45,868 nt of DNA from Caldilinea sp. CFX5 (GTDB lineage: Bacteria; Chloroflexota; Anaerolineae; Caldilineales; Caldilineaceae): assembly GCA_021405325.1 (NCBI GenBank), contig QWII01000081.1, positions 1 to 45,868 of the forward strand, in the 5' to 3' direction. Positions 1 to 45,868 of this stretch are shown piece by piece. Both the position numbers and the translations under genes were made by a program. The notes below the pieces were generated by a model that was not told the origin of the DNA, did not search any database, and saw only the letters and a list, made by a program, of their open reading frames with translations. Each line of letters opens with the position of its first letter. Position 1 is the first letter of the stretch.

Positions 1-341
1 CCCGCGCTGCTGACGATCTGGACCTCCAGCCCTTTCAGCGGTAGGCTTTCGCCCGGCCTGGCGACAATATGGCGGCCCGAAGCGCGAACGGCGGCGTAGG
101 CGCGAAACGGCTCCAGCACGCGCGGGTCGGGCTTCTCCGGAGGGAGGCCGCGATCGACGAAGGCTCCAATCGGAATCTGTGTCGAGAGCTCGGGCGCCCC
201 GCCGACGTGATCCCCATGGAAGTGCGAGATCACCAGGTAATCGATCTTGCTGACCCCGGCGTCCTTCGCGGCCGCCAGGATGCGGTTCACGTCCCGCCCC
301 TCGTTGCCCGCGTAGCCGGTGTCGAACAGCAGCGACTCGCC
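1..341 (-). CDS. Metallo-beta-lactamase-fold hydrolase, fragment (open at window edge)
   Basis: Read on the minus strand from about 341, the sequence encodes GESLLFDTGY, then IDYLVISHFHGDHVGG and PIGAFVDRG. HFHGDH is the zinc-binding HxHxDH signature of the metallo-beta-lactamase fold, and a GxSLLxDTG strand before it is usual for the family. Neither end is present: the 5' end is replaced at about 333-345 by a TPR gene in another frame, and the 3' end leaves the window. Codons are more GC-rich in the third position than in neighbouring genes. Seen: the motif and the frame break. Inferred: it came from another genome by misassembly or recombination. The substrate cannot be told. Confidence 0.7.
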
Positions 342-1032
342 CCAAATTTTGGATACAAAGTGCAACACGGCCTGAATTACCCTCGCCTTCCCATAACTTC
401 ATCGCCTGAGTAAACGCCGCGGTGGCGGCGGCCAGGTCATGTTGGTCAAAGGCGGCTTTACCGGCGACAAAGAGGCCGGGGGCCTGGGCGATGGCGTCGG
501 CAGGGAAGAGGGCGCCGGCTTCGGCCAGCAGGGCAGCGCACGCGTCATAGCGGCGCTCCAGGCGAGCAACCTCTGCGCGGCGCTGTAACGTTAACCCCAA
601 TAGCGCGTGATCGCTCTGGGTACGGGCTAGAGTCGCTGCTTCCGCCAACTGGGCTTCTGCTAGTGGCAACCGGCTTAGGCGTTCATTGAACAACCCCAGG
701 TCGGCCAACAGCGCTGCCATGGTCGTCTCATCCGCCCGCGCCACGCTGGCCGCCAGCCCCTGTTCCAGATAGGGCGCCCAGACGGCCCAAGCGCCGGCCA
801 GGTTGAAGCGCGGGGTCAAGCGGCGCAGCAACAGCCGCAGCAACGGCCAGCCCGCTGGCGTCGCAAAGGCATAGGTCAACACCGCCTCCACCCGCGCTCG
901 CAGCGTCGCCGACAGCGCCGGCCCCGTCTCCGCTTCCGCCCGCGTCAACACCACTTGTAACGTGCGTAGGATATTCTTGTGAAAAACATCGCCGTAGTCA
1001 TTTGGGTCACTGGCGATCCGATCGGTTGTCAT
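341..1032 (-). CDS. TPR-repeat protein, 3'-truncated
   Basis: An open minus-strand frame starts at the ATG at 1032-1030 (MTTDRIASDPNDYGDVF) and encodes about 230 helical, Ala/Leu-rich residues. The end resembles TPR units (AAFTQAMKLWEGEGNSGR, then VALCIQNLGRVA). The frame stays open to base 1, but downstream of about 341 it translates metallo-beta-lactamase DNA in the wrong register, so the authentic C-terminus is missing. It lies downstream of the STAND ATPase gene on the same strand, separated by an inverted repeat. TPR arrays are the usual sensor part of such ATPases, so it probably works with that protein. A purine-rich AAGGAA precedes the ATG. Confidence 0.65.
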
Positions 1033-1063
1033 AAAGCAAATTCCTTACTCAAGACAGGAGACA

Positions 1064-1181
1064 GGAGACACGAGGCAGGAGACACGAGACAGGAGACATA
1101 GATCGTCGATTTCTTCTGTCTTCTGACCTCTGTCTTCTATCTTTGTGTTTCCTTGCCTCGTGTCTCCTGCCTCGTGTCTCC
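1064..1181. repeat. Inverted repeat with 7-nt internal periodicity
   Basis: Arms 1064-1090 and 1155-1181 pair at 26 of 27 positions. Each arm is itself a tandem of 7-nt words (GGAGACA, CGAGGCA, GGAGACA, CGAGAC). Related words continue to the left from about 1051. It separates the STAND gene from the TPR gene. Confidence 0.85.
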
Positions 1182-1191
1182 TTGTCTTCTG

Positions 1192-2613
1192 TCACTTCCC
1201 CAACCACCTCACCACTTGCTCCAATAAAAAGGTTCGGGTCAGGTTATGGATCGCATAGCGCCGGTCGTTGAGGCCGCCGCGGGCGTCGACGAGGTTGAGG
1301 GTTACGAGTTGGTTGAGCGCGGTGCGCAGGTCGTCCAGATCCAGGTCGCCCACTTCAGCCAGGTAGCCCAGGTCGTCGCCATCGGGGCCGGCAAAGGGCA
1401 TCACCAGCAGCGCTTTGCGTTCCAAGGGATCGAGTTTAGCCCACGCTTTCTGGTAGATGTAGGTGTAGAGGTTGGTGGCCGGCTGGCTGCGCGCCTGGCG
1501 CAGGTCATAGAGAATCGATTGCAGGCCGTAGATATGGGTCTGCCCGACCACCAGGCGCAGGGCGAGCGGGTTGCCCCCCACAGTCTCGACAATGGGCAGC
1601 AATTCGGCGTCGCTGCTCATCGCCAGCACCGGCAGCCCGCGCAGCGCCGCCTCGTGGCGGATCAATTGCAGGGCATGGCATGAGCTTAATTCAGCCACCT
1701 TGTCATGGTAAAGATTGGCGATGCCAAAGAGATTCTCGCGTGCCGTGACAATGAATTTGCTCGGGTTTGCCAGCTTCTGTAAGGTGGGGAGCAGCGTTTC
1801 AATATCGATCACAGTTTCGAGGTTGTCGATCACAATAATATGGGGCAGATCCTTAAGCCGAGAGCGCAACGCCTGTTCGTAGCGCTCCGGCGCGGCGTTG
1901 GGGATCAACTGGTGGGCCAGCGCTGCCATCATCTGCTCGGCGTTCATAACCGGTTGCGGATTGCGTTCCAGCTTGCCCATAAGGCTGAGTTGCTCGCGCT
2001 GGGCGCTGATCCAGCCGATGTCGTCGACCTGGCCGGCGGCGATCAGCCGGTGAAGCAGCGCCTTGGCCAGCGTCGTCTTGCCAATACCGCCGATGCCTTC
2101 GAGGGCGATGATCCAGGGCGGGCCGTCGGTGGTTACCAGCGCTTGCAGCCGGGCCAGCGGCGCCGCCAGCCCAATCGGTTCGTTGATTAGTTCGCCACCC
2201 AATCGTTCAATCATGGTCTCCCGTTGGTGGAGCGCGGCTTGGGCGTCATGGGCGATGATCGTTTCGGTCAGCAGGGTAGTGGCCTGTCGTTGCAACACAT
2301 AGAGATGACTTTCGGAGACATTCATTCGGTTGGCAATCTGTTGGACGGTGTCGCCATCGAGGTGGCGCGCTTGTAAGAAGTTGGCTTCCGGTTCATATTT
2401 TTCCTGTAAGAGGCGCAAGCCGTCGAGTAGAAATTGATTGACGGCTAGTTTGCTGTTGCCGCCATTGCGTCGCAACAAGCGACGAAAAAGATAGAATTGG
2501 TTGAATGCTTCATGACCCTTCCCCAGGCGCTTCCAATCCTTGAGCGCCTGGTGGATGATTTCGTCAATGGATGGCGGGGATTCAGGGGATAGTGGCGAGA
2601 GTGAACTTTCCAT
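1192..2613 (-). CDS. STAND-type NTPase (NB-ARC-like) with N-terminal helix-turn-helix-like region
   Basis: 473 residues. Residues 85-115 (DTVQQIANRMNVSESHLYVL) look like a sigma-region-4-like helix-turn-helix. The NTPase core follows: P-loop GIGGIGKTT at 173-181, Walker B IIVID at 259-263, sensor-type FIVTARE at 287-293 and the STAND motif GGNPLAL at 346-352. A winged-helix-like segment covers about 390-465. STAND ATPases are ligand-gated signalling switches that usually carry a repeat sensor at the C-terminus. Here the protein stops after the winged helix and a TPR protein is encoded next downstream, so sensor and switch appear to be separate polypeptides. Partner and DNA target are unknown. 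The start ATG at 2613 is supported by AAGGAGAG just upstream (minus strand). Confidence 0.8.
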   Translation of the reverse strand: MESSLSPLSPESPPSIDEIIHQALKDWKRLGKGHEAFNQFYLFRRLLRRNGGNSKLAVNQFLLDGLRLLQEKYEPEANFLQARHLDGDTVQQIANRMNVSESHLYVLQRQATTLLTETIIAHDAQAALHQRETMIERLGGELINEPIGLAAPLARLQALVTTDGPPWIIALEGIGGIGKTTLAKALLHRLIAAGQVDDIGWISAQREQLSLMGKLERNPQPVMNAEQMMAALAHQLIPNAAPERYEQALRSRLKDLPHIIVIDNLETVIDIETLLPTLQKLANPSKFIVTARENLFGIANLYHDKVAELSSCHALQLIRHEAALRGLPVLAMSSDAELLPIVETVGGNPLALRLVVGQTHIYGLQSILYDLRQARSQPATNLYTYIYQKAWAKLDPLERKALLVMPFAGPDGDDLGYLAEVGDLDLDDLRTALNQLVTLNLVDARGGLNDRRYAIHNLTRTFLLEQVVRWLGK

Positions 2614-2658
2614 TGGCTGAACTCTCCTTGGCTTACTACGATAACCTTACGTTATTTG

Positions 2659-2688
2659 TTGACGGGTTAAGGCTAATGTGTGTATAAT
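2659..2688 (+). promoter_or_regulatory. Near-consensus promoter (TTGACG-18-TATAAT)
   Basis: TTGACG at 2659-2664 and TATAAT at 2683-2688 are separated by 18 bp on the plus strand. It points toward the DJ-1-like gene and would give a leader of about 250 nt that includes the 2756-2822 inverted repeat. The -10 sits in GTGTATAAT, also seen at 2895-2903 and on the minus strand near 37088. Confidence 0.55.
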
Positions 2689-2755
2689 GGCGTAGAATAA
2701 CATAATTTTTCGCCAATTCCAATTGTCTGAAAACTTTGTTTTTTGTCCTTTTTTA

Positions 2756-2822
2756 TTGGATAGTGGGTATGGGGTAGTGGGTATGAGTGATTGATAAGGA
2801 ATATCCAATACCCAATATCCAA
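2756..2822. repeat. Inverted repeat in the STAND / DJ-1-like divergent gap
   Basis: Arms 2756-2770 (TTGGATAGTGGGTAT) and 2808-2822 match at 14 of 15 positions. A second GTAGTGGGTAT copy follows the left arm at 2774-2784. Any reading frame extended upstream of 2949 would translate this repeat, which argues for the later start. The rest of 2614-2948 holds the two promoters and AT-rich DNA, with no gene seen. Confidence 0.75.
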
Positions 2823-2897
2823 CGAAAAATGGCAATTTGGAGCTTTTTTGGAGCTTTTCTAGAGGTTTTCTATAGATCAAAAACGCCCAACCGGGTG

Positions 2898-2903
2898 TAT
2901 AAT
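2898..2903 (+). promoter_or_regulatory. -10 element of the DJ-1-like gene
   Basis: TATAAT at 2898-2903 within GTGTATAATCGG. Transcription would start near 2910, only about 40 nt before the chosen ATG at 2949. No good -35 is visible. Confidence 0.45.
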
Positions 2904-2948
2904 CGGCTCATGCTGAACGTTAGCGAAGACCAGGAAGGGAATCGTTCG

Positions 2949-3479
2949 ATGAGCCTTCATGTCATACCAAAGAAGCACAAGCTCTTAAAAGCGACCCCCA
3001 AAGCGCAATCCTGTGTCCTGGTATTATGGGGTGAATATTTTGACGAGATAGCGGCTGCTACGTTTATTGCCACCTTACGTCAGGCTGGTCTTTGCGTACG
3101 AGTGGTGGGGGTGCATGGCTTACTAGCTGCCGGGCGCAATGGTCTGGTCCTTCATGCCGATCTGACCCTAAGCGAGGTAAAGGCGCTGCTTCCTAATGTC
3201 TTTTGCGTGATCCTGCCTTGTGGTCGGGCGGCGGTCAAGCGGTTGGAAAATGACCCGCGCATTCACGAACTCTTCGCCGCGATCGCGCACAATGATGCCA
3301 AGGTGGTAGTCTATGACGAAGGAGTGCGGCGTCAAACGCTCATCCGCTGCCATGCCATTCCAAATCAAGCTATTGTCGCATACCCCCATGATGCTAACTT
3401 AACAGCTTTTGCCCAAGAGATGGGTAGAACGCTTGCCCGCAACATTGCTGATCACCCTGAACGCATCTTTCCTTTGTAG
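2949..3479 (+). CDS. DJ-1/PfpI-like protein lacking an evident nucleophile
   Basis: About 176 residues from the ATG at 2949, preceded by AGGAAGGGAA at 2931-2940. An in-frame codon at 2787 would give 230 residues but runs through the inverted repeat and upstream of the -10. The core follows the DJ-1/PfpI plan: strand CVLVLWGEYFDE, helix, strand GLCVRVVGVHG, then LPNVFCVILPCG and helix AAVKRLENDPRIHELFAAI. Where the family has its nucleophile elbow (AxCHG), this protein reads VVVYDEGV, so the catalytic Cys appears absent. Known: the superfamily includes proteases, glyoxalases and chaperones. Inferred: non-enzymatic or regulatory. The gene stands alone, divergent from the STAND gene. Confidence 0.55.
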   Translation: MSLHVIPKKHKLLKATPKAQSCVLVLWGEYFDEIAAATFIATLRQAGLCVRVVGVHGLLAAGRNGLVLHADLTLSEVKALLPNVFCVILPCGRAAVKRLENDPRIHELFAAIAHNDAKVVVYDEGVRRQTLIRCHAIPNQAIVAYPHDANLTAFAQEMGRTLARNIADHPERIFPL

Positions 3480-3731
3480 CCTGTTGGTTCCCCATCCCCG
3501 CCCATCGACTTTGTTCCTCCACCGTCACAGGTGAATCCCGCGTCACCTGTGCGTTCCCCCTGCTGCTTAAGTTTCCTGCTGTGCTGTTCGCTTCGTCATC
3601 AAACACTGTTTTTGTCATCAAATACTGTTTATTTGACAAGACTTCGCCCGTCAACTAGGCAGAATGACGGCCTTACGCTACAATAAGCGTATCGGTTCAA
3701 ACAGATGACATGCAAACAAGCACAGGATCTT

Positions 3732-4430
3732 ATGCGATTAGGTATTTTGAACGCCAATACGCCGGCGGAGGAAGCACTCTTTCAAATGCCGGAGCTGAAC
3801 AACTTCCGCACCTTCTTTGCCCAGGTTCCCCACAACCTCACCTTCGTCGAATATCGGATTACCGAAGGCGACTTTCCCTCGACCGTCACCGCCTGTGACG
3901 CCTATCTGGTCACCGGCAGCCCGCAAGGGGTCTATGACCCGGCACCGTGGATCGGCACACTGGCCGACTTTCTCCGGCAAAGTTACGCCGCCGGGCGGAA
4001 GTTGGTGGGCATCTGCTTTGGGCATCAGATCATGGCCCATGCGCTGGGCGGTCATGCCGAGAAGGCGGCGGGCTGGGGCATGGGCTTGCGCCGCTTTACC
4101 ATTGATGCCACGCCGGCTTGGATGACCACAGCGCCGACGCACGGACAACTCTACTTCTGTCATCAAGATCAGGTGGTGCGCCTACCGGTGGGCGCCCAAC
4201 GGCTGGCCGGCGACGCCTTCTGCCCCAACGCGATCTTTGTCATCGGCAACCAGGTCTTGGGCATTCAGGGCCACCCCGAATTTTCCACTGCCTTTATGGC
4301 GACGTTGATCGAGGTGCTGGGCGAACAAGCGGGGGCAACGGTGGCTGCACAGGCCGCCGCTTCGCTCCATGAGGGCGCACCGGATGGGGCGCTGGTCGCG
4401 CAGTGGGTAGTGAATTTTTTACAGCAATAA
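3732..4430 (+). CDS. Class I glutamine amidotransferase-like protein
   Basis: 232 residues from the ATG at 3732 (MRLGILNANTP), the usual family N-terminus, with AGGA at 3724-3727; an upstream ATG at 3705 would add nine residues. The GATase1 triad is visible: nucleophile Cys95 in GICFGHQ, and His181 with Glu183 in GHPEF. It is a stand-alone GMP-synthase-type amidotransferase of the kind often annotated as gamma-glutamyl hydrolase-like. No synthetase domain or partner is encoded nearby, so the acceptor is unknown. The last codons and the stop lie inside the left arm of the hairpin at 4421-4479. Confidence 0.85.
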   Translation: MRLGILNANTPAEEALFQMPELNNFRTFFAQVPHNLTFVEYRITEGDFPSTVTACDAYLVTGSPQGVYDPAPWIGTLADFLRQSYAAGRKLVGICFGHQIMAHALGGHAEKAAGWGMGLRRFTIDATPAWMTTAPTHGQLYFCHQDQVVRLPVGAQRLAGDAFCPNAIFVIGNQVLGIQGHPEFSTAFMATLIEVLGEQAGATVAAQAAASLHEGAPDGALVAQWVVNFLQQ

Positions 4431-4479
4431 GCGACAAACCCGGTTTCTGACAGAAACCGGGTTTGTCGCTTACTGCTGT
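4421..4479. terminator. 29-bp hairpin with 1-nt loop spanning a stop codon
   Basis: Arms 4421-4449 and 4451-4479 match at 28 of 29 positions with a single base between them. The amidotransferase stop codon (4428-4430) is in the left arm. No long T-run follows, so it is terminator-like in position only. Confidence 0.8.
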
Positions 4480-4489
4480 TCCCTAGAAG

Positions 4490-5701
4490 GTGGTTGTTTT
4501 GACAAAGCGCTTGTTGATAGCCGTTGGGGTGGGAGTGGCGGCGTTGGCGATCTATTGGGGGACGCCCCGCTATTTTGACCGGACGACGACGCCCGATGTG
4601 GCCTATTTTAATCAGTTGGCGGAAGCCTTTTTACAGGGGCGGCTCTACCTGGCTGAACCGGCCAGCACCCATGATTTGACTTTACATGCGGGGCGTTGGT
4701 ATGTCCCCTTTCCGCCCTTGCCGGCGCTCTTGATGTTGCCCTGGGTAGCGGTGATGGGGGCGGCGTCGCTCAATACGGTCTTCTTTGCGGCGCTCTTTGG
4801 CGCGCTCAATGTGACACTGATTTTTCTGCTGCTTAGGGGGCTGGCGCGGCGCCAGTGGACGCACCTAGGGTTGACCGACAATCTCTGGCTCACCCTGCTC
4901 TTTGGGCTGGGTAGCGTCCACTGGTATATGGCAACGATTGGCTCGGTCTGGTTTGTCGCGCAAATTTGCACGGTGACCTTTGTGGCGCTGGCGCTCTGGC
5001 TGGCGGTGGAAGGGCGAGCGCCCTGGCTGGTGGGACTGGCGTTGGCATTGGCGATGTTGGCGCGCCCCAATGTGCTGCTCACCTGGCCGCTGCTGCTGGG
5101 CATGGCCGCCACCCATTTGACAACGGCGGGGCGACCACTCAAGTGGCCGTTGTTGATGCGATGGGCGCTGCTTTCGGCGCTGCCGCTGGCCGTGGCGCTG
5201 GGTGCGTTGCTGCTCTATAATCAGGCGCGCTTTGGCAGCCCCCTCGACTTTGGCTATTTGACCGAAAATGTGGCCGAGAAGCTGGCGCCCGATCTGCGCC
5301 GCTATGGGCAATTCAACCTGCATTATCTCCCCAAAAATTTCTGGGCCATGTGGCTGGCCGGCCCGCAATGGGATGAGGAGCTACGCTTCTGGCGCCCCGA
5401 CCCCGAAGGTATGAGTCTGCTCTTGACTACGCCGGCGCTGATCTACCTGGCCCGCGCTCGGCGACGCTCTTGGCTGGTCAGCGGTGGCTGGTCAGCCTTT
5501 TGTCTCTTGTTAGCACCCCTGTTACTTTATTATAATACTGGCTGGTGGCAATTTGGCTACCGGTTTAGCCTCGACTTTATGGCGCCGGTGATGGTGTTGC
5601 TGGCGCTGGCCGTGCACAAACGAGTCACCGGCGCGATGCGGCTGCTCATTCTGGCCGGTGTGCTCGTCAACTTGTATGGCGTGGTTTGGTGGCATTCGTG
5701 A
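4490..5701 (+). CDS. Multi-spanning membrane protein, GT-C glycosyltransferase-like
   Basis: 403 residues, mostly hydrophobic, with about nine to ten predicted membrane helices starting at residues 6-24. After the first helix comes a loop with DRTTTPDVAYFNQLAEAFLQ then GRLYL. This recalls the acidic first extracytoplasmic loop and ALLxGRLYL pattern of GT39/GT-C enzymes, which move sugars from polyprenyl phosphates. A large soluble loop lies around residues 250-310. The gene follows the amidotransferase by 59 bp across the hairpin. Seen: the topology and the loop. Inferred: the transferase role; no close family was recognised. Confidence 0.55.
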   Translation: MVVLTKRLLIAVGVGVAALAIYWGTPRYFDRTTTPDVAYFNQLAEAFLQGRLYLAEPASTHDLTLHAGRWYVPFPPLPALLMLPWVAVMGAASLNTVFFAALFGALNVTLIFLLLRGLARRQWTHLGLTDNLWLTLLFGLGSVHWYMATIGSVWFVAQICTVTFVALALWLAVEGRAPWLVGLALALAMLARPNVLLTWPLLLGMAATHLTTAGRPLKWPLLMRWALLSALPLAVALGALLLYNQARFGSPLDFGYLTENVAEKLAPDLRRYGQFNLHYLPKNFWAMWLAGPQWDEELRFWRPDPEGMSLLLTTPALIYLARARRRSWLVSGGWSAFCLLLAPLLLYYNTGWWQFGYRFSLDFMAPVMVLLALAVHKRVTGAMRLLILAGVLVNLYGVVWWHS

Positions 5702-5707
5702 GAGAAA

Positions 5708-5762
5708 TTGGGTGATTTGGTGATTGGTTTGTTGCTATCGCGTCAATCACCAAATCACCCAA
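5708..5762. repeat. Perfect 19-bp inverted repeat
   Basis: Arms 5708-5726 (TTGGGTGATTTGGTGATTG) and 5744-5762, perfect, 17-nt loop. Each arm holds two GGTGATT words spaced eight bases apart. It sits in the 90-bp gap between the membrane protein and the oxidoreductase. Confidence 0.9.
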
Positions 5763-5791
5763 TCACCTGATTGTTTTAGGAGGGTACGGAC

Positions 5792-6691
5792 ATGTTAAAA
5801 ATTGGTATTCTCGGCAGTGATAACAGCCATGCCGAGCGCTTTTCCGAGTTGCTCAACCTGCCTGAACATCCCAATTTTCTGGCCGATGCCGATGCACAGG
5901 TGGTGGCAATCTGGGGGCAGGAGCCGAACCGCACGCAACAGGTGGCGCAGCAGAACCGGATCGCTACGATTGTCGATGACCCTGTAGCCATGTTTGATCT
6001 GGTCGATGCGATCATTTGTGTGACGCGTCATGGCGGGTTACACCTGGATCTGGTGCGCCCTTATGTGCAGGCGCGCGTCCCCACCTTTGTGGACAAGCCG
6101 CTGGCGATTGATCCCGATGATGCACGCACGATGGTTGCGCTGGCGGCACAAAATCGCACCCCTTTTACCTCTTTCTCCACCGTCCGCTTTAGCGCTGATA
6201 CGCAACGCTTTTGGCAACAGGCGCGGGAACTGGGCGGCGGGCGCGTCGGCAGCTATAGCGGCCCCGCCACCCGGCGCAACCCTTATGGCGGCGTTCTCTT
6301 TTATGCCATTCACAGCATCGAAATGATGTTGATGACACAGGGCGTGGGCGTCCAGTGGGTGCAGGCGCTGGAAGGGCCGGCGGTCGATGCCGCGGGCAAT
6401 GGTGCAATGGTGGCGACCTGCGCCTGGAAAGATGGCACAATGGCGACCATTGAGTTGACCGTCGATGCCGCCTACGCCTTCCGCGCGACCGCCCTGGGAC
6501 GCAACGGCGTCCACTCCGCTACCCTCAATATTGCCGATTGTTACCGCCAGGGCATGAAGCAGATCCTCACCGTTCTGCGCGGCGGTCCCAGTCCCGTATC
6601 ACCCGCCGAAATGATCGAAGCCATCCAGATCGGCGCCGCTATCGAGTTAAGCTTACAGGAGGAGCGGCGGGTGTTTTTGCATGAGGTGTAG
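5792..6691 (+). CDS. Gfo/Idh/MocA-family NAD(P)-dependent oxidoreductase
   Basis: 299 residues, with AGGAGGG at 5778-5784 fixing the ATG. The N-terminal Rossmann strand reads MLKIGILGSDNSHAERF. FVDKPLAID at about residue 98 is the family EKP-like motif, with Asp in place of Glu and the catalytic Lys retained. The C-terminal half is the alpha/beta substrate domain. At 299 residues it is shorter than the typical 330-400. Family members oxidise or reduce hydroxyls of sugars and inositols; the substrate is unknown. It is the last plus-strand gene before the convergent BTAD regulator. Confidence 0.8.
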   Translation: MLKIGILGSDNSHAERFSELLNLPEHPNFLADADAQVVAIWGQEPNRTQQVAQQNRIATIVDDPVAMFDLVDAIICVTRHGGLHLDLVRPYVQARVPTFVDKPLAIDPDDARTMVALAAQNRTPFTSFSTVRFSADTQRFWQQARELGGGRVGSYSGPATRRNPYGGVLFYAIHSIEMMLMTQGVGVQWVQALEGPAVDAAGNGAMVATCAWKDGTMATIELTVDAAYAFRATALGRNGVHSATLNIADCYRQGMKQILTVLRGGPSPVSPAEMIEAIQIGAAIELSLQEERRVFLHEV

Positions 6692-6692
6692 A

Positions 6693-6761
6693 GGTAGACA
6701 GGTAGACAGGTAAACAGGTACATAGGACGTATCTACCTGTTTACCTGTCTACCTGTTTACC
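6693..6761. terminator. 28-bp inverted repeat between convergent genes
   Basis: Arms 6693-6720 and 6734-6761 are near-perfect and made of 8-nt words (GGTAGACA, GGTAAACA). Related words run on to 6777, so the repeat tract contains the stop codon (6773-6775) of the convergent BTAD gene. The position suits a bidirectional terminator, though no T-run is present. The same words recur at 38748-38809. Confidence 0.85.
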
Positions 6762-6772
6762 TATCTACCTGT

Positions 6773-9700
6773 CTACCTTTCCAAGATACTACGGGCGCGC
6801 TGCAACAGCGGCAGATCATGCCCTTCGGTGAACCACCGGTAGCAGGCGGCGAGTTGGCGGTGGGCGTCGGCGGCGCGGGGGTCGTTTTGCCAGTGGCGAC
6901 AGAGGCTGACCAGGGTTTGCAGTTCCCACCAGCGGGCTTGCTGGCGGCGGGCGACGGTGAGCGCTTGCTGGTAACAGTCGTCCGGCGTCTGGCCCAGGAG
7001 CGTCCAGATGGCGGGGTCGTTGACTTGCGCCAACAGTTCGGCTTTGAGGCGGTAGAGTTCGGCTTCACACCAGCGGTCTTGGGTGCGTTCCAAGAGGTCA
7101 AAGGCTTCGCCCATGACGGCAATGCCGATTTCGTGCTGGCCAACCTGCCCCAGCCGCTCGGCCAGCAGACCAGCAAAGTAAGCCGCGCCCAATTCGGCCC
7201 CGGTGGCGCGGAAGAGGTCGATGCCTTCTTGCATCTGGTTCATGCCGCTTTCAAAATCGCCTTGCACCGCGACCGCCCAGCCATGTAAAAAGGTTGCTGA
7301 GGCCAGCCAGAGCGTAAAGCCGTAGGTGCGCGTAAGTTCCATTGTCGCCGCCGCCTGCCGCCGACAGCCTGCCACATCGCCCAAAAATTGATATTGCACC
7401 GTCATGTAGGTCATGGCAATGGCGCGGCTGTAGGGGTGGGCCAACGCTTCGGCACGGGTCAGGGCTTCCTGCGCCTGCCGTAGCGCCTGGAGCGGATAGC
7501 CAAGACACCAGCGCGCCCAGGCGCCGTAGCTGAGGCCGACAATGGCCGGGTCCTGCCCATAGACCAGGGCGTGGTGGGCGTGGCGTTCGCGGTCGTAGAG
7601 GGCCAAGCTCTCATCGAGATATTGTTTGGCGTCACGCAAGGCGACATTGTGAAAGAAGTGGGTGCCGGCGATGCTGTAGGCTTCGAGCAGCAATTCCGGG
7701 TTTTCTTCGGTTTGCGCCTGCGCCAGCAGATCCCTGGCCGCCGCCGTGCCCTTAGCGAGATCGGGCTTGACCTGGTAAAAGCGCCCCAAGCCCCACAGCA
7801 CTTGAAAGCGCTGTTGCGCGTCGCCCACCTGTTGGCAGAGCCGCCACGCTTCGCTAAAGGCGCGCTCGACTTCCGGCGCCGCGTACCCTTTGGTCGCCAG
7901 GAGCAACGGCCCGAGCGCGATCTGCAATGCCAGCGCTAGACGGGTCTGTTCGTCGCCGGCCGGTAACAGGGGCAAGAGCGTCTGGGCATGGGTCAGAAAG
8001 CCGCCAGCTTCTTGCACCGCACCCAAGCGATGGGCGACGGTGGCGGCGCGCTCATAGGAGCCAATGGCTTTGGCGACGAGTCCCCCCCGCTCATAGTGGT
8101 GAGCAAGCTGGTGGCTGATCTCGTCAAGCTGTGCCGCATGGTAGAATTCCAACGCCTCGCCGACCCGCCGGTGGAGTAGCCGACGCCGGATCGAACTGAG
8201 GCTCTGATAGGCGACTTCGCGTAGTTTATCATGGCTGAAGTCGTAGGCTTCCACCCCCAGGCGGTTAAAGCCCTGTTCCCGAATGATGCCATGTTGCCAG
8301 AGTTCATCCAGTCCCTGCACCAGTTCATCTTCGGTGCTTTCGCTGGCTTTGCCCAAGACCGCCGCATCAAAAGCGCGCCCGATGACGGCGGCCACCCGCG
8401 CCAGGTCATGCGCTTCGGCGGAGAGTTGGGTGAAGCGGGCTTCGATGACGGCGTGAACTTTGGGCGGCAGGGTTGGCGCACCTGGGGGTGTGCGTTCGGC
8501 TGGGGCCGCTGACGCGGTGGCCGTCGGCTTCTCTTCTTTGCCCAGGCGGGCGCGCACCATCTCGACAATAAAGAGGGGGTTGCCTTCGGTTTCGGCGTAA
8601 ATCGCACCGACGCCATTTTGGCCATCGGCCTGACCGGTTAAGTTTGCAACCAGGGTGGCGGTGTCAGCGGGGGTAAGCCGCTTTAATGTTTGCTCGTGTA
8701 GTAAATCGGTTTGGCGCAACTGGGCAAGAAAGGCGAGCAAGGCCTGTTCCTGTTGCATTTCCTCCTGACGCACGGTGGCGAGGATCAGCACTTTCGCCGC
8801 CGAGTCAAAGCGCAGGAGATAGTGCAGCCAGGCGAGTGTATCCTCGTCGCACCACTGGATGTCATCAAGCAGGAGGAGTAGGGTGGGCTGGCCGTGCAGC
8901 GTCAAGCGGGCCAGTGCTTCAAAGAGGCGCTGCCGCTGCCAGTTTTCTGCCAGCGTCGGCGGTTGGGCGACTCCCTTCTGCTCAGTCAACAGTTCGGGCA
9001 GTAGACGGGACGCCTCGCTGCGCCAGACGACATCGACCGCTTGCCGGCTCTTCTGAAAAATCGGCGCCCGCAGCCACTCCTGCACCGGGGCCAGGGCAAA
9101 GCGACCGCCGGCTGCATAGCAGTGGGCGGTGGCGGTGACAACCCCTTGGCGCGCCGCCCAGTCGAGAAATTCTTCGGCCAGGCGTGTCTTGCCGATGCCG
9201 GCCTCGCCGGAGAGCAGCAGCAGCCGCGGTTGTCCGGTCTGGGTCTGGCGCCAGAGCGCTTGTAAGGCTTCCCAATCCGTCTGCCGACCCACCAGCGGCG
9301 CAGCGGTGCGTAGGGGGGCAATGGCCGGTTGGGTCTCTTCCAGGTTGAGCAACCGCTCGTAGAGGCCCTGCGTCACCGGCCCCGGTTCCACGCCCAGTTC
9401 CCGCACCAGAATGGTGGCGCAGTTGTGATAGACCCGCAGCGCCGTAGCCCGATCGCCTTGCAGGGCATAGAGTTGCATAAGGCGGGCGTAGCTCTCCTCG
9501 CGCAGGGGGTCGCTTTGCAACAGGCGACGGCTGTACTCAATGGCGGTGCGATAGTCGCGCTGCTGTTCGGCCAGAGTGCTTGCTTGTTCGAGCGCACCCA
9601 GATAGCGCTCCTGCCACTGTTCGCGGTCGCGCAGGATCCAGTCATCATAAAACCCTTTGAGCAATTCCCCGCGGTATAAGCTCACGGTGGTTTTGAGTAG

Positions 9701-10075
9701 CTCCAAGGCGGCAGGGTCTTTCATGGTGGCCGCCCGCTGTAGACCCGCTTCAAAGTCGGCCACATCCAGGCGATAGGGGCCGTCGCTGCGCCATTGTATG
9801 GTCTGGTTGTCAATGCGCACAAATTGCTCACTCGCCGGCAGGGTGTTGCGTAGGAGGTGGATGGCGTTGCGCAAGTTGGTGCGCGCTTGCGAATCGTTAG
9901 AATCGGGCCAGAAAAGATAGGCCAATGCCTGGCGTGACTGGGGCGCGTCCCGGTGCAAGGCCAGATAGGCCACCAACAGTTGCAATTTCGGTGTGTTAAA
10001 GCCCACCAGCGGCGCGCCATTATAGGTCAACGCAAAGTCGCCAAAGAGTTGGATTTGTAAAGTCATAGCCTTCAT
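6773..10075 (-). CDS. BTAD/SARP-type transcriptional regulator with AAA ATPase and TPR domains
   Basis: 1100 residues. Residues 4-100 form an OmpR-like winged helix (LQIQLFGDFAL; QARTNLRNAIHLLRNTL). Residues 105-245 are the bacterial transcriptional activation domain (YRGELLKGFYDDWILRDREQ). The AAA module has Walker A GEAGIGKT at 290-297 and Walker B LLLLLDD at 399-405. From about residue 640 the protein is a long TPR array. This is the architecture of large SARP/LuxR-type ATPase regulators. The effector is unknown and the gene is monocistronic. Either ATG, at 10075 or 10066, is possible; the GAAGG signal lies too close to discriminate. The 3' end lies in a repeat shared with the intergenic hairpin. 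Confidence 0.88.
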   Translation of the reverse strand: MKAMTLQIQLFGDFALTYNGAPLVGFNTPKLQLLVAYLALHRDAPQSRQALAYLFWPDSNDSQARTNLRNAIHLLRNTLPASEQFVRIDNQTIQWRSDGPYRLDVADFEAGLQRAATMKDPAALELLKTTVSLYRGELLKGFYDDWILRDREQWQERYLGALEQASTLAEQQRDYRTAIEYSRRLLQSDPLREESYARLMQLYALQGDRATALRVYHNCATILVRELGVEPGPVTQGLYERLLNLEETQPAIAPLRTAAPLVGRQTDWEALQALWRQTQTGQPRLLLLSGEAGIGKTRLAEEFLDWAARQGVVTATAHCYAAGGRFALAPVQEWLRAPIFQKSRQAVDVVWRSEASRLLPELLTEQKGVAQPPTLAENWQRQRLFEALARLTLHGQPTLLLLLDDIQWCDEDTLAWLHYLLRFDSAAKVLILATVRQEEMQQEQALLAFLAQLRQTDLLHEQTLKRLTPADTATLVANLTGQADGQNGVGAIYAETEGNPLFIVEMVRARLGKEEKPTATASAAPAERTPPGAPTLPPKVHAVIEARFTQLSAEAHDLARVAAVIGRAFDAAVLGKASESTEDELVQGLDELWQHGIIREQGFNRLGVEAYDFSHDKLREVAYQSLSSIRRRLLHRRVGEALEFYHAAQLDEISHQLAHHYERGGLVAKAIGSYERAATVAHRLGAVQEAGGFLTHAQTLLPLLPAGDEQTRLALALQIALGPLLLATKGYAAPEVERAFSEAWRLCQQVGDAQQRFQVLWGLGRFYQVKPDLAKGTAAARDLLAQAQTEENPELLLEAYSIAGTHFFHNVALRDAKQYLDESLALYDRERHAHHALVYGQDPAIVGLSYGAWARWCLGYPLQALRQAQEALTRAEALAHPYSRAIAMTYMTVQYQFLGDVAGCRRQAAATMELTRTYGFTLWLASATFLHGWAVAVQGDFESGMNQMQEGIDLFRATGAELGAAYFAGLLAERLGQVGQHEIGIAVMGEAFDLLERTQDRWCEAELYRLKAELLAQVNDPAIWTLLGQTPDDCYQQALTVARRQQARWWELQTLVSLCRHWQNDPRAADAHRQLAACYRWFTEGHDLPLLQRARSILER

Positions 10076-10133
10076 CTACACCCGCAACGTGACCGATTTG
10101 TCTTTCACCTGTACCAGACAGTCATGCGCCTAT

Positions 10134-10139
10134 AGTATA
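10134..10139 (-). promoter_or_regulatory. Possible -10 of the BTAD gene
   Basis: TATACT on the minus strand at 10134-10139, about 60 nt upstream of the start. No clear -35 is visible. Confidence 0.3.
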
Positions 10140-10185
10140 CTCGAAAACAGTGGATCAAACACAAGTCGGAAATGGTGGATAGTGC

Positions 10186-10301
10186 AGGACTTACGCAAGA
10201 CGCCGGGCACCCAGCGGGTTCCCGCGGCATCCTGCCGGCCTGCCGCCAGGGATGGCGCGGGAACCCACTGGCTGCCCAGATTCCCGTCTTGCGTAAGTCC
10301 T
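10186..10301. repeat. Compound inverted repeat, REP-like element copy 1
   Basis: Outer arms 10186-10202 and 10285-10301 are perfect over 17 bp. Inner arms 10206-10226 and 10256-10276 match at 19 of 21. The core resembles 18771-18847, and the end word CTTGCGTAAGTCCT recurs at 20587-20600. The rest of the 10076-10510 gap holds TGGATAGTGGATGG near 10305-10318 facing CTATCCACTATCCACC near 10405-10420, a further loose inverted pair. No gene is seen. Confidence 0.8.
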
Positions 10302-10510
10302 ATAGTGGATAGTGGATGGTCATGTACGATCAGTAGAGCGCAACACACTCAGAAGCGCACAGCGTGACTCTAGACTACGCGACTACATGACTGCGGACGA
10401 TTGACTATCCACTATCCACCCAAAATTCCACATTTGACAAAGTAGCCGCGCACCACATATAGTAAGGTAGATTCATCATTTATCCTCACGCGTACTATTG
10501 GAGTTACTAC

Positions 10511-11083
10511 ATGATTGGAGAGACGTTAGCCAACTTGCCGCTCTGGGCGGCGCTTGCGGTCACCTTGGTGGGCGGCGCGCTGGGCGGTATTGTCTATGAA
10601 CTGCTGATTTTACATGGCAACATTGAAATGCCCCACCGACTGACCGCGGCCGAGCAGATGGAAAATCCGCACGCCATCGCCTCCTATATGTATGATCTGG
10701 GCATCTGGGCGCGGGTGCTCATCGGCGCCTTTGCCGCGGTGGCTGCGCTGGTGGTGGTCAACCCGGAGAGCGTGGTCAAGCTGCTGGCGACGGCGATCAT
10801 TGCCGGGTCCGCCGGCACGTCGATCTTCCGCTCGTTGCAAGATCGTCTGCTGGCCGCCTTGGCCCAAAAGGAAACCGCCAACCTGCGCGCCGTCAATGAT
10901 AAGTTGCATGACAAGGTAGACGAAACCATTGTCGCCTTTGATACGCTCAAGGGGGCCATCCGCACCGTCCCCCTACCCCCCTCCACCCGCTCAATCCCCG
11001 GCGCTACGGCAGTTGACCAAACGTTGGTGGATCGCGTGGAACAACTGCTCAATGAAGCCAAAGGGATTGGCAGCCCAAAATAG
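10511..11083 (+). CDS. Small membrane protein of unknown function
   Basis: 190 residues. Three hydrophobic segments are visible: 9-33, about 64-84 and 88-106. After them comes a soluble, helical C-terminal part (LQDRLLAALAQKETANLRAV) that could form a coiled coil, followed by a Pro/Ser/Thr-rich stretch. No known motif was recognised. TTGGAG about eight bases before the ATG is the likely ribosome site. It precedes the enolase-type gene across a hairpin, but nothing ties it to that pathway. Confidence 0.6.
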   Translation: MIGETLANLPLWAALAVTLVGGALGGIVYELLILHGNIEMPHRLTAAEQMENPHAIASYMYDLGIWARVLIGAFAAVAALVVVNPESVVKLLATAIIAGSAGTSIFRSLQDRLLAALAQKETANLRAVNDKLHDKVDETIVAFDTLKGAIRTVPLPPSTRSIPGATAVDQTLVDRVEQLLNEAKGIGSPK

Positions 11084-11088
11084 TTCAG

Positions 11089-11140
11089 AGTCCGCAGTCC
11101 AGAGTCCAAAGTCGATGCGCCGGACTCTGGACTGCGGACT
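11089..11140. repeat. Perfect 19-bp inverted repeat
   Basis: Arms 11089-11107 (AGTCCGCAGTCCAGAGTCC) and 11122-11140, perfect, 14-nt loop. The arm is a degenerate 7-nt tandem (AGTCCGC, AGTCCAG, AGTCC). It lies just before the enolase-type gene. Confidence 0.9.
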
Positions 11141-11160
11141 ATAACACAGAGGACAAAACC

Positions 11161-12318
11161 ATGACTTCGCAACTAACCTTTACCAAATTTCGCGTCTGGC
11201 AAGTGGTGGTGCCGGCGCGACAGGATATTCTTTCGGCGCCGGTGGGCAAAAGCCCGGTCTACACCGGCAGCACCAGTTGGCCGGCGATGCCGATCCACCT
11301 GATCGAGGGCGTCACCTCCGGCGGTTTTACGGCGGTGGGCGAGAGCGGACGGGGAACATCACGCGAAGTGGTGGAAGCCACGTTGCGCGATCTCCTGGGG
11401 CGCGACTTGCAAACCTTTACCCCGGCCACCATCTGGATGCAGGACTTTGACCCCATCGGCCTGCCGCCGAGCTACCCGGTCTACTCGTGGGATTTGAGCA
11501 GCGGCAAGAGCTATGAATTGGTGGAAGCGCTCTGGCTGGACGCCGTGGGCAAGGCGGCGGGGGTGGCGGCGCACCAACTGTTGGGCGGCGCGGTGCGCAA
11601 AGCGGTCGCCACCGATTTCTGGGTCAACCGGCCAGGGCCGGAGACGCTGCTGGCATTGGTGCGTGAGGCGAAAGAGCGCGGGTTGCGTGGCATGAAGATG
11701 AAGTCGAACATGGCGGGCGACACGGTGCAGGCGATCCTGACCATTGCCGCCGACATCCCCCATGATTTCCGCTTTACCATCGACCCGATGACCGCCTGGC
11801 GTTCTATGCGTGAAGCGGCGCGCTACTTTGAGGCGTTGGCCAAGCTGCCCTTTACCATCCAGCTTGAAGACCCCTTCCCCTGGCGCGCCGTCGATGATTG
11901 GCACAAGGCGCGCCAATGTTTTCCGCTGACCATCGCTTCTCATGCGCGCAATGAGGAAGTGCTGCGGCTGTCGCTGCGCGAGGGGTTGGCCGACACCTAT
12001 AACCTGGGCGGGGCCGGCGCGTATGATTTCCTGCACATGACGCCGGTGGTCGAGTTTCAGCAGAAAGATTGCTGGCAAGGCAGTTCGTTGGAGCTAGGCG
12101 TCTTGCAACATGTCCGGCTCCATGCCGCCGCCTGCGCCCGTAACTGTGTCCTGCCCAGCGATATGCAAAGCGAATGGGTGCGCGAACATACGTTGATCAC
12201 CCCGCGCATGGCCTATGCCGACGCCCACGCCCTGGTGCCGGATCGACCGGGGTTGGGGATTGAACTTGATCATGCGGCGGTGCAGCGCTATGCGACACTG
12301 GCGTTTGAGGTTGAATAA
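11161..12318 (+). CDS. Enolase-superfamily (mandelate racemase/muconate lactonizing-like) enzyme
   Basis: 385 residues, typical of the family. The capping domain covers about 1-140. The barrel shows the KxK catalytic pair (Lys179, Lys181 in MKMKSN), metal ligand Asp208 (TIDPM) and ligand Glu236 (QLEDP). The expected third metal ligand after the next strand reads PLTIASHARNEE, where Ser260/His261 replace the usual Asp, Glu or Asn. These enzymes abstract a proton alpha to a carboxylate and often dehydrate acid sugars. Co-orientation with the ThDP enzyme suggests one catabolic unit, although a 220-bp nested repeat separates them. The substrate is unknown. Confidence 0.85.
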   Translation: MTSQLTFTKFRVWQVVVPARQDILSAPVGKSPVYTGSTSWPAMPIHLIEGVTSGGFTAVGESGRGTSREVVEATLRDLLGRDLQTFTPATIWMQDFDPIGLPPSYPVYSWDLSSGKSYELVEALWLDAVGKAAGVAAHQLLGGAVRKAVATDFWVNRPGPETLLALVREAKERGLRGMKMKSNMAGDTVQAILTIAADIPHDFRFTIDPMTAWRSMREAARYFEALAKLPFTIQLEDPFPWRAVDDWHKARQCFPLTIASHARNEEVLRLSLREGLADTYNLGGAGAYDFLHMTPVVEFQQKDCWQGSSLELGVLQHVRLHAAACARNCVLPSDMQSEWVREHTLITPRMAYADAHALVPDRPGLGIELDHAAVQRYATLAFEVE

Positions 12319-12320
12319 AC

Positions 12321-12540
12321 CCCTCCCAGCCTCCCCAACTTGGGGCTAACCTTTACCCACATCTTTTTGCCAGAGGTAGCGGGCCGGGGAAGAGTGCCGG
12401 GGACTGCCCAGAGAAACTCACAAAATCAGATGCCGTTTCTGGGCAGTCCCCGGCACTCTTCCCCATGTACTTGTGGGTAAAGGTAAGAGCTTGGGGAGGG
12501 GACCGTTGCTCCTCCCCCAAACTGGGGGAGGCTGGGAGGG
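12321..12540. repeat. Triple nested inverted repeat, 220 bp
   Basis: Three collinear arm pairs sit one inside the next: 12321-12336 with 12525-12540 (16 bp), 12349-12361 with 12472-12484 (13 bp), and 12386-12412 with 12438-12464 (27 bp), each perfect. The innermost loop is 25 nt. It fills the gap between the enolase-type and ThDP genes. Confidence 0.9.
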
Positions 12541-12588
12541 GGTGGCTTGGTAGTCACAAATAACATTGCCAAACAGGAGGAAACCAAG

Positions 12589-14223
12589 ATGAAAGTTGCT
12601 GACATTATTGCCCGCATTTTGAAGGCGGAGGGGGTGGAATACCTCTTCGCCTACCCCGTCAACCACCTGATTGAGGCGGCGGCCAAGGTGGACATCCGCA
12701 CGATCATTGTGCGTCAGGAGCGCATTGGGCTGCATATGGCCGATGCTGTGGGGCGCCTCTCGTCCGGCCAGAAGATTGGTGTCTTCTGTATGCAACATGG
12801 CCCCGGCACCGAAAATGCCTTTGGCGGCGTGGCGCAGGCATACGGGGAGTCGTCGCCGATTGTGGTGCTGCCGATGGGCTATCCGCGCAATCTGGCGAAT
12901 GTTGATCCCAACTTTAGCTCGGCGCTCAACTACAAGCACATTACCAAGTCGTGTGAACAACTGATGATGCCGGAGGCGACGGTGGCGCTCATGCGTCGCG
13001 CCTTCCATGCCGTGCGCAATGGTCGCCCGCGCCCGGCGTTGGTGGAAATCCCGGCGGATCTGATCCACGCCGAAGCGCCCGATGATTGGAATTACACCCC
13101 GGCCCTCCAGACCCGCTACGCCCCCGCCGCCGATGATGTGGACAAGGCCGCCGCCATGTTGATCGCCGCTGAACGGCCGGTGATCTATGCCGGCCAGGGG
13201 GTGCATTATGCCCAGGCGTGGGACGAATTGCGCGCACTGGCCGAGTTGCTCGAAGCGCCGGTGACGACCACTCTTTCCGGCAAGAGCGCCTTCCCGGAGA
13301 CTCATCCACTGGCCTTGGGCTGCGCCAATCGCGCCATGCCCCGCCCGGTCTGGGATGCCATGAACAACGCCGATGTGATCTTTGGCATTGGCAACAGCTT
13401 TACCATCACCAGCTTTGGCATCAAGGTGCCGGCGGGCAAGACGCTCATCCACGCCACCCTCGACCCGGCGGACATCAACAAAGACTTGCCGGTGGCCCAT
13501 GCGCTGGTTGGCGATGCCAAGTTGACGTTGCAGATGTTGAATGAAGCGATCCGTGAGCGGCTGGGTGGCAAGCCCCGTGGCCGACGCGACGCGTTGGCGG
13601 CGTCGATCAAGCAGGGCAAGGAGGCGTGGCTGGCGCAGTGGAAGCCGAAGCTGACCAGCAACGAGACGCCGCTCTCGCCTTATCGCGTCATCTGGGATCT
13701 GATTCATACCGTCGATCCAAACAACGCCATCATCACCCATGACGCCGGCAGCCCGCGCGATCAGTTGTCGCCTTTCTGGGAGTCATCGTTGCCGCTCTCT
13801 TACATCGGCTGGGGCAAGACAACGCAACTTGGCTATGGTTTAGGATTGGCGATGGGTGCGAAGTTGCTCAATCCCAACAAAATTTGTATCAATGTTTGGG
13901 GTGACGCCGCCATCGGTTTCACCGGTATGGACTTTGAAACGGCGGTACGCGAACGGATTCCGATTCTGTCGATCCTGCTCAACAACTTCTCCATGGCGAT
14001 TGAGCTGCCAATCATGCAGGTGTCCACCGAGAAATATCGCTCGACTGACATCTCCGGCAACTATGCCGACATGGCCAAAGCCTTTGGCGGCTACGGCGAA
14101 CGGGTGACGACACCGGATCAGATCATCCCGGCCATCAAGCGGGGCATCCAGAAGACCCAAGAGGGGACGCCGGCGCTGTTGGAGTTTATCACGGCGAAGG
14201 AGATTCAGATTTCGTCGTTTTAG
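12589..14223 (+). CDS. Thiamine-diphosphate-dependent enzyme, acetolactate synthase-like
   Basis: 544 residues from the ATG at 12589 (MKVADIIARIL), with AGGAGG at 12575-12580; a longer frame from 12547 has no such support. The three-domain plan of ThDP decarboxylases is clear: the N-terminal domain with the cofactor-activating Glu44 (VRQERIGLHMADAVG), a central domain at about 185-320, and a C-terminal domain with the Mg-ThDP motif from Gly438-Asp439-Ala440 to Asn465-Asn466. Family members act on 2-keto acids (acetolactate synthase, benzoylformate or sulfopyruvate decarboxylase, and others). No regulatory small subunit is nearby, which argues for catabolism. The substrate is unknown. Confidence 0.88.
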   Translation: MKVADIIARILKAEGVEYLFAYPVNHLIEAAAKVDIRTIIVRQERIGLHMADAVGRLSSGQKIGVFCMQHGPGTENAFGGVAQAYGESSPIVVLPMGYPRNLANVDPNFSSALNYKHITKSCEQLMMPEATVALMRRAFHAVRNGRPRPALVEIPADLIHAEAPDDWNYTPALQTRYAPAADDVDKAAAMLIAAERPVIYAGQGVHYAQAWDELRALAELLEAPVTTTLSGKSAFPETHPLALGCANRAMPRPVWDAMNNADVIFGIGNSFTITSFGIKVPAGKTLIHATLDPADINKDLPVAHALVGDAKLTLQMLNEAIRERLGGKPRGRRDALAASIKQGKEAWLAQWKPKLTSNETPLSPYRVIWDLIHTVDPNNAIITHDAGSPRDQLSPFWESSLPLSYIGWGKTTQLGYGLGLAMGAKLLNPNKICINVWGDAAIGFTGMDFETAVRERIPILSILLNNFSMAIELPIMQVSTEKYRSTDISGNYADMAKAFGGYGERVTTPDQIIPAIKRGIQKTQEGTPALLEFITAKEIQISSF

Positions 14224-14978
14224 TAGTTGCCATAAAAGTGCCGGACGTTTGGTAAGCGCCGGATACTAGGGGCTGTCGGCATGGTTTCTTGTTTCTACGC
14301 ATCACCCCAATGGTGGTGACAGTACTGGAATAACCCCTATACAAGAGCAGAGCAAAACTGATGCTTGATTTTCTGGTGATTTTGGTGTATATTTTGGCTA
14401 GATTTTACGGGGTCGGCAAAGTCTAGAGAAAACAGGTGTTCTAGATATCGTCATCTCGCTGGTTCGATTCACCTGAATTGGTTTAGCTGGTTTCTGTTGC
14501 GAAACGCGGTTTTCACAGCTAAGGGCGCGAAAGATTTTCTCTGGCAATTCTTTGTAGGCTTTGCGGTGAAGTTGGTGTTTCGCAACAAAAACTAGTTAGA
14601 CCAGAAGTTCCCGAAGCAGATAGTGGTTCGGCGGCAATCCACGACTTTCCATAGACGTATCAATAGTTTTGCCTAAGGGATCTGTATAGTCCAGATTCGC
14701 TTTTCATGCATTTCCTCAAACTGTGTACCTCACCGGAGCTGCCGGGGTACAGACCGTGGCGCGATGAGTGTGCCCCGGACAGACCGAAAACCGTCCAATT
14801 TCGAGTTTCTACTAAATGATCACCCTCGGTTCGTCGCTCTCTAGTGAAATAGCGAAAACACCTTACTTTCGTCAGATTTTCCCAGAAAGCAAACCTTAAT
14901 TGAGCGAACCGACGGTGATCAAGTGTAAAATTCATACGCTGAAGAATTCAGTAGCAAGCACGATTGTGGTATAGGATC
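14224..14978. other. 755-bp gene-poor AT-richer gap with loose inverted repeats
   Basis: No convincing gene. Two inverted pairs are visible: TTGCGAAAC-containing arms near 14482-14505 and 14573-14596, and TGATCACC..CGGTTCG arms near 14818-14835 and 14908-14924 (about 16 of 17). A 91-codon minus-strand frame at 14660-14935 resembles nothing recognisable. Base composition appears lower in GC than the flanking metabolic genes, and this continues into the next two genes. Confidence 0.4.
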
Positions 14979-17111
14979 ATGCCTAATAGACTGAAGAAAT
15001 CTGAAGATAGCCAGAATAATTCAAGCTGGTTGTTACGATTGTTTCGGCGCATACGCAGCAAGAAAACTGGTGATGTCATTTCTGCCGAGATTGGGGATAA
15101 TGCGCGCGGTAATGCCATCGGCAAATATATTTTCCAGAACTATATCCAGATTGGAACAGTAGTTATACCCACTTGGTTGATTGTGGGGATGACACTATTC
15201 TTACTGCTGGCCATTCCCGTTATTCTGGTCAGGTCTGCCGCACTAGGCCGGGAAATCTACCAGTGGGCAGTTGGACCTATCTATGATCCGATGGAAAATA
15301 TTTTCCGTATAGCCGTGACTGATATTGCCGTCACAGGCGGGTCAGTCAGTGAGTCAGCGGTCGAAGCAGCGGGGACTTTGGCTGATCTACTATTTGAAGA
15401 GGTGAACGAAGCTATCAAGGAGTCCGAGATCGAAAAATTTACCGATTTGAGGCATCTAAGTAAGGGTGTGGAGAATATTAAAGACTTGGCGGCTCTCGAT
15501 GTGCGCATTGCTGATATTGCCGAGCAATTGCGAGCCGATGTGGTGATCTATGGCAGCCTTGATGTTGTGCACCAGCGTTATGTGCCAGCCTTCTATATTA
15601 ACCCACGTCTCACTGGTGCCGAGGAGAGTACGGGCGACCATGCGTTTGGCTCACCCATTCACATCCCTCTGCCTCTGACAACCGATCCTGTTGGACGGTT
15701 CGCACTGCTGGACGAATTTTATCCCCGCGTACAAGCACTGGCCGAGTTTATGGCAGCCCTTGCTTTCTTCAAGACTGGTGACTATGATGCCGCTCTAAAA
15801 CAGTTGGAACAGGTACAATCTATCGAGGGTTGGCAGGACAAGGAGGGCAAGGAGATCCTCTACCTCTGGATCGGCTCAACCTACTTCCGGCGCAGTCTCC
15901 GTGGTCAGTCTCCGGCAGACTTTAGTTGCCTGGTTCCAGACAGTGCAGCCACAGACGATTTGGGCTGTACCCAAGATGCATATATGAAGGCAAATGCGCT
16001 CCATGAGTCGAGAACGGCTGGCGGGCAGTATGCGCGTGCCCACATTGGATTGGGCAACTACTGGTTGATGCAGGATTGGACAGAGCGCAATGGACAACGT
16101 GTACTGCGCTGTGCAGCTTATGACTTGGCATTGCAGGAGTATGAGCAGGCGCTGGCAGCAGCGCCTACCGCCGACAAGCGATCCTTTGCTGAACTTAAAG
16201 TGCATTACAACAAGGGTACTGCCTTCGCCACTGGCTATCGCAATGGGTGTGAGCCTCAAAACGTCTTTTATGAGGGCGCAATTGCTGCCTTTGTCAAGAC
16301 CATAGAGACTTATAAGCGTGATCCCCACGGTTGGGTGGCACGAGATATTAGCGCCCGCGCCAGTTACCAATTAGGTGTTGTATACAACTTGGCCGGTATA
16401 TATGAGTCGGCCATTGAGGCTTTCCTCCAGGTATTAACCATTAGCGAAGAGCCTCAGGGCGAATCAGAGGCTTGGCAGGCAATATACTGGAAAGCTTACG
16501 TCCAGTTGGGCCATGTTTACCTGACACTTGCAAGAGCGGGACCTAAGCCTTGGTGGCAGACATTGGGTGGCCTGCGCGCTGACTGGCGGCAGGCGCTCGC
16601 TTCGTACAGTGTGGTCATCAACGCTAAAAATAATTTACAATTTGGCCGTGAGGAGGGGCGAGATCAAGAGAATGAGATCGTCTTTGTGGCTGATGCCTAC
16701 TATGGCAAGGGTGCTGTCTATAATTTGCGAGGAGAGTATGCTAAGGCTGAGGAGTCTCTACGCGAGAGCATCCAACTAGTGGAGGAGCAAGTCGATCTCG
16801 AATTGCGTTCGACGCTAGTCTCCTTACCTTGGGTTAGCTATATAGAACTAGGCCGGACTTACGCGGGACAGGAACGTTGGACGAATGCCTTAGCGGCTTA
16901 TGATGTCGTCATTGCCGCCAGGAACAACCAACAGCGAGTGAAATTGGATCTGCTTGCCGCTGCCTACTTTGGCGCTGCTGAAATCTACCATCGTCAAGGG
17001 GATCGAGTGGCGGCGATCAATTACTATACTACGGTGATTGATCTGGTGGGAGAGACGGACCCGCTAACCCTACAGGCTCGCCATGCCCTGCTCCAACTTG
17101 ATAAGCAGTAA
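14979..17111 (+). CDS. Membrane-anchored TPR protein
   Basis: About 710 residues from the ATG at 14979; a TTG at 14964 is a weaker start. Residues 1-35 are basic. AEIGDNARGNAIGKY at 36-50 is a short Gly/Asn-rich segment. One membrane helix covers about 62-84. Next is an alpha/beta part with LRADVVIYGSLDVV followed by PAFYINPRLTGAEEST. From about 245 to the end are repeated TPR-like helices (AYYGKGAVYNLRGEYAKAEE; IELGRTYAGQERWTNALAAY). Seen: the topology and repeats. Inferred: a sensor or scaffold at the envelope, paired with the secreted SH3b protein 51 bp downstream. Codon choice and lower GC differ from neighbouring metabolic genes. Confidence 0.7.
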   Translation: MPNRLKKSEDSQNNSSWLLRLFRRIRSKKTGDVISAEIGDNARGNAIGKYIFQNYIQIGTVVIPTWLIVGMTLFLLLAIPVILVRSAALGREIYQWAVGPIYDPMENIFRIAVTDIAVTGGSVSESAVEAAGTLADLLFEEVNEAIKESEIEKFTDLRHLSKGVENIKDLAALDVRIADIAEQLRADVVIYGSLDVVHQRYVPAFYINPRLTGAEESTGDHAFGSPIHIPLPLTTDPVGRFALLDEFYPRVQALAEFMAALAFFKTGDYDAALKQLEQVQSIEGWQDKEGKEILYLWIGSTYFRRSLRGQSPADFSCLVPDSAATDDLGCTQDAYMKANALHESRTAGGQYARAHIGLGNYWLMQDWTERNGQRVLRCAAYDLALQEYEQALAAAPTADKRSFAELKVHYNKGTAFATGYRNGCEPQNVFYEGAIAAFVKTIETYKRDPHGWVARDISARASYQLGVVYNLAGIYESAIEAFLQVLTISEEPQGESEAWQAIYWKAYVQLGHVYLTLARAGPKPWWQTLGGLRADWRQALASYSVVINAKNNLQFGREEGRDQENEIVFVADAYYGKGAVYNLRGEYAKAEESLRESIQLVEEQVDLELRSTLVSLPWVSYIELGRTYAGQERWTNALAAYDVVIAARNNQQRVKLDLLAAAYFGAAEIYHRQGDRVAAINYYTTVIDLVGETDPLTLQARHALLQLDKQ

Positions 17112-17162
17112 AACAGGGACGTCGGCAACGCTATGACTATGGAACCAGAGAGGAAAAACACC

Positions 17163-18719
17163 ATGCAATGTAGTAGAAGATGGCAGATTATCTCCGTGTG
17201 TATCTGTTTCTTAGTCGTTTCGGTAGTGTGGCAGGTTGCAGGCCAAAGATCTCGTGTATACGCCGACACTCTCTGTGGCGGGAATCCATTACAGATGTCG
17301 CTCGGCGACAAGACATTACCGCAGAGTGGTAGCCAGACGCGCTGTTTTACAGTGAGTGTGCCTAGGTTAAACCAAGAGTTTAAGATCACGCTAGACGTGC
17401 AGGATAGAAATGGGCAGTATGATCTCTATATCGTACCAGGATCTCCGACTATAATTGGGGACCAGGACAAGTACAATTTGCTACCCATCCAATATTTGTC
17501 CTTGCACGGAACTTTGCGGGTAGTATCTATCCAGAATTCTTATACAGTAGCGGTTGTTCCCGTCGGTGGAACGGGAGCCAACAGCCAGTATGTGCTGGAA
17601 GTTATCGAATACAAGCCTACTGGGCAAAATGACTCATGTACTGGCGATGTATGCCTTAGCACCATCCCCGGCCCCAGTCATCTTGCAGCTTCTAGGCAGT
17701 GGGAAAGCGCCTTCGTGGCTTCTTGTCCACGTACTACGCTGACTGTTTCCTCCGTTTGGTCCGGCAAGCAGAATGTGCAACTAGCTCTCTACGCACCGAA
17801 TCGAACGCGCGTTGCTTACCAGGACGTTGGACGTCAAGTTGAACCTTATGTATGGTCGTCAACACTGCAATACACGATTCAACTGCAAGATCTCCAAACC
17901 GGCACCCGCTGGTGGGCTGTGCTCACAAATACATCGGGAGAGGGCATCACTATCTTTGACGTGACCACCCCTAAGGACGATCCCTCCTGCCTAACCGTCA
18001 CGCCAACCCCGACTCATCTTTCGCCCACAGTTACACCGGTGCATACCCAAACAGCAGAGGCACACTGCATCGTGCAAACGGATGTACTCAACGTGCGTAG
18101 CGGGCCTGGCACAGCCTATGACCCACCCCTTGGAAGCGTGGTTCGGGGAATGGAGCTGCGTATGTTGTCCCGAAATTTCGACAGCACCTGGATTGAAGTC
18201 ATGGCACTCTCTACCGGTCTGCGCGGTTGGGTGAGCGGCAACAATCGGTTTATCTCCTGTAATCCAGCAATCAGCAGCTTGCCCTTGTCCACGCCAAGTG
18301 CTACGCCCGCACTACCCAGTGACATGATGTCTACGGCACTTTTTCTGCGTCCTGCCTGTGGTAATTCCTTTAACGTACAAACGGGGATACCCATCAATCT
18401 GAGCTACGGAGCTTGGGCTAACCGTGGCTTTGACCGCACGAACAGCAATCAGGAAAGCGTCCAGATCGAACTCAGGATCGATGGTCAGGCGTTCCAGGGA
18501 CAGAGCATTCAATCTCCCGTAGCAGACCTGGGAGTAGGAACCTGCGGGAGCGATTACCAGGACTCCTATTGGCTCTACCATACTATCACGCTGGCGGGAT
18601 TGTCACCCGGCACCCACAGGGTGCAGGTTATCTACCGATTCTTATATCCCATTGAGGATGGGTACGGGGACTCCTACAGTCAGCCCTTTACACAGCAATA
18701 TACGCTGATCGCCAAATGA
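17163..18719 (+). CDS. Secreted SH3b-domain protein with Thr/Pro linkers
   Basis: 518 residues from the ATG at 17163, with GAGAGGAAAA upstream; a frame from 17133 would add ten. Residues 1-35 form a signal peptide (basic start, hydrophobic ISVCICFLVVSVVW, likely cleavage after VYA). Two beta-rich regions follow (about 40-160 and 170-270), then the low-complexity linker TVTPTPTHLSPTVTPVHT. An SH3b domain spans about 302-368 (VLNVRSGPGTAYDPPLGSV; RGWVSGNNRF), then a second linker and a C-terminal beta domain. Bacterial SH3b domains bind wall or surface polymers. With the preceding TPR protein it likely forms an envelope module; the function is not known. Confidence 0.7.
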   Translation: MQCSRRWQIISVCICFLVVSVVWQVAGQRSRVYADTLCGGNPLQMSLGDKTLPQSGSQTRCFTVSVPRLNQEFKITLDVQDRNGQYDLYIVPGSPTIIGDQDKYNLLPIQYLSLHGTLRVVSIQNSYTVAVVPVGGTGANSQYVLEVIEYKPTGQNDSCTGDVCLSTIPGPSHLAASRQWESAFVASCPRTTLTVSSVWSGKQNVQLALYAPNRTRVAYQDVGRQVEPYVWSSTLQYTIQLQDLQTGTRWWAVLTNTSGEGITIFDVTTPKDDPSCLTVTPTPTHLSPTVTPVHTQTAEAHCIVQTDVLNVRSGPGTAYDPPLGSVVRGMELRMLSRNFDSTWIEVMALSTGLRGWVSGNNRFISCNPAISSLPLSTPSATPALPSDMMSTALFLRPACGNSFNVQTGIPINLSYGAWANRGFDRTNSNQESVQIELRIDGQAFQGQSIQSPVADLGVGTCGSDYQDSYWLYHTITLAGLSPGTHRVQVIYRFLYPIEDGYGDSYSQPFTQQYTLIAK

Positions 18720-18770
18720 CATATTTGAAGTTCTGGTAGTTTACATCGTGTGTTCAAAGATCCAACTGCT

Positions 18771-18847
18771 GTTACGCGCCCGGGAACCCCGCCATCTATG
18801 GCGGCTGACCGGCAGGATGCCAGCGTTCCAAGGAGAGACTGCGTAAC
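18771..18847. repeat. REP-like element copy 2
   Basis: Outer arms GTTACGC (18771-18777) and GCGTAAC (18841-18847), with inner CGCCAT/ATGGCG and a GGGAACC..GCGTTCC pair. On the opposite strand the core matches the 10186-10301 element (CGCCATC..GGCGGC..CCGGCAGGATGCC). It follows the SH3b gene. Confidence 0.6.
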
Positions 18848-18977
18848 ATCAGAACCCAAAAACGCGAGACGAAAAACCCATTTGCATGGGCGACTTACCC
18901 TTTTTTGGGGCCAATGTCCAGTTAATCATTTGATCGCGCAGGGTGGAAGATATTGACATACGGCTTTGGCGACAAAT

Positions 18978-19388
18978 TTAGTGTTCTGTGTTTAGGAAAA
19001 TTTTGTACCCGTGTCGAGCCAACACCGCAAATGCTTCTGCTTTCCGTAACATAACTAGTTCCGCCTCATTGAAGAGTCGTGATAGTGTCGTCTGTTCACC
19101 TAGGGTTAAAGCTCGTTCTTTTTGTAGATTTGCCAGTTGTTCCAGTTGTCGCTGGCGATTTTTATCCATCTGGCTGTGCGCAACTTCCCAAAGTTTTGTA
19201 TCACTCGCTAGACTCATAGCGCGAAATTCTGTTCGCAGTTCGTCCGGCAAATCAACTTCTAGCTCTGGGAGGGTAAGCGCCACGGATTGGGTTAGAACTT
19301 CATCCTGTGTCATTGCTGTCGCATGGGCTGCTTCTTGGATACGAACATAGATCGTATCTGGCAAGGTGACTGTAATTGTTGTTGCCAT
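18978..19388 (-). CDS. RHH-type antitoxin-like protein, no toxin partner visible
   Basis: 136 residues. The N-terminus TITVTLPDTIYVRIQEAAHA, then TMTQDEVL-like helix text (AMTQDEVLTQSVALTLPEL), fits a ribbon-helix-helix DNA-binding fold (residues about 4-45). The remainder is charged and helical (QMDKNRQRQLEQLANLQKE). Such proteins are usually type II antitoxins whose partner is a PIN or other RNase gene. No toxin is encoded within 1.5 kb on either side, so it is an orphan or a stand-alone repressor. The palindrome at 19413-19429 lies between promoter and start, suggesting autoregulation. Confidence 0.6.
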   Translation of the reverse strand: MATTITVTLPDTIYVRIQEAAHATAMTQDEVLTQSVALTLPELEVDLPDELRTEFRAMSLASDTKLWEVAHSQMDKNRQRQLEQLANLQKERALTLGEQTTLSRLFNEAELVMLRKAEAFAVLARHGYKIFLNTEH

Positions 19389-19412
19389 TTTCGCCTCTTG
19401 TCTCTAGGCAAT

Positions 19413-19447
19413 TTGGGGAACATCCCCAACGCATGTTGTTGATTATA
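19413..19447 (-). promoter_or_regulatory. Promoter and palindromic operator of the RHH gene
   Basis: On the minus strand TATAAT lies at 19442-19447. Immediately downstream, at 19413-19429, is TTGGGGAACATCCCCAA, a perfect 7-bp dyad with a 3-nt centre, about 25 nt before the ATG. A binding site there would block initiation. The -35 is weak. Confidence 0.5.
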
Positions 19448-19545
19448 GCACACCTCATGATGAATTACTATTCGATCTCCCTTTTGTATAGCAACTTTGA
19501 GGGCTTGCTACGAGCGGTGATCTATGTACGTGGCGCCACAACAAT

Positions 19546-20364
19546 CTATTCTTGACAACCCTCTTGCAGGCAGCCGACCACTTGCGCCGTGCTGGTCAAC
19601 CCGGCGCGATCGACAGCGATGACTTGCAATTCGATGGCGCGCCCTTCCAGCCGCCAGCCATTGTCTTCGACCCGCAATTCGCCCTCTCCTTTCTTTTTGA
19701 AGCGTAGATCAATCTGCTCACCATTTTGCACAATGATCCCGCCGTAGGCGTTGATCTGGTCGAGGAGCGCTTGTGGATCGGGGGCTTTGATTTCCAGTTG
19801 CTTATTGGTGAATTTGATCTCCGTCTTGCGTCCTTCTTTCTGCTTGATCTTGCGTTCCTGGTCGCTAGGTGGCAGCTTGAGAATAATCAATGTGTCCTGT
19901 AAGGCATTTTCCAGGTCGGTAGCGGTGACTTGAATCTGGAAGATGCCGGCTTCCCGGTCGTCGTCAATATCAATGGGAACCAGGGCGGCTTGCACCACCG
20001 GCGGCTGGTTGACCGGTGGGGCGGGCGTTGCGGTGGGTAATGGCGTGTCAGTCGGCAGGGGCGTTGCCGTTGGTGATGGCGAGGGGACAGCCGTATCGGT
20101 TGGCGGCAAGGGTGGAATGGCTGTGGGCGAGGGAGGGAGCGTCGCCGTTGCTGTTGCCATCGGTGTGGCGGTAAGCGTAGCGAGTGTGGTTGGGGTAGCA
20201 GGGACAGTCGGTGTATTTGCTTGGGCCACCGCCACCGGTGTTGAGGTAGGCGATGGTTGATAGCCAAAGAAGGTTTGAAAACCGGCAAAACCGGCGATGA
20301 TCAGGGCCAGCACGAAGACAAACGAAAACCAGCCCTCGTAGCGGCGCAGTAAAGATAAAAACAT
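19546..20364 (-). CDS. Membrane-anchored protein with long Thr/Pro/Ala linker
   Basis: 272 residues. A single membrane helix lies at about 13-32 (FSFVFVLALIIAGFAGFQTF). A low-complexity Thr/Pro/Ala/Ser linker runs about 36-118. The extracytoplasmic domain (about 118-272) is rich in beta strands and charged residues (QVTATDLENALQDTLIILKL; IELQVIAVDRAGLTSTAQVV) and ends with two cysteines (CLQEGC), possibly a disulfide. The architecture is common among Chloroflexota surface proteins; no family was recognised. It is convergent with nothing and its partner is unknown. Confidence 0.65.
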   Translation of the reverse strand: MFLSLLRRYEGWFSFVFVLALIIAGFAGFQTFFGYQPSPTSTPVAVAQANTPTVPATPTTLATLTATPMATATATLPPSPTAIPPLPPTDTAVPSPSPTATPLPTDTPLPTATPAPPVNQPPVVQAALVPIDIDDDREAGIFQIQVTATDLENALQDTLIILKLPPSDQERKIKQKEGRKTEIKFTNKQLEIKAPDPQALLDQINAYGGIIVQNGEQIDLRFKKKGEGELRVEDNGWRLEGRAIELQVIAVDRAGLTSTAQVVGCLQEGCQE

Positions 20365-20649
20365 AGGTTATTTCCGTTGTTGCAATTGTCAGTTAGCGCC
20401 GGTGCGCGGGAGGACAGGCCACCGGCAAGGGGCAATCGTAATTGAGAGGTAAGAAAATGTCAAATTAATAACGCTTATTCCGGCAGGTACGCTTCGTCGT
20501 AGAGCCGACTCAGTCGGGAGGTGGGCACAAGTGTTGCCACTGGGAACGATCAGTTGCCTACCTCCCGGAGGTCTGGCCCCCTGCCGCTTGCGTAAGTCCT
20601 AAACGAGTAGGCGCATTGTACAGCAGCAATACGCCTACTTCTCCGTCGA
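20365..20649. other. Gene-poor gap with repeat words and possible gene debris
   Basis: No gene. The minus strand near 20475-20520 reads SRLSRLYDEAYLPE followed by a stop, which looks like the C-terminal tail of a lost gene; this is weak evidence. Loose inverted GGGAGGTGGGCA / TTGCCTACCTCCC arms lie near 20517-20570. The word CTTGCGTAAGTCCT at 20587-20600 is shared with the arm at 10288-10301. Confidence 0.3.
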
Positions 20650-20875
20650 TTAAATACATCCCGGTTGTGATGACCCGCGCACAAGCAAGGAATCGTTTTG
20701 CGCCGGATCGCCGGTGTAGCGACAGTGGGCGCTGACATAGTGGGTAGCATAGCCGCGCCGCCGTCGCTCCGACAAGTTGAGCCGGCTACAGTGGAGAATC
20801 AGGCTCCAGCAAATTTTCGACAATCAGAAAGCCGTCCTGCCAGAACTGTTCCACCTGCTGTGGCGCAAGTTTCAT
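20650..20875 (-). pseudogene. Phytanoyl-CoA dioxygenase (PhyH)-like pseudogene with internal deletion
   Basis: Minus strand from the ATG at 20875: MKLAPQQVEQFWQDGFLIVE then NLLEPDSPL and a stop (20786-20788). This is the typical N-terminus of PhyH-family Fe(II)/2-oxoglutarate dioxygenases. In a second frame the region down to the stop at 20650 encodes LSERRRRGYATHYVSAHCRY then TGDPAQNDSLLVRG, which matches the family C-terminus. The central portion of roughly 200 residues, with the metal ligands, is missing. So the gene has lost its middle and shifted frame. Family assignment rests on recognising both termini, not on a search. Confidence 0.65.
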
Positions 20876-20989
20876 CGCTGTCGCTCCTTGTCTTTTTACC
20901 GCGCTGTATGTAAACCCTGATCATTCTAGGATAGATCGACGCTGCGGCTTTGTCAAACAGAGAAAACTGGTGGGAGTGTGTAGGGGCGT

Positions 20990-21040
20990 ACCCTTGCGGT
21001 CGCCCCCGGTTCCCCAGCGAGCATGGGCGGCCGCAAGGGT
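20990..21040. repeat. GC-rich inverted repeat (ACCCTTGCGG type)
   Basis: Arms 20990-21005 (ACCCTTGCGGTCGCCC) and 21025-21040 pair at 15 of 16 positions around a 19-nt loop. The rest of 20876-21266 holds no gene; the last 80 bp carries the leader of the binding-protein gene. Confidence 0.75.
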
Positions 21041-21266
21041 CGGTGGCCTTCTAGGCGCCTACGAGATAATTACCGGTTTATTTTCGTAACGTTCATCAGT
21101 CTTTACTCCCAAACGCGAGCGCCCCCTTTTTTTTAGCAGTTTGACAGTACAGCATAGCCTGTGTATGATTAAGCTGTTTCCCAGAATTTATACGATTATC
21201 CGACAGTTGGTTAGCAGGCTATATCGCAACCATTCGCACAAGTAAAGAGAACCAAGGAGGAACGCA

Positions 21267-22610
21267 ATGAGCCGACAACAGTTGAGCCGACGTGATTTTC
21301 TACGCGCCTCTGGGTTGGGCGCAGCAGGGGTAGTCTTGGCTGGTTGTGTTGCGCCCCAGGGCGCGGCCCCGGCAGCGGAGAGCGGCGGCGCTGCACCGGC
21401 GGCGGAAACCGTGGAGCTACGTTTTGCCACCGACTGGATCGAGGGCGCCCGTGGTGCGACCATTGAAACCGCCATGAAGCTCTGGGCCGAGCAGAACCCC
21501 GACAAAAAGGTCACCCTGGAACCCATCGGCGGCGACTACTTTGACCGCCTGCTCATTCAATTCTCCGGCGGCACGGTGGCTGATGTGATTCTCTTTGAAG
21601 GGGTGCTGGGGCTGGAATTTATTAACGAAGGGCTGATTATCGACATCGCGCCCACCCTTGATGCGCTGGGTATCGATCAAGCCAAGTGGCGACCGGGGGC
21701 GGTGCATATCTTCAAACAGGAGAACAAGGTCTTCGCCATCCCCTTCCAACTGACGCCGGCGATCTGGATCTATAACAAAACGCTCTTTGAAGACAAGGGC
21801 GCGCCCCTGCCTGATGCCACCTGGGACTGGACCAAGGTATTGGAAGTAGCGCAACAGTTGACCGATGCGCCCAACACCTACGGTCTGTGGACGCGGGTCG
21901 ATATGTTCCACCAGTTTGGCACAATGGGTTTAACCAACAGCGACCAGCACTGGGTAACAGAAGACCTCAAGCACACCAACTGGGATGATCCCGGCTTTGC
22001 CGAGGCGATCCGCTGGAACATTGAGTCGGTGCAGACAACCAATGTGTCGCCGCCGCCGGCCGATGTGGAAGGGCTGTTGACCGCCGGTGTCACCAACCTC
22101 TTTGCCACGGGCAAAATCGGCATGACCCGCGGGAACGCCGGTTCGATTGGTTCTTTCAAAGGGTCGATTGGCGACCGCTTTGAATGGGACATTATGCCGA
22201 CGCCCAAAGGCCCGCGCACCGGCAAGGGGGGCGGTATGTGGAATGACCAGCCCCATGTGGTGACGGCCAATGCCCTCAAGAACAATGTGGTCGAGCAGGC
22301 CACGCAACTGGTGGTTTTCCTGGCCAGTGATGAGGTGCAGGAGATTATTGCCACTGATCGCGGTTCGATGCCCACGGTCGCCGCCATCCAGGAAAGTGAG
22401 ACCTACCTGGCCGCACCACCCAATAGTATGCAGGTGGTGGTGGATGAGTTGAAGACAATGGTCGGTCCGCTCTATTTCCCGAATTGGTTGGAGTGGTTCC
22501 AAACCGCCAACAAAGAATTTGAACTGGGCTTGATCGGCGAACGGAGCGTCGATGAGACCATTGAAGCAATGGTAACGGAATGTGACAAGATTCTGGCGAA
22601 GATTGCCTAG
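21267..22610 (+). CDS. Carbohydrate ABC transporter substrate-binding lipoprotein
   Basis: 447 residues. The start is set by AAGGAGG about eight bases upstream. The N-terminus combines a twin-arginine motif (SRRDFLRAS) with a lipobox ending at Cys27 (VLAGC), so export is by Tat and the protein is lipid-anchored. A short Ala/Pro/Gly linker follows, then the cluster-B binding-protein fold (ELRFATDWIEGARGATIETA; AIPFQLTPAIWIYNKTLFED). It delivers a sugar-type solute to the two permeases encoded next. No ATPase is in the operon; family members often share a genome-wide MsmK/UgpC-type ATPase. The specific sugar cannot be read. Confidence 0.92.
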   Translation: MSRQQLSRRDFLRASGLGAAGVVLAGCVAPQGAAPAAESGGAAPAAETVELRFATDWIEGARGATIETAMKLWAEQNPDKKVTLEPIGGDYFDRLLIQFSGGTVADVILFEGVLGLEFINEGLIIDIAPTLDALGIDQAKWRPGAVHIFKQENKVFAIPFQLTPAIWIYNKTLFEDKGAPLPDATWDWTKVLEVAQQLTDAPNTYGLWTRVDMFHQFGTMGLTNSDQHWVTEDLKHTNWDDPGFAEAIRWNIESVQTTNVSPPPADVEGLLTAGVTNLFATGKIGMTRGNAGSIGSFKGSIGDRFEWDIMPTPKGPRTGKGGGMWNDQPHVVTANALKNNVVEQATQLVVFLASDEVQEIIATDRGSMPTVAAIQESETYLAAPPNSMQVVVDELKTMVGPLYFPNWLEWFQTANKEFELGLIGERSVDETIEAMVTECDKILAKIA

Positions 22611-22628
22611 CGTTGGGTGACGTTATGG

Positions 22629-22650
22629 GCCGAGGGTTCAAACCCTCGGC
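22629..22650. repeat. Short perfect inverted repeat inside the sugar-transport operon
   Basis: GCCGAGGGTT (22629-22638) and AACCCTCGGC (22641-22650) with a 2-nt loop, between the binding-protein gene and the first permease. It could attenuate permease expression relative to the binding protein. Confidence 0.6.
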
Positions 22651-22689
22651 TACCCTCAGCCGTCGCTCCGCGACTGACAGGAACAGAGT

Positions 22690-23631
22690 ATGAGCAGCGC
22701 ACAGATGACGCAACGCATTACGCAACCGCGACGGTTTCTCCGTTGGCCGCGCGTCCGGCGACGGGAGTGGCAGGGGTTGCTCTATGTCGCCCCGTGGCTG
22801 ATTGGCTTTCTGATCTTTATTGTCTATCCCTTCATCTGGTCGATCCAGTTGAGTTTTATGGAGTGGAAGGGGATTGGCACGCCCAAATATATTGGCGTCG
22901 AGAATTACGTCAATCTCTTTACTGATGATGAGCCTTTTCTGATTAGCATCCGCAACACGCTGGTCTATACCGCTGTCCATGTGCCGGGGGTGATGGTGCT
23001 GGCCTTTCTGGTGGCGCTGTTGCTCAATGAGCGGGTGCGCTTTATGCCCCTCTTTCGCACGCTATTTTACCTGCCCTCTGTCACCAGTGGCGTGGCGACG
23101 GTGGTGCTGTGGGTCTGGATCTTGCATCCGACCGGCTTGCTCAATCGGCTGTTGGCGCTTGTTGGCATTGACGGTCCCAACTGGTTTGGCTCCACCACCT
23201 GGGCCTTGCCGGGCTTGATCCTCATGAGTCTCTGGAACATCGGCGGCGATATGGTCATCTACCTGGCCGGCTTACAAGGGGTGCCAAAACAGCTTTATGA
23301 AGCTGCTGAAATTGATGGCGCTAACGCCTGGCAACGGGTGCGCTATGTCACCCTGCCGATGATGACGCCGTCGATCTTTCTCACCCTGATCCTGGGCATT
23401 ATCGGCAGCTTTCAGGTCTTTACTGCGGCGTTGGTCGCCACCGAGGGCGGGCCGGGCTACTCGACGCTCTTTGTCTTGCTCCATATCTACTACAATGCCT
23501 TTCGCTATTTTCGCATGGGCTATGCCTCGGCGCTGGCGTGGGTGCTCTTTGTGATCATTATGCTCTTTACGATCATCCAATTCTGGCTGGCGAATCGCTG
23601 GGTCTACTATGAAGGAGAGCAGCGCGCATGA
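22690..23631 (+). CDS. Sugar ABC transporter permease, MalF/UgpA type
   Basis: 313 residues with six predicted membrane helices, the first at about 32-55. The cytoplasmic EAA loop that docks the ATPase is YEAAEIDGANAWQRVRYVTL with PMMTPS following, at about residues 197-222. This is the first of two inner-membrane subunits of the CUT1-type importer. It overlaps the next gene by 4 bp, so translation is coupled. Confidence 0.92.
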   Translation: MSSAQMTQRITQPRRFLRWPRVRRREWQGLLYVAPWLIGFLIFIVYPFIWSIQLSFMEWKGIGTPKYIGVENYVNLFTDDEPFLISIRNTLVYTAVHVPGVMVLAFLVALLLNERVRFMPLFRTLFYLPSVTSGVATVVLWVWILHPTGLLNRLLALVGIDGPNWFGSTTWALPGLILMSLWNIGGDMVIYLAGLQGVPKQLYEAAEIDGANAWQRVRYVTLPMMTPSIFLTLILGIIGSFQVFTAALVATEGGPGYSTLFVLLHIYYNAFRYFRMGYASALAWVLFVIIMLFTIIQFWLANRWVYYEGEQRA

Positions 23632-24488
23632 CAATCGATGCCACTTTGGGCGAAGTCGAACGCAAACAACCGGCGCTGCGCCGCTTCGTGGTCTTTGGCT
23701 TGTTGGTGGTCGGCAGTTTGATCTATGCCTTTCCCTTTTTCTGGATGATCAGCACCTCGCTCAAAATCCCTGAAAATATCTATCTGGACCCACCGCAGTG
23801 GATTCCTGACCCGGTAGCCTGGGAAAACTATGTCCGCATCTTTGACATTGGCCCGGTATGGTCGTGGATCTGGAATTCCACCTTGATTACGGCCTTAACG
23901 GTCATTTTACGCACGATCAGCAGCGTGGTCGTCGCCTATGGCTTTGCCCGCTTTGCCTTTCCCGGCAGTCGTGCGCTCTTTATTCTGCTGCTCTCCAGCC
24001 TCATGTTGCCGGGCCATGTCACCATCATTCCCCGCTTTCTTATGTTTCGCGACTGGCAGTGGCTCGACACCTACTGGCCGCTGATCGCCCCCAACTTGTT
24101 CAGCACCGCCTTTTCGGTCTTTCTCATCCGCCAGTTTCTCATGACGCTGCCGCGTGAATTGGATGAAGCCGCCGAGATTGACGGCGCGACAACCTGGGAT
24201 ATTCTCTGGCGGCTGCTGGTTCCCCTGAGCAAACCGGCCATTGCCACAGTGGCGGTCTTTACCTTTATCGATGCCTGGAACGACTTTTTTGAACCCTTTA
24301 TCTTTCTGTCAACACCGACGCGGCTGACCCTGGCGGTGGGTATTCGCTGGTTCCGCACCCAGTACGAGACCCAGTTTCATCTCATGATGGCAATTTCGGT
24401 GGTGGCCGTCTTGCCGATTATTGTCGCGTTCCTCTTTACCCAGAAATATTTTATTCGCGGCATTGCACTCACCGGTTTGAAAGGGTAA
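23628..24488 (+). CDS. Sugar ABC transporter permease, MalG/UgpE type
   Basis: 286 residues with six predicted membrane helices. The EAA loop reads LDEAAEIDGATTWDILWRLL then VPLSKPA at about residues 178-204. The C-terminus FTQKYFIRGIALTGLKG is the conserved family tail. The ATG overlaps the stop of the first permease. Together they form the CUT1 importer channel. Confidence 0.93.
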   Translation: MTIDATLGEVERKQPALRRFVVFGLLVVGSLIYAFPFFWMISTSLKIPENIYLDPPQWIPDPVAWENYVRIFDIGPVWSWIWNSTLITALTVILRTISSVVVAYGFARFAFPGSRALFILLLSSLMLPGHVTIIPRFLMFRDWQWLDTYWPLIAPNLFSTAFSVFLIRQFLMTLPRELDEAAEIDGATTWDILWRLLVPLSKPAIATVAVFTFIDAWNDFFEPFIFLSTPTRLTLAVGIRWFRTQYETQFHLMMAISVVAVLPIIVAFLFTQKYFIRGIALTGLKG

Positions 24489-24493
24489 GCAGC

Positions 24494-24562
24494 CGTGCTA
24501 CGTGATTCGTGCTGCGTTCCCTGAGCTTGTCGAAGGGAACGCAGCACGAATCACGTAGCACG
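24494..24562. repeat. Perfect 28-bp inverted repeat with TGAGCTTGTCGAA loop
   Basis: Arms 24494-24521 and 24535-24562 are perfect. The 13-nt loop is TGAGCTTGTCGAA, the same motif as the loop of the otherwise unrelated hairpin at 33938-33998. It lies between the permease and the oxidoreductase. Confidence 0.92.
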
Positions 24563-24604
24563 CATCACGGCTAAATCCGTGTGAATCAAGTAGAAAGGAT
24601 GTCT

Positions 24605-25792
24605 ATGCACAGTTGGAAGGAAGCCAACCGCACCTATCGGGCGGCGGTTGTTGGTTGTGGCGGCATGGGGCGCAATCATGTCCATGCCCTGGCCGGGATG
24701 CGCACCATTGCGTTGGTGGGGATCGCAGATGTCCTTCAACCCAACCTGGATCGCGCCGGCGATGAAGCGGGCATTGCGCCGGAACGCCGTTATCAAGATT
24801 TTGGTCGCATGTGCGACGAAGCGCGGCCCGACTTTGTGGTCATCGCCACCCAGGCGCCCCAACATGCGGAATTGACCATTGCCGCGGCGCAACGGGGTAT
24901 TCATGTCATCTGTGAAAAACCGTTGGCCTTGAACCTGACCGAAGCCGATGCCATGGTGCAAGCGTGTCAAACGGCGGGGGTCCGGCTGGCGGTCAACCAC
25001 TTGCGTCGCATGACGCCGGCCAGCACCCTGGCCCGCGACCTGATCGCCGCCGGCGAAATTGGCGAGATCCTGGCCGTAGACATCCACGACAAAGGTGGGC
25101 GACCGATCGGCAACACCTTGATGGAGATGGCGACTCATTACTTTGACGAAGCGCGCTTTCTGCTCAGTCGGCGTATCTTGGCGGACGGACGTTGCGCCGA
25201 TGAACTGGAATGGGTCTACGCCCGCCTCAGCACCGGGTTGGGCGCGGTCGCCCATGCCGCCACGCCAGACGAGATCATGCACAGTCAAGTCGCTAAACCG
25301 ACCGACCGCGATTGTGGTCTGGTCTTGGGCGAACGGGGGACGGTGGTGCTGGGCTTTGCCGGCGAGGTGCAAGCCGTGGCCCGTTTTCACAACCTGCCCA
25401 AAGCCGACGCCAGCTATGACGGGATTGATGTAATCGGCACAAAGGGCGCGCTGGCCGTGCGTGGCGGCTTCTCCAAATATCTCTATCGCCGCCGGGGCCA
25501 CACCTTCGCCGAACATGACCCTTGGGAGCCGGTCGCCATTCCCGGCAGTGAGGCTTATTTTGCCGTGGATAACCGCGAGGCCGGGCGTCTGCTCTGTCAA
25601 TGGATGGCGCAGGAGATGGTGGCAGCCATTGAAGAAGGTCGTGACCATGTCGCCAGCGGGCGCGACGGGCTGATTTCGCTGGAATCGCTGATGGCGGTCT
25701 ATGTGTCGCACCGCCAGGGTGCGCCGGTTGCCTTGCCGCTGGCGGATCGAGAGCACCCGCTGGCTGTGTGGCAGACAGAGACGAATGCCTGA
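24605..25792 (+). CDS. Gfo/Idh/MocA-family oxidoreductase
   Basis: 395 residues from the ATG at 24605, which has AAAGGA at a suitable distance; ATG 24599 and GTG 24581 are alternatives. The Rossmann motif is AAVVGCGGMGRNHVHAL and the catalytic motif is CEKPLALN at about residue 105, with the Lys that contacts the nicotinamide. The C-terminal domain shows the family pattern (GFAGEVQAVARFHN; GTKGALAVRGGF). Following the sugar permeases, it likely oxidises the imported sugar or polyol. It resembles the gene at 27010 in layout more than the shorter one at 5792. Confidence 0.88.
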   Translation: MHSWKEANRTYRAAVVGCGGMGRNHVHALAGMRTIALVGIADVLQPNLDRAGDEAGIAPERRYQDFGRMCDEARPDFVVIATQAPQHAELTIAAAQRGIHVICEKPLALNLTEADAMVQACQTAGVRLAVNHLRRMTPASTLARDLIAAGEIGEILAVDIHDKGGRPIGNTLMEMATHYFDEARFLLSRRILADGRCADELEWVYARLSTGLGAVAHAATPDEIMHSQVAKPTDRDCGLVLGERGTVVLGFAGEVQAVARFHNLPKADASYDGIDVIGTKGALAVRGGFSKYLYRRRGHTFAEHDPWEPVAIPGSEAYFAVDNREAGRLLCQWMAQEMVAAIEEGRDHVASGRDGLISLESLMAVYVSHRQGAPVALPLADREHPLAVWQTETNA

Positions 25793-25825
25793 CGTAACGC
25801 TGCAAAAATGGGCCAAAAGTGGGTC

Positions 25826-25854
25826 TTGCAATTTAGCAACTTTTGTGTTATACT
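25826..25854 (+). promoter_or_regulatory. Near-consensus promoter (TTGCAA-17-TATACT)
   Basis: TTGCAA at 25826-25831 and TATACT at 25849-25854 with a 17-bp spacer. The predicted start near 25861 leads straight into the two-hairpin element and not into an adjacent gene. Confidence 0.6.
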
Positions 25855-25860
25855 ATCGAT

Positions 25861-25930
25861 ATATCCCCCCCGTCATTTCGATGGCGGGGTGCAAGGCCGT
25901 AACCTCTGGGTTGCGGCCTTAGCGTTTTTA
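25861..25930 (+). ncRNA. Candidate small RNA with two hairpins and a U-tract
   Basis: About 70 nt between a strong promoter and a T-run. Hairpin 1: arms 25868-25876 and 25881-25889 with a TTCG tetraloop. Hairpin 2: AAGGCCGTAAC (25893-25903) and GTTGCGGCCTT (25910-25920), with one G-U pair in each stem, followed by AGCGTTTTTA. It could equally be an attenuator or a bidirectional terminator for the upstream oxidoreductase. No known RNA family was recognised. Confidence 0.4.
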
Positions 25931-25959
25931 TCGCCCAAAGCCAACAGTAGTAGGTCGTT

Positions 25960-25992
25960 GTGAAGACATTTGTTTACGTGGATGGTTTTAAT
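25960..25992 (+). pseudogene. Possible NYN/PIN-like domain start, remnant
   Basis: GTG at 25960 begins VKTFVYVDGFN, the usual opening of NYN (DUF88/LabA-type) RNase domains with the first catalytic Asp. After Asn the sequence no longer resembles the family (PHPKPSAELSR). The frame ends near 26130 with nothing recognisable. Only about 11 residues match, so chance is possible. The rest of 25931-26331 shows no gene. Confidence 0.3.
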
Positions 25993-26282
25993 CCCCATCC
26001 GAAGCCAAGCGCTGAGTTAAGTCGTTCAGCCACTTTTATCAGGCCGATACGCAAAGGTCCGTTGCAAGCTAGCCAGTTTCCCTCGATGATGGCTGATGGT
26101 AATGGCGTTTTTTCTAAACCGGTAGGCTGGTAAAATTGTCTACGACACCCCCGGCTGTGTGCTTCCTCATGCAATCGGCTGAATGTCCAGGTCGATGGTA
26201 TCGCCTACAAGCTAGTGTAAGCGCGTAACCGAGGATCGAGCGACAAGGCAGATGAAAGTAATTTCTAATCGCTTTTCGCGTA

Positions 26283-26291
26283 TGGTATACT
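26283..26291 (+). promoter_or_regulatory. Extended -10 promoter of the nuclease-like gene
   Basis: TGGTATACT at 26283-26291 is an extended -10 (TGn plus TATACT). It lies 41 nt upstream of the ATG at 26332. AGAAGGAG at about 26318-26325 is the ribosome site. Confidence 0.5.
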
Positions 26292-26331
26292 CTGCGTACA
26301 AAAGATTGGCGCGTTCCAGAAGGAGCCAACC

Positions 26332-26991
26332 ATGCCTACCACACTCCATTTTAGCCAATGCACCCTACCATTGCTTGATAAAGCGTTTGGCCTGCGCAAC
26401 GTCATGGCGCTCCCCGCCCTCACGGATTGGTTTCAGCGCAGTACAGCGATCCATTTGTCTGAGCTTGACCTGAATAAGCTGAGTGATTTACAAGAATTGT
26501 TACAATTGAATGCAAATAGTTGGAATGAACAAGAATTGTCACTCCATTTCATCGGCCCGATCTTTAGCATCGTCAAATTTACGGACCCCTATCGGTATAA
26601 TTTGTTTGCCCAACGGCATATTGAGGCAAATGTTGATGACTATTTGCTAAAAGGCGAGCCTGACGGTCTCATTGCCTCTGGTTATTATGAGCCTGAAATC
26701 CCCTATTTCGCCTTTGCCGAGTACAAGCGCCAACGCGACCCCAATGGTGATCCGGCGGGACAAGCATTGGCGGCGATGCTGGTCGGTCAACGACTCAATC
26801 CAAAGCCAGTCCCCACCTATGGCTGTTATGTCATCGGACGGGATTGGTTTTTCATGGTCTTACAAGAAAATCACTATGCCATCTCCACTGGGCATAATGC
26901 CTTGCAACAACCGGAACTGGTCGAGGTACTGCGCATCCTCAAGACGCTGAAAACGATTGTGAGCGACCTCGCAACCAATCACCAAGGGTAG
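26332..26991 (+). CDS. PD-(D/E)XK nuclease-like protein
   Basis: 219 residues. The motif GEPDGLIASG (Pro110-Asp111), followed by FAFAEYKRQ (Glu130-x-Lys132) and a downstream Gln144 (GQALAAML), fits the PD-(D/E)XK nuclease core. The N-terminal half is helical (LNKLSDLQELLQLN; NSWNEQELSLHFIGPIF). This class of small proteins is widespread and mostly uncharacterised. No methyltransferase or defence partner is adjacent, so a restriction role has no support. It is followed 18 bp later by an oxidoreductase gene, which looks coincidental. Confidence 0.6.
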   Translation: MPTTLHFSQCTLPLLDKAFGLRNVMALPALTDWFQRSTAIHLSELDLNKLSDLQELLQLNANSWNEQELSLHFIGPIFSIVKFTDPYRYNLFAQRHIEANVDDYLLKGEPDGLIASGYYEPEIPYFAFAEYKRQRDPNGDPAGQALAAMLVGQRLNPKPVPTYGCYVIGRDWFFMVLQENHYAISTGHNALQQPELVEVLRILKTLKTIVSDLATNHQG

Positions 26992-27009
26992 CATGAAGGA
27001 AAACGGAGC

Positions 27010-28212
27010 ATGGAGCAAAAAAGACAATACCGCGCCGCTGTGATTGGTCATACCGGCCAGGGGAATTATGGACATGGTCTAGATGTGGCCTTTTGTGATC
27101 TGCCTATGATCGAGATCGTCGCCGTGGCTGACCCGGTGGAAACAGGCCGCCAACAGGCGCAGGCACGCATGGGCGCCGCCCGCGCCTATGCCGATTATTG
27201 GGAGATGCTGGAACACGAAAAACCCGATCTCGTGGCGATTGGCCCCCGTTGGCTGGGTGAGCGGGTGGCGATGGTGACAGCCGCGGCCGCCGTCGGCGCG
27301 CATATCTTCTTGGAAAAACCCTTGGCCCCCTCGTTGGCCGAAGCAGATGTGATGCTGGCCGCCTGTGCCAAGGCTGGGGTGAAAATGGCGGTGGCCCACC
27401 AGGGGCGGCTGCATCCGGCGACGCTTCATGCCCAACGCTTGCTGGCGAGCGGGGAGATTGGGCGGCTGCGCCAGGTGCGTGGCTATGGCAAGATGGATCA
27501 CCGGGGCGGCGGCCAGGATCTCATGGTGTTGGGCACCCATGTGTTGGATCTCATGCGCCTCTTTGCCGGTGACGCGACCTGGGCGAGTGGTGAACTCCTG
27601 GTTGGCTCGCGTTTAGCCGGACCAGAAGACATACGTATGGGCGACGAAGGCATTGGCCCGATTGCTGGCGACGGTTTGCGCGCCACCTTTGGCTTTGCCA
27701 ACGATGTGATCGGCTTCTTTGAATCCTTTGCCGGGTTGGGCATGGCGGAGGAATACTTTGGCCTGGATCTGATCGGCGAACGCGGACAACTTGCCCTGCG
27801 CGGTGGCTTTAACAAGCGCCTGATGCGTTACCCGCGCCCGTATGTTGTCCCCGGCGCGCCATTAACGTTCCGGCGTGATATTTATGCCAACAATCCCACT
27901 CTTGACTCCCAAGCCGTCGGCGCGCCCCCGGATGAGTATGTTGATCATTGGAGTTTGATCACGGTGCCGGGGACGGTCGCCGGTGAAACGCCGGGTACGG
28001 CGCCTGTCTCTTCAGAGGCGCTGGTGCAACATTGTAACCGCCGTCTGGTGCTGGATCTCCTAGCCGCCATTGAAGAAGATCGTGAACCCCTAAGCAGCGG
28101 TGAACGCGCCCGCGGTTCGCTTGAACTGATCCAAGCCATCGCTGCCGCTCACGCCGCTGGTGGACGGGTGACGTTGCCTTTGCAGCAACGAAGCCATCCC
28201 TATACACAGTAG
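27010..28212 (+). CDS. Gfo/Idh/MocA-family oxidoreductase
   Basis: 400 residues. The Rossmann start is RAAVIGHTGQGNYGHGLDVA, where the usual GxGxxG is loosened to GHTGQGNYG. FLEKPLAPS near residue 100 is the catalytic EKP motif, and a second-domain His in GTHVLDLMRLF is consistent with the family. Residues about 290-345 form a low-complexity insertion (GTVAGETPGTAPVSSEA). The close 18-bp spacing to the nuclease-like gene makes cotranscription likely. The substrate is unknown. Confidence 0.85.
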   Translation: MEQKRQYRAAVIGHTGQGNYGHGLDVAFCDLPMIEIVAVADPVETGRQQAQARMGAARAYADYWEMLEHEKPDLVAIGPRWLGERVAMVTAAAAVGAHIFLEKPLAPSLAEADVMLAACAKAGVKMAVAHQGRLHPATLHAQRLLASGEIGRLRQVRGYGKMDHRGGGQDLMVLGTHVLDLMRLFAGDATWASGELLVGSRLAGPEDIRMGDEGIGPIAGDGLRATFGFANDVIGFFESFAGLGMAEEYFGLDLIGERGQLALRGGFNKRLMRYPRPYVVPGAPLTFRRDIYANNPTLDSQAVGAPPDEYVDHWSLITVPGTVAGETPGTAPVSSEALVQHCNRRLVLDLLAAIEEDREPLSSGERARGSLELIQAIAAAHAAGGRVTLPLQQRSHPYTQ

Positions 28213-28243
28213 AGAGACGTTCGCTCAGAAGCCGATGAATTGC

Positions 28244-28310
28244 TTCCGTGTTCCTTCTATCCGTGTTTAGTCATTTCAACCAACTAAACACGGATAGAAG
28301 GAACACGGAA
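28244..28310. repeat. Perfect 27-bp inverted repeat
   Basis: Arms 28244-28270 and 28284-28310, perfect, 13-nt loop. It lies between the oxidoreductase and the sarcosine-oxidase-like gene. The arm word ACACGGATAG and a GGAACACGGA word resemble parts of the 29535-29599 repeat (ACACAGATAG, GGAACACGGA). Confidence 0.92.
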
Positions 28311-28390
28311 AGGTTACAGTTGCCGCTCATTGCCAAGCCGCTTATAATGCAACCGGGCAAATTCTTCTGCAAGTAAGAGAGTCTGGTGGT

Positions 28391-29524
28391 ATGCGGATCG
28401 ATGTCAACGTACTTGTGCTTGGCTTGGGGGCAATGGGGAGCGCCGCGCTCTACCAGTTGGCGCGACAGAGCGTCGCGCCTGTGGGGATTGAACAATTCAC
28501 CATCGGCCATGCGCTGGGTAGTTCCGGTGGCCGGTCACGCGTCTTTCGCACCTTTTACGAAGAGCCGCTCTATACCCAACTGGCGGAAGCGGCCATCCCC
28601 CTCTGGCGCGAGTTAGAAAGCCGCTCCGGTGAAACTATTTTGACGTTGTGTGGCAATCTCTTCTTTGCACAACCGGGCAATGCGCTGTTGGCGCAAAGCC
28701 TTCAAGCCATCGAAGCGACCCAATCCCCGTATGAACGGTTGACCAGCGCCGAAGTGACGGCGCGCTGGCCCATTTTACGGCTCCCGTCCACCGCTGAAGC
28801 CTGTTTTGTGCCGCGCAGTGGTTTTTTGAATGCTACCCTAGCGGTGCAAACCCATGTGGCGCAGGCGCAACGACTGGGCGCGACGGTTCATGCTGGTCTC
28901 GTTGTGCATGGCATTGACCTGAGCGGTGAACGGCCTGTGGTTGAGACCGCCGCCGGTCGTTATGTCTGCAACCGCCTGGTGGTGACGCCGGGGCCCTGGG
29001 CAGGTCAACTCTTCCAGGATTTAGGTTTGTCCACCCTGTCGCAACGGTTACGCGTGACGCGCCAACAAAAATTTTATTTCCGCCCTGCCCAGCCGGAACG
29101 CTTTCGCCCGGAACATCTGCCGGTCTATGGCGATTATGATGCCAACTTCTACGGTTTTCCAATGCAAGGCCCTGGACTGAAGGTGGCTGATGATAACCTG
29201 GGGTTTGTGACCGAGCCGACCACGGTGGATCGCACGCTGGATCCGGCAAAGCGGGATGAATTGGGCGCCTGGCTAAATGCGATCATGCCCAACGCCGGCT
29301 TCACCTATGTCGAGGGCAGCACTTGCATGTACACCCTCACGCCTGACCGCGATTTTCTCATCGGGCCGCACCCGCACCATGCCAATGTGATCGTTGGCGC
29401 CGGCTTCTCCGGGCATGGCTTCAAGTTTTCCGCCATTGTCGGCAAACTATTGGCGGAGTTGGCGCTCGGTCAATCACCCAGCCAACCCATTACACGCTTC
29501 CGGTTGGACCGCTTTGATCGCTAG
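28391..29524 (+). CDS. FAD-dependent oxidase, monomeric sarcosine oxidase / N-methyltryptophan oxidase family
   Basis: 377 residues, close to the family norm of about 370-390. The FAD Rossmann motif is LVLGLGAMGSAAL (9-21). GSSGGRSRVFR at 43-53 matches the flavin-contact segment. Cys312 in STCMYTLTPDRDF is placed like the Cys that covalently binds FAD in monomeric sarcosine oxidase, and GFSGHGFKF at 338-346 is the other flavin-contact signature. The family oxidises N-methyl amino acids with release of H2O2 and formaldehyde. The substrate here is uncertain. It may act with the preceding oxidoreductase in turnover of a methylated amino compound. Confidence 0.88.
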   Translation: MRIDVNVLVLGLGAMGSAALYQLARQSVAPVGIEQFTIGHALGSSGGRSRVFRTFYEEPLYTQLAEAAIPLWRELESRSGETILTLCGNLFFAQPGNALLAQSLQAIEATQSPYERLTSAEVTARWPILRLPSTAEACFVPRSGFLNATLAVQTHVAQAQRLGATVHAGLVVHGIDLSGERPVVETAAGRYVCNRLVVTPGPWAGQLFQDLGLSTLSQRLRVTRQQKFYFRPAQPERFRPEHLPVYGDYDANFYGFPMQGPGLKVADDNLGFVTEPTTVDRTLDPAKRDELGAWLNAIMPNAGFTYVEGSTCMYTLTPDRDFLIGPHPHHANVIVGAGFSGHGFKFSAIVGKLLAELALGQSPSQPITRFRLDRFDR

Positions 29525-29534
29525 CAGGAAAAAC

Positions 29535-29599
29535 AGTAAACACAGATAGGGAGGAACACGGATGCTTTTTATCTGGGTTCCTCCCTATCTGTGTTTACT
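29535..29599. terminator. Perfect 23-bp inverted repeat between convergent genes
   Basis: Arms 29535-29557 and 29577-29599, perfect, 19-nt loop ending in a T-rich GCTTTTTATC segment. It separates the convergent oxidase and aldo/keto reductase genes, so a bidirectional terminator is plausible. Confidence 0.85.
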
Positions 29600-29615
29600 A
29601 TGGTGGTCATTTCGC

Positions 29616-30638
29616 TTACGGTGTTGGTGCATCCTCGCGCAGTAAGCCTTCACGCTTCAGCTCAGCCCAAAGCGCCGCAGGAACTGGCTGTTGCACCAGT
29701 TTAACATTCGACTGCACCTGCTCCGGGGCGATGGCGCCGGGGATGATCGAGGCGACAATGGGGTTCGCCAGCAGAAATTGCAGGTTGGTCGCCGGCAAGG
29801 AGACGCCGTGGCGTTTGCAGGCCGCTTCTAGTTGGCGCGTCTTTTCCATAATCTCGTCAGAGGCCGGGGCATAGAAATAGCGTGCGCCGGGCACCGCGCC
29901 CGTCGCCAGAATGCCCGATGCAAAAACTGCGCCGATGATGATGCTGATGTTGCGCTCCGCACAGCGGGGAAACTCTTCGGCCCACATCACTTGCGTCAAC
30001 AGGTTATAACCATAGGCCACCAGGAAAAAGTCAAGCTCGACCAGATCCAGGAAACGGGGAATCATCCCTAGTTCATTGACGCCCGCGCCGACCCCTTTGA
30101 TCATGCCACTGCGGCGCAATTCATCCAGTGCGCGCCAGCCGCTGGTAAAGAGTTGATTCAGATAGGCTTGCACCCGTGCTTCATTCTTGTGGAAGTAAAA
30201 GTCCAGGTCGTGGATCACCAACAGATCGACCGAGGGCAGACCAAGCCGTTGCAGGCTGTCTTCAAACGAACGCATGACGCCGTCGTAGGTGAAGTCCACA
30301 TCAAATTCAAAGGGCAAACCGCCCACCCACGAGCCTTTGTCAAAGGTCGCCGGGTTGCGCGCCGCCTTGAAGACACGACCGATTTTGGTCGAGATCATAA
30401 ACTCATTACGTGGTTGTTGGCGCAGAAAATAGCCGACGCGATGTTCACTTTTGGTGTAGCCGTAGAAGGGCGCGGTGTCAAAGTAGCGGATGCCGGCGTC
30501 CCAGGCGGCTTGCAGCGTCTGTTGCGCCGTCGCTTCGCTGATGGCGTCAAAAAGATCGCCCAAGGGGGCGCTGCCAAAGCCCACCTGACTGACTTGGGCG
30601 CCGGTTTTACCGATGGTGCGTGTGGGAATGGTGTTCAT
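29616..30638 (-). CDS. Aldo/keto reductase, D-threo-aldose 1-dehydrogenase-like
   Basis: 340 residues. The AKR tetrad is present: Asp54 (FDTAPFYG), Tyr59, Lys85 (ISTKIGR) and His143 (VIHDLD). The N-terminal RTIGKTGAQVSQVGFGSAPL is the conserved hairpin and first strand. The pattern resembles bacterial L-fucose/D-threo-aldose 1-dehydrogenases, which oxidise aldoses to lactones. GAGGAG precedes the ATG (minus strand). It is 334 bp downstream of the isochorismatase-type gene, so it may be a separate transcription unit. The gap holds only a weak CCCCG/CGGGG stem near 30662-30679. Confidence 0.88.
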   Translation of the reverse strand: MNTIPTRTIGKTGAQVSQVGFGSAPLGDLFDAISEATAQQTLQAAWDAGIRYFDTAPFYGYTKSEHRVGYFLRQQPRNEFMISTKIGRVFKAARNPATFDKGSWVGGLPFEFDVDFTYDGVMRSFEDSLQRLGLPSVDLLVIHDLDFYFHKNEARVQAYLNQLFTSGWRALDELRRSGMIKGVGAGVNELGMIPRFLDLVELDFFLVAYGYNLLTQVMWAEEFPRCAERNISIIIGAVFASGILATGAVPGARYFYAPASDEIMEKTRQLEAACKRHGVSLPATNLQFLLANPIVASIIPGAIAPEQVQSNVKLVQQPVPAALWAELKREGLLREDAPTP

Positions 30639-30972
30639 GGCTGGTTGCTCCTCTGGTTTGGCCCCGCTGTTGAACGGGGTGTGCTAATGGTGGCGGTTGG
30701 ATTGCGGATAATCGTAGCAGGTTGGGGGGAAGCTTGTCAAAGCGCTGTTGAACAGGTGGCAATGCGGTAGTTAGAGTTTGCACAGACTCAGTTAGCCGTA
30801 GGATACGAAGATCACCATTGGGGATAACCGCAAAGCTACGTTGGCGGTGGCATGCACCATCAAGAAGGCTTGTTTGTCGTTTCAGTAGACCGCAACGCCG
30901 TCCAGATTGCAATCGACCGACGCCGGACTACGCGACTGGGTTCCCTCTGGGACCAACTGCGGACTACTGAGT
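30639..30972. other. 334-bp gap without a gene
   Basis: Contains the ribosome site of the aldo/keto reductase and a short CCCCG/CGGGG dyad at 30662-30679. Overlapping short frames on both strands resemble nothing recognisable. Confidence 0.4.
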
Positions 30973-31647
30973 TTATGTCACCGGCAACGCCCGCAACACC
31001 GCTGCTGAATCCGTCACCCAACCGAAGATCCCCCCCTGCGCCTTGATCGTCGCCAGCGTGGCGGCGTGACGCTCCGGGCTATAGGAGGAGACGCAATCGG
31101 CCAGTACAATGGCGTTAAAGCCGCGGTCATTGGCGGCGATCACCGTGGCGCTGCAACAGACATCGGTCGTCACGCCGGTGATCAGCAGGTTGCGAATGCC
31201 ATGTCGGCGCAGAATCGCTTCGAGGTCGGTGGCGTAGAAGGAGCTTTTCCCCGGCTTGTCCAGCACAACTTCCCCCGGCAGCGGCGCCACTTCGTCGATG
31301 ATGCCATGCCCCGCTTCGCCCCGAATCAGGATGCGTCCCATCGGCCCGACATCGCCAATGCGCGTCCCCGGCGGCCAGCGATCTAGCTTGGTCGGCGGGC
31401 AGTCGCTCAGATCGGGCAGATGCCCCTCGCGCGTATGGATAATCAACAACCCACGCGCCCGCGCCGCCGCCAATATCTGCTGAATCGGCCCAATCGTCCG
31501 CTGCAACAGCGTCACATCATTCCCCAAGAACGCGCCAAAGCCATTGGGATACAAAAAATCCTTCTGCATATCAATGACCAGCAGCGCCGTCGCCGCCAGG
31601 TCGATTGTCACCGGATGGGGTTCGGCGGAGATTGTGAGTGTAGTCAT
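30973..31647 (-). CDS. Isochorismatase-fold cysteine hydrolase
   Basis: 224 residues. The catalytic triad is visible: Asp26 in LLVIDMQKDF, Lys131 in VVLDKPGKSSF and Cys164 in GVTTDVCCSATV, with the usual cis-peptide before Thr160. Family members cleave amides (nicotinamidase, ureidoacrylate hydrolase RutB, biuret hydrolase) or isochorismate. It is the last gene of the BMP importer operon, which begins with an allophanate-hydrolase-like domain. That favours a ureide or biuret-type amide as substrate, by inference. Confidence 0.85.
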   Translation of the reverse strand: MTTLTISAEPHPVTIDLAATALLVIDMQKDFLYPNGFGAFLGNDVTLLQRTIGPIQQILAAARARGLLIIHTREGHLPDLSDCPPTKLDRWPPGTRIGDVGPMGRILIRGEAGHGIIDEVAPLPGEVVLDKPGKSSFYATDLEAILRRHGIRNLLITGVTTDVCCSATVIAANDRGFNAIVLADCVSSYSPERHAATLATIKAQGGIFGWVTDSAAVLRALPVT

Positions 31648-31661
31648 AGGTTTAGCCTGTT

Positions 31662-31712
31662 GAATTACGAGTTACGAATTACGGCTCATATACAACTCGT
31701 AACTCGTAATTC
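31662..31712. repeat. Inverted repeat, period 8, inside the BMP operon
   Basis: Arms 31662-31676 (GAATTACGAGTTACG) and 31698-31712, perfect. Further ACTCGTAA/AATTCATA words extend the tract to about 31725. It lies between the binding-protein gene and the hydrolase gene, where it could limit read-through. Confidence 0.8.
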
Positions 31713-31729
31713 ATAACTCGTAACTCTAT

Positions 31730-32857
31730 TTATTCAGTCTGTCCCACCACGCCCTCAACCAACCAATCGGTCGAGTCGAGGAGTTCGATACCGCCGGCTT
31801 CGCCTTCGGGGATGCGGACTTCGCCTTTGTTGTCCAGGATCGGGCCTTGGAAGATCTTCAGTTCGCCGCTGATCAGCTTGGCTTTGGCCTCTTCGATTTG
31901 GGCCTTGGTCTCGTCACTGACGGCGGGGCCGAAGGGGGCCAGGGTGACGTAATCGGTTTCGACGCCGCCACGGATATGTTCACTCTTCCAGGAGCCATCT
32001 TCGATCGAGTTGACAATGCGCGTGAAGAGCGGACCCCAGGTATAGGCCACGCCGGTCAACCAGCCGTTGGGGGCGAATTCTTGCAGCGCATCCGAGTGGA
32101 AGCCGACGACAAAGATACCCCGCTCTTCCGCCGTCTTGACCACAGTGATGGGCGAGTCCACAATCATCGTCACCACATCAGCGCCGGCATCGGCCAGGGC
32201 ATTGGTGGCGGCGGCTTCCTTGGTCGGGTCGACCCACGAGCCGTTGATCACCAGCGTGGTCGTCACATCCGGGTTGACCGACTTGGCGCCCAGGTGGAAA
32301 GCATTGACCGAGGCCAGAATGTTGGGAATCGGGAAAGCAGTGATAAAGCCTAGTTGATTGGACTTGGTGGCCTTGCCCGCAGCGATCCCGGCCAGATACA
32401 TGGCTTCAAAGTTGTTGCCCCAGTAGGTGCCCAGATTATCGGCCAGTTTGAAGCCGGCCGGGTGCATAAAGGTGACATTGGGATATTTGGCCGCCACATT
32501 GAGCGCCGGGTCGAGATAGCCAAAGCTCTGCGGGAAGATAATGGTGGCGCCCTGTTGGATCATGTTCTCCATCATCCGTTCGGCGTCGGCGCTTTCCGGC
32601 ACATTCTCGGCTTCGATCAACTCGACGTTGGGCAGGCTCTCCTTCATAGCGAGCAATCCGGCATGGTGCGCCTGGTTATAGCCGGCATCGGTGATCGAGC
32701 CGACATGCAAAGCGCCGATGATAATCTTTTCCCCTGCCGGCGCGGCTGCCGATCCACTGTCGGTGGCGGGCGCGGCGGTCGGCATCGCACAAGCGGCACT
32801 GAGCGCCAACACGGCGAGCAAACTCAAAACTTTCCAATACAACGACTGCATTTTCAT
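31730..32857 (-). CDS. BMP-family ABC transporter substrate-binding lipoprotein
   Basis: About 375 residues from the ATG at 32857 (MKMQSLYWKVLSLLAVLALS). A frame extended to 32959 runs into the palindrome and is not believed. The signal peptide ends in SAAC with Cys23 as probable lipidation site, followed by an Ala/Pro linker. The mature part matches the PnrA/BMP fold (IIIGALHVGSITDAGYNQAH; MMENMIQQGATIIFPQSFGY; VGFHSDALQEFAPNGWLTGV). BMP proteins bind nucleosides, and some bind other nitrogen-rich solutes. Two permeases and an ATPase of the matching type lie upstream in the operon. Confidence 0.92.
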   Translation of the reverse strand: MKMQSLYWKVLSLLAVLALSAACAMPTAAPATDSGSAAAPAGEKIIIGALHVGSITDAGYNQAHHAGLLAMKESLPNVELIEAENVPESADAERMMENMIQQGATIIFPQSFGYLDPALNVAAKYPNVTFMHPAGFKLADNLGTYWGNNFEAMYLAGIAAGKATKSNQLGFITAFPIPNILASVNAFHLGAKSVNPDVTTTLVINGSWVDPTKEAAATNALADAGADVVTMIVDSPITVVKTAEERGIFVVGFHSDALQEFAPNGWLTGVAYTWGPLFTRIVNSIEDGSWKSEHIRGGVETDYVTLAPFGPAVSDETKAQIEEAKAKLISGELKIFQGPILDNKGEVRIPEGEAGGIELLDSTDWLVEGVVGQTE

Positions 32858-32931
32858 AGAAACGTTTGTCTCCTTTGGTAAAAGTAACTGCGATGTTGAA
32901 ATACGATGATGGCTTTTAGTAATCATACCGC

Positions 32932-32984
32932 TCGCAGCCAGTCCGTGACTGGCGATCATCGCCAGTCACGGACTGGCTGCGAGC
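32932..32984. repeat. Perfect 26-bp palindrome with 1-nt loop
   Basis: Arms of 26 bp (CTCGCAGCCAGTCCGTGACT, continuing GGCGAT) flank a single base; coordinates are accurate to one base. It begins 7 bp after the stop of the second permease and precedes the binding-protein gene on the minus strand. In a BMP operon such a hairpin could stabilise the upstream or downstream transcript. Confidence 0.88.
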
Positions 32985-32990
32985 AGGTTT

Positions 32991-33908
32991 TTAGGAACGC
33001 ATCCCCTCAAAGACGGTGCTGAGACCGGCCGGCATGGTATAGCCGGGGCGTTTCCGTAGAGCCAGCAAGACGCCCAGTGTCAGCAGATAGGGCAACATAT
33101 CAAGCAGGAACGGCGAAATGGGTGCGCCGCGTGCTTGCAATTGCAACTGGAAGGCCAGCGCGCCGCCAAAGAGTAACGCCCCCCAGACGGCTCGTACCGG
33201 ACTCCACGCCGCAAAGATGACCAGCGCCACCGCAATAAAGCCGCGCCCGGCAGTCATCTGTTCCGTCCAGACGCCGGTGTAACCGAGCGATAGGTGGGCG
33301 CCGCCCAGCCCAGCCAACAGACCGCCGATAAAGACGGCTTGATATTGCAAGTAGGTTGGCTGCAAGCCGGCAGCGTAAGCGACTGTTTTATCTTCACCCA
33401 CGGTGCGCAACGACAGCCCCCACCGCGTCTGTGTCAATAACCAGGATAAGAGGAACGCGATGGGAACCACAGCGTAGATCAGGACATCATGGTTGAAAAG
33501 CACACGACCGACCACTGGCAGATCAGCCAACGCGGGAATCGGCCAGTTGGGCAGGCCATCGACCAGTTGTCCAACATAGGGGCGACCGATGAGTGCGCTC
33601 AGCCCAATGCCGAGAAAACCCAAGGTTAACCCGCTTGCCAGTTGGTTGGCGCCCCGTGTAATGACCAGATAGGCAAAGAGCAGGTGAAACAGTCCACCCG
33701 CCAGCATCGCCGCCAACAAGCCGACAAAGGGATTCTCCGTTTGGTGCGTTGCGGCAAAGCCCACCGACGCCCCGATCAACATGGTGCCTTCGACGCCCAA
33801 GTTAATCACCCCGGCCCGTTCACTGATCACTTCCCCCAGCGCCGCATAAAGGACGGATGTCCCCGCTCCGATAGCGCCAGTCAATACACCAATGATAAAA
33901 CTTAACAC
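32991..33908 (-). CDS. BMP-type ABC transporter permease (second subunit)
   Basis: 305 residues with about eight membrane helices. The N-terminus reads GTSVLYAALGEVISERAGVI then NLGVEGTMLIGA, the NLGxEGxMLxGA signature of BPD_transp_2 (RbsC-like) permeases in nucleoside-type importers. A cytoplasmic loop TRWGLSLRTVGEDKTVAYAA likely contacts the ATPase. Cotranscribed with the other permease across a 93-bp gap filled by a hairpin. Confidence 0.92.
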   Translation of the reverse strand: MLSFIIGVLTGAIGAGTSVLYAALGEVISERAGVINLGVEGTMLIGASVGFAATHQTENPFVGLLAAMLAGGLFHLLFAYLVITRGANQLASGLTLGFLGIGLSALIGRPYVGQLVDGLPNWPIPALADLPVVGRVLFNHDVLIYAVVPIAFLLSWLLTQTRWGLSLRTVGEDKTVAYAAGLQPTYLQYQAVFIGGLLAGLGGAHLSLGYTGVWTEQMTAGRGFIAVALVIFAAWSPVRAVWGALLFGGALAFQLQLQARGAPISPFLLDMLPYLLTLGVLLALRKRPGYTMPAGLSTVFEGMRS

Positions 33909-33937
33909 AAGCTACCCCTTCTTGTATGTTCGTTGGT

Positions 33938-33998
33938 ATGTTCGTTGGTATGTTCGTTGGTTGAGCCTGTCGAAACCAACGAACATACCAACGAACAT
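33938..33998. repeat. Perfect 25-bp inverted repeat with 12-nt tandem units and GAGCCTGTCGA loop
   Basis: Arms 33938-33962 and 33974-33998 are perfect. The left side carries three tandem copies of TATGTTCGTTGG (about 33925-33960), of which two pair. The 11-nt loop GAGCCTGTCGA lies within TTGAGCCTGTCGAAA and matches the 24494-24562 loop apart from one C/T change. It sits between the two permease genes. Confidence 0.92.
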
Positions 33999-34001
33999 GC
34001 C

Positions 34002-35063
34002 CTACGCCTTTTTCGCCCGAAAAAAATTCCCCAGCACAATAAAGAGAATTAGCGCCATGAGAATATTCACAGTGGAAAAGGGAACATTCTGCGTAATCTG
34101 CAAGGTGTCGCCGCCCAGGGCGATAACCGCCAGCAGGAAGGCCATGCCAACGGCGGCAAAGGGGCTGTGACCGGCCAGCCAACTGATCAAAAAGCCGACA
34201 TAACCATAGCCCGGCGAAAAGGCGGGGCGCAAGCGCCCTTGAATCGCCATTACTTCGCCGACGCCGGCCAACCCGGCCAGCCCGCCGGCGATGATCATGC
34301 TCAAGATCAAGTAGCGGGCAATGGGGAAGCCATGCCGGAGCGCCGCCTCCGGGTTGCCGCCGATGGCGCGCATGGCGTAGCCCCAACGGGTGTAGCGTAG
34401 CAGGAAAAAGATCAAAACGACGGCCAGCAACCCCAAGGGCAAGACGAGATGTACACGCGTGCCGCCAAACTGGGGCAGGAGAAAGGCGTCGGCAAAGCGC
34501 ACGGTTTGGGGGAAGTTGGCGCTCTCCGGGTCGCGCCAGGCGCCATAGATAAAGTAGTTGACAAACTGAAGCGCCACATAGTTGAGCAGCAGCGTCGCGA
34601 TCACCTCGTTGAGCCACCCCTTGGCGCGCAGATAGGCCGGGATCGCCGCCCATAGGCCGCCGCCGATAAAGCCCAGCAACAACACAGCGGTCAACGCTAA
34701 TGGCCGCGGCAGATCGCCTAAGGAGAGCGCTCCCCACGTCGCCAGCCATGCGCCCATGTAAATTTGCCCTTCGCCACCCACATTGACCAATCCCAAACGC
34801 GCCGGCAACAGCACCGCCAGCGCGCAGAGCAGCAATGGGATCAGCTTGACCAGCACTTCCGACCAGCCGTAGCGACTGCCGAGAGTCTGACGGAAAATAT
34901 CACTATAGGCCCGCAGCGGGTCTTTGCCAAAGAGCAGCAAAACGACGCCGAAACAGAGCAGCGCCGTCACCATGATCAAGAGCGGGCGCACATAAGGCAG
35001 GAAGAGCGTGCGTGCGGTGCGCGGGGATTGTTCCGGTAGCACCAGACTTTGTGGCGTTGCCAT
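34002..35063 (-). CDS. BMP-type ABC transporter permease (first subunit)
   Basis: 353 residues with about nine to ten membrane helices after a cytoplasmic N-terminus. The RbsC-like signature appears as ARLGLVNVGGEGQIYMGAWL. A cytoplasmic loop TRWGYAMRAIGGNPEAALRH corresponds to the ATPase-contact region. It begins 5 bp after the ATPase stop, so translation is probably coupled. It forms the channel with the 32991-33908 protein. Confidence 0.92.
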   Translation of the reverse strand: MATPQSLVLPEQSPRTARTLFLPYVRPLLIMVTALLCFGVVLLLFGKDPLRAYSDIFRQTLGSRYGWSEVLVKLIPLLLCALAVLLPARLGLVNVGGEGQIYMGAWLATWGALSLGDLPRPLALTAVLLLGFIGGGLWAAIPAYLRAKGWLNEVIATLLLNYVALQFVNYFIYGAWRDPESANFPQTVRFADAFLLPQFGGTRVHLVLPLGLLAVVLIFFLLRYTRWGYAMRAIGGNPEAALRHGFPIARYLILSMIIAGGLAGLAGVGEVMAIQGRLRPAFSPGYGYVGFLISWLAGHSPFAAVGMAFLLAVIALGGDTLQITQNVPFSTVNILMALILFIVLGNFFRAKKA

Positions 35064-35068
35064 CGTTC

Positions 35069-36640
35069 TTATTCTCCCCCTGTCATCAGATGCCCGACCC
35101 GATGGGCGTCATACTCGTTAGGCTGTAAGCGCCCTACAATCTGGCCGTGATAGAGGACCAGCAAGCGGTCGCTCAAGGTAAACAACTCGTCCATATCCTC
35201 CGAAAAGAGCAACACAGCGGCGCCTTCCTGCCGACACCGCAGCAACAGTTGGCGCATCGCTTCGGCGTTCGCCACATCCAACCCACGGGCCGGATAGTAG
35301 GCCAGCAAAACCTTGGGCTTGCGCGCCACTTCACGCGCCACCACCACTCGTTGCAAATTGCCGCCGGATAGCGTCTCCACCGGCGCCGCCAACCGGGGCG
35401 CTTTGGCCGCAAAGACAGTGCCCAACGCCTGCGCCGCCGTCTTTTGCACCCCGGCCCAGTTCATCACCAGCCCGCCAAAGCGCGTATGCTGCGCCTGTTC
35501 ACCAAGAATCATATTCTCGGCCACAGTCATGCCACGGATCGCACCCATCTGCAAGGCATCTTCCGGGATACAAGCGACGCCGGTGGTGCGGATGACGGCG
35601 GGCGACCAGTAGGTTGCATTCTCGCTGTTGAGGAAGCGTTCGCCCCGCTCCAGCAAGAGCAGCCCAAGAATGGCATCGCCCAGTTCGCGCTGACCGTTGC
35701 CCGAAACCCCGGCCACCCCAACAATTTCGCCGCCAAAGAGTTGCAAATCAATCCCCGCGAGGCGACTGCCGCCTTGCTGGGGGGCGGCGGAAACTTGCCG
35801 TAATTCCACCAGCGCGCGCCGGTCAGCCCCGCGCTCGGGCGACAGTTGACCGTTGGTAGCTGTTTCGTTTGTTAACGAATGGGGTTGTAGGTCAGGTGCT
35901 TTGGTGGGTGTCTTGCCCAACATCATCTGAATAATCGCCGCCGGTGTGGCGTCGGCGCGTGTTAGTATACCCGCGACCGCACCTTGACGCAAGACAGTGA
36001 TGCGGTCGGCAATCGCCATCACTTCCGGTAACTTGTGGGTGATAAAGAGGATGGCATAGCCATCGGCCTTGAGGCGTTGTACAACCTGGAAGAAGCCCTC
36101 TACCTCCTGGGGCGCCAGAACGCTGGTCGGCTCATCGAAGATCAAGATACGGGCGTCACTGAGCAGCACCTTGAGAATTTCCAATCGTTGGCGTTCGCCA
36201 ATCGCCAGGGCGCCGACGCGCCGTTGCAGGTCAATTGGTAACCCATACCGTTCCGCCAGCGCCTGCACCCGCTGCTCGATCACCGGATATTGCAGTCGGC
36301 CCCGCATATCGGGCAGAAAGAGGGCAATGTTTTCCAGCACGGTCATGGCCGGCACCAGGGTGAAATTTTGAAAGACCATACCGATGCCCAGTTGGCGACC
36401 GACCTGGGGCGAGGGAATGGTCACCGGTTCGCCCTTGAGCCGGATTTCGCCGGCGCTGGGCTGGTGAAAGCCGTAGAGCGACTTCATGAGCGTACTCTTG
36501 CCGGCACCGTTCTCGCCCAAGACGGCGTGAACTTCACCGGCATAGACCGCCAGATCAATCGCCTGGTTGGCGACAAAGGCGCCAAACCGTTTGGTCAAGC
36601 CGCGCGTCTCTAATAGGGGCTTTGCTGATAGCTGTTCCAT
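35069..36640 (-). CDS. BMP-type ABC transporter ATP-binding protein, two ABC domains
   Basis: 523 residues from the ATG at 36640, backed by GAGGAGG; a frame extended to 36880 would overlap the upstream gene. ABC domain 1 has Walker [10 protein letters not shown] (42-50), signature-like [13 protein letters not shown] and Walker [13 protein letters not shown] domain 2 (about 255-523) has a degenerate P-loop [11 protein letters not shown] but a good signature [12 protein letters not shown]. Duplicated ABCs with a weak second P-loop are usual for RbsA/NupO-type proteins. Walker B of the second half reads [12 protein letters not shown], lacking the usual Asp-Glu pair. It energises the importer encoded downstream. 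Confidence 0.92.
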
Positions 36641-36644
36641 GCCG

Positions 36645-37052
36645 CTATGCGCCTCCTCTGTTTTTGCTTGCCATGTAGGCGCGCCAGCCGCCATAGTGGG
36701 TGATCTCAACGCCGGTCGCACACAGATAAGCCTCACCGAGGACGCCCAGCATACTTTCGCCTGTATCCAGGGTAATCCGCCCGATGCAGAGACCGGCCGG
36801 CTCCTGTTGCAAGATGGTAGCAATCGCCGCCGCCGGCAATTCCCAGATTTCCAGGGCGATAGAGCGTCCGCCCTCGGCAAAACGCATCATCGCCGGGTGG
36901 CGATCCTGGATCGTCCACAGGCGATAGGCGGCATCGGTGGCGGCTTCACGTACAAAGCGGGCGCCTACATTTAACAGATTTTGATTCAGTTCCAAACCGC
37001 GCATTAGTGTACCGTTTACAGCAAGATAGACAGTTGTCACAGAACTCTCCAT
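36645..37052 (-). CDS. Stand-alone domain like the allophanate hydrolase C-terminal (AtzF) domain
   Basis: 135 residues from the ATG at 37052 ([19 protein letters not shown]). The sequence shows [18 protein letters not shown], then [38 protein letters not shown] and a C-terminal [14 protein letters not shown]. This is the order seen in the C-terminal, gamma-glutamylcyclotransferase-like domain of allophanate hydrolase. The amidase half is absent. It ends 4 bp before the ATPase start, whose ribosome site lies within its last codons, so the two are tightly coupled. Assignment is by recognition of the domain pattern, not by search. The activity of the free domain is unknown. Confidence 0.65.
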
Positions 37053-37079
37053 TTTTTGGGATTGTGGTAGGTAGCGACC

Positions 37080-37085
37080 ATTATA
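37080..37085 (-). promoter_or_regulatory. Promoter -10 of the BMP operon
   Basis: TATAAT on the minus strand at 37080-37085, within GTGTATAATGG, 28 nt upstream of the first gene. The -35 is weak. The remainder of the 37053-37352 gap shows no gene or strong repeat; GAAGGAGAAG just before 37353 is the ribosome site of the plsC-like gene. Confidence 0.5.
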
Positions 37086-37352
37086 CACGATCTAGCAGCA
37101 GAATGGATGTTTTTTGATCTTACAAAAGAGCATATCCCATCGCCTATAGCGGATCTGCACAATGTTTTCTATACAAAAGCGCTATTTTTGCCCAATCATT
37201 ACAAAGATTTAAGCGTTTTTCGGTATAAGCAATAGTGCTCCAGGGTGAAGGGCCGTAAATAAACACCTCTACCTGATGCATTTGCGTTTCCATTACAGTG
37301 GTGGCAATATTCATGAAAATCAGCATCACACGCTTTTTTGTGAAGGAGAAGT

Positions 37353-38108
37353 ATGCAGCCAATCAAAGGGATTTCAAATTTTATTTTGGGCTGGTCTTTG
37401 TTGCTTTTTGGCCGGTTGGCCAGTCGAGTATTGCTGAATCTGCGGATCGACGGGCTGGAGAATGTACCGAAAGATGGGCCGTTGATTGTGATTGCCAACC
37501 ACTTTAGTTGGTTTGATGCGCCGCTCTTGACCCTGAGCTTGCCCTTTCAGCCGGCCTTTATGGTCGCCAGCGAGTCGCAGCGCTTCTGGTTTGTGCGCAT
37601 GTTTATGCGCGCCTTTCATGGCATTCCCATCTGGCGTGGTCAAGTTGACCGCAAAGCATTGAGCGCTGCTATCGACCGTCTGCGTCAGGGCCGCGCCGTC
37701 GCTATTTTCCCCGAAGGGGGCATCGACCCGCGTTATGCCGAACGCCGGGCGCGTGGTGAAGTAATTGTGGAAGATAGCTACGGCTTTATCTCCCGCTATG
37801 ACGCCCAACTGACGCACCCGGAACCGGGGACAGCCTACCTGGCCTTACAGAGCCAAGCGCGTATCTTACCGGTGGCGTTGTTAGGCACGGAAAAGATTTT
37901 GCCGAACATCATGAAGGTCCGGCGCACTAATGTCACGATTCGCATCGGGCCGGCCTTTGGCCCTTTGACGATTGAACCTAATTTGCAAAAGACCGAACGC
38001 CGCCATCGCTTAGATCGCCTAGCCGAGCAGATCATGCAACGGGTCGCGATTCTCTTTCCGCCGGAGAATCGCGGGCCATATCGTAATTTGAATCGCGAAC
38101 CGATCTAG
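37353..38108 (+). CDS. plsC: 1-acyl-sn-glycerol-3-phosphate acyltransferase family protein
   Basis: 251 residues. The PlsC signature is clear: NHFSWFDAPLL with catalytic His50 and Asp55, and phosphate-binding FPEGGID with Glu121. The N-terminus has one hydrophobic stretch (about 8-24). It transfers an acyl chain to lysophosphatidate or a related lysolipid at the inner membrane. Start ATG 37353 has GAAGGAGAAG upstream. Monocistronic, divergent from the BMP operon, and followed by a bidirectional terminator. Family certain; the exact acceptor is not. Confidence 0.88.
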   Translation: MQPIKGISNFILGWSLLLFGRLASRVLLNLRIDGLENVPKDGPLIVIANHFSWFDAPLLTLSLPFQPAFMVASESQRFWFVRMFMRAFHGIPIWRGQVDRKALSAAIDRLRQGRAVAIFPEGGIDPRYAERRARGEVIVEDSYGFISRYDAQLTHPEPGTAYLALQSQARILPVALLGTEKILPNIMKVRRTNVTIRIGPAFGPLTIEPNLQKTERRHRLDRLAEQIMQRVAILFPPENRGPYRNLNREPI

Positions 38109-38129
38109 ACGAGAACTTACCTGATCTGA

Positions 38130-38176
38130 GCGCGCCGGCTGCCGACATCCTTGTCGGTAGCCGGCCGGCGTTCCCA
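38130..38176. repeat. GC-rich inverted repeat, REP-like
   Basis: GCGCCGGCTGCCGACATCC is followed by TTGTCGGTAGCCGGCCGGCG and TTCCC, making an imperfect stem (GCCGGCTGCCGACA against TGTCGGTAGCCGGC). The GGCGTTCCC end resembles the REP-like elements at 10186 and 18771. Confidence 0.6.
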
Positions 38177-38198
38177 GGTTGTTGCGCAGCTTCTCAAA

Positions 38199-38233
38199 AC
38201 AAAAGGCCGTCACGCTAAGTGACGGCCTTTTGT
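38199..38233. terminator. Bidirectional intrinsic terminator
   Basis: ACAAAAGGCCGTCAC (38199-38213) and its complement (38219-38233) flank the 5-nt loop GCTAA. A-run on one side and T-run on the other terminate both convergent genes. This is the clearest conventional terminator in the window. Confidence 0.92.
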
Positions 38234-38239
38234 TTCAAT

Positions 38240-38614
38240 CTATATTTCTTCCAATTCATCAACTTCTACTTTACTATGTCCATTTTGACTAAGTCCGTTT
38301 TGACCAAGCAGACGCAACAACTCACGAATCACATCATCAATGCGGCGCTTATAACGCAACAATTCGCGGCGACACTCGACCTCTGCCGGTGATTCGGTCT
38401 TAAACGCACGCAATGATTCCTCGAGTTCCACATCGATCCGGGCCTCATATTTGTTGAGGATGCGGCCCCGTAAGAACTCACGCATTAATTTGGCTACGGT
38501 TGTGTCATAGTCGGTCAAATCGTTATGCAGATCTACCAGGCGATCCGATGCAATCGCCGGCATCGGCATCGCCCGCAAAGTCTCCCAAGCTCGGTTTAAT
38601 TTTCGTCGTTGCAC
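38240..38614 (-). CDS. Small helical protein of unknown function
   Basis: About 124 residues if started at the GTG at 38614, which has AGAGGA upstream; a TTG at 38644 or ATG at 38566 are alternatives. The product is charged and helical (REFLRGRILNKYEARIDVEL; CRRELLRYKRRIDDVIRELL) with an acidic C-terminus. It has no membrane segment or known motif. It is preceded by the twin GGTATACC operator-like site, so it seems specifically regulated. Convergent with plsC. Confidence 0.55.
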   Translation of the reverse strand: MQRRKLNRAWETLRAMPMPAIASDRLVDLHNDLTDYDTTVAKLMREFLRGRILNKYEARIDVELEESLRAFKTESPAEVECRRELLRYKRRIDDVIRELLRLLGQNGLSQNGHSKVEVDELEEI

Positions 38615-38664
38615 GATTCCTCTACATGAGCAAATGGTTAGCAAGGTTGATCGGGCAGAAAGGG

Positions 38665-38700
38665 TGGTATACCAAAATTATAGCAGCTTTTGGTATACCA
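38665..38700 (-). promoter_or_regulatory. Twin GGTATACC palindromes flanking a -10 box
   Basis: Arms 38665-38677 (TGGTATACCAAAA) and 38688-38700 are perfect inverted copies, each containing the palindrome GGTATACC, 26 bp centre to centre. The minus-strand TATAAT at 38677-38682 lies between them. This geometry suits a repressor dimer pair controlling the 38240-38614 gene. Confidence 0.55.
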
Positions 38701-38747
38701 CAAAAAAACGGAAGGAAAGAATTGCAGTATAGGTAGATAGGGAAATA

Positions 38748-38809
38748 GGGAAACAGGTAGACAGGTAAATAAGTTGTTGCCACCATGTTTACCTGTCTAC
38801 CTGTTTCCC
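38748..38809. repeat. Perfect 22-bp inverted repeat, period 8
   Basis: Arms 38748-38769 and 38788-38809, perfect, 18-nt loop. Words GGTAGACA and GGTAAA repeat those at 6693-6761, 32 kb away, making this the only pair of hairpins with related arms. It lies between the small helical gene and recA, upstream of the recA promoter. Confidence 0.9.
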
Positions 38810-38846
38810 TGTCTACCTGTTTACCTACTTTCCGTTCTCATCCAAT

Positions 38847-38875
38847 TTGACTTGCTAGAACACATGAGCTATACT
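38847..38875 (+). promoter_or_regulatory. recA promoter with LexA-box-like spacer
   Basis: TTGACT at 38847-38852 and TATACT at 38870-38875 with an exact 17-bp spacer. The spacer ends in GAACACATGAGC (38858-38869), close to the Gram-positive type SOS box core (GAACRNRYGTTC) in its first nine positions but not in the last three. LexA control of recA is therefore likely. Confidence 0.6.
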
Positions 38876-38906
38876 GTGACAACATGCGATTGTGTCGGTA
38901 GAGCCT

Positions 38907-38965
38907 GATAGTAGCACCCGGCGGATGTTACACTCTGTTATAGCACACTGCCGGGTGCTACTATC
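38907..38965 (+). repeat. 16-bp inverted repeat in the recA leader
   Basis: Arms 38907-38922 (GATAGTAGCACCCGGC) and 38950-38965, perfect, 27-nt loop. It lies within the roughly 130-nt 5' leader of recA and would form a stem in the mRNA. Confidence 0.8.
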
Positions 38966-39014
38966 GGGCCAGGACAAAGAGCTTTTGCGATCAGAATATG
39001 CTTGAGAGGGAATT

Positions 39015-40130
39015 ATGGCAGCCAAAAAAACTTCAACCGCAGTCGAACCAGTCGAAGATAGTGGTAAGGTGAAAGCCTTAGAGACAACCCTGGCCAATCT
39101 CAACAAAAAGTTTGGTGATGGGATCGTGATGAAACTTGGGGAAGCGACCAAGATGACGGTTGAGGCCATCCCCACCGGCAGCTTGAGCTTGGATCTGGCG
39201 CTGGGGATCGGTGGCGTGCCGCGCGGCCGTGTGGTAGAAATCTACGGGCCGGAAAGCTCCGGTAAGACGACCATCTGCTTACATGTGATTGCCGAAGCGC
39301 AAAAACGGGGCGGCATCTGTGGTTTTATCGATGTCGAACACGCGCTGGATCCGGTTTATGCCGCAAAGATTGGCGTGGATGTCAATAGTCTCTACGTCAG
39401 CCAGCCCGACACCGGTGAGCAGGCGTTGGAAATTGCCGAAGCCTTGGTGCGCTCCGGCGCCATTGATGTGGTCGTGGTCGATAGCGTGGCGGCGTTGGTG
39501 CCGCGCGCCGAGATCGAAGGCGATATGGGCGACAGCCATGTCGGTCTGCAGGCCCGTTTGATGAGCCAAGCGTTGCGCAAGTTGACCGGCGCCGTGAAGT
39601 CAAGCGGCACCTGTATGATCTTCACCAACCAACTGCGCCAGAAGATTGGCGTCATGTTCGGCAATCCGGAGACGACGACGGGCGGTATGGCGCTCAAGTT
39701 TTACGCCAGCGTGCGCATGGATATTCGCCGCATTGAATCGATTAAGCAAGGCACCGATGTAATCGGCAACCGCACCCGCATCACCATTCGCAAGAACAAA
39801 GTCGCCCCCCCCTTCAAGGTGGCCGAGTTTGACATTATGTATAATGAAGGCATTAGCACCATGGGCGATCTGATCGACCTGGGCGTCTCACTGGATATTA
39901 TCGCCAAGCGTGGCAGCTTCTATAACTATGGAGAAATTCGCTTGGGGCAAGGGCGTGAGAATGCCAAAGCCTTCCTGGATGAAAACACCGCGTTGGCTGC
40001 TGAGATTGAAACACAGATTCGCAACAATGCCGGCTTGGCCATTAACTTCGCCACCAAAGGTGGCATGGAAGACGCTGAAGGAGCGGGCGGTAAGGCTGAT
40101 GATGAAATGGCCTTTGCTGACGCCGCCTAA
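39015..40130 (+). CDS. recA: Recombinase RecA
   Basis: 371 residues. Walker A GPESSGKT at 78-85, the adjacent Glu in FIDVEHALD, Walker B-like [20 protein letters not shown], the L1/L2 region ([20 protein letters not shown] then [12 protein letters not shown]) and the C-terminal acidic tail ([10 protein letters not shown]) are all in order. It polymerises on single-stranded DNA for strand exchange and stimulates LexA self-cleavage. A LexA-like site lies in its promoter. The gene is monocistronic and is followed by a terminator. No recX or lexA is next to it. Confidence 0.98.
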
Positions 40131-40163
40131 AGCCTTTGTCGTGCCGCTGTAAACAATACAAAC

Positions 40164-40201
40164 AATACGCCGTTGGATCATGCTCTGTCCAATGGCGTAT
40201 T
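40164..40201 (+). terminator. Intrinsic terminator of recA
   Basis: AATACGCCGTTGGA (40164-40177) and its perfect complement (40188-40201), 10-nt loop, followed by TTTTATTT. Confidence 0.88.
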
Positions 40202-40406
40202 TTTATTTGGCCGGTTTCTCGGCAGGAACGTTCCTCTTTTTCCCGCCGTTGCAATATTTGTGTTTTCTTGAGGTTTTGACGGAAAACATTGTTACAAATT
40301 TGGGGCAGGTCTGTTTGGCGAAGAACACGCCGCAGTTATATAGTAGCTTTGCAAAAATAATATATCGAGTAAGTAATCTGTAAGTTGTGCATATCTAAAA
40401 TCATAG

Positions 40407-40412
40407 TATAAT
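40407..40412 (+). promoter_or_regulatory. -10 element of the histidine kinase gene
   Basis: TATAAT at 40407-40412; TTGTGC at 40385-40390 is a weak -35 (16-bp spacer). The AT-rich gap 40202-40472 shows nothing else. Confidence 0.45.
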
Positions 40413-40472
40413 TGTCTTATCCGTAAGTACGATATTGTTCCTATGCATTGTATGGGTATAGAGAGGCAAGCA

Positions 40473-42131
40473 GTGGCAACGACTGGTTCATCCCTTTTTA
40501 CAGAGGCGTTACAACTGAATCATCTGCTGGACGAGTATCGTTTGCAGGAGTATTGGCAGTGTACTATCGAAAGCCTATGCGCCACGGTCAAGGCCAAGGC
40601 GGTGAGTTTGCGCCTGCTGGATAGTGATCCGCTGCTCGCTTCAACGATTATTCGTGTGGGTGAGTTGGCGCCGAGTACGATCACCTACCTGGAAGAATGG
40701 GAGAAGTCAGCCCAAACGGCGGTCGATGCCCCGTTTCATACCTGGTTGACCGTGGATAGCAGTGGTGAATGCAGTGACCGCGCTTTGCATATTTATATTG
40801 TCGTTGAACAGGTGTTGCGGGCGACCATCACCTTTATCTTTACCAAAGAAGCGACGCTGATGGGGATCAATGAAACAGAGTTGTCGGGGCTGGTTCATTT
40901 CTATGCTATCAGCGGTTTGCGCTCGCAGCAGTTGCACGCCACCCAGAAACGACTTGACCAGGTACACTTGCTCTATCAAATTTCGCAGGCGATTACCAGC
41001 ACGCTGGACCTAAAAACTGTTTTCCACCAAACAACCGAGTTGGCCGCTTCGATTTTACAGGCGAAAGCGGCTACGCTTTTCAGCATTGATACCAAACAGC
41101 GCGAACTGGTCTTTATGGTGGCGAAAGGGGCGGCGGCCCAGGTCTTGGAAGAAAAACGAATTCCGCTGACCCACGGTGTTGTCGGTTGGGTGGCCATGCA
41201 TGGTCAACCCCTGATTGTCAATAACACGCAAAAGAGCAAACTCTTTAATTCGGCCGTCGATTCCCAGACCGGCTTTTTCACTCAAAATATTGTTTGCGTC
41301 CCCCTGCGCATTCAGGACCGCACCGTGGGCGTGTTGGAGGTGCTGAACAAAGAGAGTGAGGAAGGCTTTACCTCCGCCGATGCGGACTGGTTGACGACAA
41401 TGGGACAGCAAATTGCCATTGCGCTGGAAAATGCCCAGCTTTATGAAAATCTGCGTCAGGAACAGGAGCGCATTATCAAAGCGCAGGAAGAAGTGCGCAA
41501 TCAACTGGCGCGCGAGTTACATGACAATACTGCGCAGATGTTGAGCTTGATTATTATGAATCTGGATCTGGCGCGCCAGTTGCTGGAAAAGGGCAAAATC
41601 GAAAAGCTCTCCTCCGAGTTGCAACGCATTGAGGAGTACGCCAAACAGGCCAATCGCGAAGTGCGCACCCTGCTCTTTGAATTGCGCCCGATCATTTTGG
41701 AGAGTCGCGGCTTGATTCCGGCCCTCCATGCCTATCATCGCCAGTTGCAGGCGTCGATGGATTGCAACATCTACCTGGATGCCCCCTCGTTGAGCTTTGA
41801 AATCACCATGCAGGGCGCCAATATTATCTTTAGCATCATCCAGGAAGCGATCAACAATATTCGCAAACATGCCCGCGCCCGCAACGTTTGGGTCAGGGTC
41901 AGCACGAATGCCGAACATCTGCGCTTTGACATTGAAGACGACGGCATCGGCTTTGATTCGGACATGATTTCCGGCAGCTATGAAGAGCGGGGCAGCTTTG
42001 GTCTGCTCAACATGCGCGAGCGGGCCGCTATGCTCGCCGGCTACATTGAGATTCAATCCCCGCGCACCCACGCCGCCAAAGGCGCCCTCATTACCGGCTT
42101 TATCCCCCTGAGTGGTATCATCGGACGATAA
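40473..42131 (+). CDS. Cytosolic sensor histidine kinase with GAF domain, NarL-partner type
   Basis: 552 residues from the GTG at 40473, preceded by GAGAGG; ATGs at 40443 and 40452 lack such a site. Residues 1-165 look like a degenerate GAF-type sensor. A GAF domain spans about 170-325 (SQAITSTLDLKTVFHQTTEL; HGVVGWVAMHGQPLIVNN). A HisKA_3 dimerisation helix has phospho-acceptor His350 in ARELHDNTAQML. The ATPase domain follows (IIQEAINNIRKHARA, DDGIGFD, GSFGLLNMRERA). There is no membrane segment, so it senses an internal signal. No response regulator is adjacent, so it is an orphan kinase here. Confidence 0.9.
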   Translation: MATTGSSLFTEALQLNHLLDEYRLQEYWQCTIESLCATVKAKAVSLRLLDSDPLLASTIIRVGELAPSTITYLEEWEKSAQTAVDAPFHTWLTVDSSGECSDRALHIYIVVEQVLRATITFIFTKEATLMGINETELSGLVHFYAISGLRSQQLHATQKRLDQVHLLYQISQAITSTLDLKTVFHQTTELAASILQAKAATLFSIDTKQRELVFMVAKGAAAQVLEEKRIPLTHGVVGWVAMHGQPLIVNNTQKSKLFNSAVDSQTGFFTQNIVCVPLRIQDRTVGVLEVLNKESEEGFTSADADWLTTMGQQIAIALENAQLYENLRQEQERIIKAQEEVRNQLARELHDNTAQMLSLIIMNLDLARQLLEKGKIEKLSSELQRIEEYAKQANREVRTLLFELRPIILESRGLIPALHAYHRQLQASMDCNIYLDAPSLSFEITMQGANIIFSIIQEAINNIRKHARARNVWVRVSTNAEHLRFDIEDDGIGFDSDMISGSYEERGSFGLLNMRERAAMLAGYIEIQSPRTHAAKGALITGFIPLSGIIGR

Positions 42132-42254
42132 GTAGGCGAAATGTCGTTCATTCTTCCCCCAACCTGCCATTGATGCTATAATCAGAAAATTGAACCCCTT
42201 GCTGGCACACGAAGTTCGTTGCACTACACAAACGACCAAGCGGAGCAAGCGATT

Positions 42255-42827
42255 ATGGCCATCGAAATTCTTCCTTACAACCCAACCTGGCCGGACGAAT
42301 TCCGGCGCATCGGCGCCATGCTGCGCCAAGTTCTCGGCGATCAAGCCCTGCGCATCAACCATATCGGCTCGACTTCGGTGCCGGGGCTGGCAGCCAAAGA
42401 TATTATTGATGTGCAGATCTCCGTCGCCGCGTTACTTCCGTCGATTGAGCGCACCATGTTTGCCCATGGGTTTACCCGCCGCGTGACCATTGATCACGAC
42501 CATCAGCCGCCGTCCATGACGACCGATCCGGCCCAGTGGAGCAAATGGCTCTTTCACGAACCGGATGGGTATCGACCCTGCAACCTGCATATGCGCATCG
42601 AAGGGCGCGCTAATCAGCGCTATGCCTTGCTCTTTCGCGATTATCTGCGGGCGCACCCATTGGCGGCCCAAGCCTATGCCCAAGTCAAAATTGCCCTGGC
42701 GGCCCGTCATGCTGATGACATTGCCTACTATTATGATGTGAAAGACCCCGTTTGCGACATTATTATGGCCGGCGCCGAAGGCTGGGCGCAACAGCGCCAG
42801 TGGACGCTGCCGGCGACCGATGCCTAA
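42255..42827 (+). CDS. GrpB family protein
   Basis: 190 residues from the ATG at 42255, with GGAG at 42242-42245; an upstream frame from 42219 is less likely. The family core is clear: PYNPTWPDEFRRIGAMLRQV, the HIGSTSVPGLAAKDIIDVQI nucleotidyltransferase-like strand, and NLHMRIEG. GrpB proteins share a nucleotidyltransferase-like fold and are fused to dephospho-CoA kinase in some bacteria; a specific activity for the stand-alone form is not established. It overlaps the start region of the next gene by a few bases in context but not in frame. Confidence 0.85.
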   Translation: MAIEILPYNPTWPDEFRRIGAMLRQVLGDQALRINHIGSTSVPGLAAKDIIDVQISVAALLPSIERTMFAHGFTRRVTIDHDHQPPSMTTDPAQWSKWLFHEPDGYRPCNLHMRIEGRANQRYALLFRDYLRAHPLAAQAYAQVKIALAARHADDIAYYYDVKDPVCDIIMAGAEGWAQQRQWTLPATDA

Positions 42828-42864
42828 ACAGACAGCGCCAAAACAGAAAGGTTGGAGCTACGCT

Positions 42865-43728
42865 ATGATCATCGACACCCATGTCCACGTTTGGGAAATC
42901 GATCCCCCGCGCTACCCCATCGGCCCGACCGCGCCGGGGTGGAAATCGCTGCCTGATGAACCGGGAACCGCTGACGAATTACTGGCCGAGATGGACGCCC
43001 ACGGCGTTGACTATTCCGTGCTGGTGCAGACCAGTTGGTCCACCTGGGACAATGGCTATATTGCCGATTCGGCGGCGCGCTTCCCGCATCGCTTTATCGG
43101 CCACGGCTTGATCGACCCGCAAAACCCCAACAATGCCGAACAGGTGCGCTATTGGGTGAAAGAGCGGGGACTGGCCGGCTTTCGCTTTCACCCCATGTAT
43201 TACCCCGATGAAAAAATTCTGCTGACGCCGCAAAACCAGGCCATGTAGGAAGAGATCGCCGCGCTCGATGTGGTGATTCAGTTTCATACCTTTCCGGCCC
43301 AAGCCGATCAGATTGCCGTCATCGCCGGGCGCTATCCCCATCTCCGGCTGATCATCGACCACATGGGCTATCCCAAAGTCAACGAGCCGCCCGCCGCTTT
43401 TCAACCGATTCTCGATCTAGCGCGCTTTGATAATATGCACTTCAAGCTTTCCGATGTGCATGGCCGGTCGCAACAGGGCTTCCCGTACACGGATGTCCAC
43501 CCCTTTATCCAACAGTTGCTCAACGCCTTTGGCGCCAGTCGCACGATCTGGGGGACGGGCTACCCCGGTCATCATCGGGTGAAGCACAAGTGGCCGCCGC
43601 TGGCTGAGGAGTTGCGCTTGATTCGCGAAGGGTTGCCCTTTTTGAGCGCCACTGACAAAGAGCAAATTCTCGGCGGGACGGCGGCCAAACTCTGGCGACT
43701 GCCGCCGACAAAGGTGACAGTCGGCTAG
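42865..43728 (+). pseudogene. Amidohydrolase (amidohydrolase_2 type) interrupted by one in-frame TAG
   Basis: From the ATG at 42865 (MIIDTHVHVWEID, with the HxH metal motif THVHV) the frame runs 127 codons to QNQAM, then TAG at 43246-43248. It continues in the same frame for 160 codons (EEIAALDVVIQFHT; RLIIDHMGYPK; IWGTGYPGHHRVKHKWPP). The motif QNQAMWEE of the family suggests that the TAG replaced a TGG Trp codon by a single G-to-A change. Otherwise the full TIM-barrel hydrolase is intact, about 288 residues. Either a fresh null mutation or a sequencing error. The family includes dihydroxybenzoate decarboxylases and lactonases; the substrate is unknown. Confidence 0.8.
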
Positions 43729-44000
43729 GATGACGCTATGATGACCACCCCCGCTGTCCGCACCCTCTGGCCGATCACTTTCTTCCTGCTGTGGGAAGTA
43801 ACTACGCTCTTCTGGTTCATAAAGGCGGACGACCCCTACCGCCCATCACCCCCTCTATCCGTAACCGCTGCCATGATCTGCCTGCTGGTTGGGGCCTGCC
43901 GTTGTTCCTGCGCCCCTCGATGGCGACGCAGTTGAACGCCGTGGGTGTCTTGTCGGCTTCCCACGCCCAGTTACATTGTCGTACCTGAAAGGACTCATCG
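43729..44000. other. 272-bp gap with no supported gene
   Basis: Two overlapping plus-strand frames of 65 codons (from 43738 and 43791) are open but show no recognisable motif, and they could be debris of a frameshifted gene. AAAGGA at about 43988 is the ribosome site of the exonuclease gene. Confidence 0.35.
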
Positions 44001-44561
44001 ATGGCGCGACCGGAAATCTATGTCAGCACCGATGTCGAAACGGACGGGCCGATCCCCGGTGTCAACTCGCTCTTGAGTTTTGGCTCGGCAGCCTATTTGG
44101 CGGATAAAACGCTAATCGGCACCTTTACGGCGAACTTGGAGCTATTGCCGGGCGCGACACCCGATCCCAAAACGATGGAGTGGTGGGCCTCACAACCAGA
44201 GGCGTGGACAGCGTGCCGGCAAAAAGTGGAGAAACCTGAGGTGGCTCTGCCCCGCTACCTGGCCTGGCTGAAAGCGCTGCCGGGGCGCCCCGTCTTTGTC
44301 GGCTACCCGGCAGCCTATGATTTTATGTTTGTCTACTGGTATCTCATCCGCTTTACCGGTGAAAGCCCCTTTTCTCACTCGGCGCTCGACATCAAAACTT
44401 ATGCGATGGCGCTCTTAAAGCAGCCTTACCGCGACAGCACCAAGCGTTACATGCCCAAACGCTGGTTCGACCCCATTCCCCATACGCACCAGGCGCTGGA
44501 TGATGCGATTGAACAGGGCGCGCTGTTTTGTAATATGCTCCAAGAGAACCTAACAAAATGA
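44001..44561 (+). CDS. DEDDh-type 3'-5' exonuclease
   Basis: 186 residues. The DEDDh signature is visible: Asp11 and Glu13 in [12 protein letters not shown], Asp107 in [15 protein letters not shown], and His163 with Asp168 in [12 protein letters not shown]. Length and the DVETDG opening fit small stand-alone exonucleases of the Rv2179c-like exoribonuclease type. It probably trims RNA or DNA ends from the 3' side. AAAGGA lies upstream of the ATG. Single gene, no partner visible. Confidence 0.82.
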
Positions 44562-44752
44562 CTAGATGAAAGTGGGGCTGAACCGGGCGATGAGCGGCAT
44601 TCCCTGAGGCGCCAGCGAAATTGACGCTTTTATCAAAAATAACGAACCCTGGACAAGCAGAGTGACTGCTATCCGGTCAAAGTCGGCTGCGATTTTTGTG
44701 AATAAGTCGGCTGTCGCCTTGGCTTGCGCCCCAAGTCCCCCCAAAAAACGGT
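44562..44752. other. Gap without a gene
   Basis: No hairpin or recognisable frame was seen between the exonuclease stop and the SDR promoter. Short overlapping minus-strand frames look like chance. Confidence 0.4.
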
Positions 44753-44781
44753 TTGACAGGTAGCGCTCACTAGGCTATGAT
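44753..44781 (+). promoter_or_regulatory. Near-consensus promoter (TTGACA-17-TATGAT)
   Basis: TTGACA at 44753-44758 and TATGAT at 44776-44781, exact 17-bp spacer. The start near 44788 gives a leader of about 140 nt before the SDR ATG at 44931; no obvious structure was identified in it. Confidence 0.65.
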
Positions 44782-44930
44782 CGATGTAACAAATTAGCAA
44801 CTCATTTTACAGAAAGCCTTTCCCAAAAATACCGATCTGTAACAATAGACAAAAGCGCAAGAGGGTTATCCTTGTACGCGGCGGCAACGTGAATGCCTGT
44901 CTGCGCAACGATTCGCCAGGAGTTTTTCTG

Positions 44931-45728
44931 ATGAGTACCAACCCGTATGGCATGACCCGTTTCCAGAACAAAGTGGCCCTGGTCACCGGCGGCGCTTCCG
45001 GCATTGGGCGCGCAACAGCCTTGCGATTGGCGGCGGAAGGCGCCCATGTCATCATCGCTGACAACAACGGTTCGTTAGGCCAACAGACCCTTCAACAAAT
45101 CGAAGAAGCCGGCGGCGCCGGGACTTTGCTCGCCGTTGACCTGGCGGACGACGCGGCGGTGCAAGCCGCCGGGGCGACGGTGGCGGCGCGCTTTCCGGCG
45201 CTGCATCTGCTGGTGAACAACGCCGCTATTTTGCGCGTCGGGACGATTGAAGATGGCGCCTGGTTAGCCAACTGGGAGATCGAAACCAGGATCGGCTTGC
45301 GCGGCTGGGTCTTGATGACCCAGGTGCTGCTACCCCTGTTAAAGAAAGAAGGCGGGGCAATTGTCAACATCTCCTCGGAAGGGGGCTTTCTTGGCCGGCC
45401 ACGGCAGGTGGTCTATGACGCCATCAAAGCCGCGCTGGTTTCCGTAACAAAAACGATGGCGCAAGAGTTTGTCGATTATGGCATCCGCGTCAACGCGGTG
45501 GCGCCGGGGTGGATTGTGACTGAGATGCACTTTGGCCACGCCCCGGACCCGGCGGCGCGCAAGCAGGAATTGGAATCGACGCCCATCACCTCCTGCATCA
45601 TGAAACGGCGCGCCAAACCGGCGGAGGTGGCCGGCGCCATTGCCTTCCTGCTCAGCGACGATGCCTCTTACATTACCGGTACTACCCTCCATGTCGACGG
45701 CGGTCGCGTCGGCATGAGTGTCCATTGA
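44931..45728 (+). CDS. Short-chain dehydrogenase/reductase (SDR)
   Basis: 265 residues from the ATG at 44931 with AGGAG about eight bases upstream; the frame extends to 44889 without support. The classical SDR motifs are in order: TGGASGIG at 19-26 for NAD(P), NNAA at 96-99, Ser148/149, and Tyr162 with Lys166 (YDAIK) as catalytic residues, then PGWIVTEM and the C-terminal TGTTLHVDGG. It oxidises or reduces an alcohol or ketone; the substrate is unknown. It stands alone behind its own promoter. Confidence 0.92.
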   Translation: MSTNPYGMTRFQNKVALVTGGASGIGRATALRLAAEGAHVIIADNNGSLGQQTLQQIEEAGGAGTLLAVDLADDAAVQAAGATVAARFPALHLLVNNAAILRVGTIEDGAWLANWEIETRIGLRGWVLMTQVLLPLLKKEGGAIVNISSEGGFLGRPRQVVYDAIKAALVSVTKTMAQEFVDYGIRVNAVAPGWIVTEMHFGHAPDPAARKQELESTPITSCIMKRRAKPAEVAGAIAFLLSDDASYITGTTLHVDGGRVGMSVH

Positions 45729-45798
45729 TCATACGCTTGATCTGCCTTAGTTTCTTCAACCCGTTTTTCGTTAGGCGTTCTCCGAGAAATAAATATCC

Positions 45799-45816
45799 AG
45801 CCGCTGAGGCGGCTTC
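45799..45816 (+). terminator. Possible terminator stem after the SDR gene
   Basis: AGCCGC TGA GGCGGCT forms a short stem followed by TCTCGCTG, without a T-run. Flanking CCGAGAAA words at about 45781 and 45839 repeat in direct orientation. Confidence 0.35.
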
Positions 45817-45868
45817 TCGCTGTCAGCAACGGATTGCATCCGAGAAAATGGATAGGTAAATCTTTGAA

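What the first reader, a model, noticed from the sequence alone, without database searches (positions are those of the whole stretch)
1064..38965. Nearly every intergenic gap carries its own long, near-perfect inverted repeat of unrelated sequence
At least 17 gaps hold inverted repeats (centres near 1122, 2789, 4450, 5735, 6727, 10243, 11114, 12425, 24528, 28277, 29567, 31687, 32958, 33968, 38778, 38936 and the short 22640). Arms are 15-29 bp, mostly perfect, loops 1-43 nt. Unlike REP/MITE families the arms are nearly all different in sequence, so they look locally generated rather than spread by copying. They occur between convergent genes, inside operons and in leaders. Most lack T-runs, so simple terminators do not explain them. 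A process that builds or renews palindromes in place would explain this, for example template-switch correction of quasi-palindromes. This is the strongest candidate here for an undescribed phenomenon.
Basis: partly seen in the sequence, partly recalled or inferred. Interest (0 to 1): 0.78.

Follow-up and report, generated by a model that had tools for sequence, protein, structure and literature searches.

The report
Mixed families of intergenic DNA palindromes
The gaps between genes in this Chloroflexota bacterium really are rich in long mirror-image sequences, but they are mostly single copies of many different spreading repeat families plus a few known signals; one unusual class, built from 7-8-letter words, has arms that match each other better than chance copying would give.

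Summary
The inverted repeats are real: 16 non-overlapping ones score >=14, against a mean of 0.05 in 40 shuffles; about 17 of 28 gaps carry one, counted by hand. RecA places the window near Caldilineaceae. 'Unrelated arms' is largely a sampling effect: in 588 kb of relative G122, 71 of 113 palindromes fall into 20 multi-copy families (shuffled 0.8); about ten of 18 window palindromes, several marginally, resemble families in relatives. Known kinds are mixed in: REPINs (12 of 30 Y1-transposase loci carry the same palindrome on both sides, control 1 of 600), a bidirectional terminator (38197-38235) and, at 22640, Acido-Lenti-1 RNA. The odd remainder is a class whose arms are tandem 7- or 8-nt words (40 of 181 arms, shuffled 0.9): arms of one copy pair better than arms of different copies (15.2 vs 9.0, 0 of 20,000 permutations), and one orthologous gap keeps the words but not their order, both arms changed. 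That fits template switching on top of dispersal; selection for pairing is not excluded, a stricter test is weak, and no close strains were available.

The parts
1047..1198 (.). P01: word palindrome (7-nt words AGACAGG/AGACACG), arms 1063-1091 and 1154-1182
   Evidence: word array with inverted partner; five similar places in G333 (E 0.002 to 0.14), three of them on both strands
2752..2825 (.). P02: imperfect word palindrome (GTAGTGGGTATGG / CCAATACCCAATATCC), divergent gap
   Evidence: read directly; not among the 16 hits; best match in relatives not above the best shuffle
4421..4479 (.). P03: 29-bp arms, loop 1; arm resembles the palindrome beside a REP-associated transposase in G402 (L377)
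   Evidence: arm score 11.5 against shuffled maximum 9.0
5707..5763 (.). P04: word palindrome, 20-bp perfect arms, 8-nt words (TTGGTGAT)
   Evidence: clusters with the G122 ATTGGTTG family, marginal
6684..6783 (.). P05: word palindrome, 8-nt words GGTAGACA/GGTAAACA, between convergent genes
   Evidence: similar places in G333 and G401 (best E 1.4e-13), 19 of them fetched
10185..10300 (.). P06: long imperfect palindrome with outer ends CAGGACTTACGCAAGACG / CGTCTTGCGTAAGTCC, MITE-like by appearance only
   Evidence: no match above shuffles in the relatives sampled
10290..10420 (.). Further word palindrome in the same gap (array 10396-10419, CTATCCAC, inverted partner upstream; start approximate)
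   Evidence: partner score 14; sequence
11089..11140 (.). P07: word palindrome, 19-bp perfect arms, 7-nt words AGTCC-NN
   Evidence: 3 similar places in relatives, shuffled mean 0.07
12386..12464 (.). P08: 27-bp perfect arms; core shared with a G122 family and, marginally, with palindromes beside a REP-associated transposase in G401 (L368)
   Evidence: one search score 11.0 against shuffled maximum 10.0
22630..22675 (+).
   Evidence: Rfam RF01687, 48.4 bits, gathering 37
24494..24562 (.). P09: 29-bp perfect arms (7-nt words CGTGCTA CGTGATT CGTGCTG) around loop GAGCTTGTCGA
   Evidence: whole palindrome no match in plasmids; core weakly (E 0.1 to 6 in the rows listed) in 46 plasmid records, several places per record in some sphingomonads
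28244..28310 (.). P10: 28-bp perfect arms, ACACGGAT words, inside-out relative to G122 copies
   Evidence: (4 places, shuffled 0)
29535..29599 (.). P11: ACACGGAT-family palindrome between convergent genes
   Evidence: (matches in G345, G122); marginal
31661..31726 (.). P12: word palindrome, 7-nt words GAATTAC/GAGTTAC, inside operon
   Evidence: G345 match 94% over 34 bp, none above shuffles; orthologous gaps of G333, G122, G398 hold other palindromes
32930..32984 (.). P13: 27-bp perfect arms, loop 1; each arm self-complementary (GCCAGTC/GACTGGC), REPIN-like; overlaps the start of the Bmp ORF
   Evidence: sequence; no transposase-linked match above shuffles
33926..34001 (.). P14: palindrome of 12-nt units (ATGTTCGTTGGT) around loop GAGCCTGTCGA, between two permease genes; the same gap in G333 is shorter and has none
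38197..38235 (.). P15: bidirectional intrinsic terminator between convergent genes (stem GGCCGTCAC/GTGACGGCC with A and T runs)
   Evidence: read directly
38664..38701 (.). P16: two TGGTATACCA palindromes as an inverted pair, upstream of orf134
38730..38838 (.). P17: word palindrome, 8-nt words GGTAGACA/GGGAAACA, in the orf134-recA gap
   Evidence: (6 places, shuffled 0)
38907..38965 (.). P18: hairpin in the recA leader, between a promoter-like site and recA

Best explanation
The palindromes are a mixture. Caldilineaceae-type genomes carry many co-resident populations of short palindromes, each at low density, so a 46-kb window shows one or two of each and they look unrelated. Shown: (i) REPIN populations beside REP-associated tyrosine transposases (RAYTs) in relatives; (ii) a MITE-like ACACGGAT element whose core is a long palindrome; (iii) bidirectional terminators; (iv) one known RNA motif; (v) palindromes whose arms are arrays of 7- or 8-nt words. 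Inferred: classes i and ii spread by copying (a single-strand HUH transposase for i, unknown for ii and v). For class v, and partly ii, the two arms of each copy are kept alike, most likely by template switching between arms at the replication fork, possibly helped by selection for a hairpin; tandem words reshuffle by slippage and the change is copied to the other arm. The gaps are where such sequences are tolerated, with a bias to 3' ends.
For: Families: 71 of 113 palindromes in G122 and 26 of 54 in G345 fall in multi-copy families, shuffled arms 0.8 and 0. REPIN/RAYT: PF01797 in 7 of 8 genomes; same palindrome on both flanks at 12 of the 30 loci returned (36 matches listed), control 1 of 600; of the 12, nine proteins were scanned and all nine match NF047646, two (L361, L367) over the curated cut-off and seven below it. 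ACACGGAT: in 72 doublets the arms of one copy differ at 2.78 of 31 sites, re-paired arms 3.95 (lowest of 2000 permutations 3.54). Word class: internal periods 7 and 8 in 25 and 15 of 181 arms, shuffled 0.3 and 0.6, other periods at most 1 each. Word arrays found without regard to pairing have an inverted partner in 10 of 11 (window), 38 of 86 (G122), 10 of 32 (G345), 14 of 19 (G333) and 8 of 15 (G401), against 1 of 11, 2 of 86, 0 of 32, 0 of 19 and 0 of 15 at places 700 bp away (both arms of one palindrome can count as two arrays). True halves of 21 GGTAGACA copies pair at 15.2, re-paired halves at 9.0, 0 of 20,000 permutations. G122 and G398 hold at one aligning orthologous place two perfect palindromes of the same GACGG words in different order. 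Eleven of 11 non-aligning orthologous gap pairs (five gaps) with a palindrome in both genomes have unrelated arms.
Against: In G333, the best-sampled of the nearest relatives, only 2 of 53 palindromes fall in a family within 262 kb; that is 3% of its genome, and by whole-genome search one of three tested had 11 other places and two had none. P06, P13, P16 and P18 have no family. With register and strand free only 3 of 21 GGTAGACA copies match themselves better than the best of 20 others, mean 16.1 vs 13.1, and only 6 of 72 ACACGGAT copies are closer to their own arm than to any other arm. Five of 19 GGTAGACA places have no family pair of score >=10. In two of four G122 word clusters same-copy pairing is not better than chimaeras, and the cluster of 38 that carries the excess is chained, so part of its cross pairs join unlike words. 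ACACGGAT position 28 disagrees (G against A) within 41 of 72 copies. Loop likeness does not separate the classes: 3 of 25 word pairs and 11 of 79 other pairs exceed the threshold. One palindrome is conserved in place with the same arms in G122 and G398. Many centres fall inside long ORFs: 30 of 113 in G122, 26 of 54 in G345, 4 of 48 in G333, 1 of 16 in the window (the ORF mask is crude). The window's own genome was not available.
Confidence: 0.7

Rival explanations
1. One reading: the palindromes are built and renewed in place from local sequence by template switching; dispersal plays no part.
For: Copy-specific arms with shared words only; same words, new order on both arms at one orthologous place; unrelated arms in 11 of 11 non-aligning orthologous gap pairs from five gaps.
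Against: Dispersed families; fixed loop and conserved flanks in the G402/G345 ACACGGAT element; transposase-linked families; two pairs of TATTGGG word palindromes in G122 also share loops.
Confidence: 0.1
2. They are transcription terminators or mRNA 3'-end stabilisers; selection for a stem explains arms that match and change together.
For: Convergent gaps are over-represented and divergent ones under-represented: G333 18 convergent, 16 tandem, 2 divergent palindromes over 23, 79, 18 gaps; G122 29, 41, 8 over 63, 160, 55. 22 of 277 palindromes have an A-run in the outer left arm and a short loop, as does 38197-38235.
Against: None of the 36 terminator-like sites predicted in 1-40000 overlaps the listed palindromes (the scan also misses 38197-38235, whose T-run lies inside the stem). 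In the window only 38197-38235 shows the T-run on reading; several others lie inside operons or in divergent gaps. Compensatory point changes do not easily give the same word-level rearrangement in both arms.
Confidence: 0.15
3. Only ordinary REPIN/MITE families with no arm correction; same-copy similarity reflects shared ancestry of whole elements.
For: Families and RAYTs; conservative self-versus-best-other test mostly negative; a palindrome conserved in place.
Against: Independent decay predicts same-copy arms no closer than other arms; observed 2.78 vs 3.95 mismatches and 15.2 vs 9.0 pairing. Word order, loops and flanks differ between GGTAGACA copies.
Confidence: 0.25

Closest known systems
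REPINs and REP-associated tyrosine transposases (PMC3116915: abstract, outline and section 13 read; PMC3733652: passages read, which report GTAG repeats in Chloroflexi)
   Same: Inverted doublets, several families per genome, each beside its own RAYT; bias to convergent and unidirectional gaps.
   Different: None of the 12 transposase-flanking families found here looks like a 7-8-nt word array (by inspection); word palindromes have copy-specific arms.
Heptamer direct repeats: TAACTGA of Beggiatoaceae and Cyanobacteria (PMC4679880, passages read); cyanobacterial STRR (recalled)
   Same: Short intergenic tandem words of 7 nt, mixed variants of one word.
   Different: Those are direct repeats, 169 sets and one inverted set; here inverted pairing is the rule in the window (10 of 11) and common in relatives, and 8-nt words occur too.
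Quasi-palindrome correction / replication template switching (PMC8794818: abstract and start of introduction read; PMC6649704: passages read; E. coli and yeast papers seen only in the listing; van Noort 2003 seen only as a citation)
   Same: Can create perfect stems in one step and change both arms together.
   Different: Here inferred from paralogues and one orthologous place, not from reconstructed single events; combined with dispersed word families.
MITEs (general features recalled)
   Same: ACACGGAT element in G402/G345: about 150 bp, repeated with conserved flanks; CCTAACC/GGTTAGG ends legible in some of 13 copies.
   Different: No target-site duplication beyond chance at the palindrome ends; no cognate transposase identified.

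Membership tests
REPIN/RAYT | Same REP or REPIN on both sides of a RAYT gene | tested here: met
   12 of 30 Y1 loci in relatives, control 1 of 600; nine of the 12 proteins scanned, all match NF047646, two over the cut-off. Not testable for the window's own genome.
REPIN/RAYT | Window palindromes belong to a RAYT-flanking family | tested here: inconclusive
   2 of 16 window palindromes (4421-4479, 12386-12464) exceed all 60 shuffles; the other 14 do not.
REPIN/RAYT | Word palindromes flank a RAYT on both sides | tested here: not met
   None of the 12 matched families listed is a 7/8-nt word array (by inspection).
MITE (ACACGGAT element) | Target-site duplication | tested here: not met
   Identical flanks of 2-9 nt at chance level in 72 copies, offsets 0-3; the outer ends of the larger unit were not tested.
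MITE (ACACGGAT element) | Repeated unit in many copies with conserved sequence beyond the palindrome | tested here: met
   (G402 and G345 copies)
Intrinsic terminator | GC-rich stem followed by a T-run | tested here: not met
   No predicted terminator overlaps the listed palindromes; by direct reading only 38197-38235 has the T-run, inside its arm, and is a terminator.
Heptamer direct-repeat arrays (TAACTGA, STRR) | Tandem 7-nt words | tested here: met
   Arrays of period 7 and 8: G122 60 and 26, shuffled 2 and 0; window 5 and 6, shuffled 0. Periods 6, 9 and 12 are also raised in G122 (47, 22, 49), as codon structure would give
Heptamer direct-repeat arrays (TAACTGA, STRR) | One orientation, not inverted pairs | tested here: not met
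   Inverted partners in 10 of 11 (window) down to 10 of 32 (G345) arrays
Template-switch correction | Matched change of both arms in one lineage, one arm ancestral | tested here: inconclusive
   Best case: G122/G398 at about 83% identity, same words, different order, both palindromic; the G402/G398 ACACGGAT case is ambiguous; ancestral state unknown
Template-switch correction | Arms of one copy more alike than arms of different copies | tested here: met
   the stricter test is mostly negative

The most novel reading that the evidence does not exclude
Caldilineaceae carry a self-renewing class of 'word palindromes': a small shared vocabulary of 7-8-nt words spreads between gaps, and at each site the inverted partner arm is written in place by template switching, so every copy has its own word order, a closely matching partner arm and an unrelated loop, and gaps exchange or reshuffle their palindromes over species time.
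Probability: 0.25. Interest if true: 0.72.

Novelty: new variant of a known kind. Interest (0 to 1): 0.42.

Why it matters
It shows that a striking 'every gap has its own palindrome' pattern can come from many co-resident repeat populations, and it isolates one class (7-8-nt word palindromes) for which arm-to-arm renewal is a testable hypothesis. If renewal is real, these genomes would be a natural bacterial system for measuring how template switching builds and maintains hairpins outside the laboratory.

Tried and rejected
Own genome: not held, so copy number in the window's species could not be counted. Species name: nearest RecA about 83% over most of its length (86-88% on fragments), family level only. 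Plasmid collection with the whole 24528 palindrome: no match at E <= 0.01; with its core, weak matches only. Close congener: the genus of G333 holds only itself; the G122 group is about 79-89% identical and most gaps do not align. Simple terminators as the main reading. Strict self-versus-best-other test: mostly negative, reported. Association of palindromes in orthologous gaps (odds ratio 3.0, p 0.036, 112 non-independent pairs): not relied on, confounded by gap length. Counting only non-aligning gaps would have hidden conserved cases; the 16 aligning cases were therefore checked: 9 rows, 6 distinct pairs, have a palindrome in both genomes, of which one has the same arms, two the same vocabulary or family with different arms, three unrelated arms. 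First array count crashed and was redone with equal windows. First ORF extraction of transposases read the wrong strand for the minus-strand loci and was redone. In print: the searches listed no paper on inverted heptamer/octamer word palindromes; only five papers were opened, in part, and subscription papers are mostly not held.
Full report
Observation. An ungapped inverted-repeat search (match +1, mismatch -3, loop up to 60) finds 16 non-overlapping pairs of score >=14 in the window, 15 of >=16 and 10 of >=20; 40 dinucleotide shuffles give means of 0.05, 0 and 0. Two more palindromes, 38197-38235 and 38664-38701, were not on the list. Counting gaps of 30 bp or more by hand from ORF and Pfam calls, about 17 of 28 hold one, the two weak ones included. 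Among 80 recA-centred loci from many phyla no other has more than one pair >=20, but by pairs >=16 per 10 kb one Clostridiaceae locus comes close (2.9 against 3.3).

Where it comes from. No whole genome is held for the window. RecA (39015-40130) is closest to Caldilineaceae genomes. Parts of the ABC operon 31730-36880 are syntenic in G333 and G122, and orf134 lies beside recA in six relatives. I used 15 samples including the window, about 1.56 Mb in all; the largest are G122 (588 kb), G345 (280 kb), G333 (262 kb) and G401 (168 kb). Palindromes >=16 per 10 kb: window 3.3, G333 1.5, G122 and G345 1.2, G401 0.4.

Families. Within G122, 71 of 113 palindromes fall in 20 families by arm similarity (58 in 16 at a stricter cut), shuffled arms 0.8; G345 26 of 54 (17 at the stricter cut); G401 3 of 14; G333 2 of 53; window 4 of 16. 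G333 is sampled at 3%; a whole-genome search with one G333 contig found 11 other places for one of its three palindromes and none for the other two. Searching six close genomes with the window's palindromes found many places in G333 and G401 for 6684-6783 and 38730-38838 and five weak ones in G333 for 1063-1182; two of the six genomes gave no match at all. Local comparison with 1.6 Mb of relatives puts 6727, 11114, 28277 and 38778 above shuffles and 29567 marginally; the other 13 of 18 arms are not clearly above. Adding, about ten of 18 have some support, several marginal.

REPINs. PF01797 is found in 7 of 8 genomes. At 12 of the 30 loci returned the same palindrome lies on both sides of the gene, against 1 of 600 random segments, the arrangement used to find REPs beside RAYTs in PMC3116915 (section 13). 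Nine of the 12 proteins were scanned; all match NF047646, REP-associated tyrosine transposase, two over the curated cut-off and seven below it; L356, without flanking palindromes, is an IS200/IS605 transposase. Two of 16 window palindromes, 4421-4479 and 12386-12464, resemble these flanking arms beyond all 60 shuffles, the second narrowly. GTAG-type REPs in Chloroflexi are already in print (PMC3733652, passage).

The ACACGGAT element. Three genomes give 80, 83 and 79 matches, both strands counted and 40 candidates scored in each. In 72 doublets the two arms of one copy differ at 2.78 of 31 sites on average; re-paired arms differ at 3.95, never below 3.54 in 2000 permutations; columns 16, 17, 18 and 21 mostly change together on both arms. 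Against full correction, column 28 disagrees (G against A) within 41 of 72 copies, and only 6 of 72 copies are closer to their own arm than to any other arm (9 ties). Eleven single-arm or degenerate copies were found. There is no target duplication at the palindrome ends. In G402 and G345 many copies share loop and flanks and sit in a unit of about 150 bp, read from 13 copies, so it is copied as a whole. Window palindromes 28277 (inside-out) and 29567 carry the same words.

Word palindromes. Of 181 non-terminator arms of 16 nt or more, 25 have an internal period of 7 and 15 of 8; shuffles give 0.3 and 0.6. Arrays of these words, found without regard to pairing, have an inverted partner in 10 of 11, 38 of 86, 10 of 32, 14 of 19 and 8 of 15 cases in window, G122, G345, G333 and G401, against 1, 2, 0, 0 and 0 at shifted places (both arms of one palindrome can count as two arrays). 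The GGTAGACA/GGGAAACA family was followed at 19 of the places listed plus the two window copies. Fourteen of the 19 have a family palindrome of score >=10 and five do not; word order differs from copy to copy, and in the paired copies the partner arm repeats that copy's order. True halves pair at 15.2 on average, re-paired halves at 9.0, 0 of 20,000 permutations; 200 random G333 positions score 3.3. Outside the masked arms the copies share one 19-bp match, probably unmasked words. On word arrays the same kind of test gives, at score >=12, 22 of 56 against 86 of 1504 in G122, 4 of 21 against 3 of 134 in G345 and 7 of 10 against 5 of 24 in G333; two of four G122 clusters show no excess and the largest is chained. 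When register and strand are left free the excess shrinks to 16.1 against 13.1, and only 3 of 21 copies beat the best of the other 20. Loops are shared in 3 of 25 word pairs and 11 of 79 other pairs, so loops do not separate the classes, and some word palindromes (TATTGGG in G122) are probably copied as units.

Orthologous gaps. The gap between the isochorismatase-like and Bmp genes holds four unlike palindromes in the window, G333, G122 and G398; another gap holds unlike ones in G175, G002, G401 and G122. Over 112 non-aligning orthologous gap pairs (not independent), 11 pairs from five gaps have a palindrome in both genomes, and in none are the arms alike. Among 16 cases where the alignment runs through a palindrome, six distinct pairs have one in both genomes: one with the same arms (the TGATTCCGGGAATCGGCCA REPIN-like element of G122 and G398), two with the same vocabulary or family but different arms, three unlike. 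The most telling is G122/G398: the flanks align at about 83%, and both genomes have a palindrome of GACGG words whose order differs, so both arms changed. The G402/G398 ACACGGAT pair can be read as a deletion in one arm and a matching base change in the other, but the alignment is ambiguous. Between the two permease genes the window has a 93-bp gap with a palindrome where G333 has about 45 bp and none.

Position. Palindromes outside long ORFs lie mostly in convergent and unidirectional gaps: G333 18 convergent, 16 tandem, 2 divergent over 23, 79 and 18 gaps; G122 29, 41 and 8 over 63, 160 and 55. Many centres fall inside long ORFs by this crude mask: 30 of 113 in G122, 26 of 54 in G345, 4 of 48 in G333, 1 of 16 in the window. 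A 3'-end bias is published for REPs (PMC3733652) and expected of terminators, of which 38197-38235 is one.

Conclusion. Shown: excess, families, RAYT linkage, periods 7 and 8, same-copy arm matching on average, turnover. Inferred: template switching as the cause, slippage of words, and the way word palindromes reach new gaps.

Noticed in passing
window 22630-22675 (+): Acido-Lenti-1 RNA (Rfam RF01687) lies between a solute-binding protein gene and a permease gene of a sugar-type ABC transporter.
   Followed up: partly
window 42820-43728 (+): An amidohydrolase-2 gene is interrupted by an in-frame TAG at 43246-43248; the two halves match complementary parts of the Pfam profile. Pseudogene, sequencing error or recoding was not examined.
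   Followed up: no
family of G333: Many Caldilineaceae genomes give two long recA matches, and in several assemblies contigs end inside recA.
   Followed up: no
window 38240-38644 (-): orf134, divergent from recA, is conserved beside recA in six relatives (69-78% identity) but has no Pfam match.
   Followed up: partly
window 38907-38965: Perfect 16-bp hairpin in the recA leader downstream of a promoter-like site; G401 has a different hairpin close to the recA start.
   Followed up: partly
window 24523-24533 and 33963-33973: Two palindromes with different arms share the loop GAGCYTGTCGA; the core also occurs at several places in some sphingomonad plasmids (weak E-values).
   Followed up: partly
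L189 5-165 (G333): An imperfect palindrome with 72-nt arms and a 17-nt loop, much longer than the rest, with a word-like inner part.
   Followed up: no
L187, L198, L201, L205 (G333): G333 has unusually long perfect bidirectional terminator-like palindromes (A-run, stem and T-run all inside 21-33-bp arms).
   Followed up: no
L163 4101-4167 (G122) and L226 4512-4576 (G398): A REPIN-like element conserved in place upstream of an isochorismatase-like gene; its arms resemble those found beside transposases in L360 and L382.
   Followed up: partly
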